Assembly (NCBI GenBank): GCA_000827205.1
Contig: KN832561.1
Coordinates: 31,507-95,506 of the forward strand
Direction: 5' to 3'
Length of the DNA stretch: 64,000 nt
DNA from: Plicaturopsis crispa FD-325 SS-3
Lineage: Eukaryota > Basidiomycota > Agaricomycetes > Amylocorticiales > Amylocorticiaceae
The position numbers and the translations under genes are program-made. Below are positions 1-64,000 of the stretch, one piece after another. Numbering within the stretch: the first letter of the stretch is position 1; each line of letters begins with the position of its first letter. The notes beneath the pieces are model-generated. The model had not been told where the DNA came from. It was given only the letters and a program-made list of their open reading frames with translations, and did no database searches.

Positions 1-915
1 TTGACGAGAAGGACGACGATGAAGGAGGGATGGCTGGCGATGATGACGATCTCGAGAGGCAAAGTACGTGCGCGCACAATATACATACGCAGCTTTTCTC
101 CAAAATTCATGGACCATACGCAGACGAGACAACGGCGATAACTTGGCCGCCCACACCTGCGAACGATGCTATGGATAGTCGCATGGAAAATTCTGCACCG
201 ACGTTTCTGCACCCATCCATGTCGCGCGCGAACGCGACGGCAGAGGAAACACAGGATACAGCCTCGTACAACTACTCGGATGCGTCCTCTATCGGACGGT
301 TCCCACAATTCCACTTCAGCCTACATGCCCTGACGTCCCTTTCCTCCCTGCGATCCTCGGGCCCATCCGAGCCTGGTTTGGACACTGGCAGCACGAGATC
401 CATGGGTAAAATCACCCTCCTCCTCGCAGTCCTTGAGGTCGAAGGGCCCGATACGATCCGAATAAAAAAAGGAAAAGATGCTGGCAAGGAAGTCGCGCTG
501 TTGAAGATGATTCTCGGTGACGAAGACGGACGGGTATGCAAGCTCACCGCCTGGCGCGAAGTTGCCGAGGCTTGGGGCGGGGTGAGTGACGACACGGTCG
601 CGGTCAAGCGAGGCGATATCGTCCTCGTCGAAAGTAAGCTCGGCGTCGTCACTAAGTACATCTGCATGATTTGACTTACCACCGGCAGATGTGCTAGCAG
701 CCTCGGATTCATCTACGTCGCCGACGCTAACGGCATCACCTTACCTGAAGTCGAAGCTAGAAATTTGCTACCGGACCATGCCATACACGCATGAGGATGG
801 CCGCCTCAGGCCCGACCTACGTCTAGGTGCCACTGATGCAGCAGTGAGACGCGTTGCAACTGTCGTTGCATGGTTCGAGAGAATCGCGGGACTGGATAAC
901 GCACATGAGAAATAG
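1..915 (+). CDS. OB-fold-like nucleic-acid-binding protein, 5'-truncated
   Basis: The reading frame is open from position 3 with an acidic stretch, so the gene probably starts outside the window. A possible intron lies at 64-123 (length divisible by three). A clear 55-bp intron, 634-688, joins the exon ending ...GDIVLVE to an exon reading through KLEICYRTMP and LRPDLRLG to a TAG at 913-915. The segment around 400-633 (VALLKMILGDEDG, KLTAWREVAEAW, VKRGDIVLVE) has the rhythm of an OB fold such as those in RPA- or shieldin-type single-strand DNA binders. That function is inference. The C-terminal RTMP...RLRPDLRLG block looks like a conserved fungal signature, but I cannot name the family. Confidence 0.55.
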
Positions 916-1567
916 GTACATCCAGTAACCATAACACAGTGAGCCAAAATACTTTTTTTCTTCGCATACGCTGACGCGTAGTCCAGTCTATACTCATTTC
1001 CAAACTAGCCGTAGGAATGCGTCCCCAGCGGATATCTAGCGAGCCAAAATCGTACGGCACACCAATCACAAGAGGCGCCGAAGCGGACAAAATTCAATCT
1101 CATTCACCTTAGATGCGACTTTTACGCCCTCCGAGTGCGCCCCTTGCTCATCGGGCTATAATTTATAGTATGTCTATGAGCCTTTGCCTTTTAGCTGCCG
1201 CACTGCCGCCGGCACTCACTTTATCGACCCCTACTAGGTTGGCATCCTACGAAAGTATGGTATATAAACCAAAACAGCATCGAGAGCGAATTGACCAAAT
1301 GTTCTGCTCAGCACGCTCCCGCGGGTGCCTGCACCGACTATGAGCCTCGAGGCGAGTTTTTGTCCACAATCGCACAAAGGGCGTTACCCACTTTGGCAAC
1401 TCGAGTGGCGGGGCCACTCCGGTCCACCCATTGTCCCTTTCACTGGTCCACCCGTCATTCCATTCTCCGCTTTGATCACTGGGTTTATAAGGACTCTTGC
1501 TCGCTGTTTGCAGCCCTCATCTCCGCATCCCCTTTATCCCCTCCACACACCCAACCCACCGCCTGCC
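916..1567. other. Intergenic region with TATA-like boxes
   Basis: No gene is supported here. Candidate TATA elements are TATATAA near 1260 and TTTATAAGG near 1482. The second lies about 85 bp upstream of the next start codon and is the better core-promoter candidate. Confidence 0.35.
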
Positions 1568-2380
1568 ATGTCCTGCTCGCCCGCCTACAATCCGTTCACC
1601 CGATTCGCGCACGCCGTAGCGCGCGCTTGCCGGTCCCTCGGACGCACGTTCTCTCGACGAGGACGCTCGACCAAAGCCCCGCGCCAGTTCTCCCCAAAAA
1701 AACCGAGGCGCTTCGTGCGCAGGATCTTCTCGCGTCGGGCTACGCGTGCCTCGGAGACGAAGTCGCAACACGGAGAAGAGAAGAACGGCGCATCCCCCGA
1801 CGTTGCTCACTCCCACTCGAGCGGTGGCACCTGCACCATCGATACGGTCTCGGAGGACTGGAAAACGGCGGCCATGTCGCGCTCTGATGAGTCCGCTGGA
1901 GAATCATCCGATGTCGAAACGTCCTCAGACTCGGAGGAGCCTGTCTCGGACAGCACTGCGGAGTCCGGTTCCGATCGCGCTTCGGTATGTCGATCTTCAA
2001 TTCGCAAAGCATTTCATGTCTAATGATCGCTCTTATGCCAGCCCATCGTGTTTGCAAGAATCATGTCGCACATGGCAGAATTCGAGGCTCGTGATCTCCT
2101 GTCTCCCCGCTCGTATGTCGCAGAGAGCCGTCGGTCCTCCGTGGCAGGCATGCGCCCGCTCACCGTGCCCGTCAAAACCCAAACTCTCTATCGCACCCGC
2201 AGCCCGGTTATTGGTCCGTACGACGTCCCCCAGGATCACCTGTGCAGGTATGTCGAGTGTTCCTGTCGACCGAAAGCGTCCTGACACCGTCATCTCCTTC
2301 TCCTCAGTGTCCACCAGTGCCTGGAGCCTTGCCAGGCGTGCGCTATCGATCCTACCGAACCCATGCGGTTCCCATTCTGA
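1568..2380 (+). CDS. Small unknown protein with basic N-terminus and acidic serine-rich middle
   Basis: Three exons (1568-1984, 2042-2247, 2308-2380) splice cleanly at GTATGT...CAG junctions and give about 231 residues. The first 60 residues are rich in Arg/Lys/Ser, and residues about 85-140 are acidic and serine-rich (SDESAGESSDVETSSDSEE). The C-terminus carries a short Cys cluster (CLEPCQAC) before the stop. The start was chosen because a TATA-like box lies about 85 bp upstream and the next in-frame upstream ATGs have no support. There is no signal peptide or membrane segment. I do not recognise the family; the charged blocks suggest a nuclear or regulatory low-complexity protein. Confidence 0.55.
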
Positions 2381-3031
2381 AGCCCTCCCGCTGAAATTCC
2401 AAGTGTTGTATGTATCTCGTCCTGTCGCGTTATAATGTTCGGAGAACATCGTCTTTCTTTAATGTCTCATTATCCACTGTTGCTCTACTTATCACCCCAT
2501 GCAGCGCTTTACGAACGTCTGCCACCTACTTATCATACCGGATACACCCCCGTACTAGTTATTGAACAGAATAACACTCCGTCTGCAGTTCCTGCGGTCA
2601 AAAAATCTGGCCATGTGTACGATAGTTGCTACAAGTTGCCACTGAGCTCTGAGTCGTCTCTCATGTACATACACACAATCGTCGAGAGAGGATTGGTCGT
2701 GCAAGTCCAGGTAGCAGGACCGAGCCGGCGCCGATCGGCCCAGTTTGCGGTCTACCCCGCACGGACCGCTGCCGTCGGTGCACCATCCATCATCCTCTAC
2801 TTCAAGTTTCCACTCGCTCGGCGAGCCACAGGCGTACACTTATATCCTGCGGAACTTGGAGAATCTGCTTGGTTTTAGACAGCGTACACTCGCCTTTCTG
2901 GAATCTGACGACTTGAACGATCTCGAGCCTCAAGATCCGGATGCTCTCTGCTGATCCAACATCGCGCCGTCGACGACTTCAAACTTTCATCGCGTACTAG
3001 TACTCTATATCATTCATGAACACCGACTCGA
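2381..3031. other. Intergenic region, no gene seen
   Basis: Short open frames on both strands lack protein-like composition and splice continuity. Nothing recognisable was found. Confidence 0.4.
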
Positions 3032-4208
3032 ATGACTACCGCACATGCATCGACTAAACACGACAAGCAAAGTCTCCATTTCATTAGCAGATCGGGTCTC
3101 GCGGGTGGGATTGCAGGATGTGTCGTACGTCCGTCCGTTTGCTCGTATGCGGCCGGCTTGCTGAGTCCATGTAGGCGAAGACGGTGGTTGCACCGCTCGA
3201 TAGGGTCAAAATATTGTTCCAAGCGTCGAATCCTGAGTTCCGGAAGTATGCAGGTGCGTGTGCGTCGTGTGCCGTCATGCGCCATGTACCGACTCGGGTG
3301 TTTGCAGGAACCTGGACAGGCGCGTTCAAGGCGGGAAGCCAGATTTACAGGGAGAACGGTGTACGAGGGCTCCTACAAGGTCACTCGGCGACATTATTGC
3401 GGATCTTCCCGTACGCAGCCATAAAATTTATGGCCTATGACCAGGTCCACAACGTGAGTCTCCGTCGCTATGGTGCATATATGTCCAGCTCCATTGACCA
3501 CCCCCCGTAGGTCCTGATGCCGACCCGGGAACAAGAGACGAATATACGACGGTTCTCTGCAGGCGCAGTATCAGGTGAGCACCTCTACACACATGGCAAA
3601 AACCCAATCCCAACACCGCCGCAGGCATGATATCTGTGTTATTCACATACCCACTGGAGGTCATTCGCGTTCGAATGGCATTCCAGACTCAGTCAAGCAA
3701 TCCCGTCCAGCGGCCTTCTTTCGTGCGTACGTTCTGGACCATGTACCGCGAGCAAGCCGTGTACTCGAAATCCACACCCTCAACCCAAAATGTCTTTGCC
3801 CGATTCCCTCTCCTCAAGTTCTACCGCGGGTTCAGCGTCACCATCACAGGCATGATACCCTACGCCGGCACGTCGTTCTTGTCGTGGGGCTATCTCCGCG
3901 CCCGTTTGCTGCCTCCGCCGCCCTCGGCACCAACGCCCGTAGCGGATCTCGCTATCGGGGCTGTTTCCGGCGCGGTCGCGCAGACGGTCTCGTATCCATT
4001 TGAAGTCGTCCGCCGCCGCATGCAGGTTGGAGGACTGGTCCACCCGGATAGATGGCTCCGGTGGGACGAGACTGTACGGGGCGTGTGGTCGGCGGGTGGA
4101 TGGAGAGGGTTCTTTGTGGGCCTGAGCATTGGATATCTGAAGATCGTGCCCATGACGGCTGTGAGCTTTGCGGTGTGGCAGAGCGGGAAGCGCATACTAG
4201 GTGTTTGA
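3032..4208 (+). CDS. LEU5: Mitochondrial carrier, Leu5/SLC25A42 (CoA) type
   Basis: Five exons (3032-3124, 3175-3253, 3308-3453, 3511-3574, 3625-4208) give about 321 residues, the usual carrier length. Three mitochondrial-carrier signatures are visible: VAPLDRVKI in repeat 1, [11 protein letters not shown] in repeat 2 and [10 protein letters not shown] in repeat 3. The stretch [20 protein letters not shown] is close to the yeast Leu5 and animal SLC25A16/SLC25A42 group, which brings coenzyme A or related nucleotides across the inner mitochondrial membrane. The first in-frame ATG at 3032 is used because the ATG at 3016 meets a stop after 13 codons. Substrate is inferred from the family. Confidence 0.85.
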
Positions 4209-4391
4209 GGAGGCATAGGTTGGAATCAACATTTATATCTTATTTGCATCAAGGACATGTTTAAAGGATCATATAACATCGCTCCCCTGTACTTCACCCC
4301 GCTCCTCATTCGCACCAAGTAATCCTACGCTCAAGAGCATCACAATGAAACCACGTTCGCACTCTCGCGTTCTCTGAAAAAATGGTAGACA

Positions 4392-5106
4392 TCATCGTTC
4401 CAGTAACTTAGCGGCAGCCTGTACAATGATTTCCCATTCTACCCTATGCAAACGCTCCTCGAACACTTCGATCGGCTCACCAGGCTTAATTTCTACCTCT
4501 CTCACAATCACCGGCTCTCCCCGGTCGACCTCCTTCACCACTCTATGAACCATAACTCCACCGTGCTGGATTTCACCCTTCTGGAACGCCTCGTATGCCC
4601 GCTCGATCGCATTGGCGCCGTCAAACGCGCCAGGCAGCGCCGGGTGAAGATTTATCACGGGGATAGCTCTGTCGACTTTATCCACGCCATCCAGCGACTT
4701 GACGCCGCTGACAACGTCGAGGAAGCCTTCGCCTAGGATGTGCATCCATCCGGCCAGCACGATCAGGTCGGGTTTGTGCTGCACGACGATGCGGGCGACT
4801 TCGACGTCGTAATCATGACGCGTCTTGCCTGGGTTTGCCTTAAGGAATGGCTGCAGCCCAAGGTACGCGGTTGGAATGGGCGGAGTGGCTGTCGATGCGC
4901 GTACGAGGCCGTGTGCCGCCTTTCGGTTCGACAAAACGAGCACTATGCGTGCATTAGGGAGGGAAGGAGTATTTTGCGCGTCAATGAGGGCTTGCAAATT
5001 TGTGCCTACGACGGACGGGGTCAGATGTGTTCTCACTCGTATGTGTGAGGAGGATACCTGAGCCAGATATGAGCACGACCAGGCGCCGAGGCTCAACGCT
5101 CGCCAT
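4392..5106 (-). CDS. ADE8: Phosphoribosylglycinamide formyltransferase (GART)
   Basis: Two exons on the minus strand (5058-5106 and 4392-5005, intron 52 bp) give about 220 residues. The N-terminus reads MASVEPRRLVVLISGSGTNL, the phosphate-binding loop of the family; the splice falls inside GSG. The active-site segment INLHPALPGAFDG (Asn and His of the formyl-transfer site) and the HRVVKEVDRGEPV stretch follow. The enzyme adds a formyl group from 10-formyl-THF to GAR in step three of purine synthesis, in the cytosol. It is a stand-alone protein, as in yeast Ade8, and is convergent with the carrier gene. Confidence 0.93.
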
Positions 5107-5395
5107 GTCTATCGACGTTCCGAGAATGGCGTCCAAGAATTAATGAAAGTTTTGCGACAAGTGCAAGTGCATCGATCGGCGATCTGCTCTCGATCGATGC
5201 TACCAAACGCTTTTCCTTTCTGGGCGACAATGTTCAGACTTCAGTTTCAACGTTCAAACGTTGAGGATATTGACGACCTCCACCAATCATTCACTGCTTT
5301 CATGCATTTGCATAGCATTTACGTGGGTACAGTGATACATACAAAATGTTTACCAGTATTATTCGTACACGCTCTCACATCTATTCTTACCATCA

Positions 5396-8300
5396 CTATT
5401 TGAATTTCGCCATCGTCTTGGACAGATTGTACGCCGCAGATATCAATGTGACGTGTCTACAAGACGAAGGGCGTCAGTGGGAATTTCAAAACGAATATTG
5501 GCCACCTACGTGAAACCCTGCACGGCGTTCCCCAGCCTTCAGATGTTTTCTTCAGCCAAATATAAATGTAAGGATGCTAAAAACGACCTACGCTTCGCCC
5601 GCATCAGAGATTTCTTCCGTGCACAGACCTACGTGGTTCGTGTACAGCAGGAAATCCTGTCCGAATACTTAAGCTATGCTGTAGACTTCATCAATGCCAT
5701 TCTTAGACTCACCTCGAACATGGATACCGCTCTTAGGAGCTTTGACCTGTCGAATTCGCCAGCACGCGTCAATGCCTCGACACACCTAAGGAGCCAGTTA
5801 GTGCGGGGTGGGGGATAGGATGATCACGTAATGCATACCACAGAGTACACAGGCAGAAGGTGCCCTCCTCGCCGCCGACACCGTCATCTGACACGTTAGT
5901 ATCGTAGCGGAATACCAGGTTCTGCGACAAGACACGATCAAACCCGTCTCAAGTCCAAGGACATGGAGACGTCACGCACATTCGACGTCAAACCGCCTCT
6001 TTCGCGGGTCTTCAGAATACTGTCCAAAGTTTTCACGAAACGCGGATCGGACTGGTGATGGCAGTTAGTACTTGAGCGTCACTTTCCGTGGAGAGGAAGA
6101 GGCACCACTACTTACGGGCGTCATGAAGAACACGAGGGGCATGATAAGGATCGCAGAATCCAGCACGTGAGGCTCCTCGTAGCTTTGTCCGAACTGCTGC
6201 TTGTCGACGCTCCACGCCTTGTGCATGATCTCCTCGTAGAGCTCATCGCGCGCGGCGAGCCACTCGTTTCTCCGCGGGCATGGGAGCGATCTCTTGTCTG
6301 CTAGACGGAGTCCTCGGTCGATAGCAACCCTGGGAGATTTCAGACTCAGAGTCACATCTCTGAAAACAACGCCTGATTTGCACGGACCACATCATAACCT
6401 CGTAAAACCATGCGTGAGCTACACTTTAGTAATAAAGGGTGAGAATGGCTCCATACCTTCGAGTACTGTTGCACGAGAGATTTCAGATAATGCATTATTA
6501 GCAGGACATGAGATGGATCATGCTCACTGTAAAATGCCGCTGCTTGTTCCGCACTTCCCTTTCAATCGAAGCGAAGACATCTCAGTGACTACCTGCAAAG
6601 AGAATCAAGCAACGTGGGTACTGACCAAATTGATCTATTGGTACGAAACAAACGGGTGTCAGCGTAAACACGATGAAGGAATACATGCACGTACAGGTCT
6701 GTCCTATGGCGATTCGCGACCACATCTATCCACATGTCAGCAACATAACAGCATAATTGATACACCGAACGTACATTCCACGCTGAAACGCAAAGTACGG
6801 TCAGATCAGTGTACATCTAGACAGGAGACGGTCTGCGTACAGTTCTCGCACGGCAACCCTGTAGGAGAGGGGGTAAGCAGATACGCGGGGTGAAAGAAAA
6901 GACGTCAAGGATTTACCAAGTATCATACGACTACCGCGCGAAGATCAACGAGGTGCGACACGAGAAGACACATATAGCTCACGAGTGGTTTCCCGTACTG
7001 TTGGCGTAAGCGTCAATCTCAGTTTCAGCAACCGCAGAGTAGAGATATGTACCTTCTGCCCCAGGTATATACAATCCATGCTACGTCAAAGGCGTTAGCT
7101 CCTACGTCCGGTCGAGGAACACGAATCTACGAATCACAGCGCGTTAGTGCGTGCGAAAGTCGAGACTAACGTTCGCGGACTTACGGATCTAACAGCTCGC
7201 CGTAGATATCCTGACAGTCGAAAGGTCAGTAGCCGTCTCATCCAGAGGATGAAAGCGCAAGTACCAATTGCAGGTGGTCCGCAGCGCCGTTACCAATTCT
7301 AGGCGAGGCAGTGAGCAGGGTGCAACCCGATGAAGAGACCGCATTATATGCGATGGCGGCTTACCGAACGGGTTTGGAACCCTTGTGACCGTCTAGATGC
7401 GTCAGTTCAATTTCTTCTAGTTCTTTGCCACCTGGGCATAGCGACACATACACGAGGAGTCAGTCAAAATAACAGAAGAGGTGAGATATCGTACCATGGA
7501 TAGTGTACCTGTCGACAAAGAAATGCATGTGTCAGCGAGCTACTCAGGCTGTGTGATGTTTGGGTAGCAGCATATTGACATGATCTGCAGAGAGCCGTCA
7601 GGATTCTTGTCCTTCAGACGCGCGAAAATGAACTCCATGTATGCTGCGCGAATTCGTTGAGTCAGCCCTGTACCTCTCGAATACGAACGTGACGCACCAT
7701 TGGCCTCGTGAGTGAATCCTAGGCGGATAAGCGCATAAAGCGTAAACGACGAGTCGCGGATCCACGACGCTCTGTAATCCCTATAGAGGCATATTTTCAG
7801 CAGCGTCGATACAGAGGTCACGGGCATGTTACATACCAGTTCCGGGTACCGCCAATATACTCCGGTAGACTGAACGTGGGGCTCGCGACGACCGCTCCTA
7901 CAGGAAGATGAGTTCCGGACTATAGAGAGCAAAAGCATTACCGACCCGTGGGCTCATATATCAAGAGCTTGAGCGCGAGGGCGCTACGGTGTACGGCCTC
8001 CTTCCACGAGCCCGAGTATGTCGAGCGGCGTATCCAAGAGGCCCAATAGGTGTTGGTCGCCTGTCATATGTGATTGATACAAAGTGGCGTATCACAGGAC
8101 GAGGAGTACGCACAGTTAGGAGGCTGCTCAAGAGCGCCTGGAGGGAACGTTTGAGCAACAACGCCGAAGCCGAAAAGAGAAACAAACCGGTGTGAGAATA
8201 GGATCTTCCTCTAAACGAAGCTGTGACGCGCCCGCCATCAACTCTGATAAAAAACGCGCATTAGCTCCGTTTACGAAACTAAAGGTTGACCTACTTTCCA

Positions 8301-9483
8301 AGGATACACCCATCTCCTCTGCTTGTTTCTTCGTAGGCGCGGCATGCGCCTTGGAAACTCCGCCTTCCGGGGGCGTTCTCAAAACGAAGGTCACCACCTG
8401 GCCCTCGACAAGGTTCAGGTCCACAACCGCCGCAGGGCCTTTCATGCCCCGCGCGCTCATATCGCACAACTCGAGGTTGATCTTGGGATCCTGCACCTGG
8501 TCGAGTGTGGACTCGGTCACGTATCTCAGGTCGAGCGTGAGCGCTGGAGAGGTGAATACGGCTTTGGATTGGTGGCTGCCGTCGTCTTCGGCGTGCGGGA
8601 TGCTGTCGTCGGGGATGAGGGACGTGGTGTGCTCGGCGCGGGCATAGTCGAATGCAGGCGCGCATTCGACGCGAAGCGGAACGGTCCCGCGAATCACCTG
8701 GGTCATGATATAAGGACCAGAATCACAACAAAGAGAGATGCGATGCTGACCTCGACTCGGCGGATTAACCAGAACAAGAGGGGTCCTCCCGGATCCCCCC
8801 GGTTACGGCGGGGTAGGAAGTCTGCTGTGTGTAAGAGCGAGTAATATACCGGTGTCATGTGCCCCTCACCTGTGACGCTGACGACGCCGCCCTCGTTCAT
8901 GAACCTTGGCATAACAAGTTAACGCGTCGATCTGAGACAGGCGGAGTACAAGGCTACTTCGTTTGCAAGACCTATCCCGCTACATGAGCACGCATTCTAG
9001 ACTTCAAGCAAACAGAACGCACATTAGAGCTCGGCAGATAATTCTGCTTCGTAGTAAAAGGCACGGTGGGCGTGATCGAGAAATGGCCTCCCTGGAGAAT
9101 CGTCGGTCAACGCCAACGTGCCAGGCGGCAAATGCCCACGCACCTTGTCCTTGTCCAGAATCCGCGCAAAGATAGACGGCGAATCAAAGTTCGGGACGCA
9201 GTAGCTCTCGACTGCCATGCATATGGCCATTAGTAATACAACGGTAAGACACCATGGCCATGGACTCACCGGACCCGTCGATGCTAACCTACCTCGCCAA
9301 CAGTCGTAAATACGCTATTCACGGTCCAAGGGGGTCTACTCACCAGCGCCGCCGTCCTCAAGTTTCCGATCCTATCATGCAAGTCAGATCTCACGCACGG
9401 AAACGCGAGGAATGGGGCACTCACAAGCCATGGTCCGCGATGGGTATGTATCCACGCTCTTTCGCTGTTTCGTGAACGTTCAT
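5396..9483 (-). CDS. Glycoside hydrolase family 15 protein (glucoamylase/trehalase-like), many microexons
   Basis: Reading the minus strand and splicing at GT-AG sites restores the bacterial-type GH15 sequence almost end to end. The ATG is at 9483 ([19 protein letters not shown]). Next come [132 protein letters not shown] and [11 protein letters not shown], with a TAG at 5396-5398. Early exons are 9425-9483, 9344-9371, 9270-9288, 9144-9211, 9023-9091, 8958-8971 (14 nt), 8870-8904, 8751-8821 and 8295-8697. There are over 20 introns. Junctions between about 6.63 and 6.90 kb are uncertain. The Glu of SIWE and that of TEEIS are the candidate catalytic acid and base. No signal peptide is seen, so it is probably intracellular. 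The alpha-glucosidic substrate (trehalose, maltodextrin or other) is unknown. Confidence 0.85.
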
Positions 9484-9842
9484 CGTGCTATTCGGTCCTG
9501 GGTAAGTGCGGGCGTGGAACTGAACTGCAACTGTTAAAAGTGATTCAAGCTGCGGGCACAGACGGTGAGCGCGTCCAAGTGCTCGACGATTTCGGCGATC
9601 TTGCGGCGGAGTTGAACCCGACCCGGCTCGGAGGATGATTACGCATCAGCATAATGAAATCCATAATACTTTGTGCACTATGGACAGCAGACACAGCAAA
9701 AAAAAAGATTGTGCTATCGTACAAGTGATGCATGAGAAAACAGATGTCATAAAGTAAACCGGGACACATAAAACAGGGAAAACACAGAGCATACCGCATA
9801 CCGCATAGGGCATCGTATCACGTATCGCAGGCTGGCAACGCA
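9484..9842. other. Intergenic region between GH15 gene and kinase 3' end
   Basis: This stretch holds the GH15 promoter and the 3' flank of the kinase gene. No further gene was seen. Confidence 0.4.
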
Positions 9843-12587
9843 TCATGGACGGAGAAGCGCCTTCCTTGCGTCCTCCGTCGCCTTCCTCGCACTCGCGATC
9901 GACGGCCGGTCTCGTACGGTCCCCGCACTCGCTTTCGACGCGAGAGTGAGCCCGCGACTGGCCGCGTTGTTCACGACAGCAGTCGCGCGGAGCGAGGCTA
10001 CGGCGCTCTTGCGAGGCCGCGCAGCCGCAGCCGGTGGTGGGGGCGCCATTGCTTTCTCGACTTTCTTCAGGAAGGGGCTCGGCAGGTTTTCTTCGTCTTC
10101 GAGGTCGTATACTGCAGCGGGTTGTGAGGAGCGGGGGAAGGGCGCGGTGGCACTTGTCTTTGTGCCAGACGGCGCGGGGACCGACGAGGAGGGCCCTTTG
10201 GCCGAAGAGGCGGCTGCGAGATTGGTGGCGGAGGATGGATGCAGCGCGCCTGGATCGGACGCCGAGGAGGGAAGCGACCCGTTCCTGATCAGAGGTCGAT
10301 GGAGGGACGTCCGCGTCGACGGGCGACGCATCCGTGTGGGCGGGCGCGATGTAGAGCCTGTCGGTGTATCGGACTGCGTGGGCTCAGTAGTCGAGTTCTG
10401 TCGCTCAGCTTTCGGCCGCTCAGCCTTCGAGGGCGATTTAGGATGGTGGTCCTCGACGTCCGACGCCGTCTCGTCGTCCGTGACCTCCGAGTCGAAGTCG
10501 AATATCTTCGTGAAATTGAGCATAGGCTTGGGGGACTCGAATAGGTGGGCGAGGTCGGCGGGTGTGGGGGTGGCGAGCGCCTCGCCAGTAGCGGTGAAGA
10601 CGACGCCTTTCATGGCGGATGGGAGCGGGAAGTCTTTTCGGGCAGCACGATTGACGGGGGTCTCGATGGTCGGGTATGGTTCGTGCGTCACCGCATCGGC
10701 GTAGGTGGGTTTCTCGTGGTGTTCTGTCATCTGTGCGAGAGGTGCGAGGAGATTCCGCACTTCCTCTAATGGCGTCTTCTCTTTGCGTCCTGCAGTCCGG
10801 TCAGCACACGCGCAGCGAACGATACAAAAAATCACATACCCCGCGATTCCACCTCCTTAATCTTCGCCTCCAAACCCTCTCTTACCGCAGCAATCCGCAC
10901 CGCCTCCGCCTTCAGCTCCTCATCCCTCCTCTCAATCCACCTCACCTTCTCCTCCACCTCCCTCCGCATCTGCTCCTCCCGCTCCTCCCACGCCGCACAC
11001 AGCTCCTTCTCGCGCGTATTCACCGCCGCGAGCAACTCCTGCTCGCGCCGGTTCATAGCCGCCATCACCTCCTCCTCGCGCCGCGCGACAGCCACGCGCA
11101 GCTCCTCCTCGCGCCGCGCCACGGCCTCGCGCACGCGCGCTTCCACGACGTCTGGCCTCTGTGATTGTGCTTGGGAGAGGAGATGGTGCAGCGAGGCGAT
11201 CTCGCTGTCCTTTTGCGCGACGAAGGCGGTGATGTGCGCTTCGCGTTCGGCGAGTGCGGCCTCGCGGGCGAGGACTTCGCGCTCTTTGGCGGCGACGTTG
11301 GCTTTGTGGGTTTTTACGGTTGCGAGCCTGGGTGCGGGGGTTAGCGGGTAAGCGCGACGGCGTGGCTGCGGCTGCGGCTCACATTTTTTCCGTCTCCGAG
11401 ACCTTGAATACTAGTTCTAGCCGCTCGTGCTGGAGGAGTTGGGCTGCGGACGGGCGCATGGCGGGCTGCGGGGATACACGTCAAAATCGTGCTGCACCTA
11501 TTCAAAAACGGCGGACGTACGTTAAGGTTTAGCATGGCCTTAATGACTCCCGACAACGCCTGGCTGTACCCTCGAGGTAATGGAGGTATGCGTCCATTCC
11601 TATCCGATGTCAGCGTCAAGATACAACGCGGATATGTACGAGGGCAACATACCTGATGAATATGCTTAGCTCCGAGTGGGTCTTCGCTTCGTGGAAGGGG
11701 GGTTTGAGAGCGCAAAGTTCGTATATGAGGCAGCCGAGGGACCATATATCGGATTTCGAGTCGTACGCCTTCTCCTGCATCAGCTCGGGGGACATGTAGT
11801 ATGGGGTCTAAAAGACGTTAGCAGGCGCGGAGGGATGACTGCGAAGGTCACTTACTCCGACATAAGTGTTCGCGAAACTGGCTTGCGCGAGAGCCTTCGA
11901 CAGCCCAAAGTCGCCCAACTTGACGAGGTTCGATTCGTCGAGGAACACTGTACAATGGTCAGATAAGTCGACGCGGAGACAAGAACCACGCACCATTGTC
12001 CGGCTTCAAATCTCGATGCAATATCTGCGCGCGCCTCTCCGTGTCGCTGGCATTCCCCGTACTCCCCGACCGCGTGTGGCCACTATTAGGATGGTGGCAG
12101 TGCTGCAATGCGAGTAGGATCTGCATGAAGTAGTTCCAGATCGTGTCTTCGGGTATTGGCCGGTTGTGTCGTTGCGCTTGCTTGATGACGGTGGAGAGGT
12201 CGCCGCCTCCGCAGTACTCCATGAGGATATAGAGGATGCCGGCATCGCGGTCGACGTAGCGGTCGTGGTAGCGGACGATGTGCTCGTGGTGAAGGTCTTT
12301 GAGGATATTTCTTTGGGAGATGGTGAGCTTCCCGGTGCCAGACGAGCAGAGGGTCGACGTACACTTCGGCGACGATTTGCTTCCTATCGCGTTCACTCAT
12401 ACGCTCGAAATTGAGCTCCTTTCTCGCGAATACCTAGGTGCCGTACATCAGCAACCATATCCCATTCTACGCAGGCAGGCCGACTCACCAGACCATCGCT
12501 TTTTCGTCGGACCTTGCGGATGATACCGAAGGAGCCATTTCCGATGACGTCCGAGGGTTCGTATTGGTCCAAGAATGCGTTCGCCAT
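9843..12587 (-). CDS. nimA: NIMA-related serine/threonine protein kinase
   Basis: Nine exons on the minus strand (12489-12587, 12363-12433, 11994-12310, 11856-11947, 11653-11807, 11521-11599, 11383-11465, 10840-11327, 9843-10789) give about 776 residues. The kinase domain spans about residues 8-290: Gly loop IGNGSFG, RKELNF with the VAIK-type Lys, catalytic [13 protein letters not shown], and TPYYMSPE in the activation segment. An insertion ([20 protein letters not shown]) precedes HRD, as in other NIMA/Kin3 kinases. Residues about 300-460 form a long Glu/Arg-rich coiled coil, expected to drive oligomerisation. The tail (about 460-776) is Ser/Pro/Thr-rich. NIMA kinases promote mitotic entry and spindle functions. 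nimA is assigned by family, not by proven orthology. Confidence 0.88.
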
Positions 12588-13057
12588 CGTTGTCCAGCCG
12601 TGGCTTTGTCGTCGCAGTCGTCAGTCGGTCGTGGCGCAGAGGAAATGAAGAAGATGGAAATTGCAAGTGGCTTTTGAAATTGAAGTGCGCTCCGTTCAAC
12701 TTTGTGAGTCACATGATCGCGTTTGCCATAATTCCGACGCCGACTCCGATCGTTTTTCACCGTCGTCGTCGACGGCGGCGACTTGGCGGCGACGACGACC
12801 GACTTTTACCAGGCGACTAACATGTTTACATGAGGCGCTGCCGCTCTGTCAGAAATTCAAACCAACTTCGCCCGTTTTCCTGGTGTCATTAGCGCGTACA
12901 GACCTCGAAGAGTCTGCCTTAATGAATCCCGACCGCAATGGACGTGTCGTCGCTGCTAGAGTTCTGGGCTATCTACTGCTCCATGCACCTTCGGATCGCG
13001 CCGCTGTCGTCACCGTCGACGGCGGCGGCGACGGCCGACTTTAAGCAGGCGACCAAC
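12588..13057. promoter_or_regulatory. Shared divergent intergenic region with decayed 5' duplication
   Basis: The kinase and the HNH gene are transcribed away from each other here. The part from about 12765 to 13000 is a diverged direct copy of 13013-13245, the start of the HNH gene. The copy keeps frames such as VVAARVLGYLLLHAPSDRA but is broken by a stop and frame change. A longer HNH start at 12938 (MDVSSLLEF) is open but would begin inside the decayed copy. Confidence 0.5.
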
Positions 13058-14299
13058 ATGCTTAAGCCTGCACCGCTGCCACCTCTGCCAGAAGTTCAGC
13101 TCAAGTTCGCCCGTTTCCTCGATGTCATAAGCGCGTACGATGTCTGTCTGCACCCAGAAGAGTCCGCCTTGCCTGACCGTATCGTCGCTGCTCGAGTTTT
13201 AGGCTATCTCCTGCTCCACGAACCTTCAAATCGCGCACGCGAGGAGGTCGCGACTACAATCCTTTCCTACAGCCCAGATCACGATGAACTGTACGCGTTA
13301 GGGACGCTTTTGTTTTCTCGTTCACCGGTGCATGTGAGTACGTTCCTCAGCACCTCCAAGCACACGAACTCATTCACCACTAGTCAGGAAACGGAAAGCG
13401 CGGACCCACCCAGCTCTGATCACGACGAATGGCGACCCCCCTCTGGATCAGGTAAGCGTTTTCTAGAGGTCTCGATACTGGAGGCACCGAGAGACCATAT
13501 CACCGCAAAAGCACAAGTTATGTCCCCGACTACGCGTCCTGGCATTCTGACGCGAAGATCCTCGTAGGCCCTCCGACGCGATGGCTGTAGATGCGTATAC
13601 GACGCATTGGCCGGAGACATGCTTGGTGTCCCGGTCCCCGAGATCGTCGAGTTTGGCCCTGCCGTCAACACGAAATGCTCTCATATCGCCCCCGACACCG
13701 CGTATTTCACCCTCAACGCGCGAAATCTGGATGAGGGCTCCACGGAGGTACGGTTCTACGCACAACGTCAACGAATCGTACGCTGATTCGCCCATCTGTA
13801 GAGAAACTACGAAGCATCGGTTCTAGCCGACCTGCTGCGCTTTGGGTACGACGTCGACAAGCTATACGGCGCCAACATACGCTCCATACCTAACATGATG
13901 ACCTTCGAGTGGAATGCGCATGACGTGTTCAGTCAATTGAAACTATGGTTCGAGGCAACAGTAAGCCGCTTCATAACAAACAACTGGGGACACATTCGTC
14001 CTCACCGATACTCTCATCAGGACACGCCTCACTGCTACCGCCCTCAAGTGTACGACGAAATCTACATCGGCTACACGGAGAGAGAGAACCCGTCACGATC
14101 ACCGCACCCGATCCGGCGCACTTCCCACTCCCCTCCTCGCTCTGCACGCAAGTGGCGAACTATTCCGGCGCGAACAGGTACCTGTACGACTTGGAGCGCT
14201 CGAGAGTGCTGGCGTCGGATGGGAGCGAGGCGGAGGCTTTGCGCTACGCGATGGCGTGCGTGGTGGCGGAGGTGCGGCACACCTAAGCGTTGTGCGTAG
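13058..14299 (+). pseudogene. Fungal HNH-endonuclease-domain protein, apparently frameshifted near the 3' end
   Basis: Exons 13058-13516, 13568-13747, 13802-13960 and 14021 onward join in phase. The product starts MLKPAPLPPLPE and carries LLHEPSNRAREEVATTIL. The HNH core is ALRRDGCRCVYDA followed by CSHIAP, then IRSIPNMMTFEWNAHDVFSQL and LKLWFEA, as in the basidiomycete HNH_2-type nuclease family. In the last exon, frame VYDEIYIGYTERE continues into nonsense and stops at 14299. The expected ending PVTITAPDPAHFPLPS and VANYSGAN lies in another frame and ends at 14286. Removing one GA from the GA run at 14078-14087 would align them. This may be a true pseudogene, an allele or a sequencing slip. 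Biological role of the family is unknown. Confidence 0.65.
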
Positions 14300-14790
14300 A
14301 GAGGAGTGAGCGTGATTGAGTTGGCGGGTTGCAGCGTGCGCAAGGATGGCAAGCGGCGCGAGGCGTCGGGGTCGGCTATAGACAAGACGCGGGCCCTGGC
14401 ACGTACGCGCGGGATGGCTGTTCGTGTGGCTAACGCCCGTGCGGAGGGCCATTGCGTGGGCTTCGAGCCTTCCACCCCATTCCTCGCTAACCTCGCGGAG
14501 CGTTCAACTCAGAAGATTTCCGTACGTCGTCCGATTGAGTAAGTCCACTGTGCCTTGCTGCTCGTTTCACTTGTTGAATTCGTTGCCGTTGTAGTCCAGA
14601 CTTCGAATGTGTATCTTCACTTTACGCCCACGCCGCTCTCGACTTTCTCGAGCCTCACCCCATGCTCTCCTCGTATTATCTTATTATCTATCCACATGCA
14701 TTCTTATGCTCGCGTCTCCGTGATACATTCACCTTACTTACAATACTCATTGCGTGCGCTTACTTAGACATTTACTGTACAGTACGATAG
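14300..14790. other. Intergenic region, no gene seen
   Basis: AT-richer sequence with no supported coding frame. It marks the left edge of the hairpin-repeat block. Confidence 0.4.
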
Positions 14791-14799
14791 ATAGACTCT

Positions 14800-16430
14800 A
14801 CAACTTGCTCTGTGTCACCATGTTCCGAATGTGCATCTGTCTTTCGGCGGCAACATTCCCCTGCTATAGCTACGATTTGGAACATGAGTTGGCCTCATCG
14901 TTTGCGCTCGGAATCCCTCACCGTTATGATACAGTCGATCGAATACAGACTCGTGCGAAGGTTAAGAGCATGGAATTATTGCATTACACTTAGAGCGATA
15001 TTCCGAAGGGCAGTGGACAACGCCGCCGCAAAGTCACTACAAATTGCCAATGTACATCTCAGGGATCACATCCTCGATAGGCGTCCATCCGCGAATGCTG
15101 GGCTCAGAAAACACTATGCTGTCGCTGGGTACCAAGGTCGTCAACGAGCAGTGATGGTAGGCATCGTCAAATCCACGCACCAAGCTTCGAAGTAAACACG
15201 ATTCAAAGACAACACAAAGAGAGTATGCGAAGAGACCACCGTGTAGAGGATGAATGCACCACCTAGAATGGTAGACAGCGGCCGGCTGGTGCACATTCCA
15301 AGAGAACCCTCCACAGCAATCGGAGCTTCACTGCCAATCGCGAGCCACTGCGAGGAGAGCGCGAGCACTGCCCGATCGAGTAGAGTGCAGCATGAGCACA
15401 GCGGAGGGACATGATATATAGCACCAGCATCTAGACGCAGATGGGAGTACTGGAAAGCACGCGAAAAAGACGGAGCTGCTGGAGCAGTCCCAGGCCATCC
15501 ACCGCTACGCCAGAAAATGATTGACGCACGATCGGGGAGAGCGCGAGGCCTGTGCGATCGAGTATACCCGTTCTGCAGCGGTTGGAGTCGGAGGGACGGC
15601 TCGTGAATGCCGCGACTACGGAAGGAGATATGGGAAGGAGAAAGAGCTCTGAATATGAGAATCGTGTCACTGAATACTTTGCAACTGCGCAAACGTCGCG
15701 ACATACCGCTGCGCCGTGTTTCTTTTCAATAAAGCTCGCCACAGTCGACCGCGGGCGAGCATGCGTGTGCTGTCCTCGGGATCGACTGTTGGGAGCCCGT
15801 GTACAGATGCAGCGGGGGGCCGAGGACGGCAGCCGCAGCGATAAAGGACATGGTCCTTCGTGAGGGAACGCATTCTGCCCACAGATCAGCGATCGGCAGC
15901 GGGCGCGATGTCTGCACGGAGGTGAGGAGTCGGAGGAGGAGGGGAGTGTGGCGAGGACAGCAGACCCTACCACCGCCAGAAAGGCCAGAGACAGAGATGG
16001 GTACGAGGGCTCGAGCCGCCGCTCCAAGGATGCGGATGCAAATGATGATCAACCCGTATTACGCAGCGCCGCCGACACTGTCTCGATGCGCCTCTACTTG
16101 AAGAAAACCCATTTCATCGATCGTCGGGCGCTTGCGCTTGCGCGCCATCCACGCGATCGATTGGCTGCATTCAACATGTAGAGGGGCAGTCGTAACATCG
16201 GACATACGGGCAGGAAAACAATGGCTGTGGATGCATAAATTGCATCGCTCGTCGAACGATGAATGGCGTGGAAAGCGACGACACCTTGACCGATGCAACC
16301 CCCGTGACGCGCCGCTGTACACACCCGCGGCACTCCGAGTTATCAATCGTGGGAGAGCGCCGCGCATAGGCACAGTTCCCCCGCACGCGATCGAGGAGGG
16401 CGGATGATGTATGGATGATGTGCAGCGGGG
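14800..16430. repeat. Hairpin array, unit 0 left arm
   Basis: Imperfect inverted repeats with minus-strand polarity. The best are 15474-15590 (CCACCGCT near 15496 pairing with AGCGGTTGG near 15585, inner CGATCG pair), 15700-15818 (CCGCTGC / GCAGCGG, inner ACAGTCGA / TCGACTGT), 16089-16190 (GCGCCTCTAC / GTAGAGGGGC, inner ATCGATCG / CGATCGAT) and about 16280-16425. Long frames overlapping this region follow the stem GC bias and show no conserved protein motifs. Confidence 0.6.
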
Positions 16431-17600
16431 ACCGTGTAGGGGGAGAAGATTGGTCAAGATGCAGACGTGTAAGAGGTGGCGCGAGCGACGAAAGTAGATG
16501 AGAGTTTGATGAGACTAGTGGATATGGAGGGGTGAAGCATACCATTGAGGCCCCTCGACGAAGAGTGTGCATTGTGGGGGGCCACTCAACGACACAGCGT
16601 CGAGCGAGTACGCGCACTCGAATGAAAACGACTCGGACTTGAAGATCGCGTAGCCTGGCCAGTGGATCGTGCGATGCCGAGAGCCTTCTGTGCGCACGGC
16701 GACGATTGTCAGTCGGAGAAACTGTCGTCGCAAAACTTGGGGGAGAAAGCAGGAGAAACGGGAGCCGAGTTAGCAGCACAAAGAGCTACAAAGTTGCTAC
16801 AAAGAGTCGTTCAATTGGAGGAGAACGTCAAAGACCGTGGGAAAACCGTCTCTTTTCGCACTTAGCCGACTCAAATCCCTCCCTCCTCCTCCTCCCTCCC
16901 CACTTCGCGCGCGTTTTTAAGTCGACCCTCCGCCGCTGAACTGTTTGCTCTCGCCGATCTCGTTTTTTTTGCCAAAGCCCGCGCCCCCTGCAAAGAACAA
17001 AAACCCAGCAGATGTCGTCTCGATGACATGCCTGCTGATACGCACGATTTTACATCTACCGCCTCATTTCTCATTTTTCTATCTCACGCTCAAACTACTG
17101 CCCATCGTCGACCCCGGCCTGCCATCATCCTCATCCCGCCGCTGAGTACCGCTCCTGATCGATTGTGGGAATCGCTGACGCGCCGTCCCTCAATCGATAG
17201 ACCGGGAGAGATCAGTTCTCAGCGGCGCGTTGCGATCGTGCGCCGTCGCGGTCCATATCGATTTGCGATTTGTGGCCCCCGTATCATTTTCATGAGTATG
17301 CATTTTCCAAGGCTATATTGTTGCTCAAACCCTGTTGTTGCTGTCGCCAGATCTACCCCATTTCACCCGCTCTGATCTTAGACTAGCCCATTTCTCTATC
17401 TCGGCAGATGATGCCTGCTTTCCGTACTGTTGTTTGCGATCGACGCGTCGGGCTTGGTCCCTTTGTTTAGCGGCGACTCGGCTCGTAGGTGCGTATCTAT
17501 CTCCACACACGCTCTCGCCCTTCTCTCATTCTAAACGAGTAGCCTCACCAATCCTCCGTTTCCCGCTATGATCCCTCTGCTTACACACCCTTTACTTACA
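16430..17600. other. Centre of unit 0 (no gene seen)
   Basis: The sequence separates left-pointing from right-pointing hairpins. It has a pyrimidine-rich stretch (about 16870-16910) and a TTTTTAA box near 16914. No J-type centre repeat could be identified here. No coding frame is supported. Confidence 0.35.
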
Positions 17601-18760
17601 TAAATCGGTCACGTATGCACCACGATCCTCGAGCGAGCCCAAAATACGCTCCTCTCCCGGACCCTGTGTACCGTGTACAGAACTCCCACCGCCGCACCAC
17701 CTGGGCACGATCAACCACGCAGGCGTCGCGCTCGCCGCACGATGTCCATGGTCGATGTGCTCGTTCCAGAAGGCTTTGGCTGTGGAAGATCCGCAGTACG
17801 TGGCAACGCTCGTCCTGTTCTTTGGATGCTCGTTCCGTCCCTACGCACCCATTTCGACTCGTGAATTTCGCTTGATTGCGTAGAGTCGGCCATCCCTGCA
17901 TACAGAACTCCCACCGCCGCACCCTCGTGGCACTCGACCATGTGCGCGCCGCGCTCTCCGCGCTCCGCCCATGGTCGTTTCTTCACGCCTCGAGCGTGCG
18001 GCGGTGGAAGTTTCGCGGTGCGAGGCCATGCTCGTGTTATTTTTGCATGCGTATCTGCAACATCCCTGTTTACTTGTTCGTGTGGACGACGCGACACGGT
18101 TCTTTTCAGGATGCACATCCGCTTTGTCCGAACACCGATACCCACCCACCCGCTGCAGGCTTCATCGACCCCTCGATTGATCGTGCGCACGATGCGCTTT
18201 CCGCGCAGAGGCTCTCGAACAATGGGATTATGGCGGGGAAGCTCCGCACCTGCACGCAGTTGTGTTGCAGACACGCACCACGCGTCCCGAGCCTCTTCCT
18301 GTTCCTCTACTCTTTGTGCATCCACCCGCGCACTCTCAGACTACAGCCGCTGCGCACTCAGACTACCCCCGCTGCACTCCACTGCACTCTCCCTCAATCA
18401 CGTACGCGTCGCGCTGCTCCGCGCGATAGCACCTGGTTGATTGGATATGGTGCAATGATGCAGCGGCGGTGTGCAGTACGACGGGGTTGTGAATATTCTG
18501 GAGTAATAGATGGGGGGTGTCTTTGTGGTTTTGTGGTTGCTGAGCGGGTGGGTTTTAAAGGCGAGCACGATGGAGGTCTCCTGCATCCTCAGTCCTTCTC
18601 AATCAGTCAACGCTTTCCACGGGATGTTTCTTTCCTCAATGACTTCGCTGGGTCTCTTGTTCTCGCAGTTGTGTCCGCGCTTATACTGGGCTGGGTTACA
18701 TGCAACAGACCGGGACGTTCATCTCGTAAATTATATCCAATTCACTTCTATGGCACATAT
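17600..18760. repeat. Hairpin array, unit 0 right arm
   Basis: The cleanest element is 17911-18007: a perfect 12-bp outer stem (17911-17922 CCACCGCCGCAC with 17996-18007) and an inner CGACCATG / CATGGTCG pair. A weaker copy starts near 17690 with the same CCACCGCCGCACC arm. Others lie near 18140 and 18370-18460 (GCTGCA / TGCAGC, inner CAATCA / TGATTG). Confidence 0.6.
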
Positions 18761-19750
18761 ACTGTAAAAAAATTATTGTCCAATAATTAGCCAATCTACA
18801 CAAGTTGGGACAGAGATGACGAGCCATTTTTCCACAAGTTCCACAGCCGGTGAGTCCACATTTTTACAAGTCAGAATGTTGTATCCTTTATTTTCACAAG
18901 TTGTTTTCCAGCAATTTACGCATGTGTTCAGATGCCATGGCCTGATGCGCACAAGTTATCACAATCCGCACGGTCACCAAGTAGAGTACTGCCACCCCGA
19001 CCCTGCCTTCCGAGTGCTCAGCTAACAGAGCCGGCCACTTCCCTGTCAGTGCCTGTACGGTGGCTCCAGGCCTCGGAGTACGCGTATACTCTCCCTGCGC
19101 ACCCACACACAGGACATGAACGGCGGCTGAGCCCGCACGTCCGTGGCTTGTAGCTGCTTGCCGTCGCGGTCAGGGAGCCCATAACCGGCGCGGGATTCCA
19201 GGGCACCCGGAGCGACAGCGGAGGCTTGTCGGTGCGCCGTTGCCGCCCATCTGCGAGTGGCTTGAAGCAGCTCACCTTCAAGGTCATTCAATGGTGCGGG
19301 GTGTCCATATACGATGTCGGCCCTGAATGGTTGGGCATGCACGGCAGCGGCGCGCCGCAGCGCGCACACTAATGGCCTATGCGTATCCGCGGACGTTCCC
19401 GCTGCACGGTCGCTCATGGCTCAGGGCACCCATAGCGTCGGCATTGAAGGTTAGCGCGCCCGCGGCGGGGGCGCACCATAGCCCGCCGTGGTGCCGCCCA
19501 CCTGCCACTATAGCACGACTCGGACGACCCGGTAGCTACTAGAAACATGTATAACGTTGTCAGTGTACTGCTACCACATGTGTCAAATGCAATGTCCTTA
19601 CCACCCACTTGTGTTTTATTCGAGCTTTCGAGCATGTAAGATATTTTCGACCTTAGGAATGAACTTGTGAAAAATTGCAATCTTATACGCGCGAGCTTGT
19701 GAGAAAATACCTCGTTTTCCAACTTACGTCGCGAATAATTTTTTTACAGT
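18761..19750. mobile_element. Non-autonomous TIR DNA transposon, 990 bp
   Basis: Both ends carry the perfect 17-bp inverted repeat ACTGTAAAAAAATTATT (18761-18777 and 19734-19750). The flanks read ATAT on each side, so the target duplication may be ATAT or, in a Tc1/mariner-like reading, TA with the repeat starting one base further out. ACAAGTT / AACTTGT / ACTTGTG motifs recur in the subterminal 150 bp at both ends, a usual transposase-binding layout. The middle is GC-rich with no transposase frame. Superfamily is not certain. Confidence 0.75.
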
Positions 19751-20340
19751 ATATCGCCCATACACTTCTCTTCAACCTCGACGGAGCGAGTGTACACATT
19801 GATACATCCATATACACGATATATACCATTGCATTGTACCGTACAACCAACGACGTTACTGACTATAATATACACCTCTGCACAACCTCCCCAAATGAAC
19901 ACGCTAAGATCGCGAGCCGACGAGAAAGAAATGACGTGCTGTACCACAACGCGAAAGCAGTAGCAGACTAAGACCGACACGCCTCCCAATACCGTGCCGA
20001 CCCGCTGCACACTCTGCATCCATGTACCCTGTCGACCGCCAGGAGAGCGCATGTGGGCGCTGGTCCGGTTAAAACGGTCGCGGGGGACGGTGGGCGTGCA
20101 GCGGGGTGAGGCGGGTGTTGCGGGCGTGTCGAAGCATGTGTTGGCCGTGGAGAACAATGACTGTAGGAAGAATGAGTTCGCAAGGGCTCGCTGCAAGGAG
20201 CTGAGCACAGCGATATCCATTGTCGAGATAGCACCCGAACATGATTGGGTGCGTGCAGTGGGAGGCGGGACGTTGCAATAGCTGTGGATATAATGAGACC
20301 GCAGTGAGTAGGTGAATCATCGCGAGCGAGTGCAGGCATC
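19751..20340. other. Left boundary of unit 1, no gene seen
   Basis: AT-rich sequence with TATATACAC and TATATACC runs, similar in character to the other unit boundaries near 25.0, 30.8, 34.2 and 40.1 kb. No coding frame is supported. Confidence 0.35.
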
Positions 20341-20348
20341 GTAAAGCA

Positions 20349-21860
20349 CCGCTGCATGATTCATGCTCAATCACGATCGATCGACGGGGAAACGCCGCGC
20401 ATTTCCCGCACGATCGAGACGGCGGCATGCCATGCAGCGGAATGTGACGGTGGACTGCGAGAGAGTTGCTCGGACTAGCACAATGGATACTTGTGATACG
20501 AAGAATGGATGTAGCAAGGACAGACGACGAAGAGACACCACGCAATCCCCAAGATGCACCGCTGCATAACTCATACTCAGCCTCTATCGATCGTCGGGAA
20601 AACGCCGCGCATTTCCCGAGCGATCGAGATGGCGGGATGGCATGCGGCGGTGTAGGACGGCGGGTACGCAAAGCCCGTGATTTGCTGAAAGCCAACAAGT
20701 CAATGAGTGCCTGCAACTCGATGGATGACTGCAACTCGATGGATGCCTGCAATTCGACGGATGCCTGCAATTTAATGGATGAATGCGAGACCACGGATGA
20801 GTGTGAAAAAAGAGAGCGACGAAGAAATACAAGCAACCTCCACAGTGCACCGCTGCATAACCATGGCTGAGGTCTATTGATCGTTGGGACAACGCCGCGC
20901 ACTCCCCGAGCGATCGAGACGGCAAGATGGTATGCAGCGGTGTAGGACGGTGGGCACGTAGACTTGTTCAGGAACATCAGGTGAACGCAACAGGAACAGA
21001 CGACCTGAGAGAGATCCATGCAACCACCGTAATGTACCGCTGCACCGGGCTGATAGCTCAGCATATCATCGATCGTCGAGAAAATGCCGCGCGCACAGGC
21101 ACGCGTAGTCCGCACGATCGAGACAGTCGAGTGGTGCAGCGGGGTAGGACGGCGGGTGTGTAAAGCCCGTGATTCGACGAGTGAATGCGACGAGATGAAA
21201 AGCCGACAGAGAGATCCATGCAGCCCCCGCAATGCACCGCTGCACCGGGCTGATAGCTATATCATCGATCGTTGGGAAAGCGTCGCGCGCATGCACGCGC
21301 TTCCCGTACGATCGAGATGGCCGAACGCTGTGCAGCGGGGTAGGACGGTGGGTGCGCAGGAACTCCTAGAAGCTACAGTCCGACTAGCAGAAAAGGAGGA
21401 GGCGACACCAACGAGATCCATGCAACCCCCGTTGTGCACCGCCGCACCAAAACTCATGATCCATGGCATCGATCGTCGGGAAAACACCGCGCAGAGGTAC
21501 GCGCGCCCGGAATGATCGAGGACAGTCGAGTGGTGGTGCAGCGGGGTAGAACGACGGCTACACAGTTCTCGTGGTTGTGTCAGGATGGGGTTAGACTGAT
21601 TGAATGCGATGTCAAGCGGGATGAGTAAAAGGCGTGAGCGGGATGAGCACACAACGTATGCGAGGTAAGCACAGAGAGCAAGCGAGACGAAGACGAGATG
21701 CCGACCCCTGCCAGTCGATGGACCATGGCCACCCGCTGCAGGACTTGACTCAATTAACCATAGCTGCGCACCCTTCATTTTCTGCCCGCTCGATCGCGCG
21801 AGCGAGATGTACGCGATCGAGCGATGGAGGGGAGGTGCGCAGCGGGCGGTAGTGGACAGC
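20349..21860. repeat. Hairpin array A (unit 1 left arm), seven copies about 200 bp apart
   Basis: Outer arms pair as follows: 20349-20358/20431-20440 (CCGCTGCATG), 20557-20567/20642-20652, 20848-20858/20932-20942 (CACCGCTGCAT, perfect), 21036-21046/21133-21143, 21235-21245/21330-21340, about 21439-21449/21534-21545, and 21763-21772/21834-21843 (GCTGCGCACC, perfect). Inside most lies a second stem, ATCGATCGT...CGATCGA, capped by GGGAAA/TTTCCC. In the last copy the inner stem is an 11-bp perfect pair, 21788-21798/21812-21822. Flanks CCACCGT and ACGGTGG extend several stems outward. A 20-bp tandem repeat (about 20700-20810) sits between copies. Confidence 0.8.
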
Positions 21861-22019
21861 CGACAGCGGGTGGTGGTTCAGAGCGGGCAGGGTTGGCGGA
21901 GAAGAAGAAAGAGAAAGGAGAAAGGACAGGGTGGATAGAGTGCACACGCGATCGATGAGCCCGGGTTCAGCGGGGTCCGGTGTAGCAAAGGACTGGTTAG
22001 CACGAGAACGAGAGGGTTA

Positions 22020-22430
22020 AGATGAGGACCACGATCGATGACGCGCTGACGACGGGCGCTGGCCGAGTGAGCATTCGGTCTCTGGAGAGCGAGTGGGTGA
22101 GACGAGCAAGAGCGGTCGTCATCGTCGAGCTCGACCTCCAACCCAATCTCGGCATCGCCCGGCCACGCTTCTCTCATCGATCTCCTCGTTCGCCTCCCTT
22201 TCTCTTTCTCTTGCTCTGCCCATGCGTATGTCCACGACCACCCGCTGGAGTGCTCGCTCACGATCAACTCGACCTTGTGCATCCGCGGGTGCCCAAGCTC
22301 TAGTGGGTCGAAATACTGCAGCGGCTGTCCTCTCGACGACACTGCCCATGCTCGTTTCCTCAGGCCTTGTTTTCGTCCTTCTCGCACGCACTCGTCTCTC
22401 TGCATCTAACAATGACTACTATGCTATGTG
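22020..22430. repeat. Higher-order unit centre J1
   Basis: Contains the 12-bp palindrome GTCGAGCTCGAC (22124-22135). A 22-nt stretch at 22145-22166 (core ATCTCGGCATCGCCCGG) recurs exactly at J2. A pyrimidine-rich tract follows at about 22180-22220. Confidence 0.6.
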
Positions 22431-23226
22431 ATCCCGCCTGTCTGTTGTCCTCGCTTCAGGTATCACTATGCTCCCGCTACATACCAGCTTCAGACGTTTG
22501 TCGCTCTGCCTGCACTCGCTTGCCGCTACATTCGCTTTCCACGCTAAGCCCCACACCCGCCGCGTTCGAATCCCCCCGCATGGTGCTTAGCCCGTGATCT
22601 AGGGCGAAATGAACATTTTGGCGACTGAGAGGTTTGATTGCGCCTGTCTGCTGCCCAATCCTCGTGCGTACGGTCCTTGCTCTATATATTTTCTTGCTCG
22701 TGCGTTTCTTGATCGTGCGCGTGCGTGCATTCCGCTCTGCCGCACCCAGACCACCCCTCCTCCCCGCTCAAGCAACGCATCACACAGTGGATCGCGCGTC
22801 TCAGACTGGATCGCGCACGCGCAGACCCCGCGTTCTTCACGCAGCGGTATCACACGATCCATCATCCAAAGTTATCGCACGATCCATCGTCATGATATCG
22901 TAGCATAGCGGGGAGGGTAATCATAGGGTGGGACTCGGTCTGCATTTCAACGCTCGGCCCACATTTCGCCATTCGTGTTCTCTGCGCTTTCACCATTTGT
23001 GCTCTCAGCTGTCTTCACCATTGGATGCCACGCATTTGACGCCCACATCCGGCACCTTTTCTCCCAGTCTCGATCATGCAGCTATAGCGCTCACCGCGCG
23101 GTGGCTTATGATCTAACTTGGGAGAGAGTATCCGGTCAGTGGTTCGTTACGTCGGCGTGCAGCTCAACGTCGCGCATGCACGCAGTTTCAGAGATCCATT
23201 TCAACTGGTCCTCGATATCCATATCC
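22431..23226. other. Gene-free spacer in unit 1
   Basis: Scattered direct motifs only. No coding frame or clear hairpin was found. Confidence 0.35.
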
Positions 23227-23318
23227 TAGCTCTGTCTTTCACCGTCCGCTAGCCCTGCCTTTCACCGTCCGCTAGCCCTGTCTTTCACCGTCCGCTAGCC
23301 CTGCCTTTCACCGTCCCA
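23227..23318. repeat. 23-bp minisatellite, four copies
   Basis: The unit TAGCCCTGYCTTTCACCGTC (plus three bases) repeats four times head to tail with C/T changes. Confidence 0.8.
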
Positions 23319-23339
23319 TCACCATTGTCTCTTCCGCCG

Positions 23340-24600
23340 TCCAACGTCTCGCACCACACCGTCGTACACGGTCCACCACCGCTCCCTCCTCCGGCGCACT
23401 CGCTCGTGCAGGCGCCGTGCTGCCATTAATATTGTCTGCGCGGCGGCACACGAGCGATTGCCCATCTACTTTCCAGCAGGGTAGCGGTGGGGCTTTCGAG
23501 GGGTACGGTGGTGACGGCTGCTCCCATGTTCTCGGGGTTTTCGTTTTCTCTGTGTGGTCTGCTTATCATCGACGCGTCGTTGCTCATCATCGACACGCCG
23601 TACTCATACTATAGACGTCTCTCCGGCTGTCATTCGAATCATATCTTCAGTTCAAATTACGGTCTCCCATCACCGCCCTACATCGTCTCCCCCCGTTCCC
23701 TTACACAGTCCCACGTCGCCGCCGCCGTACACGGTCTCCCACCGCTCCCTCCTCGGGCGCACTCGCTCGCTCGTGCCAGCGCCGCGCTGGCATTGTCCGC
23801 GCGGCGGCACACAATCGTATATGCGCGCCGTTCGTACAGGGTAGCGGTGGGTCCTCCGAACGGTTACGGCACCGACGGCTGCTCCCATGTTCTCCGTTTT
23901 TTTTTTTCGTTTTCTCTGTGTGTCTACTTATCATCGACGCGTCGTAATCATCATCCACATCTCGCCGGCTGTCATCCACCCAGCTCGAGTTGTACTATCA
24001 GTTCAAATTTGTGGTCTCCCGCCGCCATCCACGGTCCACCCGGTCACCCACCGCTCCCTCCTTCGACGCATCCGCTCGTGCAGGCGCCGCGCTGGCATTG
24101 TCCGCGCGGCCGCACACGAGCGATTACCCATCTACTTTTCAAGCAGGGTAGCGGTGGGGCTTTCGAATGGTACGGCGGCGATACCTGCTCCCATACTCCC
24201 GCCACTCTTGTTCTTGTCCAACTCTAACCCTTATCGGTCGCTCTCCGCCAGTCTCCACCTAATGTCAACCGCTCCAACTCTCTCGTCCGCGCCTAGCTCA
24301 CACAGCCCGCAAGCCCCATGCGTGACCGGTTCATCGGGAGCTATGCTGAAGGCAAAGGAGTCGAAGTCGGAGCGGTGGCTACTAGGGGCTAAGAGTACGC
24401 GCCTGCCGATGGTCTTTGCTCTTTCGTGCGTTCGAATCGCATTTTCCTACCCGCTACCAGTGCTGCCATCCGCTATCGCTTATCCGCTGCCACCCCACGT
24501 TGTCTCTACCATCCATCGTGTCGCCCGCGCCTTGCACCGTGCACGCACGATTGATGCCCAGATGGAGACGATGGGCAGCGGTTTTCATCTCTCATTTTTA
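23340..24600. repeat. Hairpin array B (unit 1 right arm)
   Basis: Three near-identical hairpins have arms CCACCGCT/AGCGGTGG at 23376-23383/23483-23490, 23739-23746/23843-23850 and 24048-24055/24150-24157. They carry GCGCGGCGGCACAC-like loops and extra outer pairing such as GTACGGTGGTG. A fourth, different hairpin is at 24484-24491/24574-24581 (CCGCTGCC/GGCAGCGG). The long plus-strand frame across 23.9-25.0 kb reads through these repeats and has no protein signature. Confidence 0.75.
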
Positions 24601-25440
24601 TTTGTTTCTTCGTTTGCGCTTGCTATGCGATTCCCCGACCCTTCGATAGACCCGGGTACACACAGGCGAACACCCGTTTTACAAAGACCTGCTCGTCCGC
24701 CGCAACCTACCAAACGACCGCCCTCTGTCGTGCAGCAAAGCTCGCGGTCGCCGCGCAGCGTTGGCTCTCGATCGATGTTAGGCTCCTGGTCTGATGGTTG
24801 TGGCGGATGTATGGTTCGCATGCAACAGGTGGATTGCTTACAATCCGCACCGAGGACTACTTACAGCCCTTACTCTCGTATACCTACAACCTTGACCCTC
24901 GTACCTACAGCCCTTACTCTCGTTGGCAATGGTCCAGTTTCCTTTGAAAACTCGCCATGTCAACTCCGTAGTTGACCGTATCATAACACAATGTCAATGC
25001 ATAATATATAGGTGGTTGTTCAACTCAGACATATCGTACTCAGGGTCTACATAGAGTGGGGTATGGACATATATCCGTCGCAGCAAGATATACATCGTGT
25101 ATGCGATACATGCCCTCCGAACGCGTCCGCAATTACTTTGTATCGCACTGCAACGAGTCCAGGAACGCGGGAGGGCGACTGTGGAGACCACGGATACATT
25201 GTCAGTGGACCGCCTGTATAGTAGAGTATATACGCGCGAAACACGCACCCTTTCGAGTAAGTGCAACGGCAGCGTCAGTCGGTAGAACCGGAGAGGGGTA
25301 TATTGATACAGCGCGCACGAGAACGAACATAGCCGCAAGAACACGACCACGAAAACGCCAACGCCAACGCACGCCAAGAACGCGAAACGTTAACCCAAAA
25401 CACGTATAGGCAAAAGGCGCGCTCCACCGACGACGTCAAG
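24601..25440. other. Unit 1/unit 2 boundary, no gene seen
   Basis: A roughly 21-bp tandem motif (CCTACAGCCCTTACTCTCGT-like) lies at about 24860-24925. AT-rich sequence around 25000-25130 marks the boundary. Confidence 0.35.
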
Positions 25441-25443
25441 CCC

Positions 25444-26900
25444 GACACAAACCACCCTCCCGCACCACTTGCCCGTCTGTGGAATATATCTGCACGTACA
25501 CGCGCGCGCATATGGGCACGCGGACACATAGCAGACAGGGATGCAGACGGGCGAGTGCGGGAGGGACGGTGCGTTGATTCGTGGGCGGTCGTTGCGTTGA
25601 TTCGTGGGTAGTCGTTGCGCCGATTTGTGGGCAGTCGTGGAAGGTGGGAGGCGTTGGGAGGCAGGGATACAGATACGAGGAGGGAAAGGGAAGGATTACG
25701 CGAACCTGCGAGTGCTGTCGACGAGTAGACAGCACGAGTAAATTTATTTGAACTGAAAATGCTGATACGAGAACGAGAATGCCAGCGCAAATCCGAACAC
25801 AAGAGACACATGTGAAGTGCAGCGACCACTGACGTCGAGAACAACACCACGCTCCCGCATCCATGGGAGGCAGCGATGTAGAATGGGCCGAGAGTGACCA
25901 CCGGTGACCGGTGACCACCGACGTCGAGAACGACACCACCCTCCCGCATCACTTTCCCGTCTGTGGAATGTATCTGCACGGGCGCACGCGCGCATATGGG
26001 CACGCGGACACATAGCGGATAGGGATGCAGACGGGCGAGTGCGGGAGGGACGGTGCGTCGGTGTGTGGGCAGTCGTTGCGTTGACTCGTGGGCAGTCACG
26101 GAAGGTGGGAGGCGACGGTGCGTCGATGGTGGGAGGCGATGGGAGGCAGTCACGAACGATGCGGTGCAGAATGGGCCGTGCAGGACGTAGGCATCATGGG
26201 ACACCGTAACGTGTGCACCGGGCAGTACTATACGAGAATGCAACCGTTGACACGATGACCAGAACGAGATGGATGTTCTATTAGCCGACAGCAGGTAAGG
26301 GCGAGAGGATCTGCAAACGAGAGGGTGCTTCGGGGTTAGGCGGCCGCGCCAACGCCAACGCCAGCGCACGCCAAGAACGCGAAACGTTGACCGAAAACAC
26401 ATATCGCAAAAGGCGCGCTCCACCGACGTCAAGCCCGACACAGACCACCCTCCCGCATCACTAGCCCGTCTCTGGAATGTATCTGCACTCGCACGCGGGC
26501 ACACGTTGCACGAATTGCAGATACAGGGGCGCGGGCGAGAGGGTGCGGGAGGAAGACGGTGCGTCGGTGGTGTGGGAGGCAGTGCGTCGGTGTGTGGAAG
26601 ACGGTGTGTCGGTGTGTGGGAGGCGGTCATGGGAGAATGGGCCGAGAGTGACGAGCGACCACCGACGCCCGAGAGCGACCACCGACGGCCGAGAGCGACC
26701 ACCGACGCTAGAGAGTGACGATCGACGACGCCGAGAACGACACGAGCCTCCCGCATCACTTGCCCGTCTCTGGAATGTATCTGCACGCGCACGCGGCCAC
26801 ACGGGAACACGTTGCACAATGCAGATACAGGGGCGCGGGCGAGATGATGCGTGAGATACGGCGCCCAGGGCGGGGGTGGTTGTGGAAGGTGGGAGGCGGT
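25444..26900. repeat. Hairpin array C (unit 2 left arm), four copies
   Basis: Long stems of about 20-25 bp: 25451-25479/25544-25570, 25935-25963/26028-26054, 26444-26474/26524-26560 and about 26746-26770/26829-26860. Conserved arm parts are CCCTCCCGCA and GCCCGTCTG. Copies three and four have an additional inner pair GTATCTGCA/TGCAGATAC. The loop often includes GGAATGTATCTGCACG and GGGCACGCGGACACAT-like sequence. A 561-residue minus-strand frame spans the array but mirrors the repeats, so I do not call it a gene. Confidence 0.8.
25565..25640. repeat. About 24-bp tandem repeat, three copies
   Basis: The motif TGCGTTGATTCGTGGGCGGT repeats with small changes inside array C. Confidence 0.6.
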
Positions 26901-26929
26901 CAGGGAAGGCAGCGATGTAGAATGGGCCG

Positions 26930-27012
26930 AGAGTGACCACCGACGGTAGAGAGCGACCACCGACGGTAGAGAGTGACCACCGACGCTAGAGAGTGACCAC
27001 CGACGCTACAGC
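26930..27012. repeat. 20-bp minisatellite
   Basis: GAGAGTGACCACCGACGGTA repeats four times. A related run lies at about 26645-26720. Confidence 0.75.
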
Positions 27013-27690
27013 CCAATGAGCCCGCCAGGACCTAGCTGATACGGGCAGCAGGCACAGGGAGGACGCATAGGGTGTGATTGAGGCGCGCGGGAAGATAACT
27101 AGCAGTGCTGGCGCGAGTAGGTGGGCGGGAAAAGGGCGGGAAGGCGAATGGAGGAGAGCTCGCACGCAAATGGAGGAGGGCTAGCACGCAGATGGAGGAG
27201 GGCTGGCACGCGACAGGGAGCAGAAACACGAAGGAAGTGTGTCCCAAAAGAATGAAAGGCTCTACCAGAGATAGCTTATACACGTCCGCGCGCAGACACG
27301 TTAAGGGTATGAACAGCGGCTACGAATAACACGCACACGCACAGCTCCGCAGGACCCGACTCCCGCGCGTCATACCCAGCGATAACGAAATGAGCCCGCC
27401 AGGTCTACTGCGAGCAGCCGGGCGTGAAAGGGCGTATATGGGGTGCGGTCGAGGCGCGCGGGAGGAGGAGGGTTGGTAACCGACTGGGGGTAGGATGAGG
27501 AGGGGCTGTAGGGACAATATAAGTGATACGTGCCCCAGAGCGACTGAGGATGGACTTGCGAGAGAGACGAGGAGAGATATGGCGATAATTACGATGCAAA
27601 GTATTTAACGGGACATGGCTGCGACGAGCAGCATCATCGACGCAGGAGGCGCACAGTGGATAGACGACGAGCAGGGTGAACGCGCATAAG
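27013..27690. repeat. Diverged direct duplication and short tandem repeats in unit 2
   Basis: Two related segments begin AGCCCGCCAGG near 27019 and 27395, and both continue to GAGGCGCGCGGGA. A 22-bp tandem motif (CGCAAATGGAGGAGGGCTAG) lies at about 27150-27215. No gene was seen. Confidence 0.5.
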
Positions 27691-27960
27691 ACGAGGGTTA
27701 TCGACAGAGCGTGTATTGAGGCTGACGACGATGACGACAGGGACAAGACGTTGACGTCGAGGTCAACGACGAACTCGACGAGCTCGATCGATGGCGCGTG
27801 ATCTCGGCATCGCCCGGCCACGTGTCTTCCTGCTGACCTCCCTGCGCTCGTCTGTCCTCTCTGTCATCAACCCCATGCTCGTCGTTCCACCATCTCTGCT
27901 CTCCCAAGATTCGTAATCCAGTCTGCTGCCCATTCATCACACTAGTACTGCCATCATGTC
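27690..27960. repeat. Higher-order unit centre J2
   Basis: Carries CTCGACGAGCTCGATCG. A 22-nt stretch at 27801-27822 is identical to the one in J1. Confidence 0.6.
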
Positions 27961-29060
27961 CTGCATCCCGCTGCTCCTACGGACGAGCACCCACTCGATC
28001 GTTCATGGAGGCGCATCGTAGCTGCGCTCTCTTGTCGACCGATGCGTCTTAGCAGTGAGGGCAGCGGCACACCATGCCTACCGACAGTACTGGGTACTCC
28101 CAATCTCAACGCCGATCGTGAATGTCGGACAACCGATTCCTCGACGAGTACGTTCCCTCCTCTCACGCTGCTGCCCCCATGCAATCGATCGCCAGCACAC
28201 AGTCACCGACACTTCCCGCTGTACTTGACCTCACTCGTGCAGCGGCGTGGTTCCCCCTTCGTTCTCCGCAACTTGCACCCATCCTCCGCACATCCACCGC
28301 TCCGAAGCGAATTTGGGTCCTCACTCAATCGGAAGCCAACTCGCGTTTGCGCGCACAAGCTCCCGATTGATCGATCCATAGATTTGTCAGCGGTGGATGG
28401 TCGGCTACGGACCACGGTGCGGCTTGCACAACACGGTCGTCTCCGTGCCCCTTACATCCCTTCTGTCTATTCCTTGCATCCTTCCTCTCTATTCCTTGCA
28501 TCCTTCCTCTCTTTTCCTTCCCTGCAATCCCGGCTTGCACGCCTACACTGCCTACTCCACCCCCGCAAGCCCCCGCCGATGCACATTCGGACACCCATCG
28601 ATCGCGTAGTGTGCATCGCGCCCTGCGCACGATTGACACCCGGTCGACGTGCTCCGGCCTTCAATTCGCTTTGGCGGGCACTGTGTTGCGGAACGGGGCG
28701 TTGCTGTCTTGTTACCTTTTGATTAAGTCCATCTCAGTTTCTTATGTCCGTCTCCGTATCTCCCCCGTCCGTCTCACCTCTTCGGCGGTCCATCTCACTT
28801 CTTCGTCTGTCATCCCGTCGCTGTCACCCGCTATCACCGCTGCGAGGTGCTCGGGGCCCTCCACCGCGCGTGTGGTGCCCAAAAATTCGACGCGCCGTCC
28901 GTCAGGTGGATCTCCCATCCCAACCACTTGACAGCGGTGAATGCGCGGTGGCGGAGGACTTGAACGGGTCTCTTCTTTGGGTCGTGTTTATGCGTTATAG
29001 TGGATTTCACACAGCGTTCGTGTCTAGATTTTCGCAACGTCCGAGTGGCTAAACTCCGCA
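27961..29060. repeat. Hairpins in unit 2 right arm, proximal part
   Basis: 28291-28301 (CATCCACCGCT) pairs perfectly with 28389-28399; inside is TCAATCGG/CCGATTGA. 28579-28586 (GATGCACA) pairs with TGTGCATC near 28609. 28834-28842 (TCACCGCTG) pairs with 28932-28940. A 22-bp tandem motif lies at about 28466-28515. The segment 28540-28700 is related to 33270-33430. Confidence 0.65.
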
Positions 29061-29065
29061 CACAC

Positions 29066-30600
29066 CCGCCCGCCGCAGGATCCAGTGCCATCCCTCAATC
29101 GTGCAGACTTTGCACTCATCGCGCGCGGCCGACGATTGAGTTTGTTGGACACTTGGCCTTGCGGCGGAGGGTTGGCGTGCAGATGGCCGCACTTTGGTGC
29201 GCAGGTGACCGCACTTTGGCGTGCAGATGGCCGCACTTTGGCGTGCAGATGGCCGCACTTTGGTGCGCAGGTGACTGCACTCGTCTGGCAAGCTCGTATG
29301 TCCTGCCCACTTTTTTTTTTGAACAAGCGTGTTTTTCTCAGTACACGCGTATCTACGGTCCGGTTTCTGCGCACACCCGCCCGCCGCAGCACTCACGGCC
29401 CTCCTTCCATCGTGCAGACTGCCCGCGCTCGCTGCGCGCAGCCGACGATTGATTTGGCCTCATATTGAGGCTTGTGGCGGATGATTGGCGTGCAGATGAT
29501 TCGGCGTGCAGATGGCCGCACACGTCTGGCAGGCTCGTCTTTCCTGCATATCTTCCCCCGTCCACGCGTACATCCTCCAGCCCACGCGAATCTATGGTCC
29601 GATTTCTGCACACCCCCGCCCGCCGCAGCACCCAGCGCCCTCCCTCCATCGCCCAGATTCTCACTCTCAGCGAGCAGTCCACGATTGATCAAAGAGGCGT
29701 GAAAGTGGTGCTGCGGCGGATGATTGGCGTGCAGATGTCCGCCTTTAAAACGCCTCGCCGAGTGTTTTCCTTCATGCAACGCTACAGTGGATTCTACGCA
29801 GCGTCCCAGAGGTCCAACGCTGCCCACCACCGCCCGCCGCAGCTCCCAGCGCCCTCCCTCAATCGTGCAGGCCTCACGCGCTCATCGCGCGCGCGGCCGA
29901 CAATTGATAGGTTTGTGTCTGTGCTCTGCGGCGGATGATTGGCGTGCGGGCGACTTCGTTTCGCGACTCTCGCCGTGGGTGTTTATCCGTGTAGCATTTT
30001 GGTAGCTCAACGCTGCACACCCCCGCCCGCCGCAGGATCCAGTGCCCTCCCTCAATCGTGCAGGCTCCGCGCTCTCAGCGAGCAGTCCTCGATTGATTCG
30101 CCGCGACTCCCACCAGCTGCGGCGGATGATTGGCGTGTAGACGTCCGCTTTTTACGTGCCTCTCCACGTTCTCCGTGCACCGTCCATGTCTAGATTTTCG
30201 CGACGTCCTAGCGCCTCAACGCTGCACACCACCACCCGCCGCAGCATCCAAGGTCATCTCTCAATCGCGCAGGCTTCGCACTCATCGCGCGCGGGGCCGA
30301 CGATTGATTCGGCTTCATATTGAGGCTTGTGGCGGATGTTTGGCGTGCAGATGACCGCACTCATTTGACGTGCAGACGACTGCGCCCATCTGGCAAGCTC
30401 GTCTTGCCTTCGCACTTTTCTTTCTGAACAAGCGTGTTTTTCTCGGTACACGCGTGTCTATAGTCCGATTTCTAAGCACCACCGCCCGCCGCAGCATCCA
30501 GCCCCTCCCTCAATCGTGCACGCCTCACGCGCTCGCTGTGTGCGGCCGACGATTGATTGTGCTCGATGATTAAGCTTGCGGCGGATGGTGGTCCGCAGAT
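29066..30600. repeat. Hairpin array K (unit 2 right arm), seven copies
   Basis: Arms CCGCCGCAG-like / CTGCGGCGG-like: 29070-29077/29160-29167, 29391-29398/29472-29480, 29620-29632/29707-29719 (13 bp perfect), 29834-29842/29926-29934, 30027-30035/30117-30125, about 30238-30247/30326-30334 and about 30486-30494/30575-30583. The inner stem is CTCAATCGT/ACGATTGAG, perfect at 29094-29102/29132-29140. The apex reads GTGCAGRCYTYGCRCTC. The 3' flank GGATGATTGGCGTGCAGATG recurs after most copies. Confidence 0.82.
29174..29285. repeat. About 24-bp tandem repeat, four to five copies
   Basis: GCGTGCAGATGGCCGCACTT alternates with a GTGCGCAGGTGACCGCACTT variant. It appears to be an expansion of the 3' flank of the first array-K hairpin. 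Confidence 0.75.
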
Positions 30601-31480
30601 GACCTCGCCTCGCGACTCATACTCAGTGCCCACATCGCCTACCCGCTGCCAACCCACGTCATTCAGGCCTTCCATCGTCTTGCCCGCCTCACGCTCGTAC
30701 TCGGTGCCGTGGTGTGTCCGTTATGCAACATTGTACATATAATGGAGGTAATGCTCAGCTCAAACGTGTCGTGCTCGCAATGTCTGGATAGAGTGAAGTA
30801 GACGCATGTATTTAAGACTGGGGTATATACATGGTGGATACGCTACATGCCCTCTATGTGCGCCCACCGCAAGTTCTTAGCAAGAATCCAAGAGCATCAT
30901 AGCCTGAGCCTGGAAACCGTTAGCGAGTCCGGATACACCGCGTACGAACACACACCACACACACAATAAGAAAGCGCGGTGTTAGCGTCAGCGTGTAGCA
31001 CCCGGTAACGAATATATCGACACAACGTGCCACGAAATGTCGATACAATGTGCATGGTGCACGCGGTTGCAGGAGGGAGGGACGTCTGCACGGGGAGGGA
31101 CATTTCGGGGAGGGAGGAGCAGCACGAGAGGAGAAAAGGGTAACACACGCGCACCAAACGCTGACAGCACCTTCCAGACCTACACCTCCCGCGCAGCTCA
31201 GATAGACCGATCGATAAGTGCCTGCACAGGCGCACAGGGGTGCGTTGAAGACACGTAGGATCGAACATCGAGCGCGCGGGAGGCAGGTGAAGGTTTGAGG
31301 ACAGAGGAGGTGTGAGGTGTAGGTCGGGATGCCACGGACAACGGGGGCGACGAAAACGGTGAGACGGTTGAACGAGATTGCGAGATGCCCAACGAGACTG
31401 CGAGACGCCCTACAAAACGGCGAGATGCCTAACAAACGAAACCCAACAGCAGAGGCAAGCACCATACACTGCCAGGACTC
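30601..31480. other. Unit 2/unit 3 boundary, no gene seen
   Basis: AT-rich sequence around 30720-30900. A 22-bp tandem motif (ACGAGACTGCGAGATGCCCA-like) lies at about 31371-31432. Confidence 0.4.
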
Positions 31481-31489
31481 CAGTCACCA

Positions 31490-32100
31490 TGCACCCGCGC
31501 GCACATTCGGGAGCCTCGCTCACGGATCTGCGAGGGCACCGCTAGACTCTAGTTGGCGACGAGGAAGATGCGTGTGGCACGCGAGCGTGCGCGCGGGACG
31601 ACGGAGTGTATCGTGCGTGATCGAGATGAGTGTGCCATCAAGCAGGAACATGAGCGATCCCCTAGATTATTGGGAAGGGGGAAAGAGAATCCGCATCAGA
31701 CGCATCGACCTCACTATGCTCCCGCGCGGACCCACTTGGGTGCGACTCAATGGGTCCACAGGCGCACGGCTGCTATGAGCAACTGGGCACCATGCAGACG
31801 CAGAGGCAACATCGTGTACACGCGCGGGAGTGTAATGGTCGAAGGATGCGGTGACGCAGGTGGGGCTCTGAACGAGAGAAGAAAGAGAGAAAAGTAAAAA
31901 TAACAGTGGCAGGACGCACCCTAAGTACGAGTTGCATCGACTTCCCATGCTCCCGCACGAACCGAGGTTCTGAAATCCCGATGAGTCGGCCGGGGCACGG
32001 CTGCTACGAGCAACTGGGCACGGTGCCGACACATGGGCGACATCGTGTACACGCGCGGGAGTGCGATGGGTCGAAGGATACGATCGCGGGGGCATGTCTG
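31490..32100. repeat. Hairpin array F (unit 3 left arm)
   Basis: Arms: 31494-31504/31587-31597 (CCCGCGCGCAC, perfect), 31719-31728/31821-31830 (CTCCCGCGCG, perfect) and 31950-31959/32052-32061. A fourth member of the same sub-family is at 35500-35509/35603-35612 in unit 4. The 3' flank reads GGTCGAAGGA in all three CTCCCG copies. Confidence 0.78.
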
Positions 32101-32440
32101 CGAGCACACAAAAAGGACGAAGACCGTAAGTAAGTACATACCAGATATCCCTGCATTGCAGTCCATCTCGTTCTCCAGGGAAAGGGAGAAACAGCAGAGC
32201 GTGGCGCAGCGACGAATGCCACGCCATGGACGCGACAGACTCCACACGACGCCAGGTATGGGCAATCACACACAACATAGGGTAGTGTCGAGGGCAAGCG
32301 AGGATCCGACGAGAACAAGCAGTGGTTGGGGCCCGTGCGATGGTAAGAAATGAGCAGCGTCGATAGCGGCGTGGAACTTGACAATGGAGAAGTAGGGAGC
32401 ACTGACTAGCCTGAGGATGTGAAGGACGTCAGCGAACTGT
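32101..32440. other. Gene-free spacer in unit 3
   Basis: No hairpin or gene could be supported here. Confidence 0.3.
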
Positions 32441-32790
32441 CGAACAGTATAAATGGCGTGCAAGGCCGTGGAACATGGTCGACGACTGGTCTACGATGCA
32501 GGAAAGATACGGAGTACGTCGTGGTGGAGGTCAAGTGGAGGTCGTCAAGAACATCGAGCACGATGAGCTCGATAATCGATCTCGGCAATGTCCGAAGTCG
32601 ATTTCCTCGTCGCCTTCGCTTGGCCTTCGCTTTTATCCACGTCTCTCCCGTAGTCGTCTCTCTAGTCACCTATGGCCTCAGGATAACGCCTGTCTACTCG
32701 TCTGTCTATCGGAAACGCTCAAGCATTGCCCAAGTACCGAAATTGTATCACTTCCAATTCATTTTGTGCCACAGCAGCGCGCCGCGGTCG
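32440..32790. repeat. Higher-order unit centre J3
   Basis: A 24-nt stretch at 32572-32595 (core ATCGATCTCGGCAATGTCCG) is identical to J4. A TATAAAT box lies at 32449. After a pyrimidine-rich tract, a TGTGCCACAGCAGCGCG segment also matches J4. Confidence 0.65.
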
Positions 32791-34080
32791 TCGGTGTCCC
32801 ACTTCCCCTGCCACCCACCCACTCGATTGACAACGCCGAGGGCGCGCACTCTCGTCGGTCAGTCGATGTATTAGTGGGGAGGCGTAGAAGTGGCATGTCA
32901 GGACTACCCGCCGCTGGCCCGCTCATTGTTCATCGATGTTAGTAGATCGATGGGCATTTCACTCTCGAGAAGTTCGTTTTCTCTTTCTTTCTCTTGATGC
33001 TAACCATGTTCGTAGCGGCGGAGCACACCGCCTGCGTCCCCAGCTCGTTCTCCTCATCGTGCTCCTAACTTCCGCACATCCTCCGCTGCGCGGCGAGTCT
33101 GGGTGCTCACTCAATTGGAGCCTCGCCTTCTCTCGCATAGGCTCCCGACTGATCGATCCCCCTCATCGCAGCGGTGGATGAGCTGCTACGGTGCACCGTG
33201 TCTGCCACGTTTGTCTATTCTCCCATTCCTTTTCATGATCCATCTCCCCTTCCCTTGAAATCCCGACTTGCACGCCTACACCACCCCCGCCTACGCTCGT
33301 CCGCACACACCCCATTGACCTCGTAGCGTGCGTCGTGCCCTGCGGTCGATGACACCCGGTCGACGTACTGTCGCATTGATGCGCTTCGGCGGGCCCCGTG
33401 TTGCGGCATCGGGCGTTGTTGTTTCGTCAGTGTTTCTTCGTACAGTCCCAGTTTTTTCTCTGTCCATCCTGTCACTGTCACCCGATGTCACCCGTCTATC
33501 ACCCGCTGCGAAGTGCGCAGGCCTCTCCATCCTGCGTGTGGCGCGCATGATGTGCCGCTCGTCAGATGGAGATGGCTCTTTGAATAAAGACCTTCGCAGC
33601 GGTGAATGCGGTTTGTCGAGGACTTGCACAACTCTCTTGAAGGTGCCGCATTTATGTTTCCCGTCTTGTGCTTATGTCTCCCGTCTCGCTTTTATGTCCC
33701 ACGTCTTGTGTTCATTTTTCTTGTCTCGCATTGATAACTCGCGTTTTGCGTCTACGTTTCTCAATGTGGTGCACATCATCTTCGGCGTGTGCGGATAATG
33801 TGCCGCAGGATTTTCCGTCTGCTCGTTCCTTCCGTGGGTTTCCTGGATCGTGCATCACGCCCCTTGTCCTAGATCGTGTATCACAGTCCTTGTCCGCACC
33901 GCCTGCGAGCCCAGTTTCTGCTCACCACTTCCCGCCGCATTGATGGACCGTACGCTGTCCTCAATCGTGTACGTTGGGCGCTCTCCAAGCACTGACTCTC
34001 GATGGATTCCCGGGCATACTCCTATGTGCGGCGGGTGTTTAGTTTGCAGTTAACACTATACAGCGGGCAGGCGTTGGTCT
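32791..34080. repeat. Unit 3 right arm, few hairpins
   Basis: 33083-33090 (CCGCTGCG) pairs with 33168-33175, extended by CATC/GATG. The segment near 33270-33430 is a diverged copy of 28540-28700. A roughly 21-bp degenerate tandem repeat lies at 33650-33745. Confidence 0.55.
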
Positions 34081-34500
34081 GTCGTCTTTTCTTCCCGTGA
34101 TTTTCTCATGTACAATCGCTATACTCACGCAAAACCTACCCTGCTATCCCTTTGACGGCTCGGACGGTCTTGCGCCGGCGTGTCTTCTCCTTCCTCGTAC
34201 TGCTAAGTAGATCGAGATGACGGCCAAAACCATGTATTCCGTGTAACTATGATATTTACATGCACTGCTACCTATACGAATGCGCCAGCCTAAGCAGACG
34301 TCCAACACTAGCCTGACTACCACTCGAGTGCCCGAGGCCAGAACCGTGAACGGGTGCATCTCTATGAAAGGGAAGAAAAATGTTAGATAACCAGGAGCGA
34401 ACGACACAGAACAGGCCGCTCGTGCCGCGTACAGACACGCAGAAATACGCGTGTCCGTGATATTCCCTGCAAGAGAAGTCGGCGCATAGAGCCCCACCGA
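34081..34500. other. Unit 3/unit 4 boundary, no gene seen
   Basis: AT-richer sequence without coding support. Confidence 0.35.
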
Positions 34501-34506
34501 ATTAAC

Positions 34507-35640
34507 AACCCCGGACTCCCGCGCGTGATCGAGAAAAAGAAGCATGGCTTCATACAGCTGCGCCTGCCATCGGCAACGGGCTCTGGAGGATCCATGGGTG
34601 TTTTTCTCTTACTACACGCGGGATTGCTGTGGGGTATGGTCGATGCGAGACATGTGTTCTATAGCAAGAAAGCAAAAAAAGCGAACAAGGTGAAGACACA
34701 CGTCACTGCGCCAGTGTTTCCCGAACACCCGCGTGTTATAGAAGAGAAGGAACATGACTTCACGCAGCCGCAGCTGCCATCGACAGCGGGCCCTATGATG
34801 ATCCATGGGTGTTTCCCTCGTTTAATGCGCGGGATTGGTGGGTACTATGGGCGGGGTGGCGCCGACAAGCCAAAAAGAAAACAACCTCGGAAAGGAGCAC
34901 ACGCACGGCCCCGCATCAGCCCTACGAGACTCCCGCGCGCCGTACAGAACGAACAAAATGGATGCATTCACACAGCCGGGACTATGAGCAGCCGGCTGTC
35001 GGGGATGCAGGTGCTCTGCCCTCCGGCGCGCGGGATGTTGCCAGGGATGATGTATGGGAGACGTGCGTTCTGTATCAGAAAAGCGAACAAGGTAAGGCGC
35101 ACAGCGCTCAAGAAGCTCCCGCGTCAGCCCTAAGAGACGCCTGCGCGTCACAGCTCACAAGGGAAAAGAATGCATCCACACAGCCGGGACTGTGAGGAGT
35201 CGGCTGTCGGGGATGCAGACGCCTCGCCGGCGTGCGCGCGGGGGTGGTGTGGGTGTACGGCGGCACGGACTGGGGAAGATGGACGAGGCGGGGGGATGTG
35301 CTGTAGATGTCGTGAAAACACGTGGGCGCCAGCGTGTCGTCGGGCCAATGAATGTGGATCTGCGAACGTGAATGCGACCGACGCAAGACAACGACGGCGC
35401 ATATGCGTTCGAGAAAAGCGCGAAGCATTGAGGAGATGAATAACAAGGGGAGCGGGAATTCGCACCGGACGCTCATCACTTGCATCGACAGGTTGTGTGC
35501 TCCCGCGCGAGTACATAACATCTGGAGCCCAATGAGTTCGCAGGCTAACAGCTACTACGAGCAGGTGTGAGGTATGAGGACGCAGGGGCAAGGTAGTGGA
35601 CACGCGCGGGAGGGTGATGGGTCGAAGAACGCGTTCGCAG
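34507..35640. repeat. Hairpin array G/F (unit 4 left arm)
   Basis: 34514-34520/34617-34623 (TCCCGCG/CGCGGGA), a diverged copy at about 34728-34840, 34932-34942/35024-35034 (CCCGCGCGCCG, 11 bp perfect), a diverged copy at about 35114-35255 and 35500-35509/35603-35612. Spacing is about 200 bp. Confidence 0.7.
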
Positions 35641-35950
35641 GGGCGGACCTAGTAAGGATATAGAAAAGGGAAAAGAAACACGGTGGCGAAATACGCACCG
35701 GGGTGTCCTAGATTGTGATCGAACGACGCTCTCGTTTTGTACCGTCTTTGAACGGAGAAACGCCAGGCCTGCGACATTGGCAAGCGACGGTCGACAGAAC
35801 GACAGAAATCGCTTTGGGGATCGATAGAAAGCGTATCCTGGTAGGGCCAAAGTCGTTTGAAGATCCGTTGACCATGAGCGGTGGACAGGGCATTCAGTGG
35901 CAAAGGATCGATAGCGGCGGCAACGTCTCAACGACGGAGACGTAGGTGAT
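35641..35950. other. Gene-free spacer in unit 4
   Basis: No coding frame or hairpin could be supported. Confidence 0.3.
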
Positions 35951-36330
35951 GCATAGCGACGAGCTTGAAGCCATGTCCGACGACGAACGGTCGGAATACG
36001 TCGTGGGTGTAGTCGAGAATGTAGCAAGGTTAGAGTACGTCACGTCGATGGTCGTGGAGGTTGTGGAGGAGTGGAACGTGGAGAACGTCGAGCTCGACGT
36101 CGATCGATAATCGATCTCGGCAATGTCCGAGCCTCGAGGTCGATGTCCTCCCTCTCGTCCTCTCCGTCTCTCTCGTCGCCCATGGCTTCACCACATCGCC
36201 TCGCCACGTCGCCTCTCTACCGAGCTCGAGCATCCTCGCATTGAATTTGTATGATGCCCCATTCTTTCTGTGCCACATGTACAGCGCGCTCTGCTCTCCA
36301 GTTCGTCCCGCTGTTCCTCCTCAGGCCTTC
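35950..36330. repeat. Higher-order unit centre J4
   Basis: 36107-36130 is identical over 24 nt to J3 (32572-32595). It contains GTCGAGCTCGACGTCGATCG and is followed by a pyrimidine-rich tract. Confidence 0.65.
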
Positions 36331-37215
36331 ACACACACTCGATCGACTATGCCGAGGGCGCATGCTCTCTTCTCTCGATTGAATGTTATGTGGAGCTCGC
36401 ATCTGTGGGTAGCAGCGGCACGTCAGGACCTCAAGCAGCCGCGCTAGCCCCTCCCTACTGGTTGATCTCAGCTGATCGATAGTGCTCACTCTCGATGAGT
36501 ACGCTGTCTTGTCCTTTCTCCTCCGTATGCCCTCGTATCTGCTTACCGCAGGATCCCACCACCACGCTTATTGGGCCCAATCATCGATCGCGGACGTCCT
36601 ATTGCTCGGACACCGTGCCCGCTTGTGCATATGCTCCCGATCTAAATATCCGCCCACATGGTGCGGCGGTGATTCTTCTGCTGCGGTACGACAATGCTGT
36701 CTTCTTCCTTACTATGCAGTCTCCTGCTCCCGTCATTCACAGTGTGTGCTCCAAGTGTGTCGAAACCCACCCGCTGCGTCACGCTTCGCTCGATCGTGTA
36801 GACCTTGTGCGCTCTCAACCCTGCCCACCGCCATACTACCCTCCCACTGGTCCACACACAACACCCGCTTCATGGTCTTTAATCGCACGGTCGCGCGCCC
36901 CGCGCGGTGTTTCTTCACCGTGCAGACACGGGCGACCTAAGTCCTTATTGCACCATTCAATGGCGGGTGTACACTGTACGTGGCGACGAGGGTGTACGCT
37001 TTCCAGCGACGCGGGCGCCTTACTTCTCGTGTAGGTCTTATTTGTGCTGCGCCCCCCAGCCTTGAGGATCAATCAATCGTCTTGAGACATTGCGCGCGCG
37101 CACGATTGTGTTCGATGCTCTTACTACCGCCTCTGCACCTGCGCAACCCTCCCGCGTTAGCGTTCCGCTTTTGGTCTAGGCCACACACTTCCCACTCCGT
37201 CCCTCCCGCGCACGC
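36331..37215. repeat. Unit 4 right arm, proximal part
   Basis: The CACTCGATCGACTATGCCGA-like stretch near 36337 matches 32818 and, more weakly, 27990. An ACCCGCTGCG arm near 36772 precedes CTCGATCGTGTAGACCTTGT, the shared apical pattern. Stems are poorer here. Confidence 0.45.
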
Positions 37216-37219
37216 ACGC

Positions 37220-38665
37220 ACACCACCCGCCCCAGTGCTCCTTCGGCCCGCTCGTCGTTGGCGCGCTCGGGATGACTATCCCAGACTGCGCGGCGAGCTT
37301 CCCGAAGAAGTAGCACTGGGCCGGGTGGTTCGTCGGCGCGGGCGGTCTTGCGCGACATAGTTCCTTGACCTCTCAATCGTAGCCGCTTTGCTTTGTCCTT
37401 CGTGCATCTTCCCTTGTCCTTTCCTTGCTTTGGGTGCTCCGGTGTCTATTATCTCGTTCACGCACACCTTGCGCACGCACACCACCCGCCGCAGCGCTAT
37501 CTTCAGCCCGCTCGTCCTGGATGGCCATTTATGGACTGCGCGGCGAGCTGCCTGAAGAAGTAACATTGTGGCGGGTGGTTCGTCGGCGCGGACGGTCTTG
37601 CGCGTCATAGTTCCTTGACCTCTCGTTCGTTCTTCGTTTCTCGTCTTGTTCGACACACACACGCACACACCGTCCACGCATGCACACGCACACCACCCCG
37701 TCCCCGCACACACCACCCGCCCCAGTGTTCCTTTGGCCCGCTCGCTGACAGCGCGTTCTGGATGACTATCCCAGACTGCGCGGCGAGCTGTCCAAAACAA
37801 TAACATTGGGTCGGGTGGTTCGTCGGCGCGGATGCCTGCCTGGTTTGTGTATATTCGTGTCCTCAGATCTCATTTGAAGTCTGTTCGCGTGCATCTTCGC
37901 GTGTCCTTTGCTTTTTTTGGGTGCTCCAGAGTCTATTATCCCGTTCACGCCATCCTCTTCATGCGCGCGCACACCCCGTCCACGCACACCCCGTCCACGC
38001 ACACACACCACCCGCCCCAGTGTTTCTTCGGCTCGCTCGCCCACAGCGCGTTCTGGATGAATATCCTAGACTGCGCGGCGAGCTCCCGTAAAAGTAACAC
38101 TGTGGCGGGTGGTTCGTCGGCGCGGACGGTGTTGCGCGTCATAGTCCCTTGGCCTCTCGTTCGTAGCCTCCTCGCTTTTCGTTCGTCTCTTATCTTGCTC
38201 GCTCCAGAGTCTGTCATGGACGCACACCATCCCGTCCACTCACACACACCATCCTGTCCCCGCGTACCCCACCCGCCCCAGTGCTCCTTCGGCCCACTCG
38301 TCGTTGGCGCGTTCTGGATGACTATCCCAGACTGCGCGGCGCGAGCTGCCGTAAAAATAGCATTGTGGCGGGTAGTTAGTCGGCGCGGAGATTAGTGAGA
38401 CCTGCAGCAGTGCGTTGGCATCCTGTACATCTTGCGTTTGTTTTTTGTTTTTTGTATCTCGTCTTGTCCGTCTGCCTTTGTTCTTCGTTTGTCGCCCGTA
38501 TCTCATCTTGTTTGACACACACACGCACACCCCGTCCACGCACGCACACAACCCGCCCCAGCGCTCCTTTGGCCCGCTCGCCCACAGCGCGTTCTGGATG
38601 ACTATCCCAGACTGCGCGGCGCGAGCTACCAAAACAGTAGCATTGGGGCGGATGGTTCGTCAGCG
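37220..38665. repeat. Hairpin array L (unit 4 right arm), six copies
   Basis: Copies start at about 37222, 37481, 37713, 38009, 38270 and 38551. In the first, ACCACCCG (37222-37229) pairs with 37322-37329, CCCAGTGC (37231-37238) with 37313-37320 and CTTCGG (37241-37246) with 37302-37307. The loop keeps GGATGACTATCCCAGACTGC and a GCTCG/CGAGC pair. Between copies the third stem block changes as CTTCGG/CCGAAG, CTTCAG/CTGAAG and TTTGG/CCAAA, so pairing is kept. Confidence 0.85.
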
Positions 38666-38774
38666 CGGACGGTCTAGTGCCCTCTCCCTCTCGCCCTCTC
38701 CCTCTTGCTGGTATTGTCATCTGCATCTGCCATGCGAGCCCCAGCTGCAGAGATAACTTGCCGCTAGCTACGCA

Positions 38775-39975
38775 GTGATGTACCCCCGCCACGGTGACGG
38801 ATACTCACTCCATCGTGCGGATGTCGTTGTCCGGCGATCGATGATATTTCCGCCACAAAGGCGGGTGTTCGTCCTAGTTGTCGCCGCAACACTACCTTTT
38901 ACACTGCAATATCCCTTAGCGCTCATTTTCTGCGGGCTGCAATGTCTTTCATCACGCATGCACATCGCGTACACATTCGCTGTCTCCGTGCAAAACCAAC
39001 CACCGCTGGTTCATGTGGGATCCCCGCTCGTGTAGACGTCGCTTTCCGCGTGCGAGTGCATGATCGGTACTCCTGTTGGGATATGTGGTCAATCTACCTA
39101 GTATTCGTGTTCATCCCTTTCCTATTTCCTTATTTGGACTTAGCCCCTATGTGAACTTCCTTCGGACGGTTATTCGGACTCCGGAACTTCGTTGGACATT
39201 TTCGAGTCGTTCTCACTTTGCACGTCTCATCTTCGATACTGAAGCTGAGACGTGAGTACAATCATTCTATACTTACATTCACTTTAACTAAGCATTCCTT
39301 TACCTAGTCTATTGTTAGGTACATACAGCAATGCTATCATCTTCGATACTGAAGCTGAGACTCTATTGTTAGTTAGCTGCCTGATATTACACCTACAACT
39401 CCAATCATCAATCCAGTGGTGGTGGTTTTCCTCTGCACGGTACGGTGTCCACGATTGCTATCTTCTCCCTCTCCCTCTCGTGCCCATCCGATGCGTACAC
39501 GAAATGCCACCGCTATCTTGTCTGGGATCCCCGCTCATGCATGCACCGCGCTTTCCGCTTGTGTTCGGGCGTATGATCGGTTTCCCTCCAAAACAAGCCA
39601 TAGCGGTGGTAGTTAGGCTATTGGCACGGTACGGTGTCTGCAGGTACTATCTTCCCTCTTTTGACCTCTCCGACGTCTCCTTGGAAGCTTACCACCGCTC
39701 TCTTGTCTGGGATTCCCACTCATGTAGACGTCGCGCTGTCTCATGACCGGTTTCTTCAACCCAACCGTTAACGGACCGGTGGTCGTTCTCTTCGTGGTGC
39801 GCCGGCTTTGTATCAGCTTACAGTTACTATCTTCTCTCATGCGCCCCTCCGACGTGTAAAGTCTACCACCGCTAGTTCATGTGGGATTCCCGCTCATGCA
39901 GGCGTTGCGCTGTCCGCGTGCGGGTACATGATCGGTTTCTCTTCAAACATAAAGTAGCGGTGGTGGCTCTATTTG
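38775..39975. repeat. Hairpin array M (unit 4 right arm, distal)
   Basis: 38785-38790/38860-38865 (CCCGCC/GGCGGG), 39507-39515/39601-39609 (CCACCGCTA, perfect), 39691-39697/39777-39783 and 39865-39874/39955-39964 (ACCACCGCTA, perfect). A copy at about 38999-39110 has lost its 3' arm. Loops share GTGGGATTCCCGCTCATG. Confidence 0.78.
39228..39372. repeat. Short direct duplication, 110-bp period
   Basis: ATCTTCGATACTGAAGCTGA plus three bases occurs at 39229 and again near 39339. TCTATTGTTAG is likewise repeated close by. Confidence 0.7.
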
Positions 39976-40500
39976 GCACGATACGGCGGTGTTATATTGT
40001 ATGTGCCCACGTCTGATACTGATTGTCCTTGTGGATAGTTTCGTTCTCTCTTGCATCTTTCCTGTAGTTCCGAGGCACGGAGGAAAGTGTTCGAAGGAGT
40101 CGAGGGACATGATGTGGGCCGTAATGTACTTGGATCACTAACTTATGTATTAATCCTACATGATCGCTACAAGCATGAAAAAATCCTCCGTTGCAAATGA
40201 ATAATTACTGTCACACTAAGTAAGTACATCCTACGCGCCAGCGCGCCCGCAGGACTAGCTCGTACGGCATAAAGAGGCCGTGCAGCACATCGACTCGGAT
40301 ATCATGGTCCAGCGACACCGAATCCATACCCTCGTCTGAAGAGTCAACGTCAGCGGGGGCTGGTGCAAAAAGATTTGTATAGCCAACACGCACCCTGTCC
40401 TCCATGCACGAGATAAATCAAGTAGAAAGACATTCAACAGCACCGATGAATGGAGCAGACAAAACGAGACGAAATAGCAGAGATGTGCATACGCGCGCAC
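39976..40500. other. Unit 4/unit 5 boundary, no gene seen
   Basis: AT-rich, gene-free sequence. Confidence 0.35.
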
Positions 40501-40522
40501 TCCAACGTACACATCAACCAGC

Positions 40523-41650
40523 CTCCCGCGCGTACGAGTTGTTCACCAGGATGGATCTGCAGTAGAACTGCTGCATATAGCAGCCTGCTGCGCTGCAGAT
40601 ACATTCGAGAGCACCCGTTCGCGCGGGAGTTGAAGGAGATCTGTGTTTCGTATGGCCGCGAAGAGGATAGCGGGGAGGATGGTGGCGGTATGAGGAACAG
40701 GAGGGGTTGGCAGCCTTTCGTCCGATGGACGGTTCGTTGCGGATCTACACTGGAACAAAAATACGTCCGTGGAGGAACAAGACCCTGGTGCTAGACAATC
40801 CACCCCGTGAAGCACGAACACAGAGCCGTAGCCCTCGTTTCGTCGTAAGTGAAGCAGTACACAGATGCGCGCAAGCATTTCCGCACGCCACGTACCCATC
40901 GGCCAGCTTCCCGTGTGAACAAAATGATGGGGACATGCATCCACAGAAGTGTCACTGCGCTGTGCAGCGTGCTGCGCCGCGGACACATGAGGCGACCACA
41001 TGGACACACGGGAGTGGAGGCTGTCTGGGCTCGTAGGCGGCGAATACGGAGAGCTCGTACGGCGGCGAGTACGGAGTTGTATGTCGGCGAGTGCGGAGAG
41101 CAGACAAGAACGCGTACGCGTACAACACATTTGTGTCTATCACATCCTCGCACGTTTCGCATTTCGAAGAACCATGAATCTGATTGGGAACGACTGCGAC
41201 ACGCAGATGGCCCGGGGTGAAGATGCATGTGCTCGAAGACAAAAATGCGCGGGAGGGGTGATGAGACGTCGATGGATGTACGGCAGTGAGCGTAGGGTAA
41301 ATTGCAAGTGACGTAGGATGGAGAGAGGGTTCGAGGGTTCAGGAAAGAGTGAACTGACGCAAGATGACCGCGAACATAGCTGCAGAAGGACAGCTGTCCT
41401 ACGATATCTTCAGGCGAGACGAGCGACGCGGTAGCGGGTTGATATGGTGAGATGTGCTATGGCATACCTTCTAAAGCAGCATTACACGGACGATATATAG
41501 CGATGCATTGTGAGAACGATGTCGTAGAGGACATCCGAGAGCACCGATCTCGCGCAAAACAGAGATCGACGGGCGAGGGCGACTGGGGAGGCGACGAGAT
41601 AGATGGCAGTCGATGACTTTGAAGGCATTGCGCACTAGCTCAGCGCTCGC
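40523..41650. repeat. Hairpins of unit 5 left arm
   Basis: 40523-40532 (CTCCCGCGCG) pairs perfectly with 40620-40629, with an inner ATCTGCAG/CTGCAGAT pair at 40555-40562/40593-40600. 40910-40917 (CCCGTGTG) pairs with 41005-41012. Confidence 0.65.
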
Positions 41651-41689
41651 ACAGCAGGACACAAGGAGAGGTGGAGAAGTAGAGGATGC

Positions 41690-41990
41690 AAAGTACGGTC
41701 GTGGAAGACAAGACGTCGCGGACGTCGAGCTCCGAGGACGAGCTCGATGCCTTCACATCGATATCGGCAATCCCCGGGCGCCCTCATCGTTGTCTTCGAG
41801 TTCGCTCCCAACCCTTTTGCCTCCTACTTCCCACCCATTTTTCTATCTGCCTCTCGTATGCGTCCCTGTCCGTCTTCGTGTATATTGCTGCGTCCCACTT
41901 AGCGTCCCAGATCTCAGCACCCCTCGCCGTCACCGCTGCTGCATACTTGCTCGAGGTCGGTAGCCCTCAGTTGATCCATTTTGTGCGCAA
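41690..41990. repeat. Higher-order unit centre J5
   Basis: GACGTCGAGCTC and GACGAGCTCGATG, then ATCGATATCGGCAATCCCCG at about 41757-41776, a diverged copy of the J3/J4 core. A pyrimidine-rich tract follows. Confidence 0.55.
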
Positions 41991-44900
41991 GGCATCTCGA
42001 CAACGCCATCTCGCATACGGCGTACAATGCTACTACCACTACCCTGCTCGCGATCTGTACCAATCGACGCGCCCGGCCATCTCGTTGAGTACACGCCCAT
42101 TTCCTTGCAATTTATATCGACCGCTTGCACCCCTACCCAATGTCATCGCACGCCCATGCCACCCCCGCTGCCTACCTTCCAAAGATGCAGCATCGACCGT
42201 AACTCTCGTACTCTCTGTGTGGTGACTCGCGATACATCCATCCAAGGTTCTTGTAAGGTAGCCGCAGCGGCGAACATTTGGCTTATCGATCTCATCATGT
42301 AGTGCCGTCTCATACGCACCCGTACGCTCTCCCGTGCCAACGAGTCCTCTCATGCAGGCATCCCGTCTCCTCGGACATCGCGACCTATGGATATATTTAG
42401 TGGTTCTCACCCCCTCTCGGCTTGGGTTTTTTATCCGTGTCCGCGCGATGGACCTGGTCTTCGATTCTTTTTGCCATAGGCCTCGCACGTCCCTCCGCCA
42501 CCGTACAGACCCACCGCGGCCTATGCGGACCCATCAGCTGCACCGGAGTCGTGCCCTCCCCTCCCCGTGGAGGTCACGATCGGGCACTGATGGAAAATGA
42601 GGCTCGGTGCCGCGGTGCTCTTTGCTGCGCGTCTAGCATGCATTCACACCCTCTCAATCCCATCCGTACGCGCGCACCCTCTCGCTTCAGAACCATACGC
42701 ACCCTGCCTCGCTATGCACCTGCCCGTGCCTCGCTGCCCACCCACCCGCTGCGCTCTCAGAAAACCCTGTCGATCGCGCGGCCGCGCAGCGGCTCCCATC
42801 GTATGTGTCAGTGAAGTTGCGGCGGCGAATGCGGGCTTCGCGGGTGGGGGCTGCTTTCCCCGTTTCGTAACCTATTGCTCTGTGGCCCATGCTCCCTTCG
42901 TCGCGATATACTCGCTCTATCTTTTTATGTTTGCCAACATCACCGCTGCCGTAGGCGACCACTAGATTGTGGATGCGTCGCGCTCTCCTCGTGATGACAC
43001 ACAGTCAATGCAATGCGACGCTCCTCTCACAGGCAACGCTGGTTCATCGCAAGCTGTACAATAGCGTCTGCGCTCCTTCCTGTGGTCTAGCTTCAATTTG
43101 TTACTTTCATCATTCTCCTCGTGCTGTTCTCTTGTCGCCCGCGGACGTCTACCCGCTGCATCCCCTCCGTTCCTCGAATGTGCAGGCCCTGCGCTCGGTG
43201 CGCGATGGCTCACGACCGATTATCCTCAGAGAGGGTTCAGCCGCAGATGTGCTGCTTTACAGGCTGGCCACAACGCGCCCTGTTGTGAGGCCCGCCGTCC
43301 AATTCCGGTTCCCCTCCGCTACCATCGTAAGGGGCAGCTGCACGCTCCTTACCGCCGCGGTGTATCTTGGCATGGCCCTCGATCGCGCAAACCTCGCGAA
43401 GGGGATGGCGTGCGCGATCGATTCCAAGTCCAAAGTGCCCAGTGGATGCCTGGGCTGGCAGAGCATCCCTCCATTCATTTTACTGTGCATTCAAGCATTA
43501 TGATCTATAATGACGCATATCGTGCCTTATGATTCACGGAGTTGCTATGCGTCACCTCGCTCGCGGATTGGGGCATTATTTCTTTGCTGGCTGCTACTTC
43601 TCAATTGCTGCCGTCGCTGCACACAAAGTTCCCGCCGCTGTGGATTAGGGCATTGTCCTCAATCGTGCTGCAGCTTATGGCGCCTGATCGATAATCTCGT
43701 CTTTTCTACTTAGCGGCGGCATATTCTTTGGCATGCAAGCAGCATATCGAAACATACGCGGAGTCGACAGCTCGTCTACACCAGGACTTCTACCATTTCT
43801 ACTTCCTTGCATTTGTTTTCAATCAGCCCGCCGTCCGCGCGCGTCCCCGTTGTACACATCCACCGCTGTGCTCCCTGCATTTGGATCAGTCATGCGTCGC
43901 GTTTTCCGCGTGATTGCGCCTGATCCTTGACCTTATTAGGGAGCCAGCGGTGAATCGTCTGCTCACAGTGCGCTGGCGTAGTGTGGTCCGTTCGCGTTCG
44001 CTGTCCTTCGCATTTTACTTTCTACTTGCGAGTACTCGCAAGCTTTCCGTTGCATAGCACAATTTTCTGTGCGCTCCCTGCTCCTTCTCTCTGGGTACAG
44101 ATATCGTCCGCCTTCCCCCACTCGATTTGCTGAGTAGCGTCTTAGGTCCTGCCCTTGTCTGCTAGGAGAGCGTGCTACCCACGCATACGGGAAGCCTCAA
44201 GCTAATCTACGGTATGTCTCTTATGTCTCTGGTCACAATATTCCTCTGACTTGTATGGGAATGAAGATGCTACAGTTTGACTACGACGGATGCAACAGGA
44301 TGGAAGAAGGACGCAAGCCGAATGACATGAGGAGCGCCGGGGAGGAGCAATCCCGGCATTGTCCGCACGCATATATGCTCAAGTACTTTCGTACGATGGT
44401 AAGTCCGCATTAACACTCTCACCCACCATTTGCCGTCGTCAGCAACCCAAAACACTGTCCCCTTGTCCATGCACTTCTCCAGGTATTCACGCTTTTCGAG
44501 TTCTTGTCCGTCGATACTTACGTGCGATTTTGACTCTTATAGGGATAATGGATCGCGTAGACATCGTGCAGTGCTACCTGCATGAACGACAGCTCTCCAG
44601 GACCTGCAGCTCTGTAGCACGACACTTGGCAGCGCCGCAGAGCCTCCGAACATTTGCGATCCTCGGCGATCGACGGCAATCGTCACATGCCATTCGTCTG
44701 CTTTTGCGAGCCGACGCCCGCCGACCACTAGGCCGTGCAGGGACCATCTCGCTCTCCCTGATCGATGTCTCGGTGGCCCCCTACGGACTATTACCGCTGC
44801 GCGTCTGTACCATCGTTCAATCCTCTGGCAGACCTCTAGGCGTCGCGCTCTCCGCAGATCATGACAGGAGGTCGATGGTAACCAGCGGTGAATCAACTCT
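41991..44900. repeat. Hairpins of unit 5 right arm
   Basis: 42741-42749/42840-42848 (CCCACCCGC, perfect), about 43632-43640/43701-43709 (CCCGCCGCT-type) and 43861-43876/43938-43952 (15 paired bases with one bulge, inner GGATCAG/CTGATCC). The last lies at about 44785-44895 (ACCGCTG/CAGCGGT). The TGCAGGCCCTGCGCTC apical pattern is at about 43180. No protein gene is supported. Confidence 0.65.
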
Positions 44901-45353
44901 TCGCGGTCGTCGGTATGGTCACTCAGTTCTTGTTATTTGCTTTCTACCGACCGCCGCGCGCGGGCTGGACGCTCTATCTTCAAACACCGTGCACGCACCA
45001 AATTGCTCATATTGGGCGAAGATGACTCGGGATGCATACATATGCATGTACAGTTCTACCTCTTCGCATATAGAATCCAAGCTTTGCAATGCCCGCGTCG
45101 TCCTTGTCCCGCTCGCACTTCTGTGCTACACGTCGTTTCCTGTATCTTCCATGTGGTCTAAAAATGAAAACTTCAGACCCGTCGGCAAAAGGGCGAGGAA
45201 GAGAAAAAATCTTACAGTAACCTACGAGTCTGAGTTTGCAAGGTCCCAAGTAAAGGTAGCGCACGCAACGCCCGCCTGAGTGCGGGCCCATCGATGGCGG
45301 GCGGCCAGAACTTGCGCGTCGGGCGCGGCTCGTCGAACATGAACAAAAACATA
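44901..45353. other. Intergenic region at right edge of the repeat block
   Basis: No gene was seen. A short GCCCGC/GCGGGC hairpin lies at about 45268-45286. Confidence 0.35.
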
Positions 45354-45433
45354 TGCATTAAGGGGGAATTGAACCCCCGGCTGGTCGAATGTGCTAATGG
45401 CAACGACCAAGGTTACCACTACCCCATTAATGC
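45354..45433 (-). tRNA. tRNA-Gly (GCC anticodon) with a 9-nt intron
   Basis: Minus-strand cloverleaf: acceptor GCATTAA/TTAATGC with discriminator A, D stem GGGT/ACCT around AGTGGTA, anticodon stem GGTCG/CGACC, and T arm GGGGG-TTCAATT-CCCCC. The anticodon loop is 16 nt. Placing the intron after position 37, as in eukaryotic nuclear tRNAs, leaves TTGCCAT and anticodon GCC. B box GGTTCAATTCC is present, and a T5 Pol III terminator follows about 4 nt downstream. The isotype rests on the intron placement. Confidence 0.85.
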
Positions 45434-45637
45434 TTGTTAGGGGTCTGGACCATTGGACACAGGTTTAGTGCACCCTCCGTCGCAGGGACGGTTTGGGGAC
45501 GGTCGCTCGATAAATGCGATCGCGAAGAATTGAGTTGCTACTCACTAGTACTAGCACTGTCACGTTCTACGATGCTCGTTGGGTATACGAGGGTAATCTT
45601 CCCAGACATGTACGTCGACACTGACATTCAGTACCTA

Positions 45638-48365
45638 CTAGTCCGGGACATAGTATGAATCGTAGATTGCCCTTGATTGTTTTTCAGTGAGAGGGTGCAC
45701 AACAACAATATCCTGGAGCAGAGGGTTGTGCTCGAACGCGGCGATGAAAGGTTCGGGCTCGACGTCAATTAATTTGAGTTGAGTGAGCGCAGGAAAAGTA
45801 AAGTGCGTTCTGTACGAGCGACCCGAGCTACGGTTCATGTACCAGAGTTGCATGGTGGACATCGTCAAGGACTGGCAAGCGGGAAACCGTGGCATCGCGG
45901 CACCATCGAGAAAGCCTATGGACTGTACCCGTTGACGATCGCCCGTGCCAGAAAGTTGAAGCTCCTGAACAGCTGAGCCGTCCACGAACGAAAAGAAGTC
46001 TGCGAATATAGCGTGCATCTTGGTGACAAGTACTGACGTCAATTTGAGCGACAGCAGCGAGCTACCTACCAGACGTATCTCACTATCCGGGTGATCGTAA
46101 TCCATGCTTTGCAGGTTCAGGTGTTGCAAACGTTGGAACAGAGGAGTGCGATCATCGGTAATTCCCTCCTCGAGGCGGCGGTCTGCGAGAAGTTGTGCGT
46201 TCCAGGTGATACCGGTACAATGTCGAATATCGAGCGTCTCGAGGTGTGCGGGGTTGAGATTATGAAGCAATGAGTGGGTGCAATCGCGATAGCCTTGGAT
46301 GCGACAGTGCCGGAGCGATGGACAATGCCTAAGGCCAAAATGTTCCTCCATGAACCCTCGCGGACGATACTCCGCTATAAACGCTACGTCGGAGACGATG
46401 ATTTCTGCGCTCTCCAGACGCAAAGAGCCGTCAAGATTGATGTCCGTGGACATAGCCACGAAATCAGCGAACGGGGCTGTAATGCTAATGTGCCGCGCGC
46501 GCGAAGTTGAGCCCCCCAGAATGTGCATGAAAGGGTGATGGATTGCTCCGGCGTATTCGCCCAAATCGAGAGCTAACGACAGGCTGAGACCGCGAGAGCG
46601 GTCAAGGAGATCCTGCAGGAGATCGGCGCAGGCGTCCCGCATGTGCCAGAAACGGAAGGTTAGCTGCGACCAAAGAGCCGGCACACTGAGGCTCACATCC
46701 CGCCAGTGCTTGCAAACATGGGACAATGCGATTGACGAGGCGGGAAAGAATGAGTGTGGCTGGAGAACGTAGAATCCAAATAGGTGTGCAAGCAGTTCGC
46801 TCGGAAGCCAATGTATAGAGCAGGCGTCGATTGATTCAGGTGCATCGCCCGCAAATCCAGATCCGACGCCGCCAGGAATACACCTCTTCAGCATGCTGCC
46901 GGTCGCATGGGTTGCATATGAAGTCGCGATTTCCTGGTCGAGTTTTGCCCATTGGTCGAGTCGATGAATCGACTTTAATTCGAGATCGATTATGGTGATG
47001 CAACCAGCCGAAGCCGCCGCTGTGCTCGAGCGCTCGCAAAGGGGATGGATCATGACTGAGCAGTCTTTGAACGTTACGGAAAGGAGATACGCCAGAATAT
47101 GGTACCGCAATCTGTTTTTGCGTATAGTCCCGGACGATGCCGTCCTGCGCATGCGACGGTCGATCGTCTCACGTGCAAAGCGCCGAGCTGCACTGTGGGC
47201 GGAGTCCTCTAACGAGACATCCAGATATGAGGGGGTCTCGACGCCAAGGCTGCGGACGTGCGAGAGCCAGGCATCCGAAGTAAGATATGCTTCGAGGAAA
47301 TCCGCCCAAGTGTCGGTACTTGGTTCCCTTTCACTGGGGTTGGTAAGTGGGTCATCTTTGCGGGGAGAGTTGGGTGGGGAGAAAGTGCGGCCCAGTCGGA
47401 CAATGCCTTCGATATCGAGCGCATCTAGTGAGCGCTGAAGATGCGAAATCGTGCGCAGGACCGGACTGTCAAGAAGAATCGGCGCGAGCATTTCTATGAA
47501 CGCGTCGCGGAGCTTGGTCGTATCGGGGTCAGCGCCAGACATGCCGAGTGCGTCGCGTAATGTATCTGTCTAAACAGTGGAGTCAGCGAGAGTCCGATAA
47601 TAAGGATTCATACAGCTTACATTGGCTGGAGATATAACTTTACCGTAGACGAACACCCGAAGAGTATTGGCGGCGCCTTTCGTTTGTATCCATGCATCCC
47701 ACAATGCACCAATCGCCGCTTTCAAGCGCGCAGGCGAGGAGGAGAAAAGACCCAGCGGGCAGTACGCAGTCGGTAGATCCTTTGTATGTGCATGCATGCA
47801 GAAACGACACGTACGCGTTTTTGCAAGGAAGGTGGCGCGCGAGAGATGCCTCGGATTAGGGAGGAACGCCCATTTCGGCTGTGGGCATGCGACCCTACGG
47901 TCAGAGACTTGACCCGGACTCTGGAAACGATGTACATACCTTGATTTCGACGGCTAATCGTTCGCTGCCCACCAAATCCGTTGCAAGCACTGCGGTCTTG
48001 CATCCTACATCGATTACTTGCGCCTGCCGTCTTTCCGCAGGCCGCTCCACCGACGTGTCGTGCACGCGCGCAAAACTCTCCACCCAGTCTCGATCTAGCG
48101 GCACACTCTCGAGCTTCGGCAGCCACTGCGGGTCCACGATGCACTCTATTACGGTCCGGTGAAACTCAGCCGCGTCTGGTCCAGTCTTGGCCTCTCCAGC
48201 GGAGGCACCAAGATATACTTTGTGCATCCTGAGTACGTAGCCCGAGAATCGAGGATGCGGGGCTCCGGTGTAAGAGAAAACCATGGTGGCGCCGCCCTCT
48301 GCGACATATTGCCAGTCCGAAGGAGCAGTATCTGCCAGCAGCGCGTTATTGTGGTTTGAGTGCAT
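45638..48365 (-). CDS. IPF1: IPK1-like inositol-pentakisphosphate 2-kinase fused to F-box/LRR
   Basis: Three exons (47940-48365, 47621-47878, 45638-47569) give about 871 residues. Residues 1-450 match the IPK1 fold: YVAEGGATMVFSY nucleotide loop, VLRMHK, LAVEIKPKWAFLP with the catalytic Lys region (the intron splits EIK|PKW), CRFCMH of the zinc-binding part, FKDCSVMI, and IIDLELKSIHRLDQWAKLD with the metal-binding Asp. Without an intron, the same exon continues into an F-box at about 478-525 (IHWLPSELLAHLF... LSHVCKHWRDVSLSVPALWSQL) and LRR-like repeats to residue 871. IPK1 makes InsP6 from InsP5; F-box proteins dock substrates on SCF ubiquitin ligases. The combined role is inference. The ATG at 48365 is the first in frame. 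Confidence 0.85.
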
Positions 48366-49144
48366 GATGGTCAAGTCCAAAACTCATCGATCTCCTTGTT
48401 GAGTAATATTGCGATAGCGGAAGCGTGTTTCAAATTTCTGCGAGGCTGCGGTACCGTTCGGCGGTGCTTGCCTATCTGGAGTTGAGTGCGAGTCATGAGG
48501 ATGTTGCCATCTTGACATGGAAATGGTCTTTCATCGTAAAGCCGAGAGCAGGTGCTACGCTATGCAATACTGCTCTCGGCGGGTGTTGGGGCCCGGGAAT
48601 TCAGAGGCTTGAGTCTGAGCAAAGCTGTCCAGCGGCAAGGAGTTACGGTCGAGGACTCCGAGACGTAATGGAGTCCATTGGTGCAAACAGGTCCCAGGGG
48701 TCACTTCTATCCGAGTTCCGGGGTCATGAGCTCTCAGACTCACCTCGACCTTCAAACTGCTTCACGGCAGGGCCCGGGAGCACAAACTCCATTCTCAGGC
48801 TCGCGATACCATATGAGCAAGTTCCTCTAAAGATGTCTCTACGCTTGCACATATTCTGTTCTGAAGGACATACTCATAGCCCGATGATTCCAGAAGCAGA
48901 CGTAGTATGTCAGTAGCGTGTATCCTTAGCATGCACCAAACGTGCGCGACAATGAAGCATAAATTCCACAGATACGACATCGCTTGCAGTACATTGAATT
49001 CAAGGAGGGAGGAGGGAGTACAAACTGAGGTATATGCTGATAAGAAGTGTAAAATACGAAAGATTGGCAGTACTATATGTAAGCGACGACACCACTCCGA
49101 GGCCAAGGGTTCCAACCGAGTTAGCCAGGATCATTCGCTCACGA
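48366..49144. other. Intergenic region, part of the tandem duplication
   Basis: Blocks near 48695-48730 and 48935-48960 resemble 52170-52205 and 52390-52415 (for example CAGGGGTC..., TTCGGGGTCAT-like and ACCAAACGTG). The duplicated unit therefore includes the upstream regions of both fusion genes. No gene was called. Confidence 0.5.
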
Positions 49145-51896
49145 CTACAGCCCCGAATAAATATATAAATCGTTGATTGCCCTCGACTGATCCATAGTGA
49201 GAGGGCGCACAACGACGGTATCCTGAAGCAAAGGGCTACGCTTGAACGCCGTGGTGAGGGCTTCCGGCTGGAGATCGACCAATGTGAGGCGCGTAAGCTC
49301 AGAAAAGGCAAACCTAAATCGTTGATGCCTCCTACGCGTGTGCCGGTTCATGTACAGCCACTTAATAGTGGACAGTGTCAAGGACCGGCAAGCGGGGAAT
49401 AGCGATGCTGTTGGGGCGACGGCGGCATCGAGAAATGCCATGAGTCTCATCCATTGGCTATCGCTGGGGGCAGAAATTTCCAGGGACTGAACAGCCGACG
49501 TATCAACGAACGAGTGGAAGTTGGCGAATATGGTAGGCACCCTTGTCCCATTTACGGCGGCCCATTCGAGCGACAGCAACGAGCTGCCTACTAGGCGTAT
49601 ATCGCTATCCGGGTGATCATACCTCGTGTTGCGTATGCTCAAGTGTCGCAAACGACGGAACAGAGGAAGTCGATCGTCCCCATTGCCCTCCGTGAGGCGG
49701 TCCTTTGCGAGGATTTGCGGGTTCCACGTAATATTGGTGCAGCATCGAATATCAAGCGTCTCGAGGTACGCGGGGTTGAGATTGTGAAGCAGCGAGTAGG
49801 TGCAATTGAGATAGCCTTGGATCCGACAGTACCGGAGCGACGGACAGCCCTTAAGGCCAAAGTGTCGCTCCATGAACCCTCGCGGAAGGCACTCTGCTAT
49901 GTACGCAACGTCAGAGACGATGATTTCTGCACTCTCAAGATGTGGAGAGCCATCAAGGTCGATATCCGTAGCCATAGCTTTGAAATCGGCAAACGGGGCG
50001 GTTATGCCAACGTGCCGTGCGCGCGAGACCGAGCTCCCTAGGATGCGCATGAAGCGGCGATGACATGTTCCGGCGTATTCCCCCAAATTGAGGGTCAACG
50101 ACAGGCCGAGATCGCGAGAACGGTCAAGTAGATCCTGCAAGAGATCGGCGCAGGGGTCCCGCAAATGCCAAGTTCTGAAGGCTAGTTGCGACCATAGAGC
50201 CGGGACGTCGAAACTCACGCCCCTCCAGCGCTTGCAAACATGGGACAACACGATTGACGAGGTGGGAAGAAGTGCGTGCGGCTCAAGAATGCAGAGCTCG
50301 AAGACATCGGCAAGGAGTTCGCTCGGAAGCCACTGGATAGAACAGACCTCGTTTTGAGTTTGTGCGTTGTTAGTGGGGAAGAATCCATCGCCATTGGGAA
50401 TGCATCTCTTCGCAATTTTGCTGGTGGCATACGAGATGGCGATGTCCCGGTCCATCTTTGCCCATTTGTCGAGCCGATGAATCGTCTTCACGTCGAGATC
50501 GATGATCGTGACACGCCCCGAGGAAGCCGCCGAGGCACTCGTGGGCTCGTGAAGGGGACGGAGCATGACAGAGCAGTCCTTGAAGGTCGCAGACAGTAGA
50601 TACGCCATGACATGGTATCTCAGCATGCATTTGGGGATATTGGGCAACGGCCCTCGTATGCGTCCCTCCACACTTCGGTCCAGTATCACACGTGCAAAGC
50701 GCCCGGCGGCACTGTTTGCAGAGTCCTCTAGCGAGACATCCAGATACGAGGGTCTCTCTGTGCCGAGGGCACGGAGGTGCGAGAGCCAGGCGTCCGAAGT
50801 TAGATAGGCTTCGAGGAAATCCGCCCACATGTCGGGGGCTGGTTCAGGTTCGGTGAGCTCAATGAGTCGCGGGCCATCGACGGGAAACGTTTGAGGAAGG
50901 TCAGAAGGAAAGGTCAGATGGACAATTTGTTCGACGTCAAGCGGATCTAGCGAGCGCTGAAGATGGGATATTGTGCGCAAGACGGGAGTGCCGAGAAGAG
51001 TTGGTACGATCAGCTCTATGAACGCGTCGCGGAGCTTGGTCGTATCCGTGTCATCAGCAGAAATCCCGAGAGCATCATGCAATGCGTCGACCTGAGCAGT
51101 GAAGTGAGTCGGGGTCCCCTAGTGATCGACAACAGGAGCTTACATTGGCCGGAGATATGGCTTTACCATACACAAACAACCGAAGATTGTTTACAGTGCC
51201 CTCGGTTCGCATCCACGTATCCCACAATGCGCCGACGGCCGCTCGTACGCGCATCGGGGACGTAGAGAAAAGATCAAGCGGGCAGTACGTCGTCGGTAGA
51301 CCCTTCGTGTGCGCGTGCATACAGAAACGGCATGTACGCGTCTTCGCAAGAGCTGTTGCGGGAGAGAGATGCCCCGTGTTGGGAAGAAACGCCCATTTTG
51401 GCTGCAGAGATGCAACGTAAACGGTCAGAAAGCTAGCCAGGATTGTACAGACGAGATTGTAAGTACTCGCCTTGATTTCGACGGCCAACTTCTCACTGCC
51501 CACCAAGTCCGGTGAAAGCACTGCAGTATTGCATGCCACGTCGATGACTTTTGCCTGTCGTCTCTCCCCAGGCCGCTCCACTGACGCGTCATGTACGCGC
51601 GCGAACCTCTCCACCCACTCTCGATCCAGCGGCACACTCTCGAGCTTGGTCAGCCACTGCGGATCCACAACACGCTCTATCACGGTCCGGTGGAATTCGG
51701 CCGCGTCGAGTACGGCCGTGGCCTCTTCCGCGGGTGCATCAAGAGGCGCTTTGCGCATCCTGAGTACGGTGCCCGAGAATCGAGGGTGCGGGGCACCGAT
51801 GTATGAGAACACGATGGTAGAGCCACCCTCTGCGACGTACCGCCAGTCCGAAGGGGCTGTATCTGCAAGTGGCGCGTGCTGTTGGTCTGAGTCCAT
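49145..51896 (-). CDS. IPF2: second IPK1-like/F-box/LRR fusion, tandem paralogue
   Basis: Exons 51471-51896, 51144-51401 and 49145-51091 give about 876 residues. The first two exons have exactly the same lengths as in IPF1 (426 and 258 nt). Motifs repeat: YVAEGGSTIVFSY, VEIK|PKWAFLP, CRFCMH, FKDCSVML, IIDLDVKTIHRLDKWAKMD, then the F-box (IQWLPSELLADVFELCIL... LSHVCKRWRGVSFDVPALWSQL) and the LRR-like region. Intron 1 (51402-51470, 69 nt) has a GC donor (GCGAGT), and its length keeps the frame, so unspliced RNA would add 23 residues between EIK and PKW. The gene lies 780 bp upstream of IPF1 on the same strand. Confidence 0.85.
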
Positions 51897-53685
51897 GTCG
51901 ATTCGACCCAAACCTCTCGGTCGGTGAAGCTAACTTATGTATACGCGACGGTGTCCTTGGTTGACGAGTTCGGACCTTTCAAGAGCTTCACAAAGTATTG
52001 AAAGCAAGCAGAAAGTAATGTGGTCGACAGAATGTATATTCTAGATTGAGCAAGGACCAAGGTCAAGTCGTGGAAGGGAGGGGATCGACAAAAAGCGAAG
52101 GCGGTACATAGAGTAGTAATCGGATTTCGCCGCGGCGGCCGCAGTCCTGCGCAAGTGACCAGGACTGCCAGGGGTCTCACATATCCGGGTTTCGGGGTCA
52201 TATTTCTCTCGTCAGCTGCGGCCGCGTGCCGTTGCTGGAACAAACGACGAGCTCAAGGTTTCGCGACACAACGCCAAGAAGTTCTTTTGAATCTGTCCTT
52301 CCTCCTGCGCATACGTCCTGGCTGCTTCTGTGGACTCAAAAATAGCAGCCCCGGACTCCGAGCACGAGTTATCGATGTGTCTGTAGGGCGTACCAAACGT
52401 GTACGACAACGAGGCTCATCTTCGTCGAATGGTCGCATGCATGTAGGCAATCTTTACCAACAGTCTTTCTTCCATTGGGATAGGGTGAGTCGCTTGAGAA
52501 TCTTTGACGCAGCACACGCTGACAAGTAGACAGAGTAGAAAGGCTTTCTTCTCAATGCGACCGTGCCTTCAATTGCAGAAACGATACGAAGTGCATCCCT
52601 CCAGGTGCATCCAACCGTCTCTACTACCGCTTACCATGACTATGGGGGCTGCCATACACATCCTCGTAAACGAAACCTCATCGAAATCCTAGAGTGCTAC
52701 GAGTCCGCGCGCGGCTTCCCCACAATGTCGCTGGTTCTCCGCCCGTCTATGCAAGGGTCGGAGTGTCGTTGTGGTTATGCCTGTCTTCTGGACGGCCCTC
52801 AACTTCTAGCTACCGCACATCCGCAAGATGAGCCGACCGCTGCTGCAGGCCTCCTCGTGCGCTTGTTCACTTGTGCATAACATCGATATCTATCAGAGTC
52901 TCTAGTGGAGAGCTCTTTCATAGGCCTCTTGAACCAGGATTCTGGACGATGCTCATTGCTCGCATGACTTTATCCAGTACATCCCGAGGTTTCCCGGGAG
53001 TATGTGGCATATTTGTCGGGCGTGTTTTCGTGATACGGCGTAAAGCTATGTCTAGCTCTGTACGATTTGATTGAGGGCTCTTCATCAGCACGTATTCACG
53101 CTGTACACATCATGTATCAACAGGTTCGATATGTTTCCCTCGAGATATTTTACCATGGTACGGTAGGCTAGAGGCTCCACTGCCAATTTTCTTTCATGCA
53201 AGCCGCTGAAATGTTTCAGTATAAGTACTCTCGTTGCACTTCGGCTTACTCTTAGGCCCTGGCCGGTGTCCGAGGATGCTTCGCAATGCTCAAACTTATG
53301 TTTTCTTTAGAAACGCTTCTGTTGCACCCGCGTTGTCCCGCGACTGTATCGCTTTGTGGCGTATGACTTTGTATCAGTGCCAGTAGTGTCCCAGGCTACC
53401 TCCGAATCCATGGCCAGTACGCGTTTCCTTCGTCCTTTCCTCGTCCTTCCTGCTCGAACTGTTCTGACGCCGCAAAAATAAAGATATTGGTGTGCATTTC
53501 GGCGATGCTGTCATCGCAGCAGCAACAGCGGAGACAAAACTATATTTAGGCCCCTGGATCATCGTGGTGATGCGGGGTGCAGGATCTCCTTGCGTCGCAC
53601 AGCCAGCACCACAAGTTCCCTTAAAACCTCGTTGCTGCCCACTTTGCACGCTCGACAAGCCCCCATCGTCGATTTTCCGTAAAAC
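51897..53685. other. Intergenic region between IPF2 and the aminotransferase gene
   Basis: The left part (to about 52450) belongs to the duplicated flank described at 48366-49144. From 52.5 to 53.4 kb only short frames without recognisable motifs are present. The last 300 bp are the likely aminotransferase promoter. Confidence 0.4.
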
Positions 53686-54628
53686 ATGCCCAACCACACC
53701 GACAGTCTCAGATCGACTCCGATCCCGTCTCGCGCGGGTACACCCAGCTTCAGAGACGTCGTTCGCGATGTGATCAAGAATTTCAAGCACGAAAAAGAGT
53801 CGGAGGCCCACCAGGTGCGCTTGCTGTATCCGATCGGATGCAAAACGTCGCGCTGACGCGATCGATGTAGATTTTCCGTGAGGCAGCGGGCCATCAGCCC
53901 AAAGGCGTGCTGCCACAGACCATCAATCCAGTGAGTCCCGTCCAGATCGATGGCAGTCTACCCGACATACTCTGACCACTGCACCAGGATGAAGAGACGG
54001 TGCCAGGCATCCTGCACCCGGGCTCGACGGGCGTGATCTACTGCTCCGACCGCGCGATGGCGAACGGCTTCAACTACGCGTCCTCGCACGAATGGGCGAA
54101 CCTCGGGCAGGGCGCGCCGGAGGTCGGGCCCATCCCCGACGCGCCGCCGCGCCCGACGACGCTCGCGATGCCGCTCGACAGCCTCGAGTACGCGCCGACG
54201 ACAGGCGTGAAGGCGCTGCGCGAGACCGTCGCGAAGATGTACAACGAGACGTACCGGGAGGGCATGGAGAGCCAGTACACGTACGAGAACGTGTGCATTG
54301 TACCGGGTGGGCGTGCCGGACTCAGTCGTGTCGCTGCGGTGATCGGGGACGTGTATACTGTGTGCACATTCAGTGTTACTCTGAGAGCTTTGGCTGACGC
54401 TGGGGCAGTCGTATCAAATTCCGGACTACACAGCGTACGATCAGGTGCTGGGTGCATTCAAGCGACTTGTACCGGTTCCCACTGCGTGCGTGTTTCCCCA
54501 ATCTATTTTACGCTTGAAATTATTGAACCACTATTTTCAGCCTCGAAGCGGAGGTAAATCTTTTGTTCGGCCACTCAAGCGTCGTTCTAACCGGCTACGT
54601 TTTTATAGAATAACTACCGCCTTGACAT

Positions 54629-54762
54629 TGAGGAAGGGGACGCCGGGGGCAAGCGAGGAGATGGTGGAACTGATGATGATGATGACTATGCGACTACAGG
54701 ATGGATCTACGAGGCCGCAGCCAAACAACTACAAACACCGCTCGTCGACTCCAGCAGCCACA
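54629..54762 (-). repeat. 3' LTR of the retrotransposon
   Basis: 134 bp, identical to the 5' LTR. It happens to read as an open frame continuous with the interrupted exon. Confidence 0.93.
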
Positions 54763-54914
54763 AGTCCCCTCCTCCAAGCAACGCGCGCGTCCTCGTGCGC
54801 GGACTAGCTAAAGTCCTAGTGTAAGTAGTCGGTGGTGGGTAGAGTAATGTACGCTATGTGGGGATGGTATGATATACTTTCTACAGTAGATACGTGATGT
54901 CGGTATGATATAAA

Positions 54915-57900
54915 CTAATCAGAATTTGTTGTAAAGAAGTCATCGGGGAGGAAGTGGGATTGGGAGGATCGGTATGTGCGGGCGAGGGTAGAGTTCGGGT
55001 TGAGTACGAAGCCTCTGAGTAGGCGGGCGTGATGTTCTCCTGGGACGGGGGTTCCGTCGAGTGTGGCAAGGCAGTAGGAGTTGAGGGCGCGGCTCGCGAC
55101 AACGCGTGGTGCTGACCAGCGGGGCATCATTTTCTTCGCGAGCTGGAAAGTTCCGTCCCACGTCGGGTCGTAGACTTGGACAAGGTCACCAGGCTCGAAG
55201 GTGATGGGGTAAACTTTGTCGTCGAACGACTCCTTCCTGCGGTCCGAATCGACGATGTGGTTTGCCATTGCTTCGTCGCGCAGGATCATGGCCAACACCA
55301 TCCTATCCTCAATGTCCTCCGGAGTCGGTTCAGGGGCAGTCTCTGGGTCGACGCGGGCCTGTTTGGGTGCAAACGAGCGACCGAAAAGAATTTCGCGTGG
55401 CGTATAGCGCGTCCCTGGCACGATATGGTCGTTGAGGAATGAAATCGCGTCGTCGAAATCATCCGGCCAGGGGTACCCTATTTTCGCTGGGTCCGGTTTC
55501 GCGGCGTCTTCCTCGTTAAGGTCGGGTGCTGCCATCCTCTTCAACCGGGAGATCAACCGGCTATTGGTGCCCTCGATCTTGCCGTTGACCCAGGGGGCCA
55601 GCCGCGGTGTCGTCGTGTGCTGTATCCCAAGGGTGGAGCAGGCGTCTGCGACTTCTTTGTTCACAAAGTGCGTACCGTTGTCTGTCTGCCAGACTGTGGG
55701 CTTCGCGTATGCTCTGCAGATCTCGCGGAGGAAATCCGTCGTCGTTTTCCCCGTCCCATCCGTCTTCAGTTTCTTGCCCCAAACGAAGCCGGATGCTGCA
55801 TCTGTGAACAGGAGGACCTCTTTATACTTGCCCTTCCCTGCCGGGAGTTTGAGGTAGTCGGCCATGAGGAGTTCGAACGGCTGCCCGCGAATAATAGGCT
55901 GTAACAGCGCATTGAGCCGTATTGCACCGAAGTTTTTGCACGGGCCGCATGCTAACGCCGCCAGGCGCGTGTCCGAATCGATGTGGGGCCAGAAGTACCG
56001 GTCGCGCAGCCACAACTTCGTTATGTCGACGTCCCAATGACCGTTCTCCGTGTGTGCTTTCAGCGCGGTGTTGAAGCCTTCCCTCGCTGGTATGCACTCC
56101 ACTCGGGCAACGCGTCGTGAGTGCTTGTCGCCCACTTTCCACAGCCTGCCGTCCTCGATCATGTATTCTTGTGCTCGCTTGTGGACATGCCGACGGGCTT
56201 TGATCGATTGGCCCACCGGAGTCCCGAGGAGGTGATCGAGGATTGGGGTGAAGTAGTCGTCGCCGCGAAATCGCTCTCGCAGGTCTGGTTCCCGGTTTAC
56301 CGCCGCCGCGCTTGTGACTACCGTCATGAGATGCCACAAACTGTTGGTCATCCCCGAGGTTGCATGCCAGTCCGCTGCCACAGACCAGCTGCTCCCATCG
56401 CCTTCGCGCACTCCCGGCCCAAATCCACGACTCAGTGCATCAGCGACCGGGTTTAGTGTCCCTGGGCGATGCTGTACGTCCACAATTCGGTGCGATAGGA
56501 TAAATTGCTGCCATCGTGCGTGTGTCGAGCTTAACGAGTCCTTCACCAGCAGGTCCCGCAACGCCTGGCAGTCGGTGACAATGATTATCGGCGATCCGAA
56601 AATGGTCTTCGCAAAGTGGTCCAATGCGAATTTCAGCGCTGCGAACTCCAGGAGGAAAGGTTCGTACCGCCTCTCGCTCTGCGAGGTTCGCTTTGAGCAG
56701 AATGCGATTGGGAACCAGGTTTTCCGGACGGCTCCGTTGTCTAGCGTCTCGGTGAACTCCTGTTCCAGGACACCGCCGAATCCGAGGAGAGATCCGTCTG
56801 TCGTTACTCGGAAGGGACGGCCGTCATATATGGGTGCTTTCAGGACAGGGTCGCTTGTGATCGCGACTTTGAGTGCAAGGAACGCCTCTTCGCATTCCTC
56901 TGTCCATCTTGCACCCAGCACTGTCTCGTTCAGGTACCGCCTGTAATTCCCTTTCCTTGGCGTCTTCCCTCGCTTTGCTGCTCTCGCCTGCGCCGCTGCC
57001 TCCGATTCCTTCTGCGCTTGCCCGTGCAGGTCCGTCAGCGGTGCAGCTATCGACCCGAAGCCCTTAATGAGGTGCCGGAAGTAGTTCGTTAGGCCCATGA
57101 ACTCCGAGACGTGGAGCAGTGTTTGCGGTCTCGGGTAATCGATGACTGCTGCCACTTTATCGAGGTTAGGTTTTATCCCTTCCTTGGATATGCGTGCGCC
57201 GGCAAAAACGAACTCTGACTGAAATAGCTTCATCTTTGCAGGCGCCAGCGACAGCCTGTGTTCCCTGCATCTCTGAAGGAACTTACGCAGTACGATGGTA
57301 TGGTCTTCGTATGTGTCGCTCGCAAAAGCTATGTCGTCCATCCAGTTTTCGAGGTCTCGCCCGATCATATCTGCGAGCGCGAAGGCTACCATCTCGCAGA
57401 ATGTGGTCGGTGTCCCGGTGAGCCCAAACGGCATTCGCAGGTACACGTAGTAGCCGCGCCCTTCGACGTGGAACGCTGTGTACGGTACTGCCTCGTCGTC
57501 CATCGCTATGGCGTGGTACCCTGCTGCGAGGTCCATTACCGACCCGTACCGCTTCCCTGATACGCTCTGCTGTTTCTCTTTCAGGTCTCCGGGTGGGAAG
57601 TTCGGGATTTGGGTCGCCTCGTTCACCTTCCGGTAAGCGTGCGTGACTCGCCATTTCAATGTTGGGGTGTTGACCGTGCCGTCGTCAGATGACTGGAAGG
57701 ACTCCTCCGCCGGGACGTCTGTCGGCGCCTCCTCAAACACTGGTTGGCGTCCTGCTTTACGCAGCTCTTCGTTGCACCGCCGTACCACCTCGGATCGCGT
57801 CATGCCCGTTTTCCCTGCGTCTTTGGGAACTAGCTTCGTCGGCGAGACACATTTGACGAAGTCGGACTGCACTCTCGCAACGATGCCGGCTTTCTCCATC

Positions 57901-60278
57901 TCGTCCAGTTTGTCATAGTACCAGGATTTCTGGGCGGCGGTTAAGCCTGGCTGTGAGGCTTTCGTCCTAGGGAGCTTGGCGTCGGCATCGACGTTCAGTT
58001 TGTGCGTCACGAAGTCCACCGGGAGGACCTCCGCAAGGTCTAGGGCGAATACGTCTGCAAATTCGGCGAGGATCGACTGGACTTCGCGCCGTTGTGCTGC
58101 TGTGATGTCCGGGCCTATCGAGATATCATCGAGGATCTTCTGTACGCGCTCGGGGTTGAAAGGATCGCGGGTACGTTGTGATTCGGGTACTCTCGAGTTC
58201 GCAAACGAGGCTGACCGCTCGCGCTCTGTGGTATCTGTAGCTGGTACTTCCTCCCAGGCCGCCGCGAGGCGTTCCATTTCTGCAAGGCACCCCGCCTCGT
58301 TGAGGATTTCCTCATCCCTGGAGGCGTTCATCGCGTCCTCCAGGAGTTCCTCTGCGAGTCGTAGCTCCTCTGCTCTCCGCGCCATCTGCTTGCGCTTCTT
58401 CGCTGCCCGCGATGGGCTGAGGGGCACTTCCTCTATCCCAAGTTTCCGCGCCGCTCGTGGCAAATCTGCGGCTACCGCCGCGTCGGCCTCGTCCGTCTCG
58501 CATTCTTCGACTGCGAGCAGGGCCCAGCGTGACGTGGTGCCGCAACGAGCACTCCCGAATAGAGGGGTCGTTGTGGTGCCGCGCGCGCGCGACCGGGACC
58601 TGGCGCTTTCCTCGTTCGGTTTCGGCGATGCATGCGACCATGTATCAGCTCTATCCACACGCGGAGGAGTTGGCGGTGACGTACTGTTGGTCGGTGGGGC
58701 CACGTCGACAGAGTCGACGCATTTACTTCGGGGCCCCGACCGGGAGGGATCAGGTACGCAGTAACCCTCATCGGCGCAACCTAGACACGACTGACGCTGT
58801 CCCAACTCGGTGGGTACAGCCGCGGGCAGGTCTTCGCTGGGACGGTGTGGCAGCACCGTTGTTGCCTGCGCCGGATCGTCGTGTGGTTCATCACCTTCAG
58901 GTATGGTGGGCAAACCTTCACCTCTCCGCTTCTTCAGCACTGACTCGCGGTGTTCTGCATACAGCGTTGCAGTGCGGTTCGTGTCGGACACGGTGATTGT
59001 GTCCGCTGCGTAGTCGTGCTGTGCTCTCGTGTCCCTGAGCCATGGGCGGCCCAGGATCATATCTACCACTCCCTTGAGGTCAATCACCTCACACTGCATC
59101 CACTTCACCACACCCGCTGTGTCGATGTACCCTTCCCAGGCCCCAATGGCTCGTAACTCATGCTCACCAGCACTCTTCAGGTTAGTTCCTGGCTTCAGGG
59201 GCGCGAGTCGTGATGCAATTCTGTCGAAGCAGGTCTTGTCGATCACGTTCCTCGATGCCCCTCCGTCGACTAGTGCCAGGACTGGTGTCCGTTCGCTCTC
59301 CGGCCCGATAAGGGTGGCTTGCTGATAGCGCGCGCTCGTGGCGACCGTGAAGTACTCGCCGTTGGGTTGGACGTCCGTTATTCCCCATATTCGTAGTACA
59401 TCCGACAATGTGTGTATACGGCCATTGTCAGCTGCGTCCGAATGAATAGTGAGGCCGGGACTCACGGCTGTTTCCCGGGGCCACACCGTTATTTCAGGTG
59501 CTAGTACTTCGGGGCCCCGACCGGAAGAGTTTGTTGACGCGGCAGGTTGGTGTGCACCTGACTCCCTTTGGAGTTCTCTTATCCGCGTGAACCCAGGGTA
59601 TGTACGGCTGGGAGGCACGTTCAATAACAGTGGGGTCTTAGCTTTAGTGACGACGCAATGCGGCTCGTAACATGAAAATGAGTTTGGAATTGTAGCCGGA
59701 ACGCATACATCCGAAGCACAGTCTCTGTCCGAGCCCGTCACCGACGTGGTTAGCGGGGTAGGTCGAGGACGGGCTGAACACCCCTTTAGTAGTTCAGCCC
59801 AGCCCCATTTCCCGACTCGTAGTAGTCCCCTTCCACTAACGTCTCGTCCGTCACTTCCCACAGTTGACCATAGTCGTCCATCCGGAACAATAAGTTCGTA
59901 CCACGCGCGGGGGTCGGCGTCGTTGGCGGTTGCGGCCCTAGCGCGGGCGCCCACATGTTGCTCGACACGGGTGGCGTGCGCATCTGGAATGGTGTCCCCA
60001 ACCCTCTGCCGCGCGGGGGGCCGCCGGGCGTATACGGAGGGTTCTGGAACCCGCGAGCTTGAGCTATAGACGCTCGTCGAAATGCTCGGCGCGTGTCTTG
60101 TTCGAGCGGCGGTGCGGGCTGTTCCGCCGTACAATCTCTCGAGAAGTGACCTGCGGACTTCCCGCAGCGGTCGCAAGCGTCTCTGTCCTCGTAGGGTGCG
60201 TTCCCCGGGGCTATGGGAAAGGGATTGAGAGGGCCTGGGGGCTGGGTGTCGCCCCATTTCTCGGACCAAAGGCTGCAC
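54915..60278 (-). CDS. pol: Retrotransposon Pol (protease, RT, RNase H, integrase)
   Basis: A frame of up to 1,787 codons; its true start is unknown because expression probably depends on frameshifting from gag or on reinitiation. Domain order is Ty3/gypsy type. Aspartic protease: ALVDGGASRNVID. Reverse transcriptase: AYRKVNEATQIPNFP, FGLTGTPTTF and WMDD at the catalytic site. RNase H: TTDGSLLGFGGVL. Integrase: zinc-binding HTENGH...CGPC and D-D-E residues in MADYLK, QTDNGTHF and NGKIEGTN. A GDLVQVYDP...RWSAPRVV tail lies at the C-terminus. No stop interrupts the frame. Confidence 0.9.
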   Translation of the reverse strand: MQPLVREMGRHPAPRPSQSLSHSPGERTLRGQRRLRPLREVRRSLLERLYGGTARTAARTRHAPSISTSVYSSSSRVPEPSVYARRPPARQRVGDTIPDAHATRVEQHVGARARAATANDADPRAWYELIVPDGRLWSTVGSDGRDVSGRGLLRVGKWGWAELLKGCSARPRPTPLTTSVTGSDRDCASDVCVPATIPNSFSCYEPHCVVTKAKTPLLLNVPPSRTYPGFTRIRELQRESGAHQPAASTNSSGRGPEVLAPEITVWPRETAVSPGLTIHSDAADNGRIHTLSDVLRIWGITDVQPNGEYFTVATSARYQQATLIGPESERTPVLALVDGGASRNVIDKTCFDRIASRLAPLKPGTNLKSAGEHELRAIGAWEGYIDTAGVVKWMQCEVIDLKGVVDMILGRPWLRDTRAQHDYAADTITVSDTNRTATLYAEHRESVLKKRRGEGLPTIPEGDEPHDDPAQATTVLPHRPSEDLPAAVPTELGQRQSCLGCADEGYCVPDPSRSGPRSKCVDSVDVAPPTNSTSPPTPPRVDRADTWSHASPKPNEESARSRSRARGTTTTPLFGSARCGTTSRWALLAVEECETDEADAAVAADLPRAARKLGIEEVPLSPSRAAKKRKQMARRAEELRLAEELLEDAMNASRDEEILNEAGCLAEMERLAAAWEEVPATDTTERERSASFANSRVPESQRTRDPFNPERVQKILDDISIGPDITAAQRREVQSILAEFADVFALDLAEVLPVDFVTHKLNVDADAKLPRTKASQPGLTAAQKSWYYDKLDEMEKAGIVARVQSDFVKCVSPTKLVPKDAGKTGMTRSEVVRRCNEELRKAGRQPVFEEAPTDVPAEESFQSSDDGTVNTPTLKWRVTHAYRKVNEATQIPNFPPGDLKEKQQSVSGKRYGSVMDLAAGYHAIAMDDEAVPYTAFHVEGRGYYVYLRMPFGLTGTPTTFCEMVAFALADMIGRDLENWMDDIAFASDTYEDHTIVLRKFLQRCREHRLSLAPAKMKLFQSEFVFAGARISKEGIKPNLDKVAAVIDYPRPQTLLHVSEFMGLTNYFRHLIKGFGSIAAPLTDLHGQAQKESEAAAQARAAKRGKTPRKGNYRRYLNETVLGARWTEECEEAFLALKVAITSDPVLKAPIYDGRPFRVTTDGSLLGFGGVLEQEFTETLDNGAVRKTWFPIAFCSKRTSQSERRYEPFLLEFAALKFALDHFAKTIFGSPIIIVTDCQALRDLLVKDSLSSTHARWQQFILSHRIVDVQHRPGTLNPVADALSRGFGPGVREGDGSSWSVAADWHATSGMTNSLWHLMTVVTSAAAVNREPDLRERFRGDDYFTPILDHLLGTPVGQSIKARRHVHKRAQEYMIEDGRLWKVGDKHSRRVARVECIPAREGFNTALKAHTENGHWDVDITKLWLRDRYFWPHIDSDTRLAALACGPCKNFGAIRLNALLQPIIRGQPFELLMADYLKLPAGKGKYKEVLLFTDAASGFVWGKKLKTDGTGKTTTDFLREICRAYAKPTVWQTDNGTHFVNKEVADACSTLGIQHTTTPRLAPWVNGKIEGTNSRLISRLKRMAAPDLNEEDAAKPDPAKIGYPWPDDFDDAISFLNDHIVPGTRYTPREILFGRSFAPKQARVDPETAPEPTPEDIEDRMVLAMILRDEAMANHIVDSDRRKESFDDKVYPITFEPGDLVQVYDPTWDGTFQLAKKMMPRWSAPRVVASRALNSYCLATLDGTPVPGEHHARLLRGFVLNPNSTLARTYRSSQSHFLPDDFFTTNSD

Positions 60279-61285
60279 GCCCTCTGGTATCCTCTGAGCC
60301 CCTCTTCGTTATCCTCGTGCGTGATCTGGACAACTTTCGCTGTGCGGGGCCCTCGCGGGGTGTTGAATGTCGTCGAGGGGGTGCTGCGCGGGGAGAACGC
60401 TGCGGGCGCCAAGCGCGGTGTTCGAGGCTGGTAGTACGGGGTGTATGCCATGTGTTGTTGCAGCTGTAACGGGACTGACGGGGGCGGAAGGTTATCTCTG
60501 GCGTGCCAAAGTGCTGGCTGGTCGTTCTGAACGGTGCCAGCGGTTGTCGAGTCTGCTGGCTTGTTGGACGCCGAGCCGCCTGTCTTCTCTCGTGCGTCCG
60601 CGACCCGCCACGCCGAAATCCGCTCTATGGTCTTTACGAAGTCTTCCCAGTCGCGGATGTCGTAGATCCTCTCCCCGAGGGCTTCCTTGAGTGTCTTTGG
60701 TAAGCCCTTCAACGCTGTCTCCACCGCGTCGCGTCCGGTCTCCCCTGCTGCAATCGCGAGCCTACGCTTCTCCCTCGCAAACTGCACGTGCTTGAAAGCC
60801 TTCACCCCCAGCGCATCCTTCCCGAACTCTCCGACGTCCTCGTCCTTGAGCGTCTTGGCCTTGTACTCCTGAAAGCGAAGCTCTGCAGAGTCACCGACGC
60901 CGACGTCGTCGCAGTACTTCTTTGTCCACACCGCTTCAGCGTCATCGAGGTCATCTTTCGACGTACCTTCCGGCCACGTCGACGGCGCTAGCCAGAATGC
61001 CTTGGCGTCTCCGGTCAGAGTGCGCTCGAAGGCTTTCATTATCTTCCGCTTATGCGCCTCCTCGGAGGACGCGTCGGCCGCGTTGCGGTACGTCGCCCAG
61101 TGCTCGTAAGCTGCTGGGAGGTCATCCTCGTTGCCGCGAAACTGAGGTCTAGTGGGAATGGGTGGTCGGTGGGGTAGAGTGTGCTGGGTGTCGGTTGACA
61201 TGTTCTCGTATGTCGGGAAAGCGATGAATGAATGTTGGAGGGAAAGCTCGGAGGCTGTGTCGTCGAGTGCGGAGTCCGTGTTCAC
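59786..61285 (-). CDS. gag: Retrotransposon Gag
   Basis: A 499-residue frame. A capsid-like region (about residues 50-220, WATYRNAADAS, KAFERTLTGDAKAFWL, ALKGLPKTLKEALGERI) is followed by a zinc knuckle CDRCGKSAGHFSRDC near 60130-60178. The knuckle has five residues between the second Cys and the His rather than the usual four. The frame overlaps the pol frame by about 490 bp in a different phase. Confidence 0.85.
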   Translation of the reverse strand: MNTDSALDDTASELSLQHSFIAFPTYENMSTDTQHTLPHRPPIPTRPQFRGNEDDLPAAYEHWATYRNAADASSEEAHKRKIMKAFERTLTGDAKAFWLAPSTWPEGTSKDDLDDAEAVWTKKYCDDVGVGDSAELRFQEYKAKTLKDEDVGEFGKDALGVKAFKHVQFAREKRRLAIAAGETGRDAVETALKGLPKTLKEALGERIYDIRDWEDFVKTIERISAWRVADAREKTGGSASNKPADSTTAGTVQNDQPALWHARDNLPPPSVPLQLQQHMAYTPYYQPRTPRLAPAAFSPRSTPSTTFNTPRGPRTAKVVQITHEDNEEGLRGYQRACSLWSEKWGDTQPPGPLNPFPIAPGNAPYEDRDACDRCGKSAGHFSRDCTAEQPAPPLEQDTRRAFRRASIAQARGFQNPPYTPGGPPRGRGLGTPFQMRTPPVSSNMWAPALGPQPPTTPTPARGTNLLFRMDDYGQLWEVTDETLVEGDYYESGNGAGLNY

Positions 61286-61499
61286 TGTCCTTTCTTCTGC
61301 TAGTCTGGCTCTGTGCTCCTCTCGTAGTTCCTTCTTAAATGCGGGCTCGAAGTCTAGAGGTGGGTTGTCGGTACCCGCTTTCGCAGAGTTCGCGGTCTGT
61401 CGCGGCAGATTGTCGAGAGTCAGCCCACTCTGGGCTAAGGGAACGGTGTGTGGCTAGACGGTCTGATGCAAGTGAGACGGTCACACTCTCATCACCACT

Positions 61500-61633
61500 T
61501 GAGGAAGGGGACGCCGGGGGCAAGCGAGGAGATGGTGGAACTGATGATGATGATGACTATGCGACTACAGGATGGATCTACGAGGCCGCAGCCAAACAAC
61601 TACAAACACCGCTCGTCGACTCCAGCAGCCACA
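61500..61633 (-). repeat. 5' LTR of the retrotransposon
   Basis: 134 bp, identical to the 3' LTR, and followed on the minus strand by the PBS. Confidence 0.93.
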
Positions 61634-62906
61634 ACATTGAGCAGACCAAGGTACATATTGTAAATTCCTCCTTCGAGGGCAGCTCTAACGCGACAGCTTG
61701 TAGAGGGACATTCGCACCCAAGGCCTCGCCGTGATCCTGGCCAGTAACCCGCGCAATCCGACCGGCCAGGTCATCCAGGGCGAGGAGCTAAAGGACCTTG
61801 TCGCGCTCAGCCGCGAGAGCACGACCCTCATCCTGGACGAGGTGCGTAAAGCTCTCCGTCCGCGGTCACCAGCCGCCGCCGAACACCGCTGATGCGAGAG
61901 CTTTACGCAGTTTTACTCTTGGTACATATATCCTGAGAACGAGGAGGACTATGGGAAATCCGTGTCGTCGGCTGCGTATATTAAGGACGTGAACCAGGTG
62001 CGCTTTTAAGTTGTCTTTATTTTTTGCGGTTCGTGTGCTGATAGCGCGACAGGATTCGGTCATCATCATCGATGGCTTGACCAAGGTGTGACCGGTGTGC
62101 AGCTTTATACGTGGGGTCGCTAACTTCCGCCTAGAACTGGCGCCTTCCGGGCTGGCGTATATGCTGGGTCGTCGGCCCTAAGAACCTCATCACTGCACTC
62201 TCTCAATCCGGTACGTCGCCGCGTTCCACAACATCTCGCGGAACTCTAATCATTCCTTGCACAAGGTTCCTTCCTCGATGGCGGTGCCAACCACCCGTAC
62301 GTGCCACCGTGCCCTATGCCCCACATCCCCTCCTAACATTCTCCCCTTCGCACAGCATGCAGCTCGCCGCCATTGACCTCCTCGAGCCAAGCCGCATCGC
62401 CGCCGAAAAGGTCGCGCTGCAGAAGCACTTCAAGGCGAAGCGCGACCACGTACTCAAGCGGCTCGCAAAGCTCGGGCTGCCCGTGCGCGTCCCACCGCAG
62501 GCGACGTTCTACATCTGGCTCGACCTTGAGAAGCTCCCGCCGCCGCTCAACAACGGCCTCACGTTCTTTGAGGAGCTGCTCAAGGAGCAGACGATCGTGA
62601 TTCCGGGTATCTTCTTCGATATTAACCCTGCGCATAGGAGGAATCTGTTTAACTCGCCGTGTCATCACTTTGTGAGGCTGAGCTTTGGGCCGCCATTGGA
62701 GGATCTGGATAAGGGTGCGTGATTGGGCTTGCGCGGGATGTGGTTACTGATGCGCGGCTACGTGTGTGACAGGGCTTGACGCGATCGGACGTGTGCTGAA
62801 GACTGTGCGCCACGAGGGGATGCGCAAGTTCGGCCACGGATACAAAAAGAGCATCGACAGTACGTTCTCGGCCTCGGACGATGGGGAGCACCAGGTCCAG
62901 GTCTGA

Positions 62907-63390
62907 GGCTCTGACGCTGCGTTTGACAGTGCGTTTTTGGAAACGCAAGCCGCGCGCGTAGCAATGTAACATTACGGTCGATGTATGAGGGAGGGCACTT
63001 GTATGTTGAATAGCAAAAATGGTGATAATTTGGGTCTACGCTTGTACTGGGGAAAGTTACATGTAAGAGTCGTATGAACTTTAAGACGCAGACTGGCACC
63101 ATGACTTCAACTGCGGCTGAAAGTAATTCGTGAAGCAAGTATAGCAGTTTGGCGAGTGTTTCGACACAAAGAATCTGCGACAAGATATAGGGAAGTCAGT
63201 TCGGCTCAAGATACGGGTGGGCAGAATAGTACTCACGGCGATTGCGCTCGCTAAGGAAGAAAAGCAGACGTCTTCAGTCGTGGACTACGAGAGGGAAGGA
63301 AGCAGATTACACATACCATTGTGCACCAAGGGGTCCCCGCTGGAAAGGATTGCGAGGCCACAAAAGCAAACGTCCTCGCAACAGAGGCGC
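62907..63390. other. 3' flank of the aminotransferase gene, no gene seen
   Basis: Probable 3' untranslated sequence and spacer. No supported frame was found. Confidence 0.35.
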
Positions 63391-63400
63391 TTGCGGCTAG

Positions 63401-63837
63401 CTAGCCTGGGCCATCCAGAGGACGCTCCGTCATAGTCGACATCATTGCATCGACAACCGGAGGATCTAGTGCTAGCGACGTGGGTGGCGGAGCGAACTCC
63501 GCCAGGGTTCCAAAGATTATGAGGAAGAGACGTCGGCCGAAGCCGACGCTCTGAAGCCTCTGCTGGTCCGAGGATCCCCCACCGCGAGGGTGAGGGTTCA
63601 ACTCGGAGCAGCGTACCAGGTTCGGTCTTGATCCAGCGCGAAACTTGATGGAAGGGCTTGATGCTGCCTCCCCTCGCCAGGCCATATGCCTGTGCCGATG
63701 AGGAGGGCTTGTCTTGAGGTTGAGGTCTTGACGTCGTCTTCGCTTCTTGGTATCTTCATCGTCTGGCTTACAGTCTGCGAAACATTGTCAGCAGGGACGC
63801 CTCATATGAGAGTGCATATCACGTACCCTCATCGCAG
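63401..63837 (-). CDS. Weak partial hypothetical gene at the right edge
   Basis: A minus-strand frame ends at 63401 and may continue upstream through a short intron near 63775-63830 into the window edge. It reads DDEDTKKRRRRQDLNLKTS, then MAWRGEAASSPSIK and RLFLIIFGTLAEFAPPP. The family is not recognised, and coding status is doubtful. Confidence 0.25.
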
Positions 63838-64000
63838 GTCAACCCGCAATCGGTCTTGACACAGCGGGGGACTTGATCGAAGGGCTTGCTGCCTCCCCTC
63901 GCCAGGCCATGCGCCTGTGCCGATGAAGAGGGCTTGTCTTGAGGTTGATGTCTTGAGGTCTCCAGTCGCGTCTTCAGTCCTTGATGTCTTCGTCGTCGGG
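63620..64000. repeat. Tandem duplication of about 200 bp, running off the window
   Basis: 63635-63730 and 63855-63960 share long near-identical stretches such as GCTGCCTCCCCTCGCCAGGC and GAGGGCTTGTCTTGAGGTTG. The two copies are in different reading frames. Confidence 0.7.

What the first reader, a model, noticed from the sequence alone, without database searches (positions are those of the whole stretch)
14800..44900. A 30-kb gene-free block made of about fifty nested hairpin elements
Seen directly: dozens of inverted repeats with exactly pairing arms (for example 17911-17922/17996-18007, 29620-29632/29707-29719, 34932-34942/35024-35034, 43861-43876/43938-43952). Most have an outer GC-rich stem, an inner CGATCG-containing stem and a 90-150 nt span. 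They form sub-families (A, B, C, K, F, G, L, M) at 200-360 bp spacing. I know no fungal element family with this architecture. Possible explanations are hairpin small-RNA precursors, a structured non-coding RNA family, foldback elements or a specialised chromatin domain.
Basis: partly seen in the sequence, partly recalled or inferred. Interest (0 to 1): 0.92.

Follow-up and report, generated by a model that had tools for sequence, protein, structure and literature searches.

The report
Subtelomeric array of covarying hairpins
Near one chromosome end of a fungus lies a 30-kb stretch without recognisable genes, packed with dozens of related hairpins of about 100 letters whose paired arms have changed together, which points to an undescribed family of structured non-coding elements.

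Summary
Window 14.9-44.9 kb looks non-coding and is rich in inverted repeats (12-23 per 5 kb in its five inner windows, 2.4-4.0 in shuffles). Many belong to one family: about 100 nt, outer stem, inner stem, GCGC apical stem. A covariance model finds 71 elements, 40 in the window and 31 in an inverted partner array beside the telomere; the best hit elsewhere in 234 kb has E 0.57. Stems covary beyond a phylogeny-preserving null (0 of 400), also the inner stem, which did not serve to find elements. The two main stems are 86-89% identical between the arrays, spacers and flanks 59-72%. All 71 lie on the pyrimidine-rich strand of their sub-array. Sub-arrays form six divergent units; a 15-nt centre motif occurs six times in the 33-Mb genome, only here. 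Apart from two inserted mobile elements the searched array DNA matches only this locus. Best reading: divergent long non-coding transcription units carrying tandem hairpin modules, perhaps Dicer substrates. Transcription is not shown, and G-T and A-C mismatches are equally rare, so RNA is not proven over DNA hairpins. No Rfam family matches.

The parts
14900..16660 (-). Unit 1, left hairpin sub-array (elements 15307-15407, 15498-15584, 16087-16187, 16308-16431)
   Evidence: skew; covariance-model hits
16668..16682 (-). Unit 1 centre motif, one mismatch, reversed
16850..18700 (+). Unit 1, right sub-array (17136-17229, 17686-17786, 17911-18008, 18366-18470)
19900..22140 (-). Unit 2, left sub-array, CCGCTGCA type (20345-20443, 20555-20653, 20846-20943, 21033-21145, 21233-21341, 21435-21547, 21762-21843)
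22147..22161 (+). Unit 2 centre motif TCTCGGCAWYGYCCG
   Evidence: 6 of 6 genome matches lie at array centres; reversed control 1
22200..25000 (+). Unit 2, right sub-array, CCACCGCTCC type (23043-23143, 23376-23491, 23739-23851, 24048-24158, 24481-24585, 24697-24807)
25250..27750 (-). Unit 3, left sub-array, CCTCCCGCA type (stems 25450-25575, 25930-26058, 26449-26552, 26748-26855, 27360-27464)
   Evidence: 26449 weakly by the model (E 0.12)
27802..27816 (+). Unit 3 centre motif
27850..30750 (+). Unit 3, right sub-array, CCGCCGCAG and CCACCGCT types (27965-28071, 28294-28397, 28834-28941, 29070-29168, 29381-29481, 29620-29720, 29834-29935, 30027-30126, 30236-30336, 30486-30585)
30900..32500 (-). 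Unit 4, left sub-array, CTCCCGCGCG type (31185-31283, 31494-31597, 31719-31830, 31950-32061)
   Evidence: no model hits
32580..32594 (+). Unit 4 centre motif
32650..34200 (+). Unit 4, right sub-array (33080-33178, 33500-33606, 33932-34035)
34300..36050 (-). Unit 5, left sub-array, CTCCCGCGCG type (34517-34623, 34914-35052, 35500-35612)
   Evidence: no model hits
36115..36129 (+). Unit 5 centre motif
36150..40050 (+). Unit 5, right sub-array: CCACCCGCCCCAGTG type (37202-38672) and CCACCGCTA type (39507-39610, 39692-39783, 39866-39964)
   Evidence: 38009 and 38553 weak model hits (E 0.12, 0.41)
40150..41700 (-). Unit 6, left sub-array, CTCCCGCGCG type (40523-40629)
   Evidence: no model hits
41761..41777 (+). 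Unit 6 centre motif, diverged form
41800..44900 (+). Unit 6, right sub-array (42165-42270, 42512-42617, 43153-43247, 43632-43720, 43860-43954, 44790-44893)
   Evidence: 43153, 43632, 43860 by the model; the others by stems

Best explanation
The block is a locus-specific array of non-coding hairpin modules. Six units of roughly 3.3-5.8 kb stand in tandem. Each has a centre and two sub-arrays of directional hairpins pointing away from it. I read each centre as a bidirectional promoter giving two long non-coding transcripts of about 1.5-3.9 kb, each carrying several modules of about 100 nt, often about 200 nt apart. The modules fold as RNA into an outer GC-rich stem, an internal loop, an inner CRATCG-type stem and a GCGC apical stem, and the stems are what selection keeps. 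Most likely next step: Dicer cuts the hairpins and an Argonaute takes up one arm; the best-conserved 22 nt is the 5' arm of the inner stem. SHOWN: hairpins, family relationship, covariation, stem conservation, uniform direction, non-coding pattern, locus-specific DNA and centre motif, presence of RNAi gene families. INFERRED: promoters, transcription and its direction, RNA rather than DNA as the pairing molecule, dicing, any target. Split: real family-wide pairing structure under selection about 0.95; pairing acts in RNA about 0.55; RNAi precursor specifically about 0.35.
For: Covariation on 45 elements: score 0.296 v 0.147+-0.009 shuffled (0/500), 140 v 55 double-change cells, slid controls 0.03-0.10; inner stem alone 0.311 v 0.151 (0/500), slid 0.02-0.15. 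Phylogeny-preserving null: inner 0.316 v 0.109+-0.033, outer 0.302 v 0.116+-0.031, 0/400 each. Identity between the two arrays (19 elements): inner stem 88.9%, outer stem 85.9%, apical 77.2%, third short helix 75.2%, 5' spacer 71.9%, flank 69.7%, 3' spacer 59.3%. Model hits of E<0.5 only in the two arrays among 234 kb. 71 of 71 hits, including 26 of 26 not used to build the model, score best on the pyrimidine-rich strand. Centre motif 6 times in 33.2 Mb, all at centres. Piwi, RdRP and RNase III domains in the genome. Best-conserved 22 nt is the inner 5' arm.
Against: No expression data. G-T and A-C mismatches are about equally common: 28 v 34, 54 v 71 over all model pairs, 36 v 43 in core pairs, both about 0.4 of the null, 19 v 25 between the arrays; RNA stems usually tolerate G-U better (recalled). 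Fold z equal on both strands (-3.69, -3.77). 36 of the 71 elements also reach E 0.02 on the other strand, mostly far lower but for some weak elements within 1-3 bits. The third helix is no better kept than the apical part. Between the arrays single pair-breaking changes (30) outnumber double compensations (5). Two robust count measures are modest: 18 v 13.7 pairs (3/500), 46 v 41.4 types (25/500); inner stem 10 v 7.1 (12/500), 23 v 21.3 (123/500). The long internal loop is unlike compact fungal mi/milRNA hairpins (PMC9757828, section 11). One genome only.
Confidence: 0.5

Rival explanations
1. The pairing works in DNA. The modules extrude as cruciforms or form hairpins in single-stranded DNA during replication, and are bound or cut by a structure-specific protein as a chromosome-end domain.
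For: G-T and A-C mismatches are equally depleted, as expected if both strands must pair; fold z equal on both strands; the partner array lies directly beside telomere-like repeats.
Against: Elements are directional and always score best on one strand of their sub-array (71 of 71), and sequence of the 5' inner arm is kept; a symmetric cruciform needs neither. The divergent units with shared centres look like transcription units (inference).
Confidence: 0.2
2. The hairpins are kept perfect by mutation, not selection: replication template switching copies one arm onto the other, giving compensatory changes without G-U intermediates. The block would be a decaying subtelomeric tandem repeat.
For: The mechanism is described (PMC8794818, abstract and outline seen; PMC3820800, search listing only). 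No G-U preference. Same-branch double WC-to-WC changes are seen (about 9).
Against: Copying does not by itself slow a stem's evolution, yet the main stems are 86-89% and flanks 70% identical between the arrays. Two short stems are kept either side of an unpaired loop although most units no longer align by blastn (pieces over 150 bp). Eight columns are invariant.
Confidence: 0.15
3. The hairpins are protein-binding modules of long non-coding RNAs (scaffold RNA with repeated stem-loops) rather than Dicer substrates.
For: Repeated directional modules with conserved sequence and structure; long internal loop; conserved positions beyond the paired ones around the inner stem.
Against: No transcript data; no candidate protein; the family diversified much between units.
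Confidence: 0.2
4. Foldback or MITE-type transposons inserted many times.
For: Inverted-repeat arms; two real mobile elements do lie in the block.
Against: Searched array DNA matches nowhere else in the 33.2-Mb genome (counts are lower bounds; 14.9-16.5 and 26.9-27.6 kb were not searched). Direct repeats across element ends are at shuffle level (6 nt or more in 3 of 71, 3.4+-1.9 expected). Tandem order, uniform direction.
Confidence: 0.03

Closest known systems
Fungal mi/milRNA hairpin loci (as reviewed in PMC9757828)
   Same: Hairpins outside coding, transposon and Rfam sequence; RNAi gene families present in the genome.
   Different: Dozens of related modules in tandem at one locus; long internal loop; no sRNA reads available. 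The words cluster and tandem do not occur in the main text of that review.
Plant/animal polycistronic miRNA clusters (recalled)
   Same: Several hairpins of about 100 nt per presumed transcript; lower stem, internal loop, upper stem.
   Different: No homology shown; one sub-threshold Rfam match to MIR3440 at 37708-37825 (31 bits, cut-off 105, E 0.005), which I take as shape only.
lncRNAs with repeated stem-loops such as roX or the Xist A-repeat (recalled)
   Same: Repeated conserved stem-loops in long non-coding RNA.
   Different: Here about 70 modules in about nine divergent units; no known protein partner; transcription not shown.
Quasi-palindromes shaped by template switching (PMC8794818)
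   Same: Compensatory changes without visible G-U preference.
   Different: Main stems evolve slower than their flanks, and the two-stem plan is kept across diverged units.
MITE / foldback elements
   Same: Inverted-repeat arms.
   Different: Single locus, tandem, directional, no dispersed copies found, no target duplications.

Membership tests
Fungal mi/milRNA locus | Precursor folds into a hairpin better than shuffled sequence | tested here: met
   46 of 71 elements z below -3, controls 1 of 71 each; elements were chosen for pairing
Fungal mi/milRNA locus | No overlap with coding sequence, transposon or structural RNA | tested here: met
   the two mobile elements lie between elements
Fungal mi/milRNA locus | Discrete small-RNA reads from an arm, dependent on Dicer | not testable with these tools
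   no RNA data held
Fungal mi/milRNA locus | Hairpin kept in related genomes | not testable with these tools
   no other fungal genome held; only the partner array on the same contig
Any Rfam family | Score at or above the gathering cut-off | tested here: not met
   0 matches in window, L005, L006; one match with E up to 1 in window 14800-45000: MIR3440, 31 of 105 bits
MITE / foldback transposon | Dispersed copies in the genome | tested here: not met
   (lower bounds)
MITE / foldback transposon | Target-site duplications at the ends | tested here: not met
   mean longest direct repeat 3.83 v 3.83+-0.09 shuffled, 71 elements; element ends are approximate
Protein-coding repeat gene family | Codon-position bias of changes and indels in threes between copies | tested here: not met
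   aligned half only
Neutral template-switch quasi-palindromes | Stems evolve at the rate of neighbouring sequence | tested here: not met
   19 elements
Structured RNA family | Covariation beyond phylogeny | tested here: met
Structured RNA family | G-U tolerated more than A-C on the transcribed strand | tested here: not met
Structured RNA family | Transcribed | not testable with these tools
   no RNA data held

The most novel reading that the evidence does not exclude
A new kind of genetic locus: a telomere-proximal array of divergent units, each organised around a centre motif found nowhere else in the genome and each dispensing directional hairpin modules that diversify while keeping their pairing, as a dedicated source of structured guides or scaffolds, with pairing constraint equal on both strands.
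Probability: 0.3. Interest if true: 0.9.

Novelty: categorically new. Interest (0 to 1): 0.75.

Why it matters
Seventy-one modules of one covarying, directional family at a single nuclear locus, without any Rfam match, would be a new structured family in an RNAi-competent fungus if transcribed, or a cruciform array at a chromosome end if the pairing is in DNA. Ordinary RNA and DNA mapping can tell the two apart, which makes it a directly testable case.

Tried and rejected
Coding potential: rejected. Splicing signal: none on either strand. Strand of folding from MFE: raw differences favoured the purine-rich strand but not after shuffle correction. A first G-T/A-C count over all stems between the arrays gave 46 v 21 in favour of G-T on the purine-rich strand; restricted to pairs of the model it is 25 v 19, so I do not lean on it. 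A permissive stem count was uninformative. Pol III genes: of the 52 elements given to that test (of 71), T-runs within 60 nt after 19 and before 13, no support. CpG loss: none. Skew as proof of the sense strand: 25 coding-like ORFs have GC skew -0.056 and AT skew +0.013 on the coding strand, so sense = pyrimidine-rich strand is inference. Inner-arm motif with one mismatch: 5 of 19 genome matches lie off C8, reversed control 5, chance level. Phage collection, one query: no match. Paper searches listed nothing that describes such an array by title and abstract start; only those term sets in the held library were searched.

Choices before counts: of 112 candidates I picked 51 by eye as fitting the plan and aligned 45, leaving out W16312, W24484, W42512, W43632, W43858 and W44790. 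Candidates were found by their outer stem, so outer-stem pairing is partly selected for; the inner stem is the fairer test. Orientation in the training set was set by skew, so only the 26 untrained hits are an independent check of direction. One search used 19 of 21 aligned window elements. W24047 gives many of the double changes and may be aligned to a non-orthologous copy. The 71 elements are the 107 hits with the 36 weaker opposite-strand hits removed by hand. The null is my own Fitch-based script, not R-scape.
Full report
WHERE IT IS. The window is C8:31507-95506 of a 33.2-Mb genome in 49 contigs; C8 is 1.75 Mb. I take the organism for a basidiomycete from gene style (inference); species unknown. 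The block sits at C8:46.4-76.4 kb. C8:78-525, which ends in three CCCTAA repeats (505-522), is 90% identical to the first 449 bases of the longer contig C1, so I read it as a chromosome end. Directly after it comes a second, inverted array (C8:523-14,936 aligned; elements to 15.3 kb). The two arrays are 79% identical over 12,764 aligned bases, against window 14.9-31.7 kb only. About 31 kb lies between them with gene-like ORFs; those checked by Pfam include a mitochondrial carrier and a formyl transferase.

THE ELEMENTS. Stem density is about 3 to 8 times that of dinucleotide shuffles in the array windows, except the right edge window which is mostly outside. Oriented to the pyrimidine-rich strand, candidates show one plan: CCACCGCTGCA, spacer, CTCRATCGTGCAGGC, GCGC hairpin, GCC.ACGATYGATT, spacer, TGCAGCGGTGGA. 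Sub-families differ in both arms together: CCGCTGCA/TGCAGCGG, CCGCCGCAG/CTGCGGCGG, TCGCTCGTG/CACGAGCGA, TCGACCATG/CATGGTCG. CGATCG itself is in 24 of 71 elements. A covariance model finds 71 distinct elements at E up to 0.02, 40 in the window and 31 in the partner array; over 18 sources, 234 kb, the best hit outside the arrays has E 0.57. Of 56 same-strand start-to-start distances under 600 bp, 34 are 174-250 bp.

MORE THAN CHANCE OR DESCENT. The column shuffle and slid controls and a null that keeps the tree and the number and type of changes per column (my own Fitch-based script in the manner of R-scape, 400 replicates) reject independence, including for the inner stem alone. Two count measures are less extreme: pairs with changes on both sides 18 v 13.7 (3/500) and further pair types 46 v 41.4 (25/500) for the whole structure; 10 v 7.1 (12/500) and 23 v 21.3 (123/500) for the inner stems. 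Between the arrays the two main stems are the slow part, the 3' spacer the fastest, and the short third helix is not special. This argues for selection on the stems rather than arm-to-arm copying alone.

UNITS. GC and AT skew flip every 2-4 kb. At the purine-to-pyrimidine flips lies TCTCGGCAWYGYCCG, found six times in the genome, all at array centres (window 22147, 27802, 32580, 36115 and two in the partner array; reversed control 1). Unit 6 has a diverged form and unit 1 a reversed one-mismatch form. GAGCTC stands within 50 nt upstream in 7 of 7 centres looked at. By strand, the 71 elements point away from the centre between their sub-arrays. So the block is six tandem units (about three in the partner array) of two divergent sub-arrays. 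Most units no longer align by blastn (E 1e-10, pieces over 150 bp), so the plan is older than the sequence similarity.

LOCUS-SPECIFIC. DNA searches covering window 16.5-26.9, 27.6-40.0 and 40.0-45.3 kb find the array sequence only on C8 (the tool calls its counts lower bounds; 14.9-16.5 and 26.9-27.6 kb were not searched). Exceptions are two insertions: a TIR element at 18746-19776 with similar copies on many contigs and no counterpart in the partner array, and an LTR-like piece at 39074-39397.

MECHANISM. The divergent, directional arrangement argues for transcription from the centres. RNAi gene families are there: Piwi over the cut-off at four places on C1, C4 and C16, RdRP at six places, RNase III domains in close pairs on C11 and C7 and further single ones. 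The most conserved 22 nt is the inner 5' arm. Against an RNA-only reading, G-T and A-C mismatches are depleted alike (36 and 43 observed, 91 and 98 expected). In the reconstructed histories G-T states go on to a Watson-Crick pair more often (15 of about 18 departures) than A-C states (6 of about 13), a weak hint of RNA on the pyrimidine-rich strand. I put RNA at about 0.55 and DNA at 0.2, the rest being neutral upkeep or unknown.

COMPARISON. No Rfam family reaches its cut-off. The review of fungal mi/milRNA loci (PMC9757828; abstract, found passages and section 11 seen) asks for intergenic position, sRNA support and conservation between genomes for its first tier; the last two I could not test. 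Filing the block as a milRNA cluster would be premature; it may work like one.

Noticed in passing
window 18746-19776: Insertion with terminal inverted repeats (about 1 kb), similar copies on many contigs, missing from the partner array; looks like a non-autonomous DNA transposon.
   Followed up: partly
window 39074-39397: LTR-like piece with 96-98% identical copies on C19, C6 and C22, on C19 and C6 in pairs 4-6 kb apart as LTRs would be; shorter matches on more contigs.
   Followed up: partly
window 45638-47542 and 49145-51082 (-): Two similar ORFs that join the C-terminal part of an inositol-pentakisphosphate 2-kinase domain to an F-box-like domain; the N-terminal kinase part is in the ORF 51075-51911 next to the second. 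An unusual fusion.
   Followed up: partly
window 45354-45433 (-): tRNA-like gene predicted by ARAGORN at the right edge of the block, anticodon unclear.
   Followed up: no
window 54915-61285 (-): Long open frames that look like a Ty3/gypsy-type retrotransposon (by eye).
   Followed up: no
L005:78-525 and L020:1-449: Two contig starts (C8 and C1) share a 90% identical stretch; in C8 it ends in three CCCTAA repeats and the hairpin array follows directly.
   Followed up: partly
G000 contigs C1, C4, C16 (Piwi); C2, C3, C4, C7, C12 (RdRP); C7, C11, C1 and others (RNase III): Several genes of each RNAi family in this genome.
   Followed up: partly
window 44352-44370: Sequence resembling the centre motif (CCCGGCATTGTCCG, by eye) before the last hairpin at 44790, perhaps the remnant of a seventh unit.
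   Followed up: no
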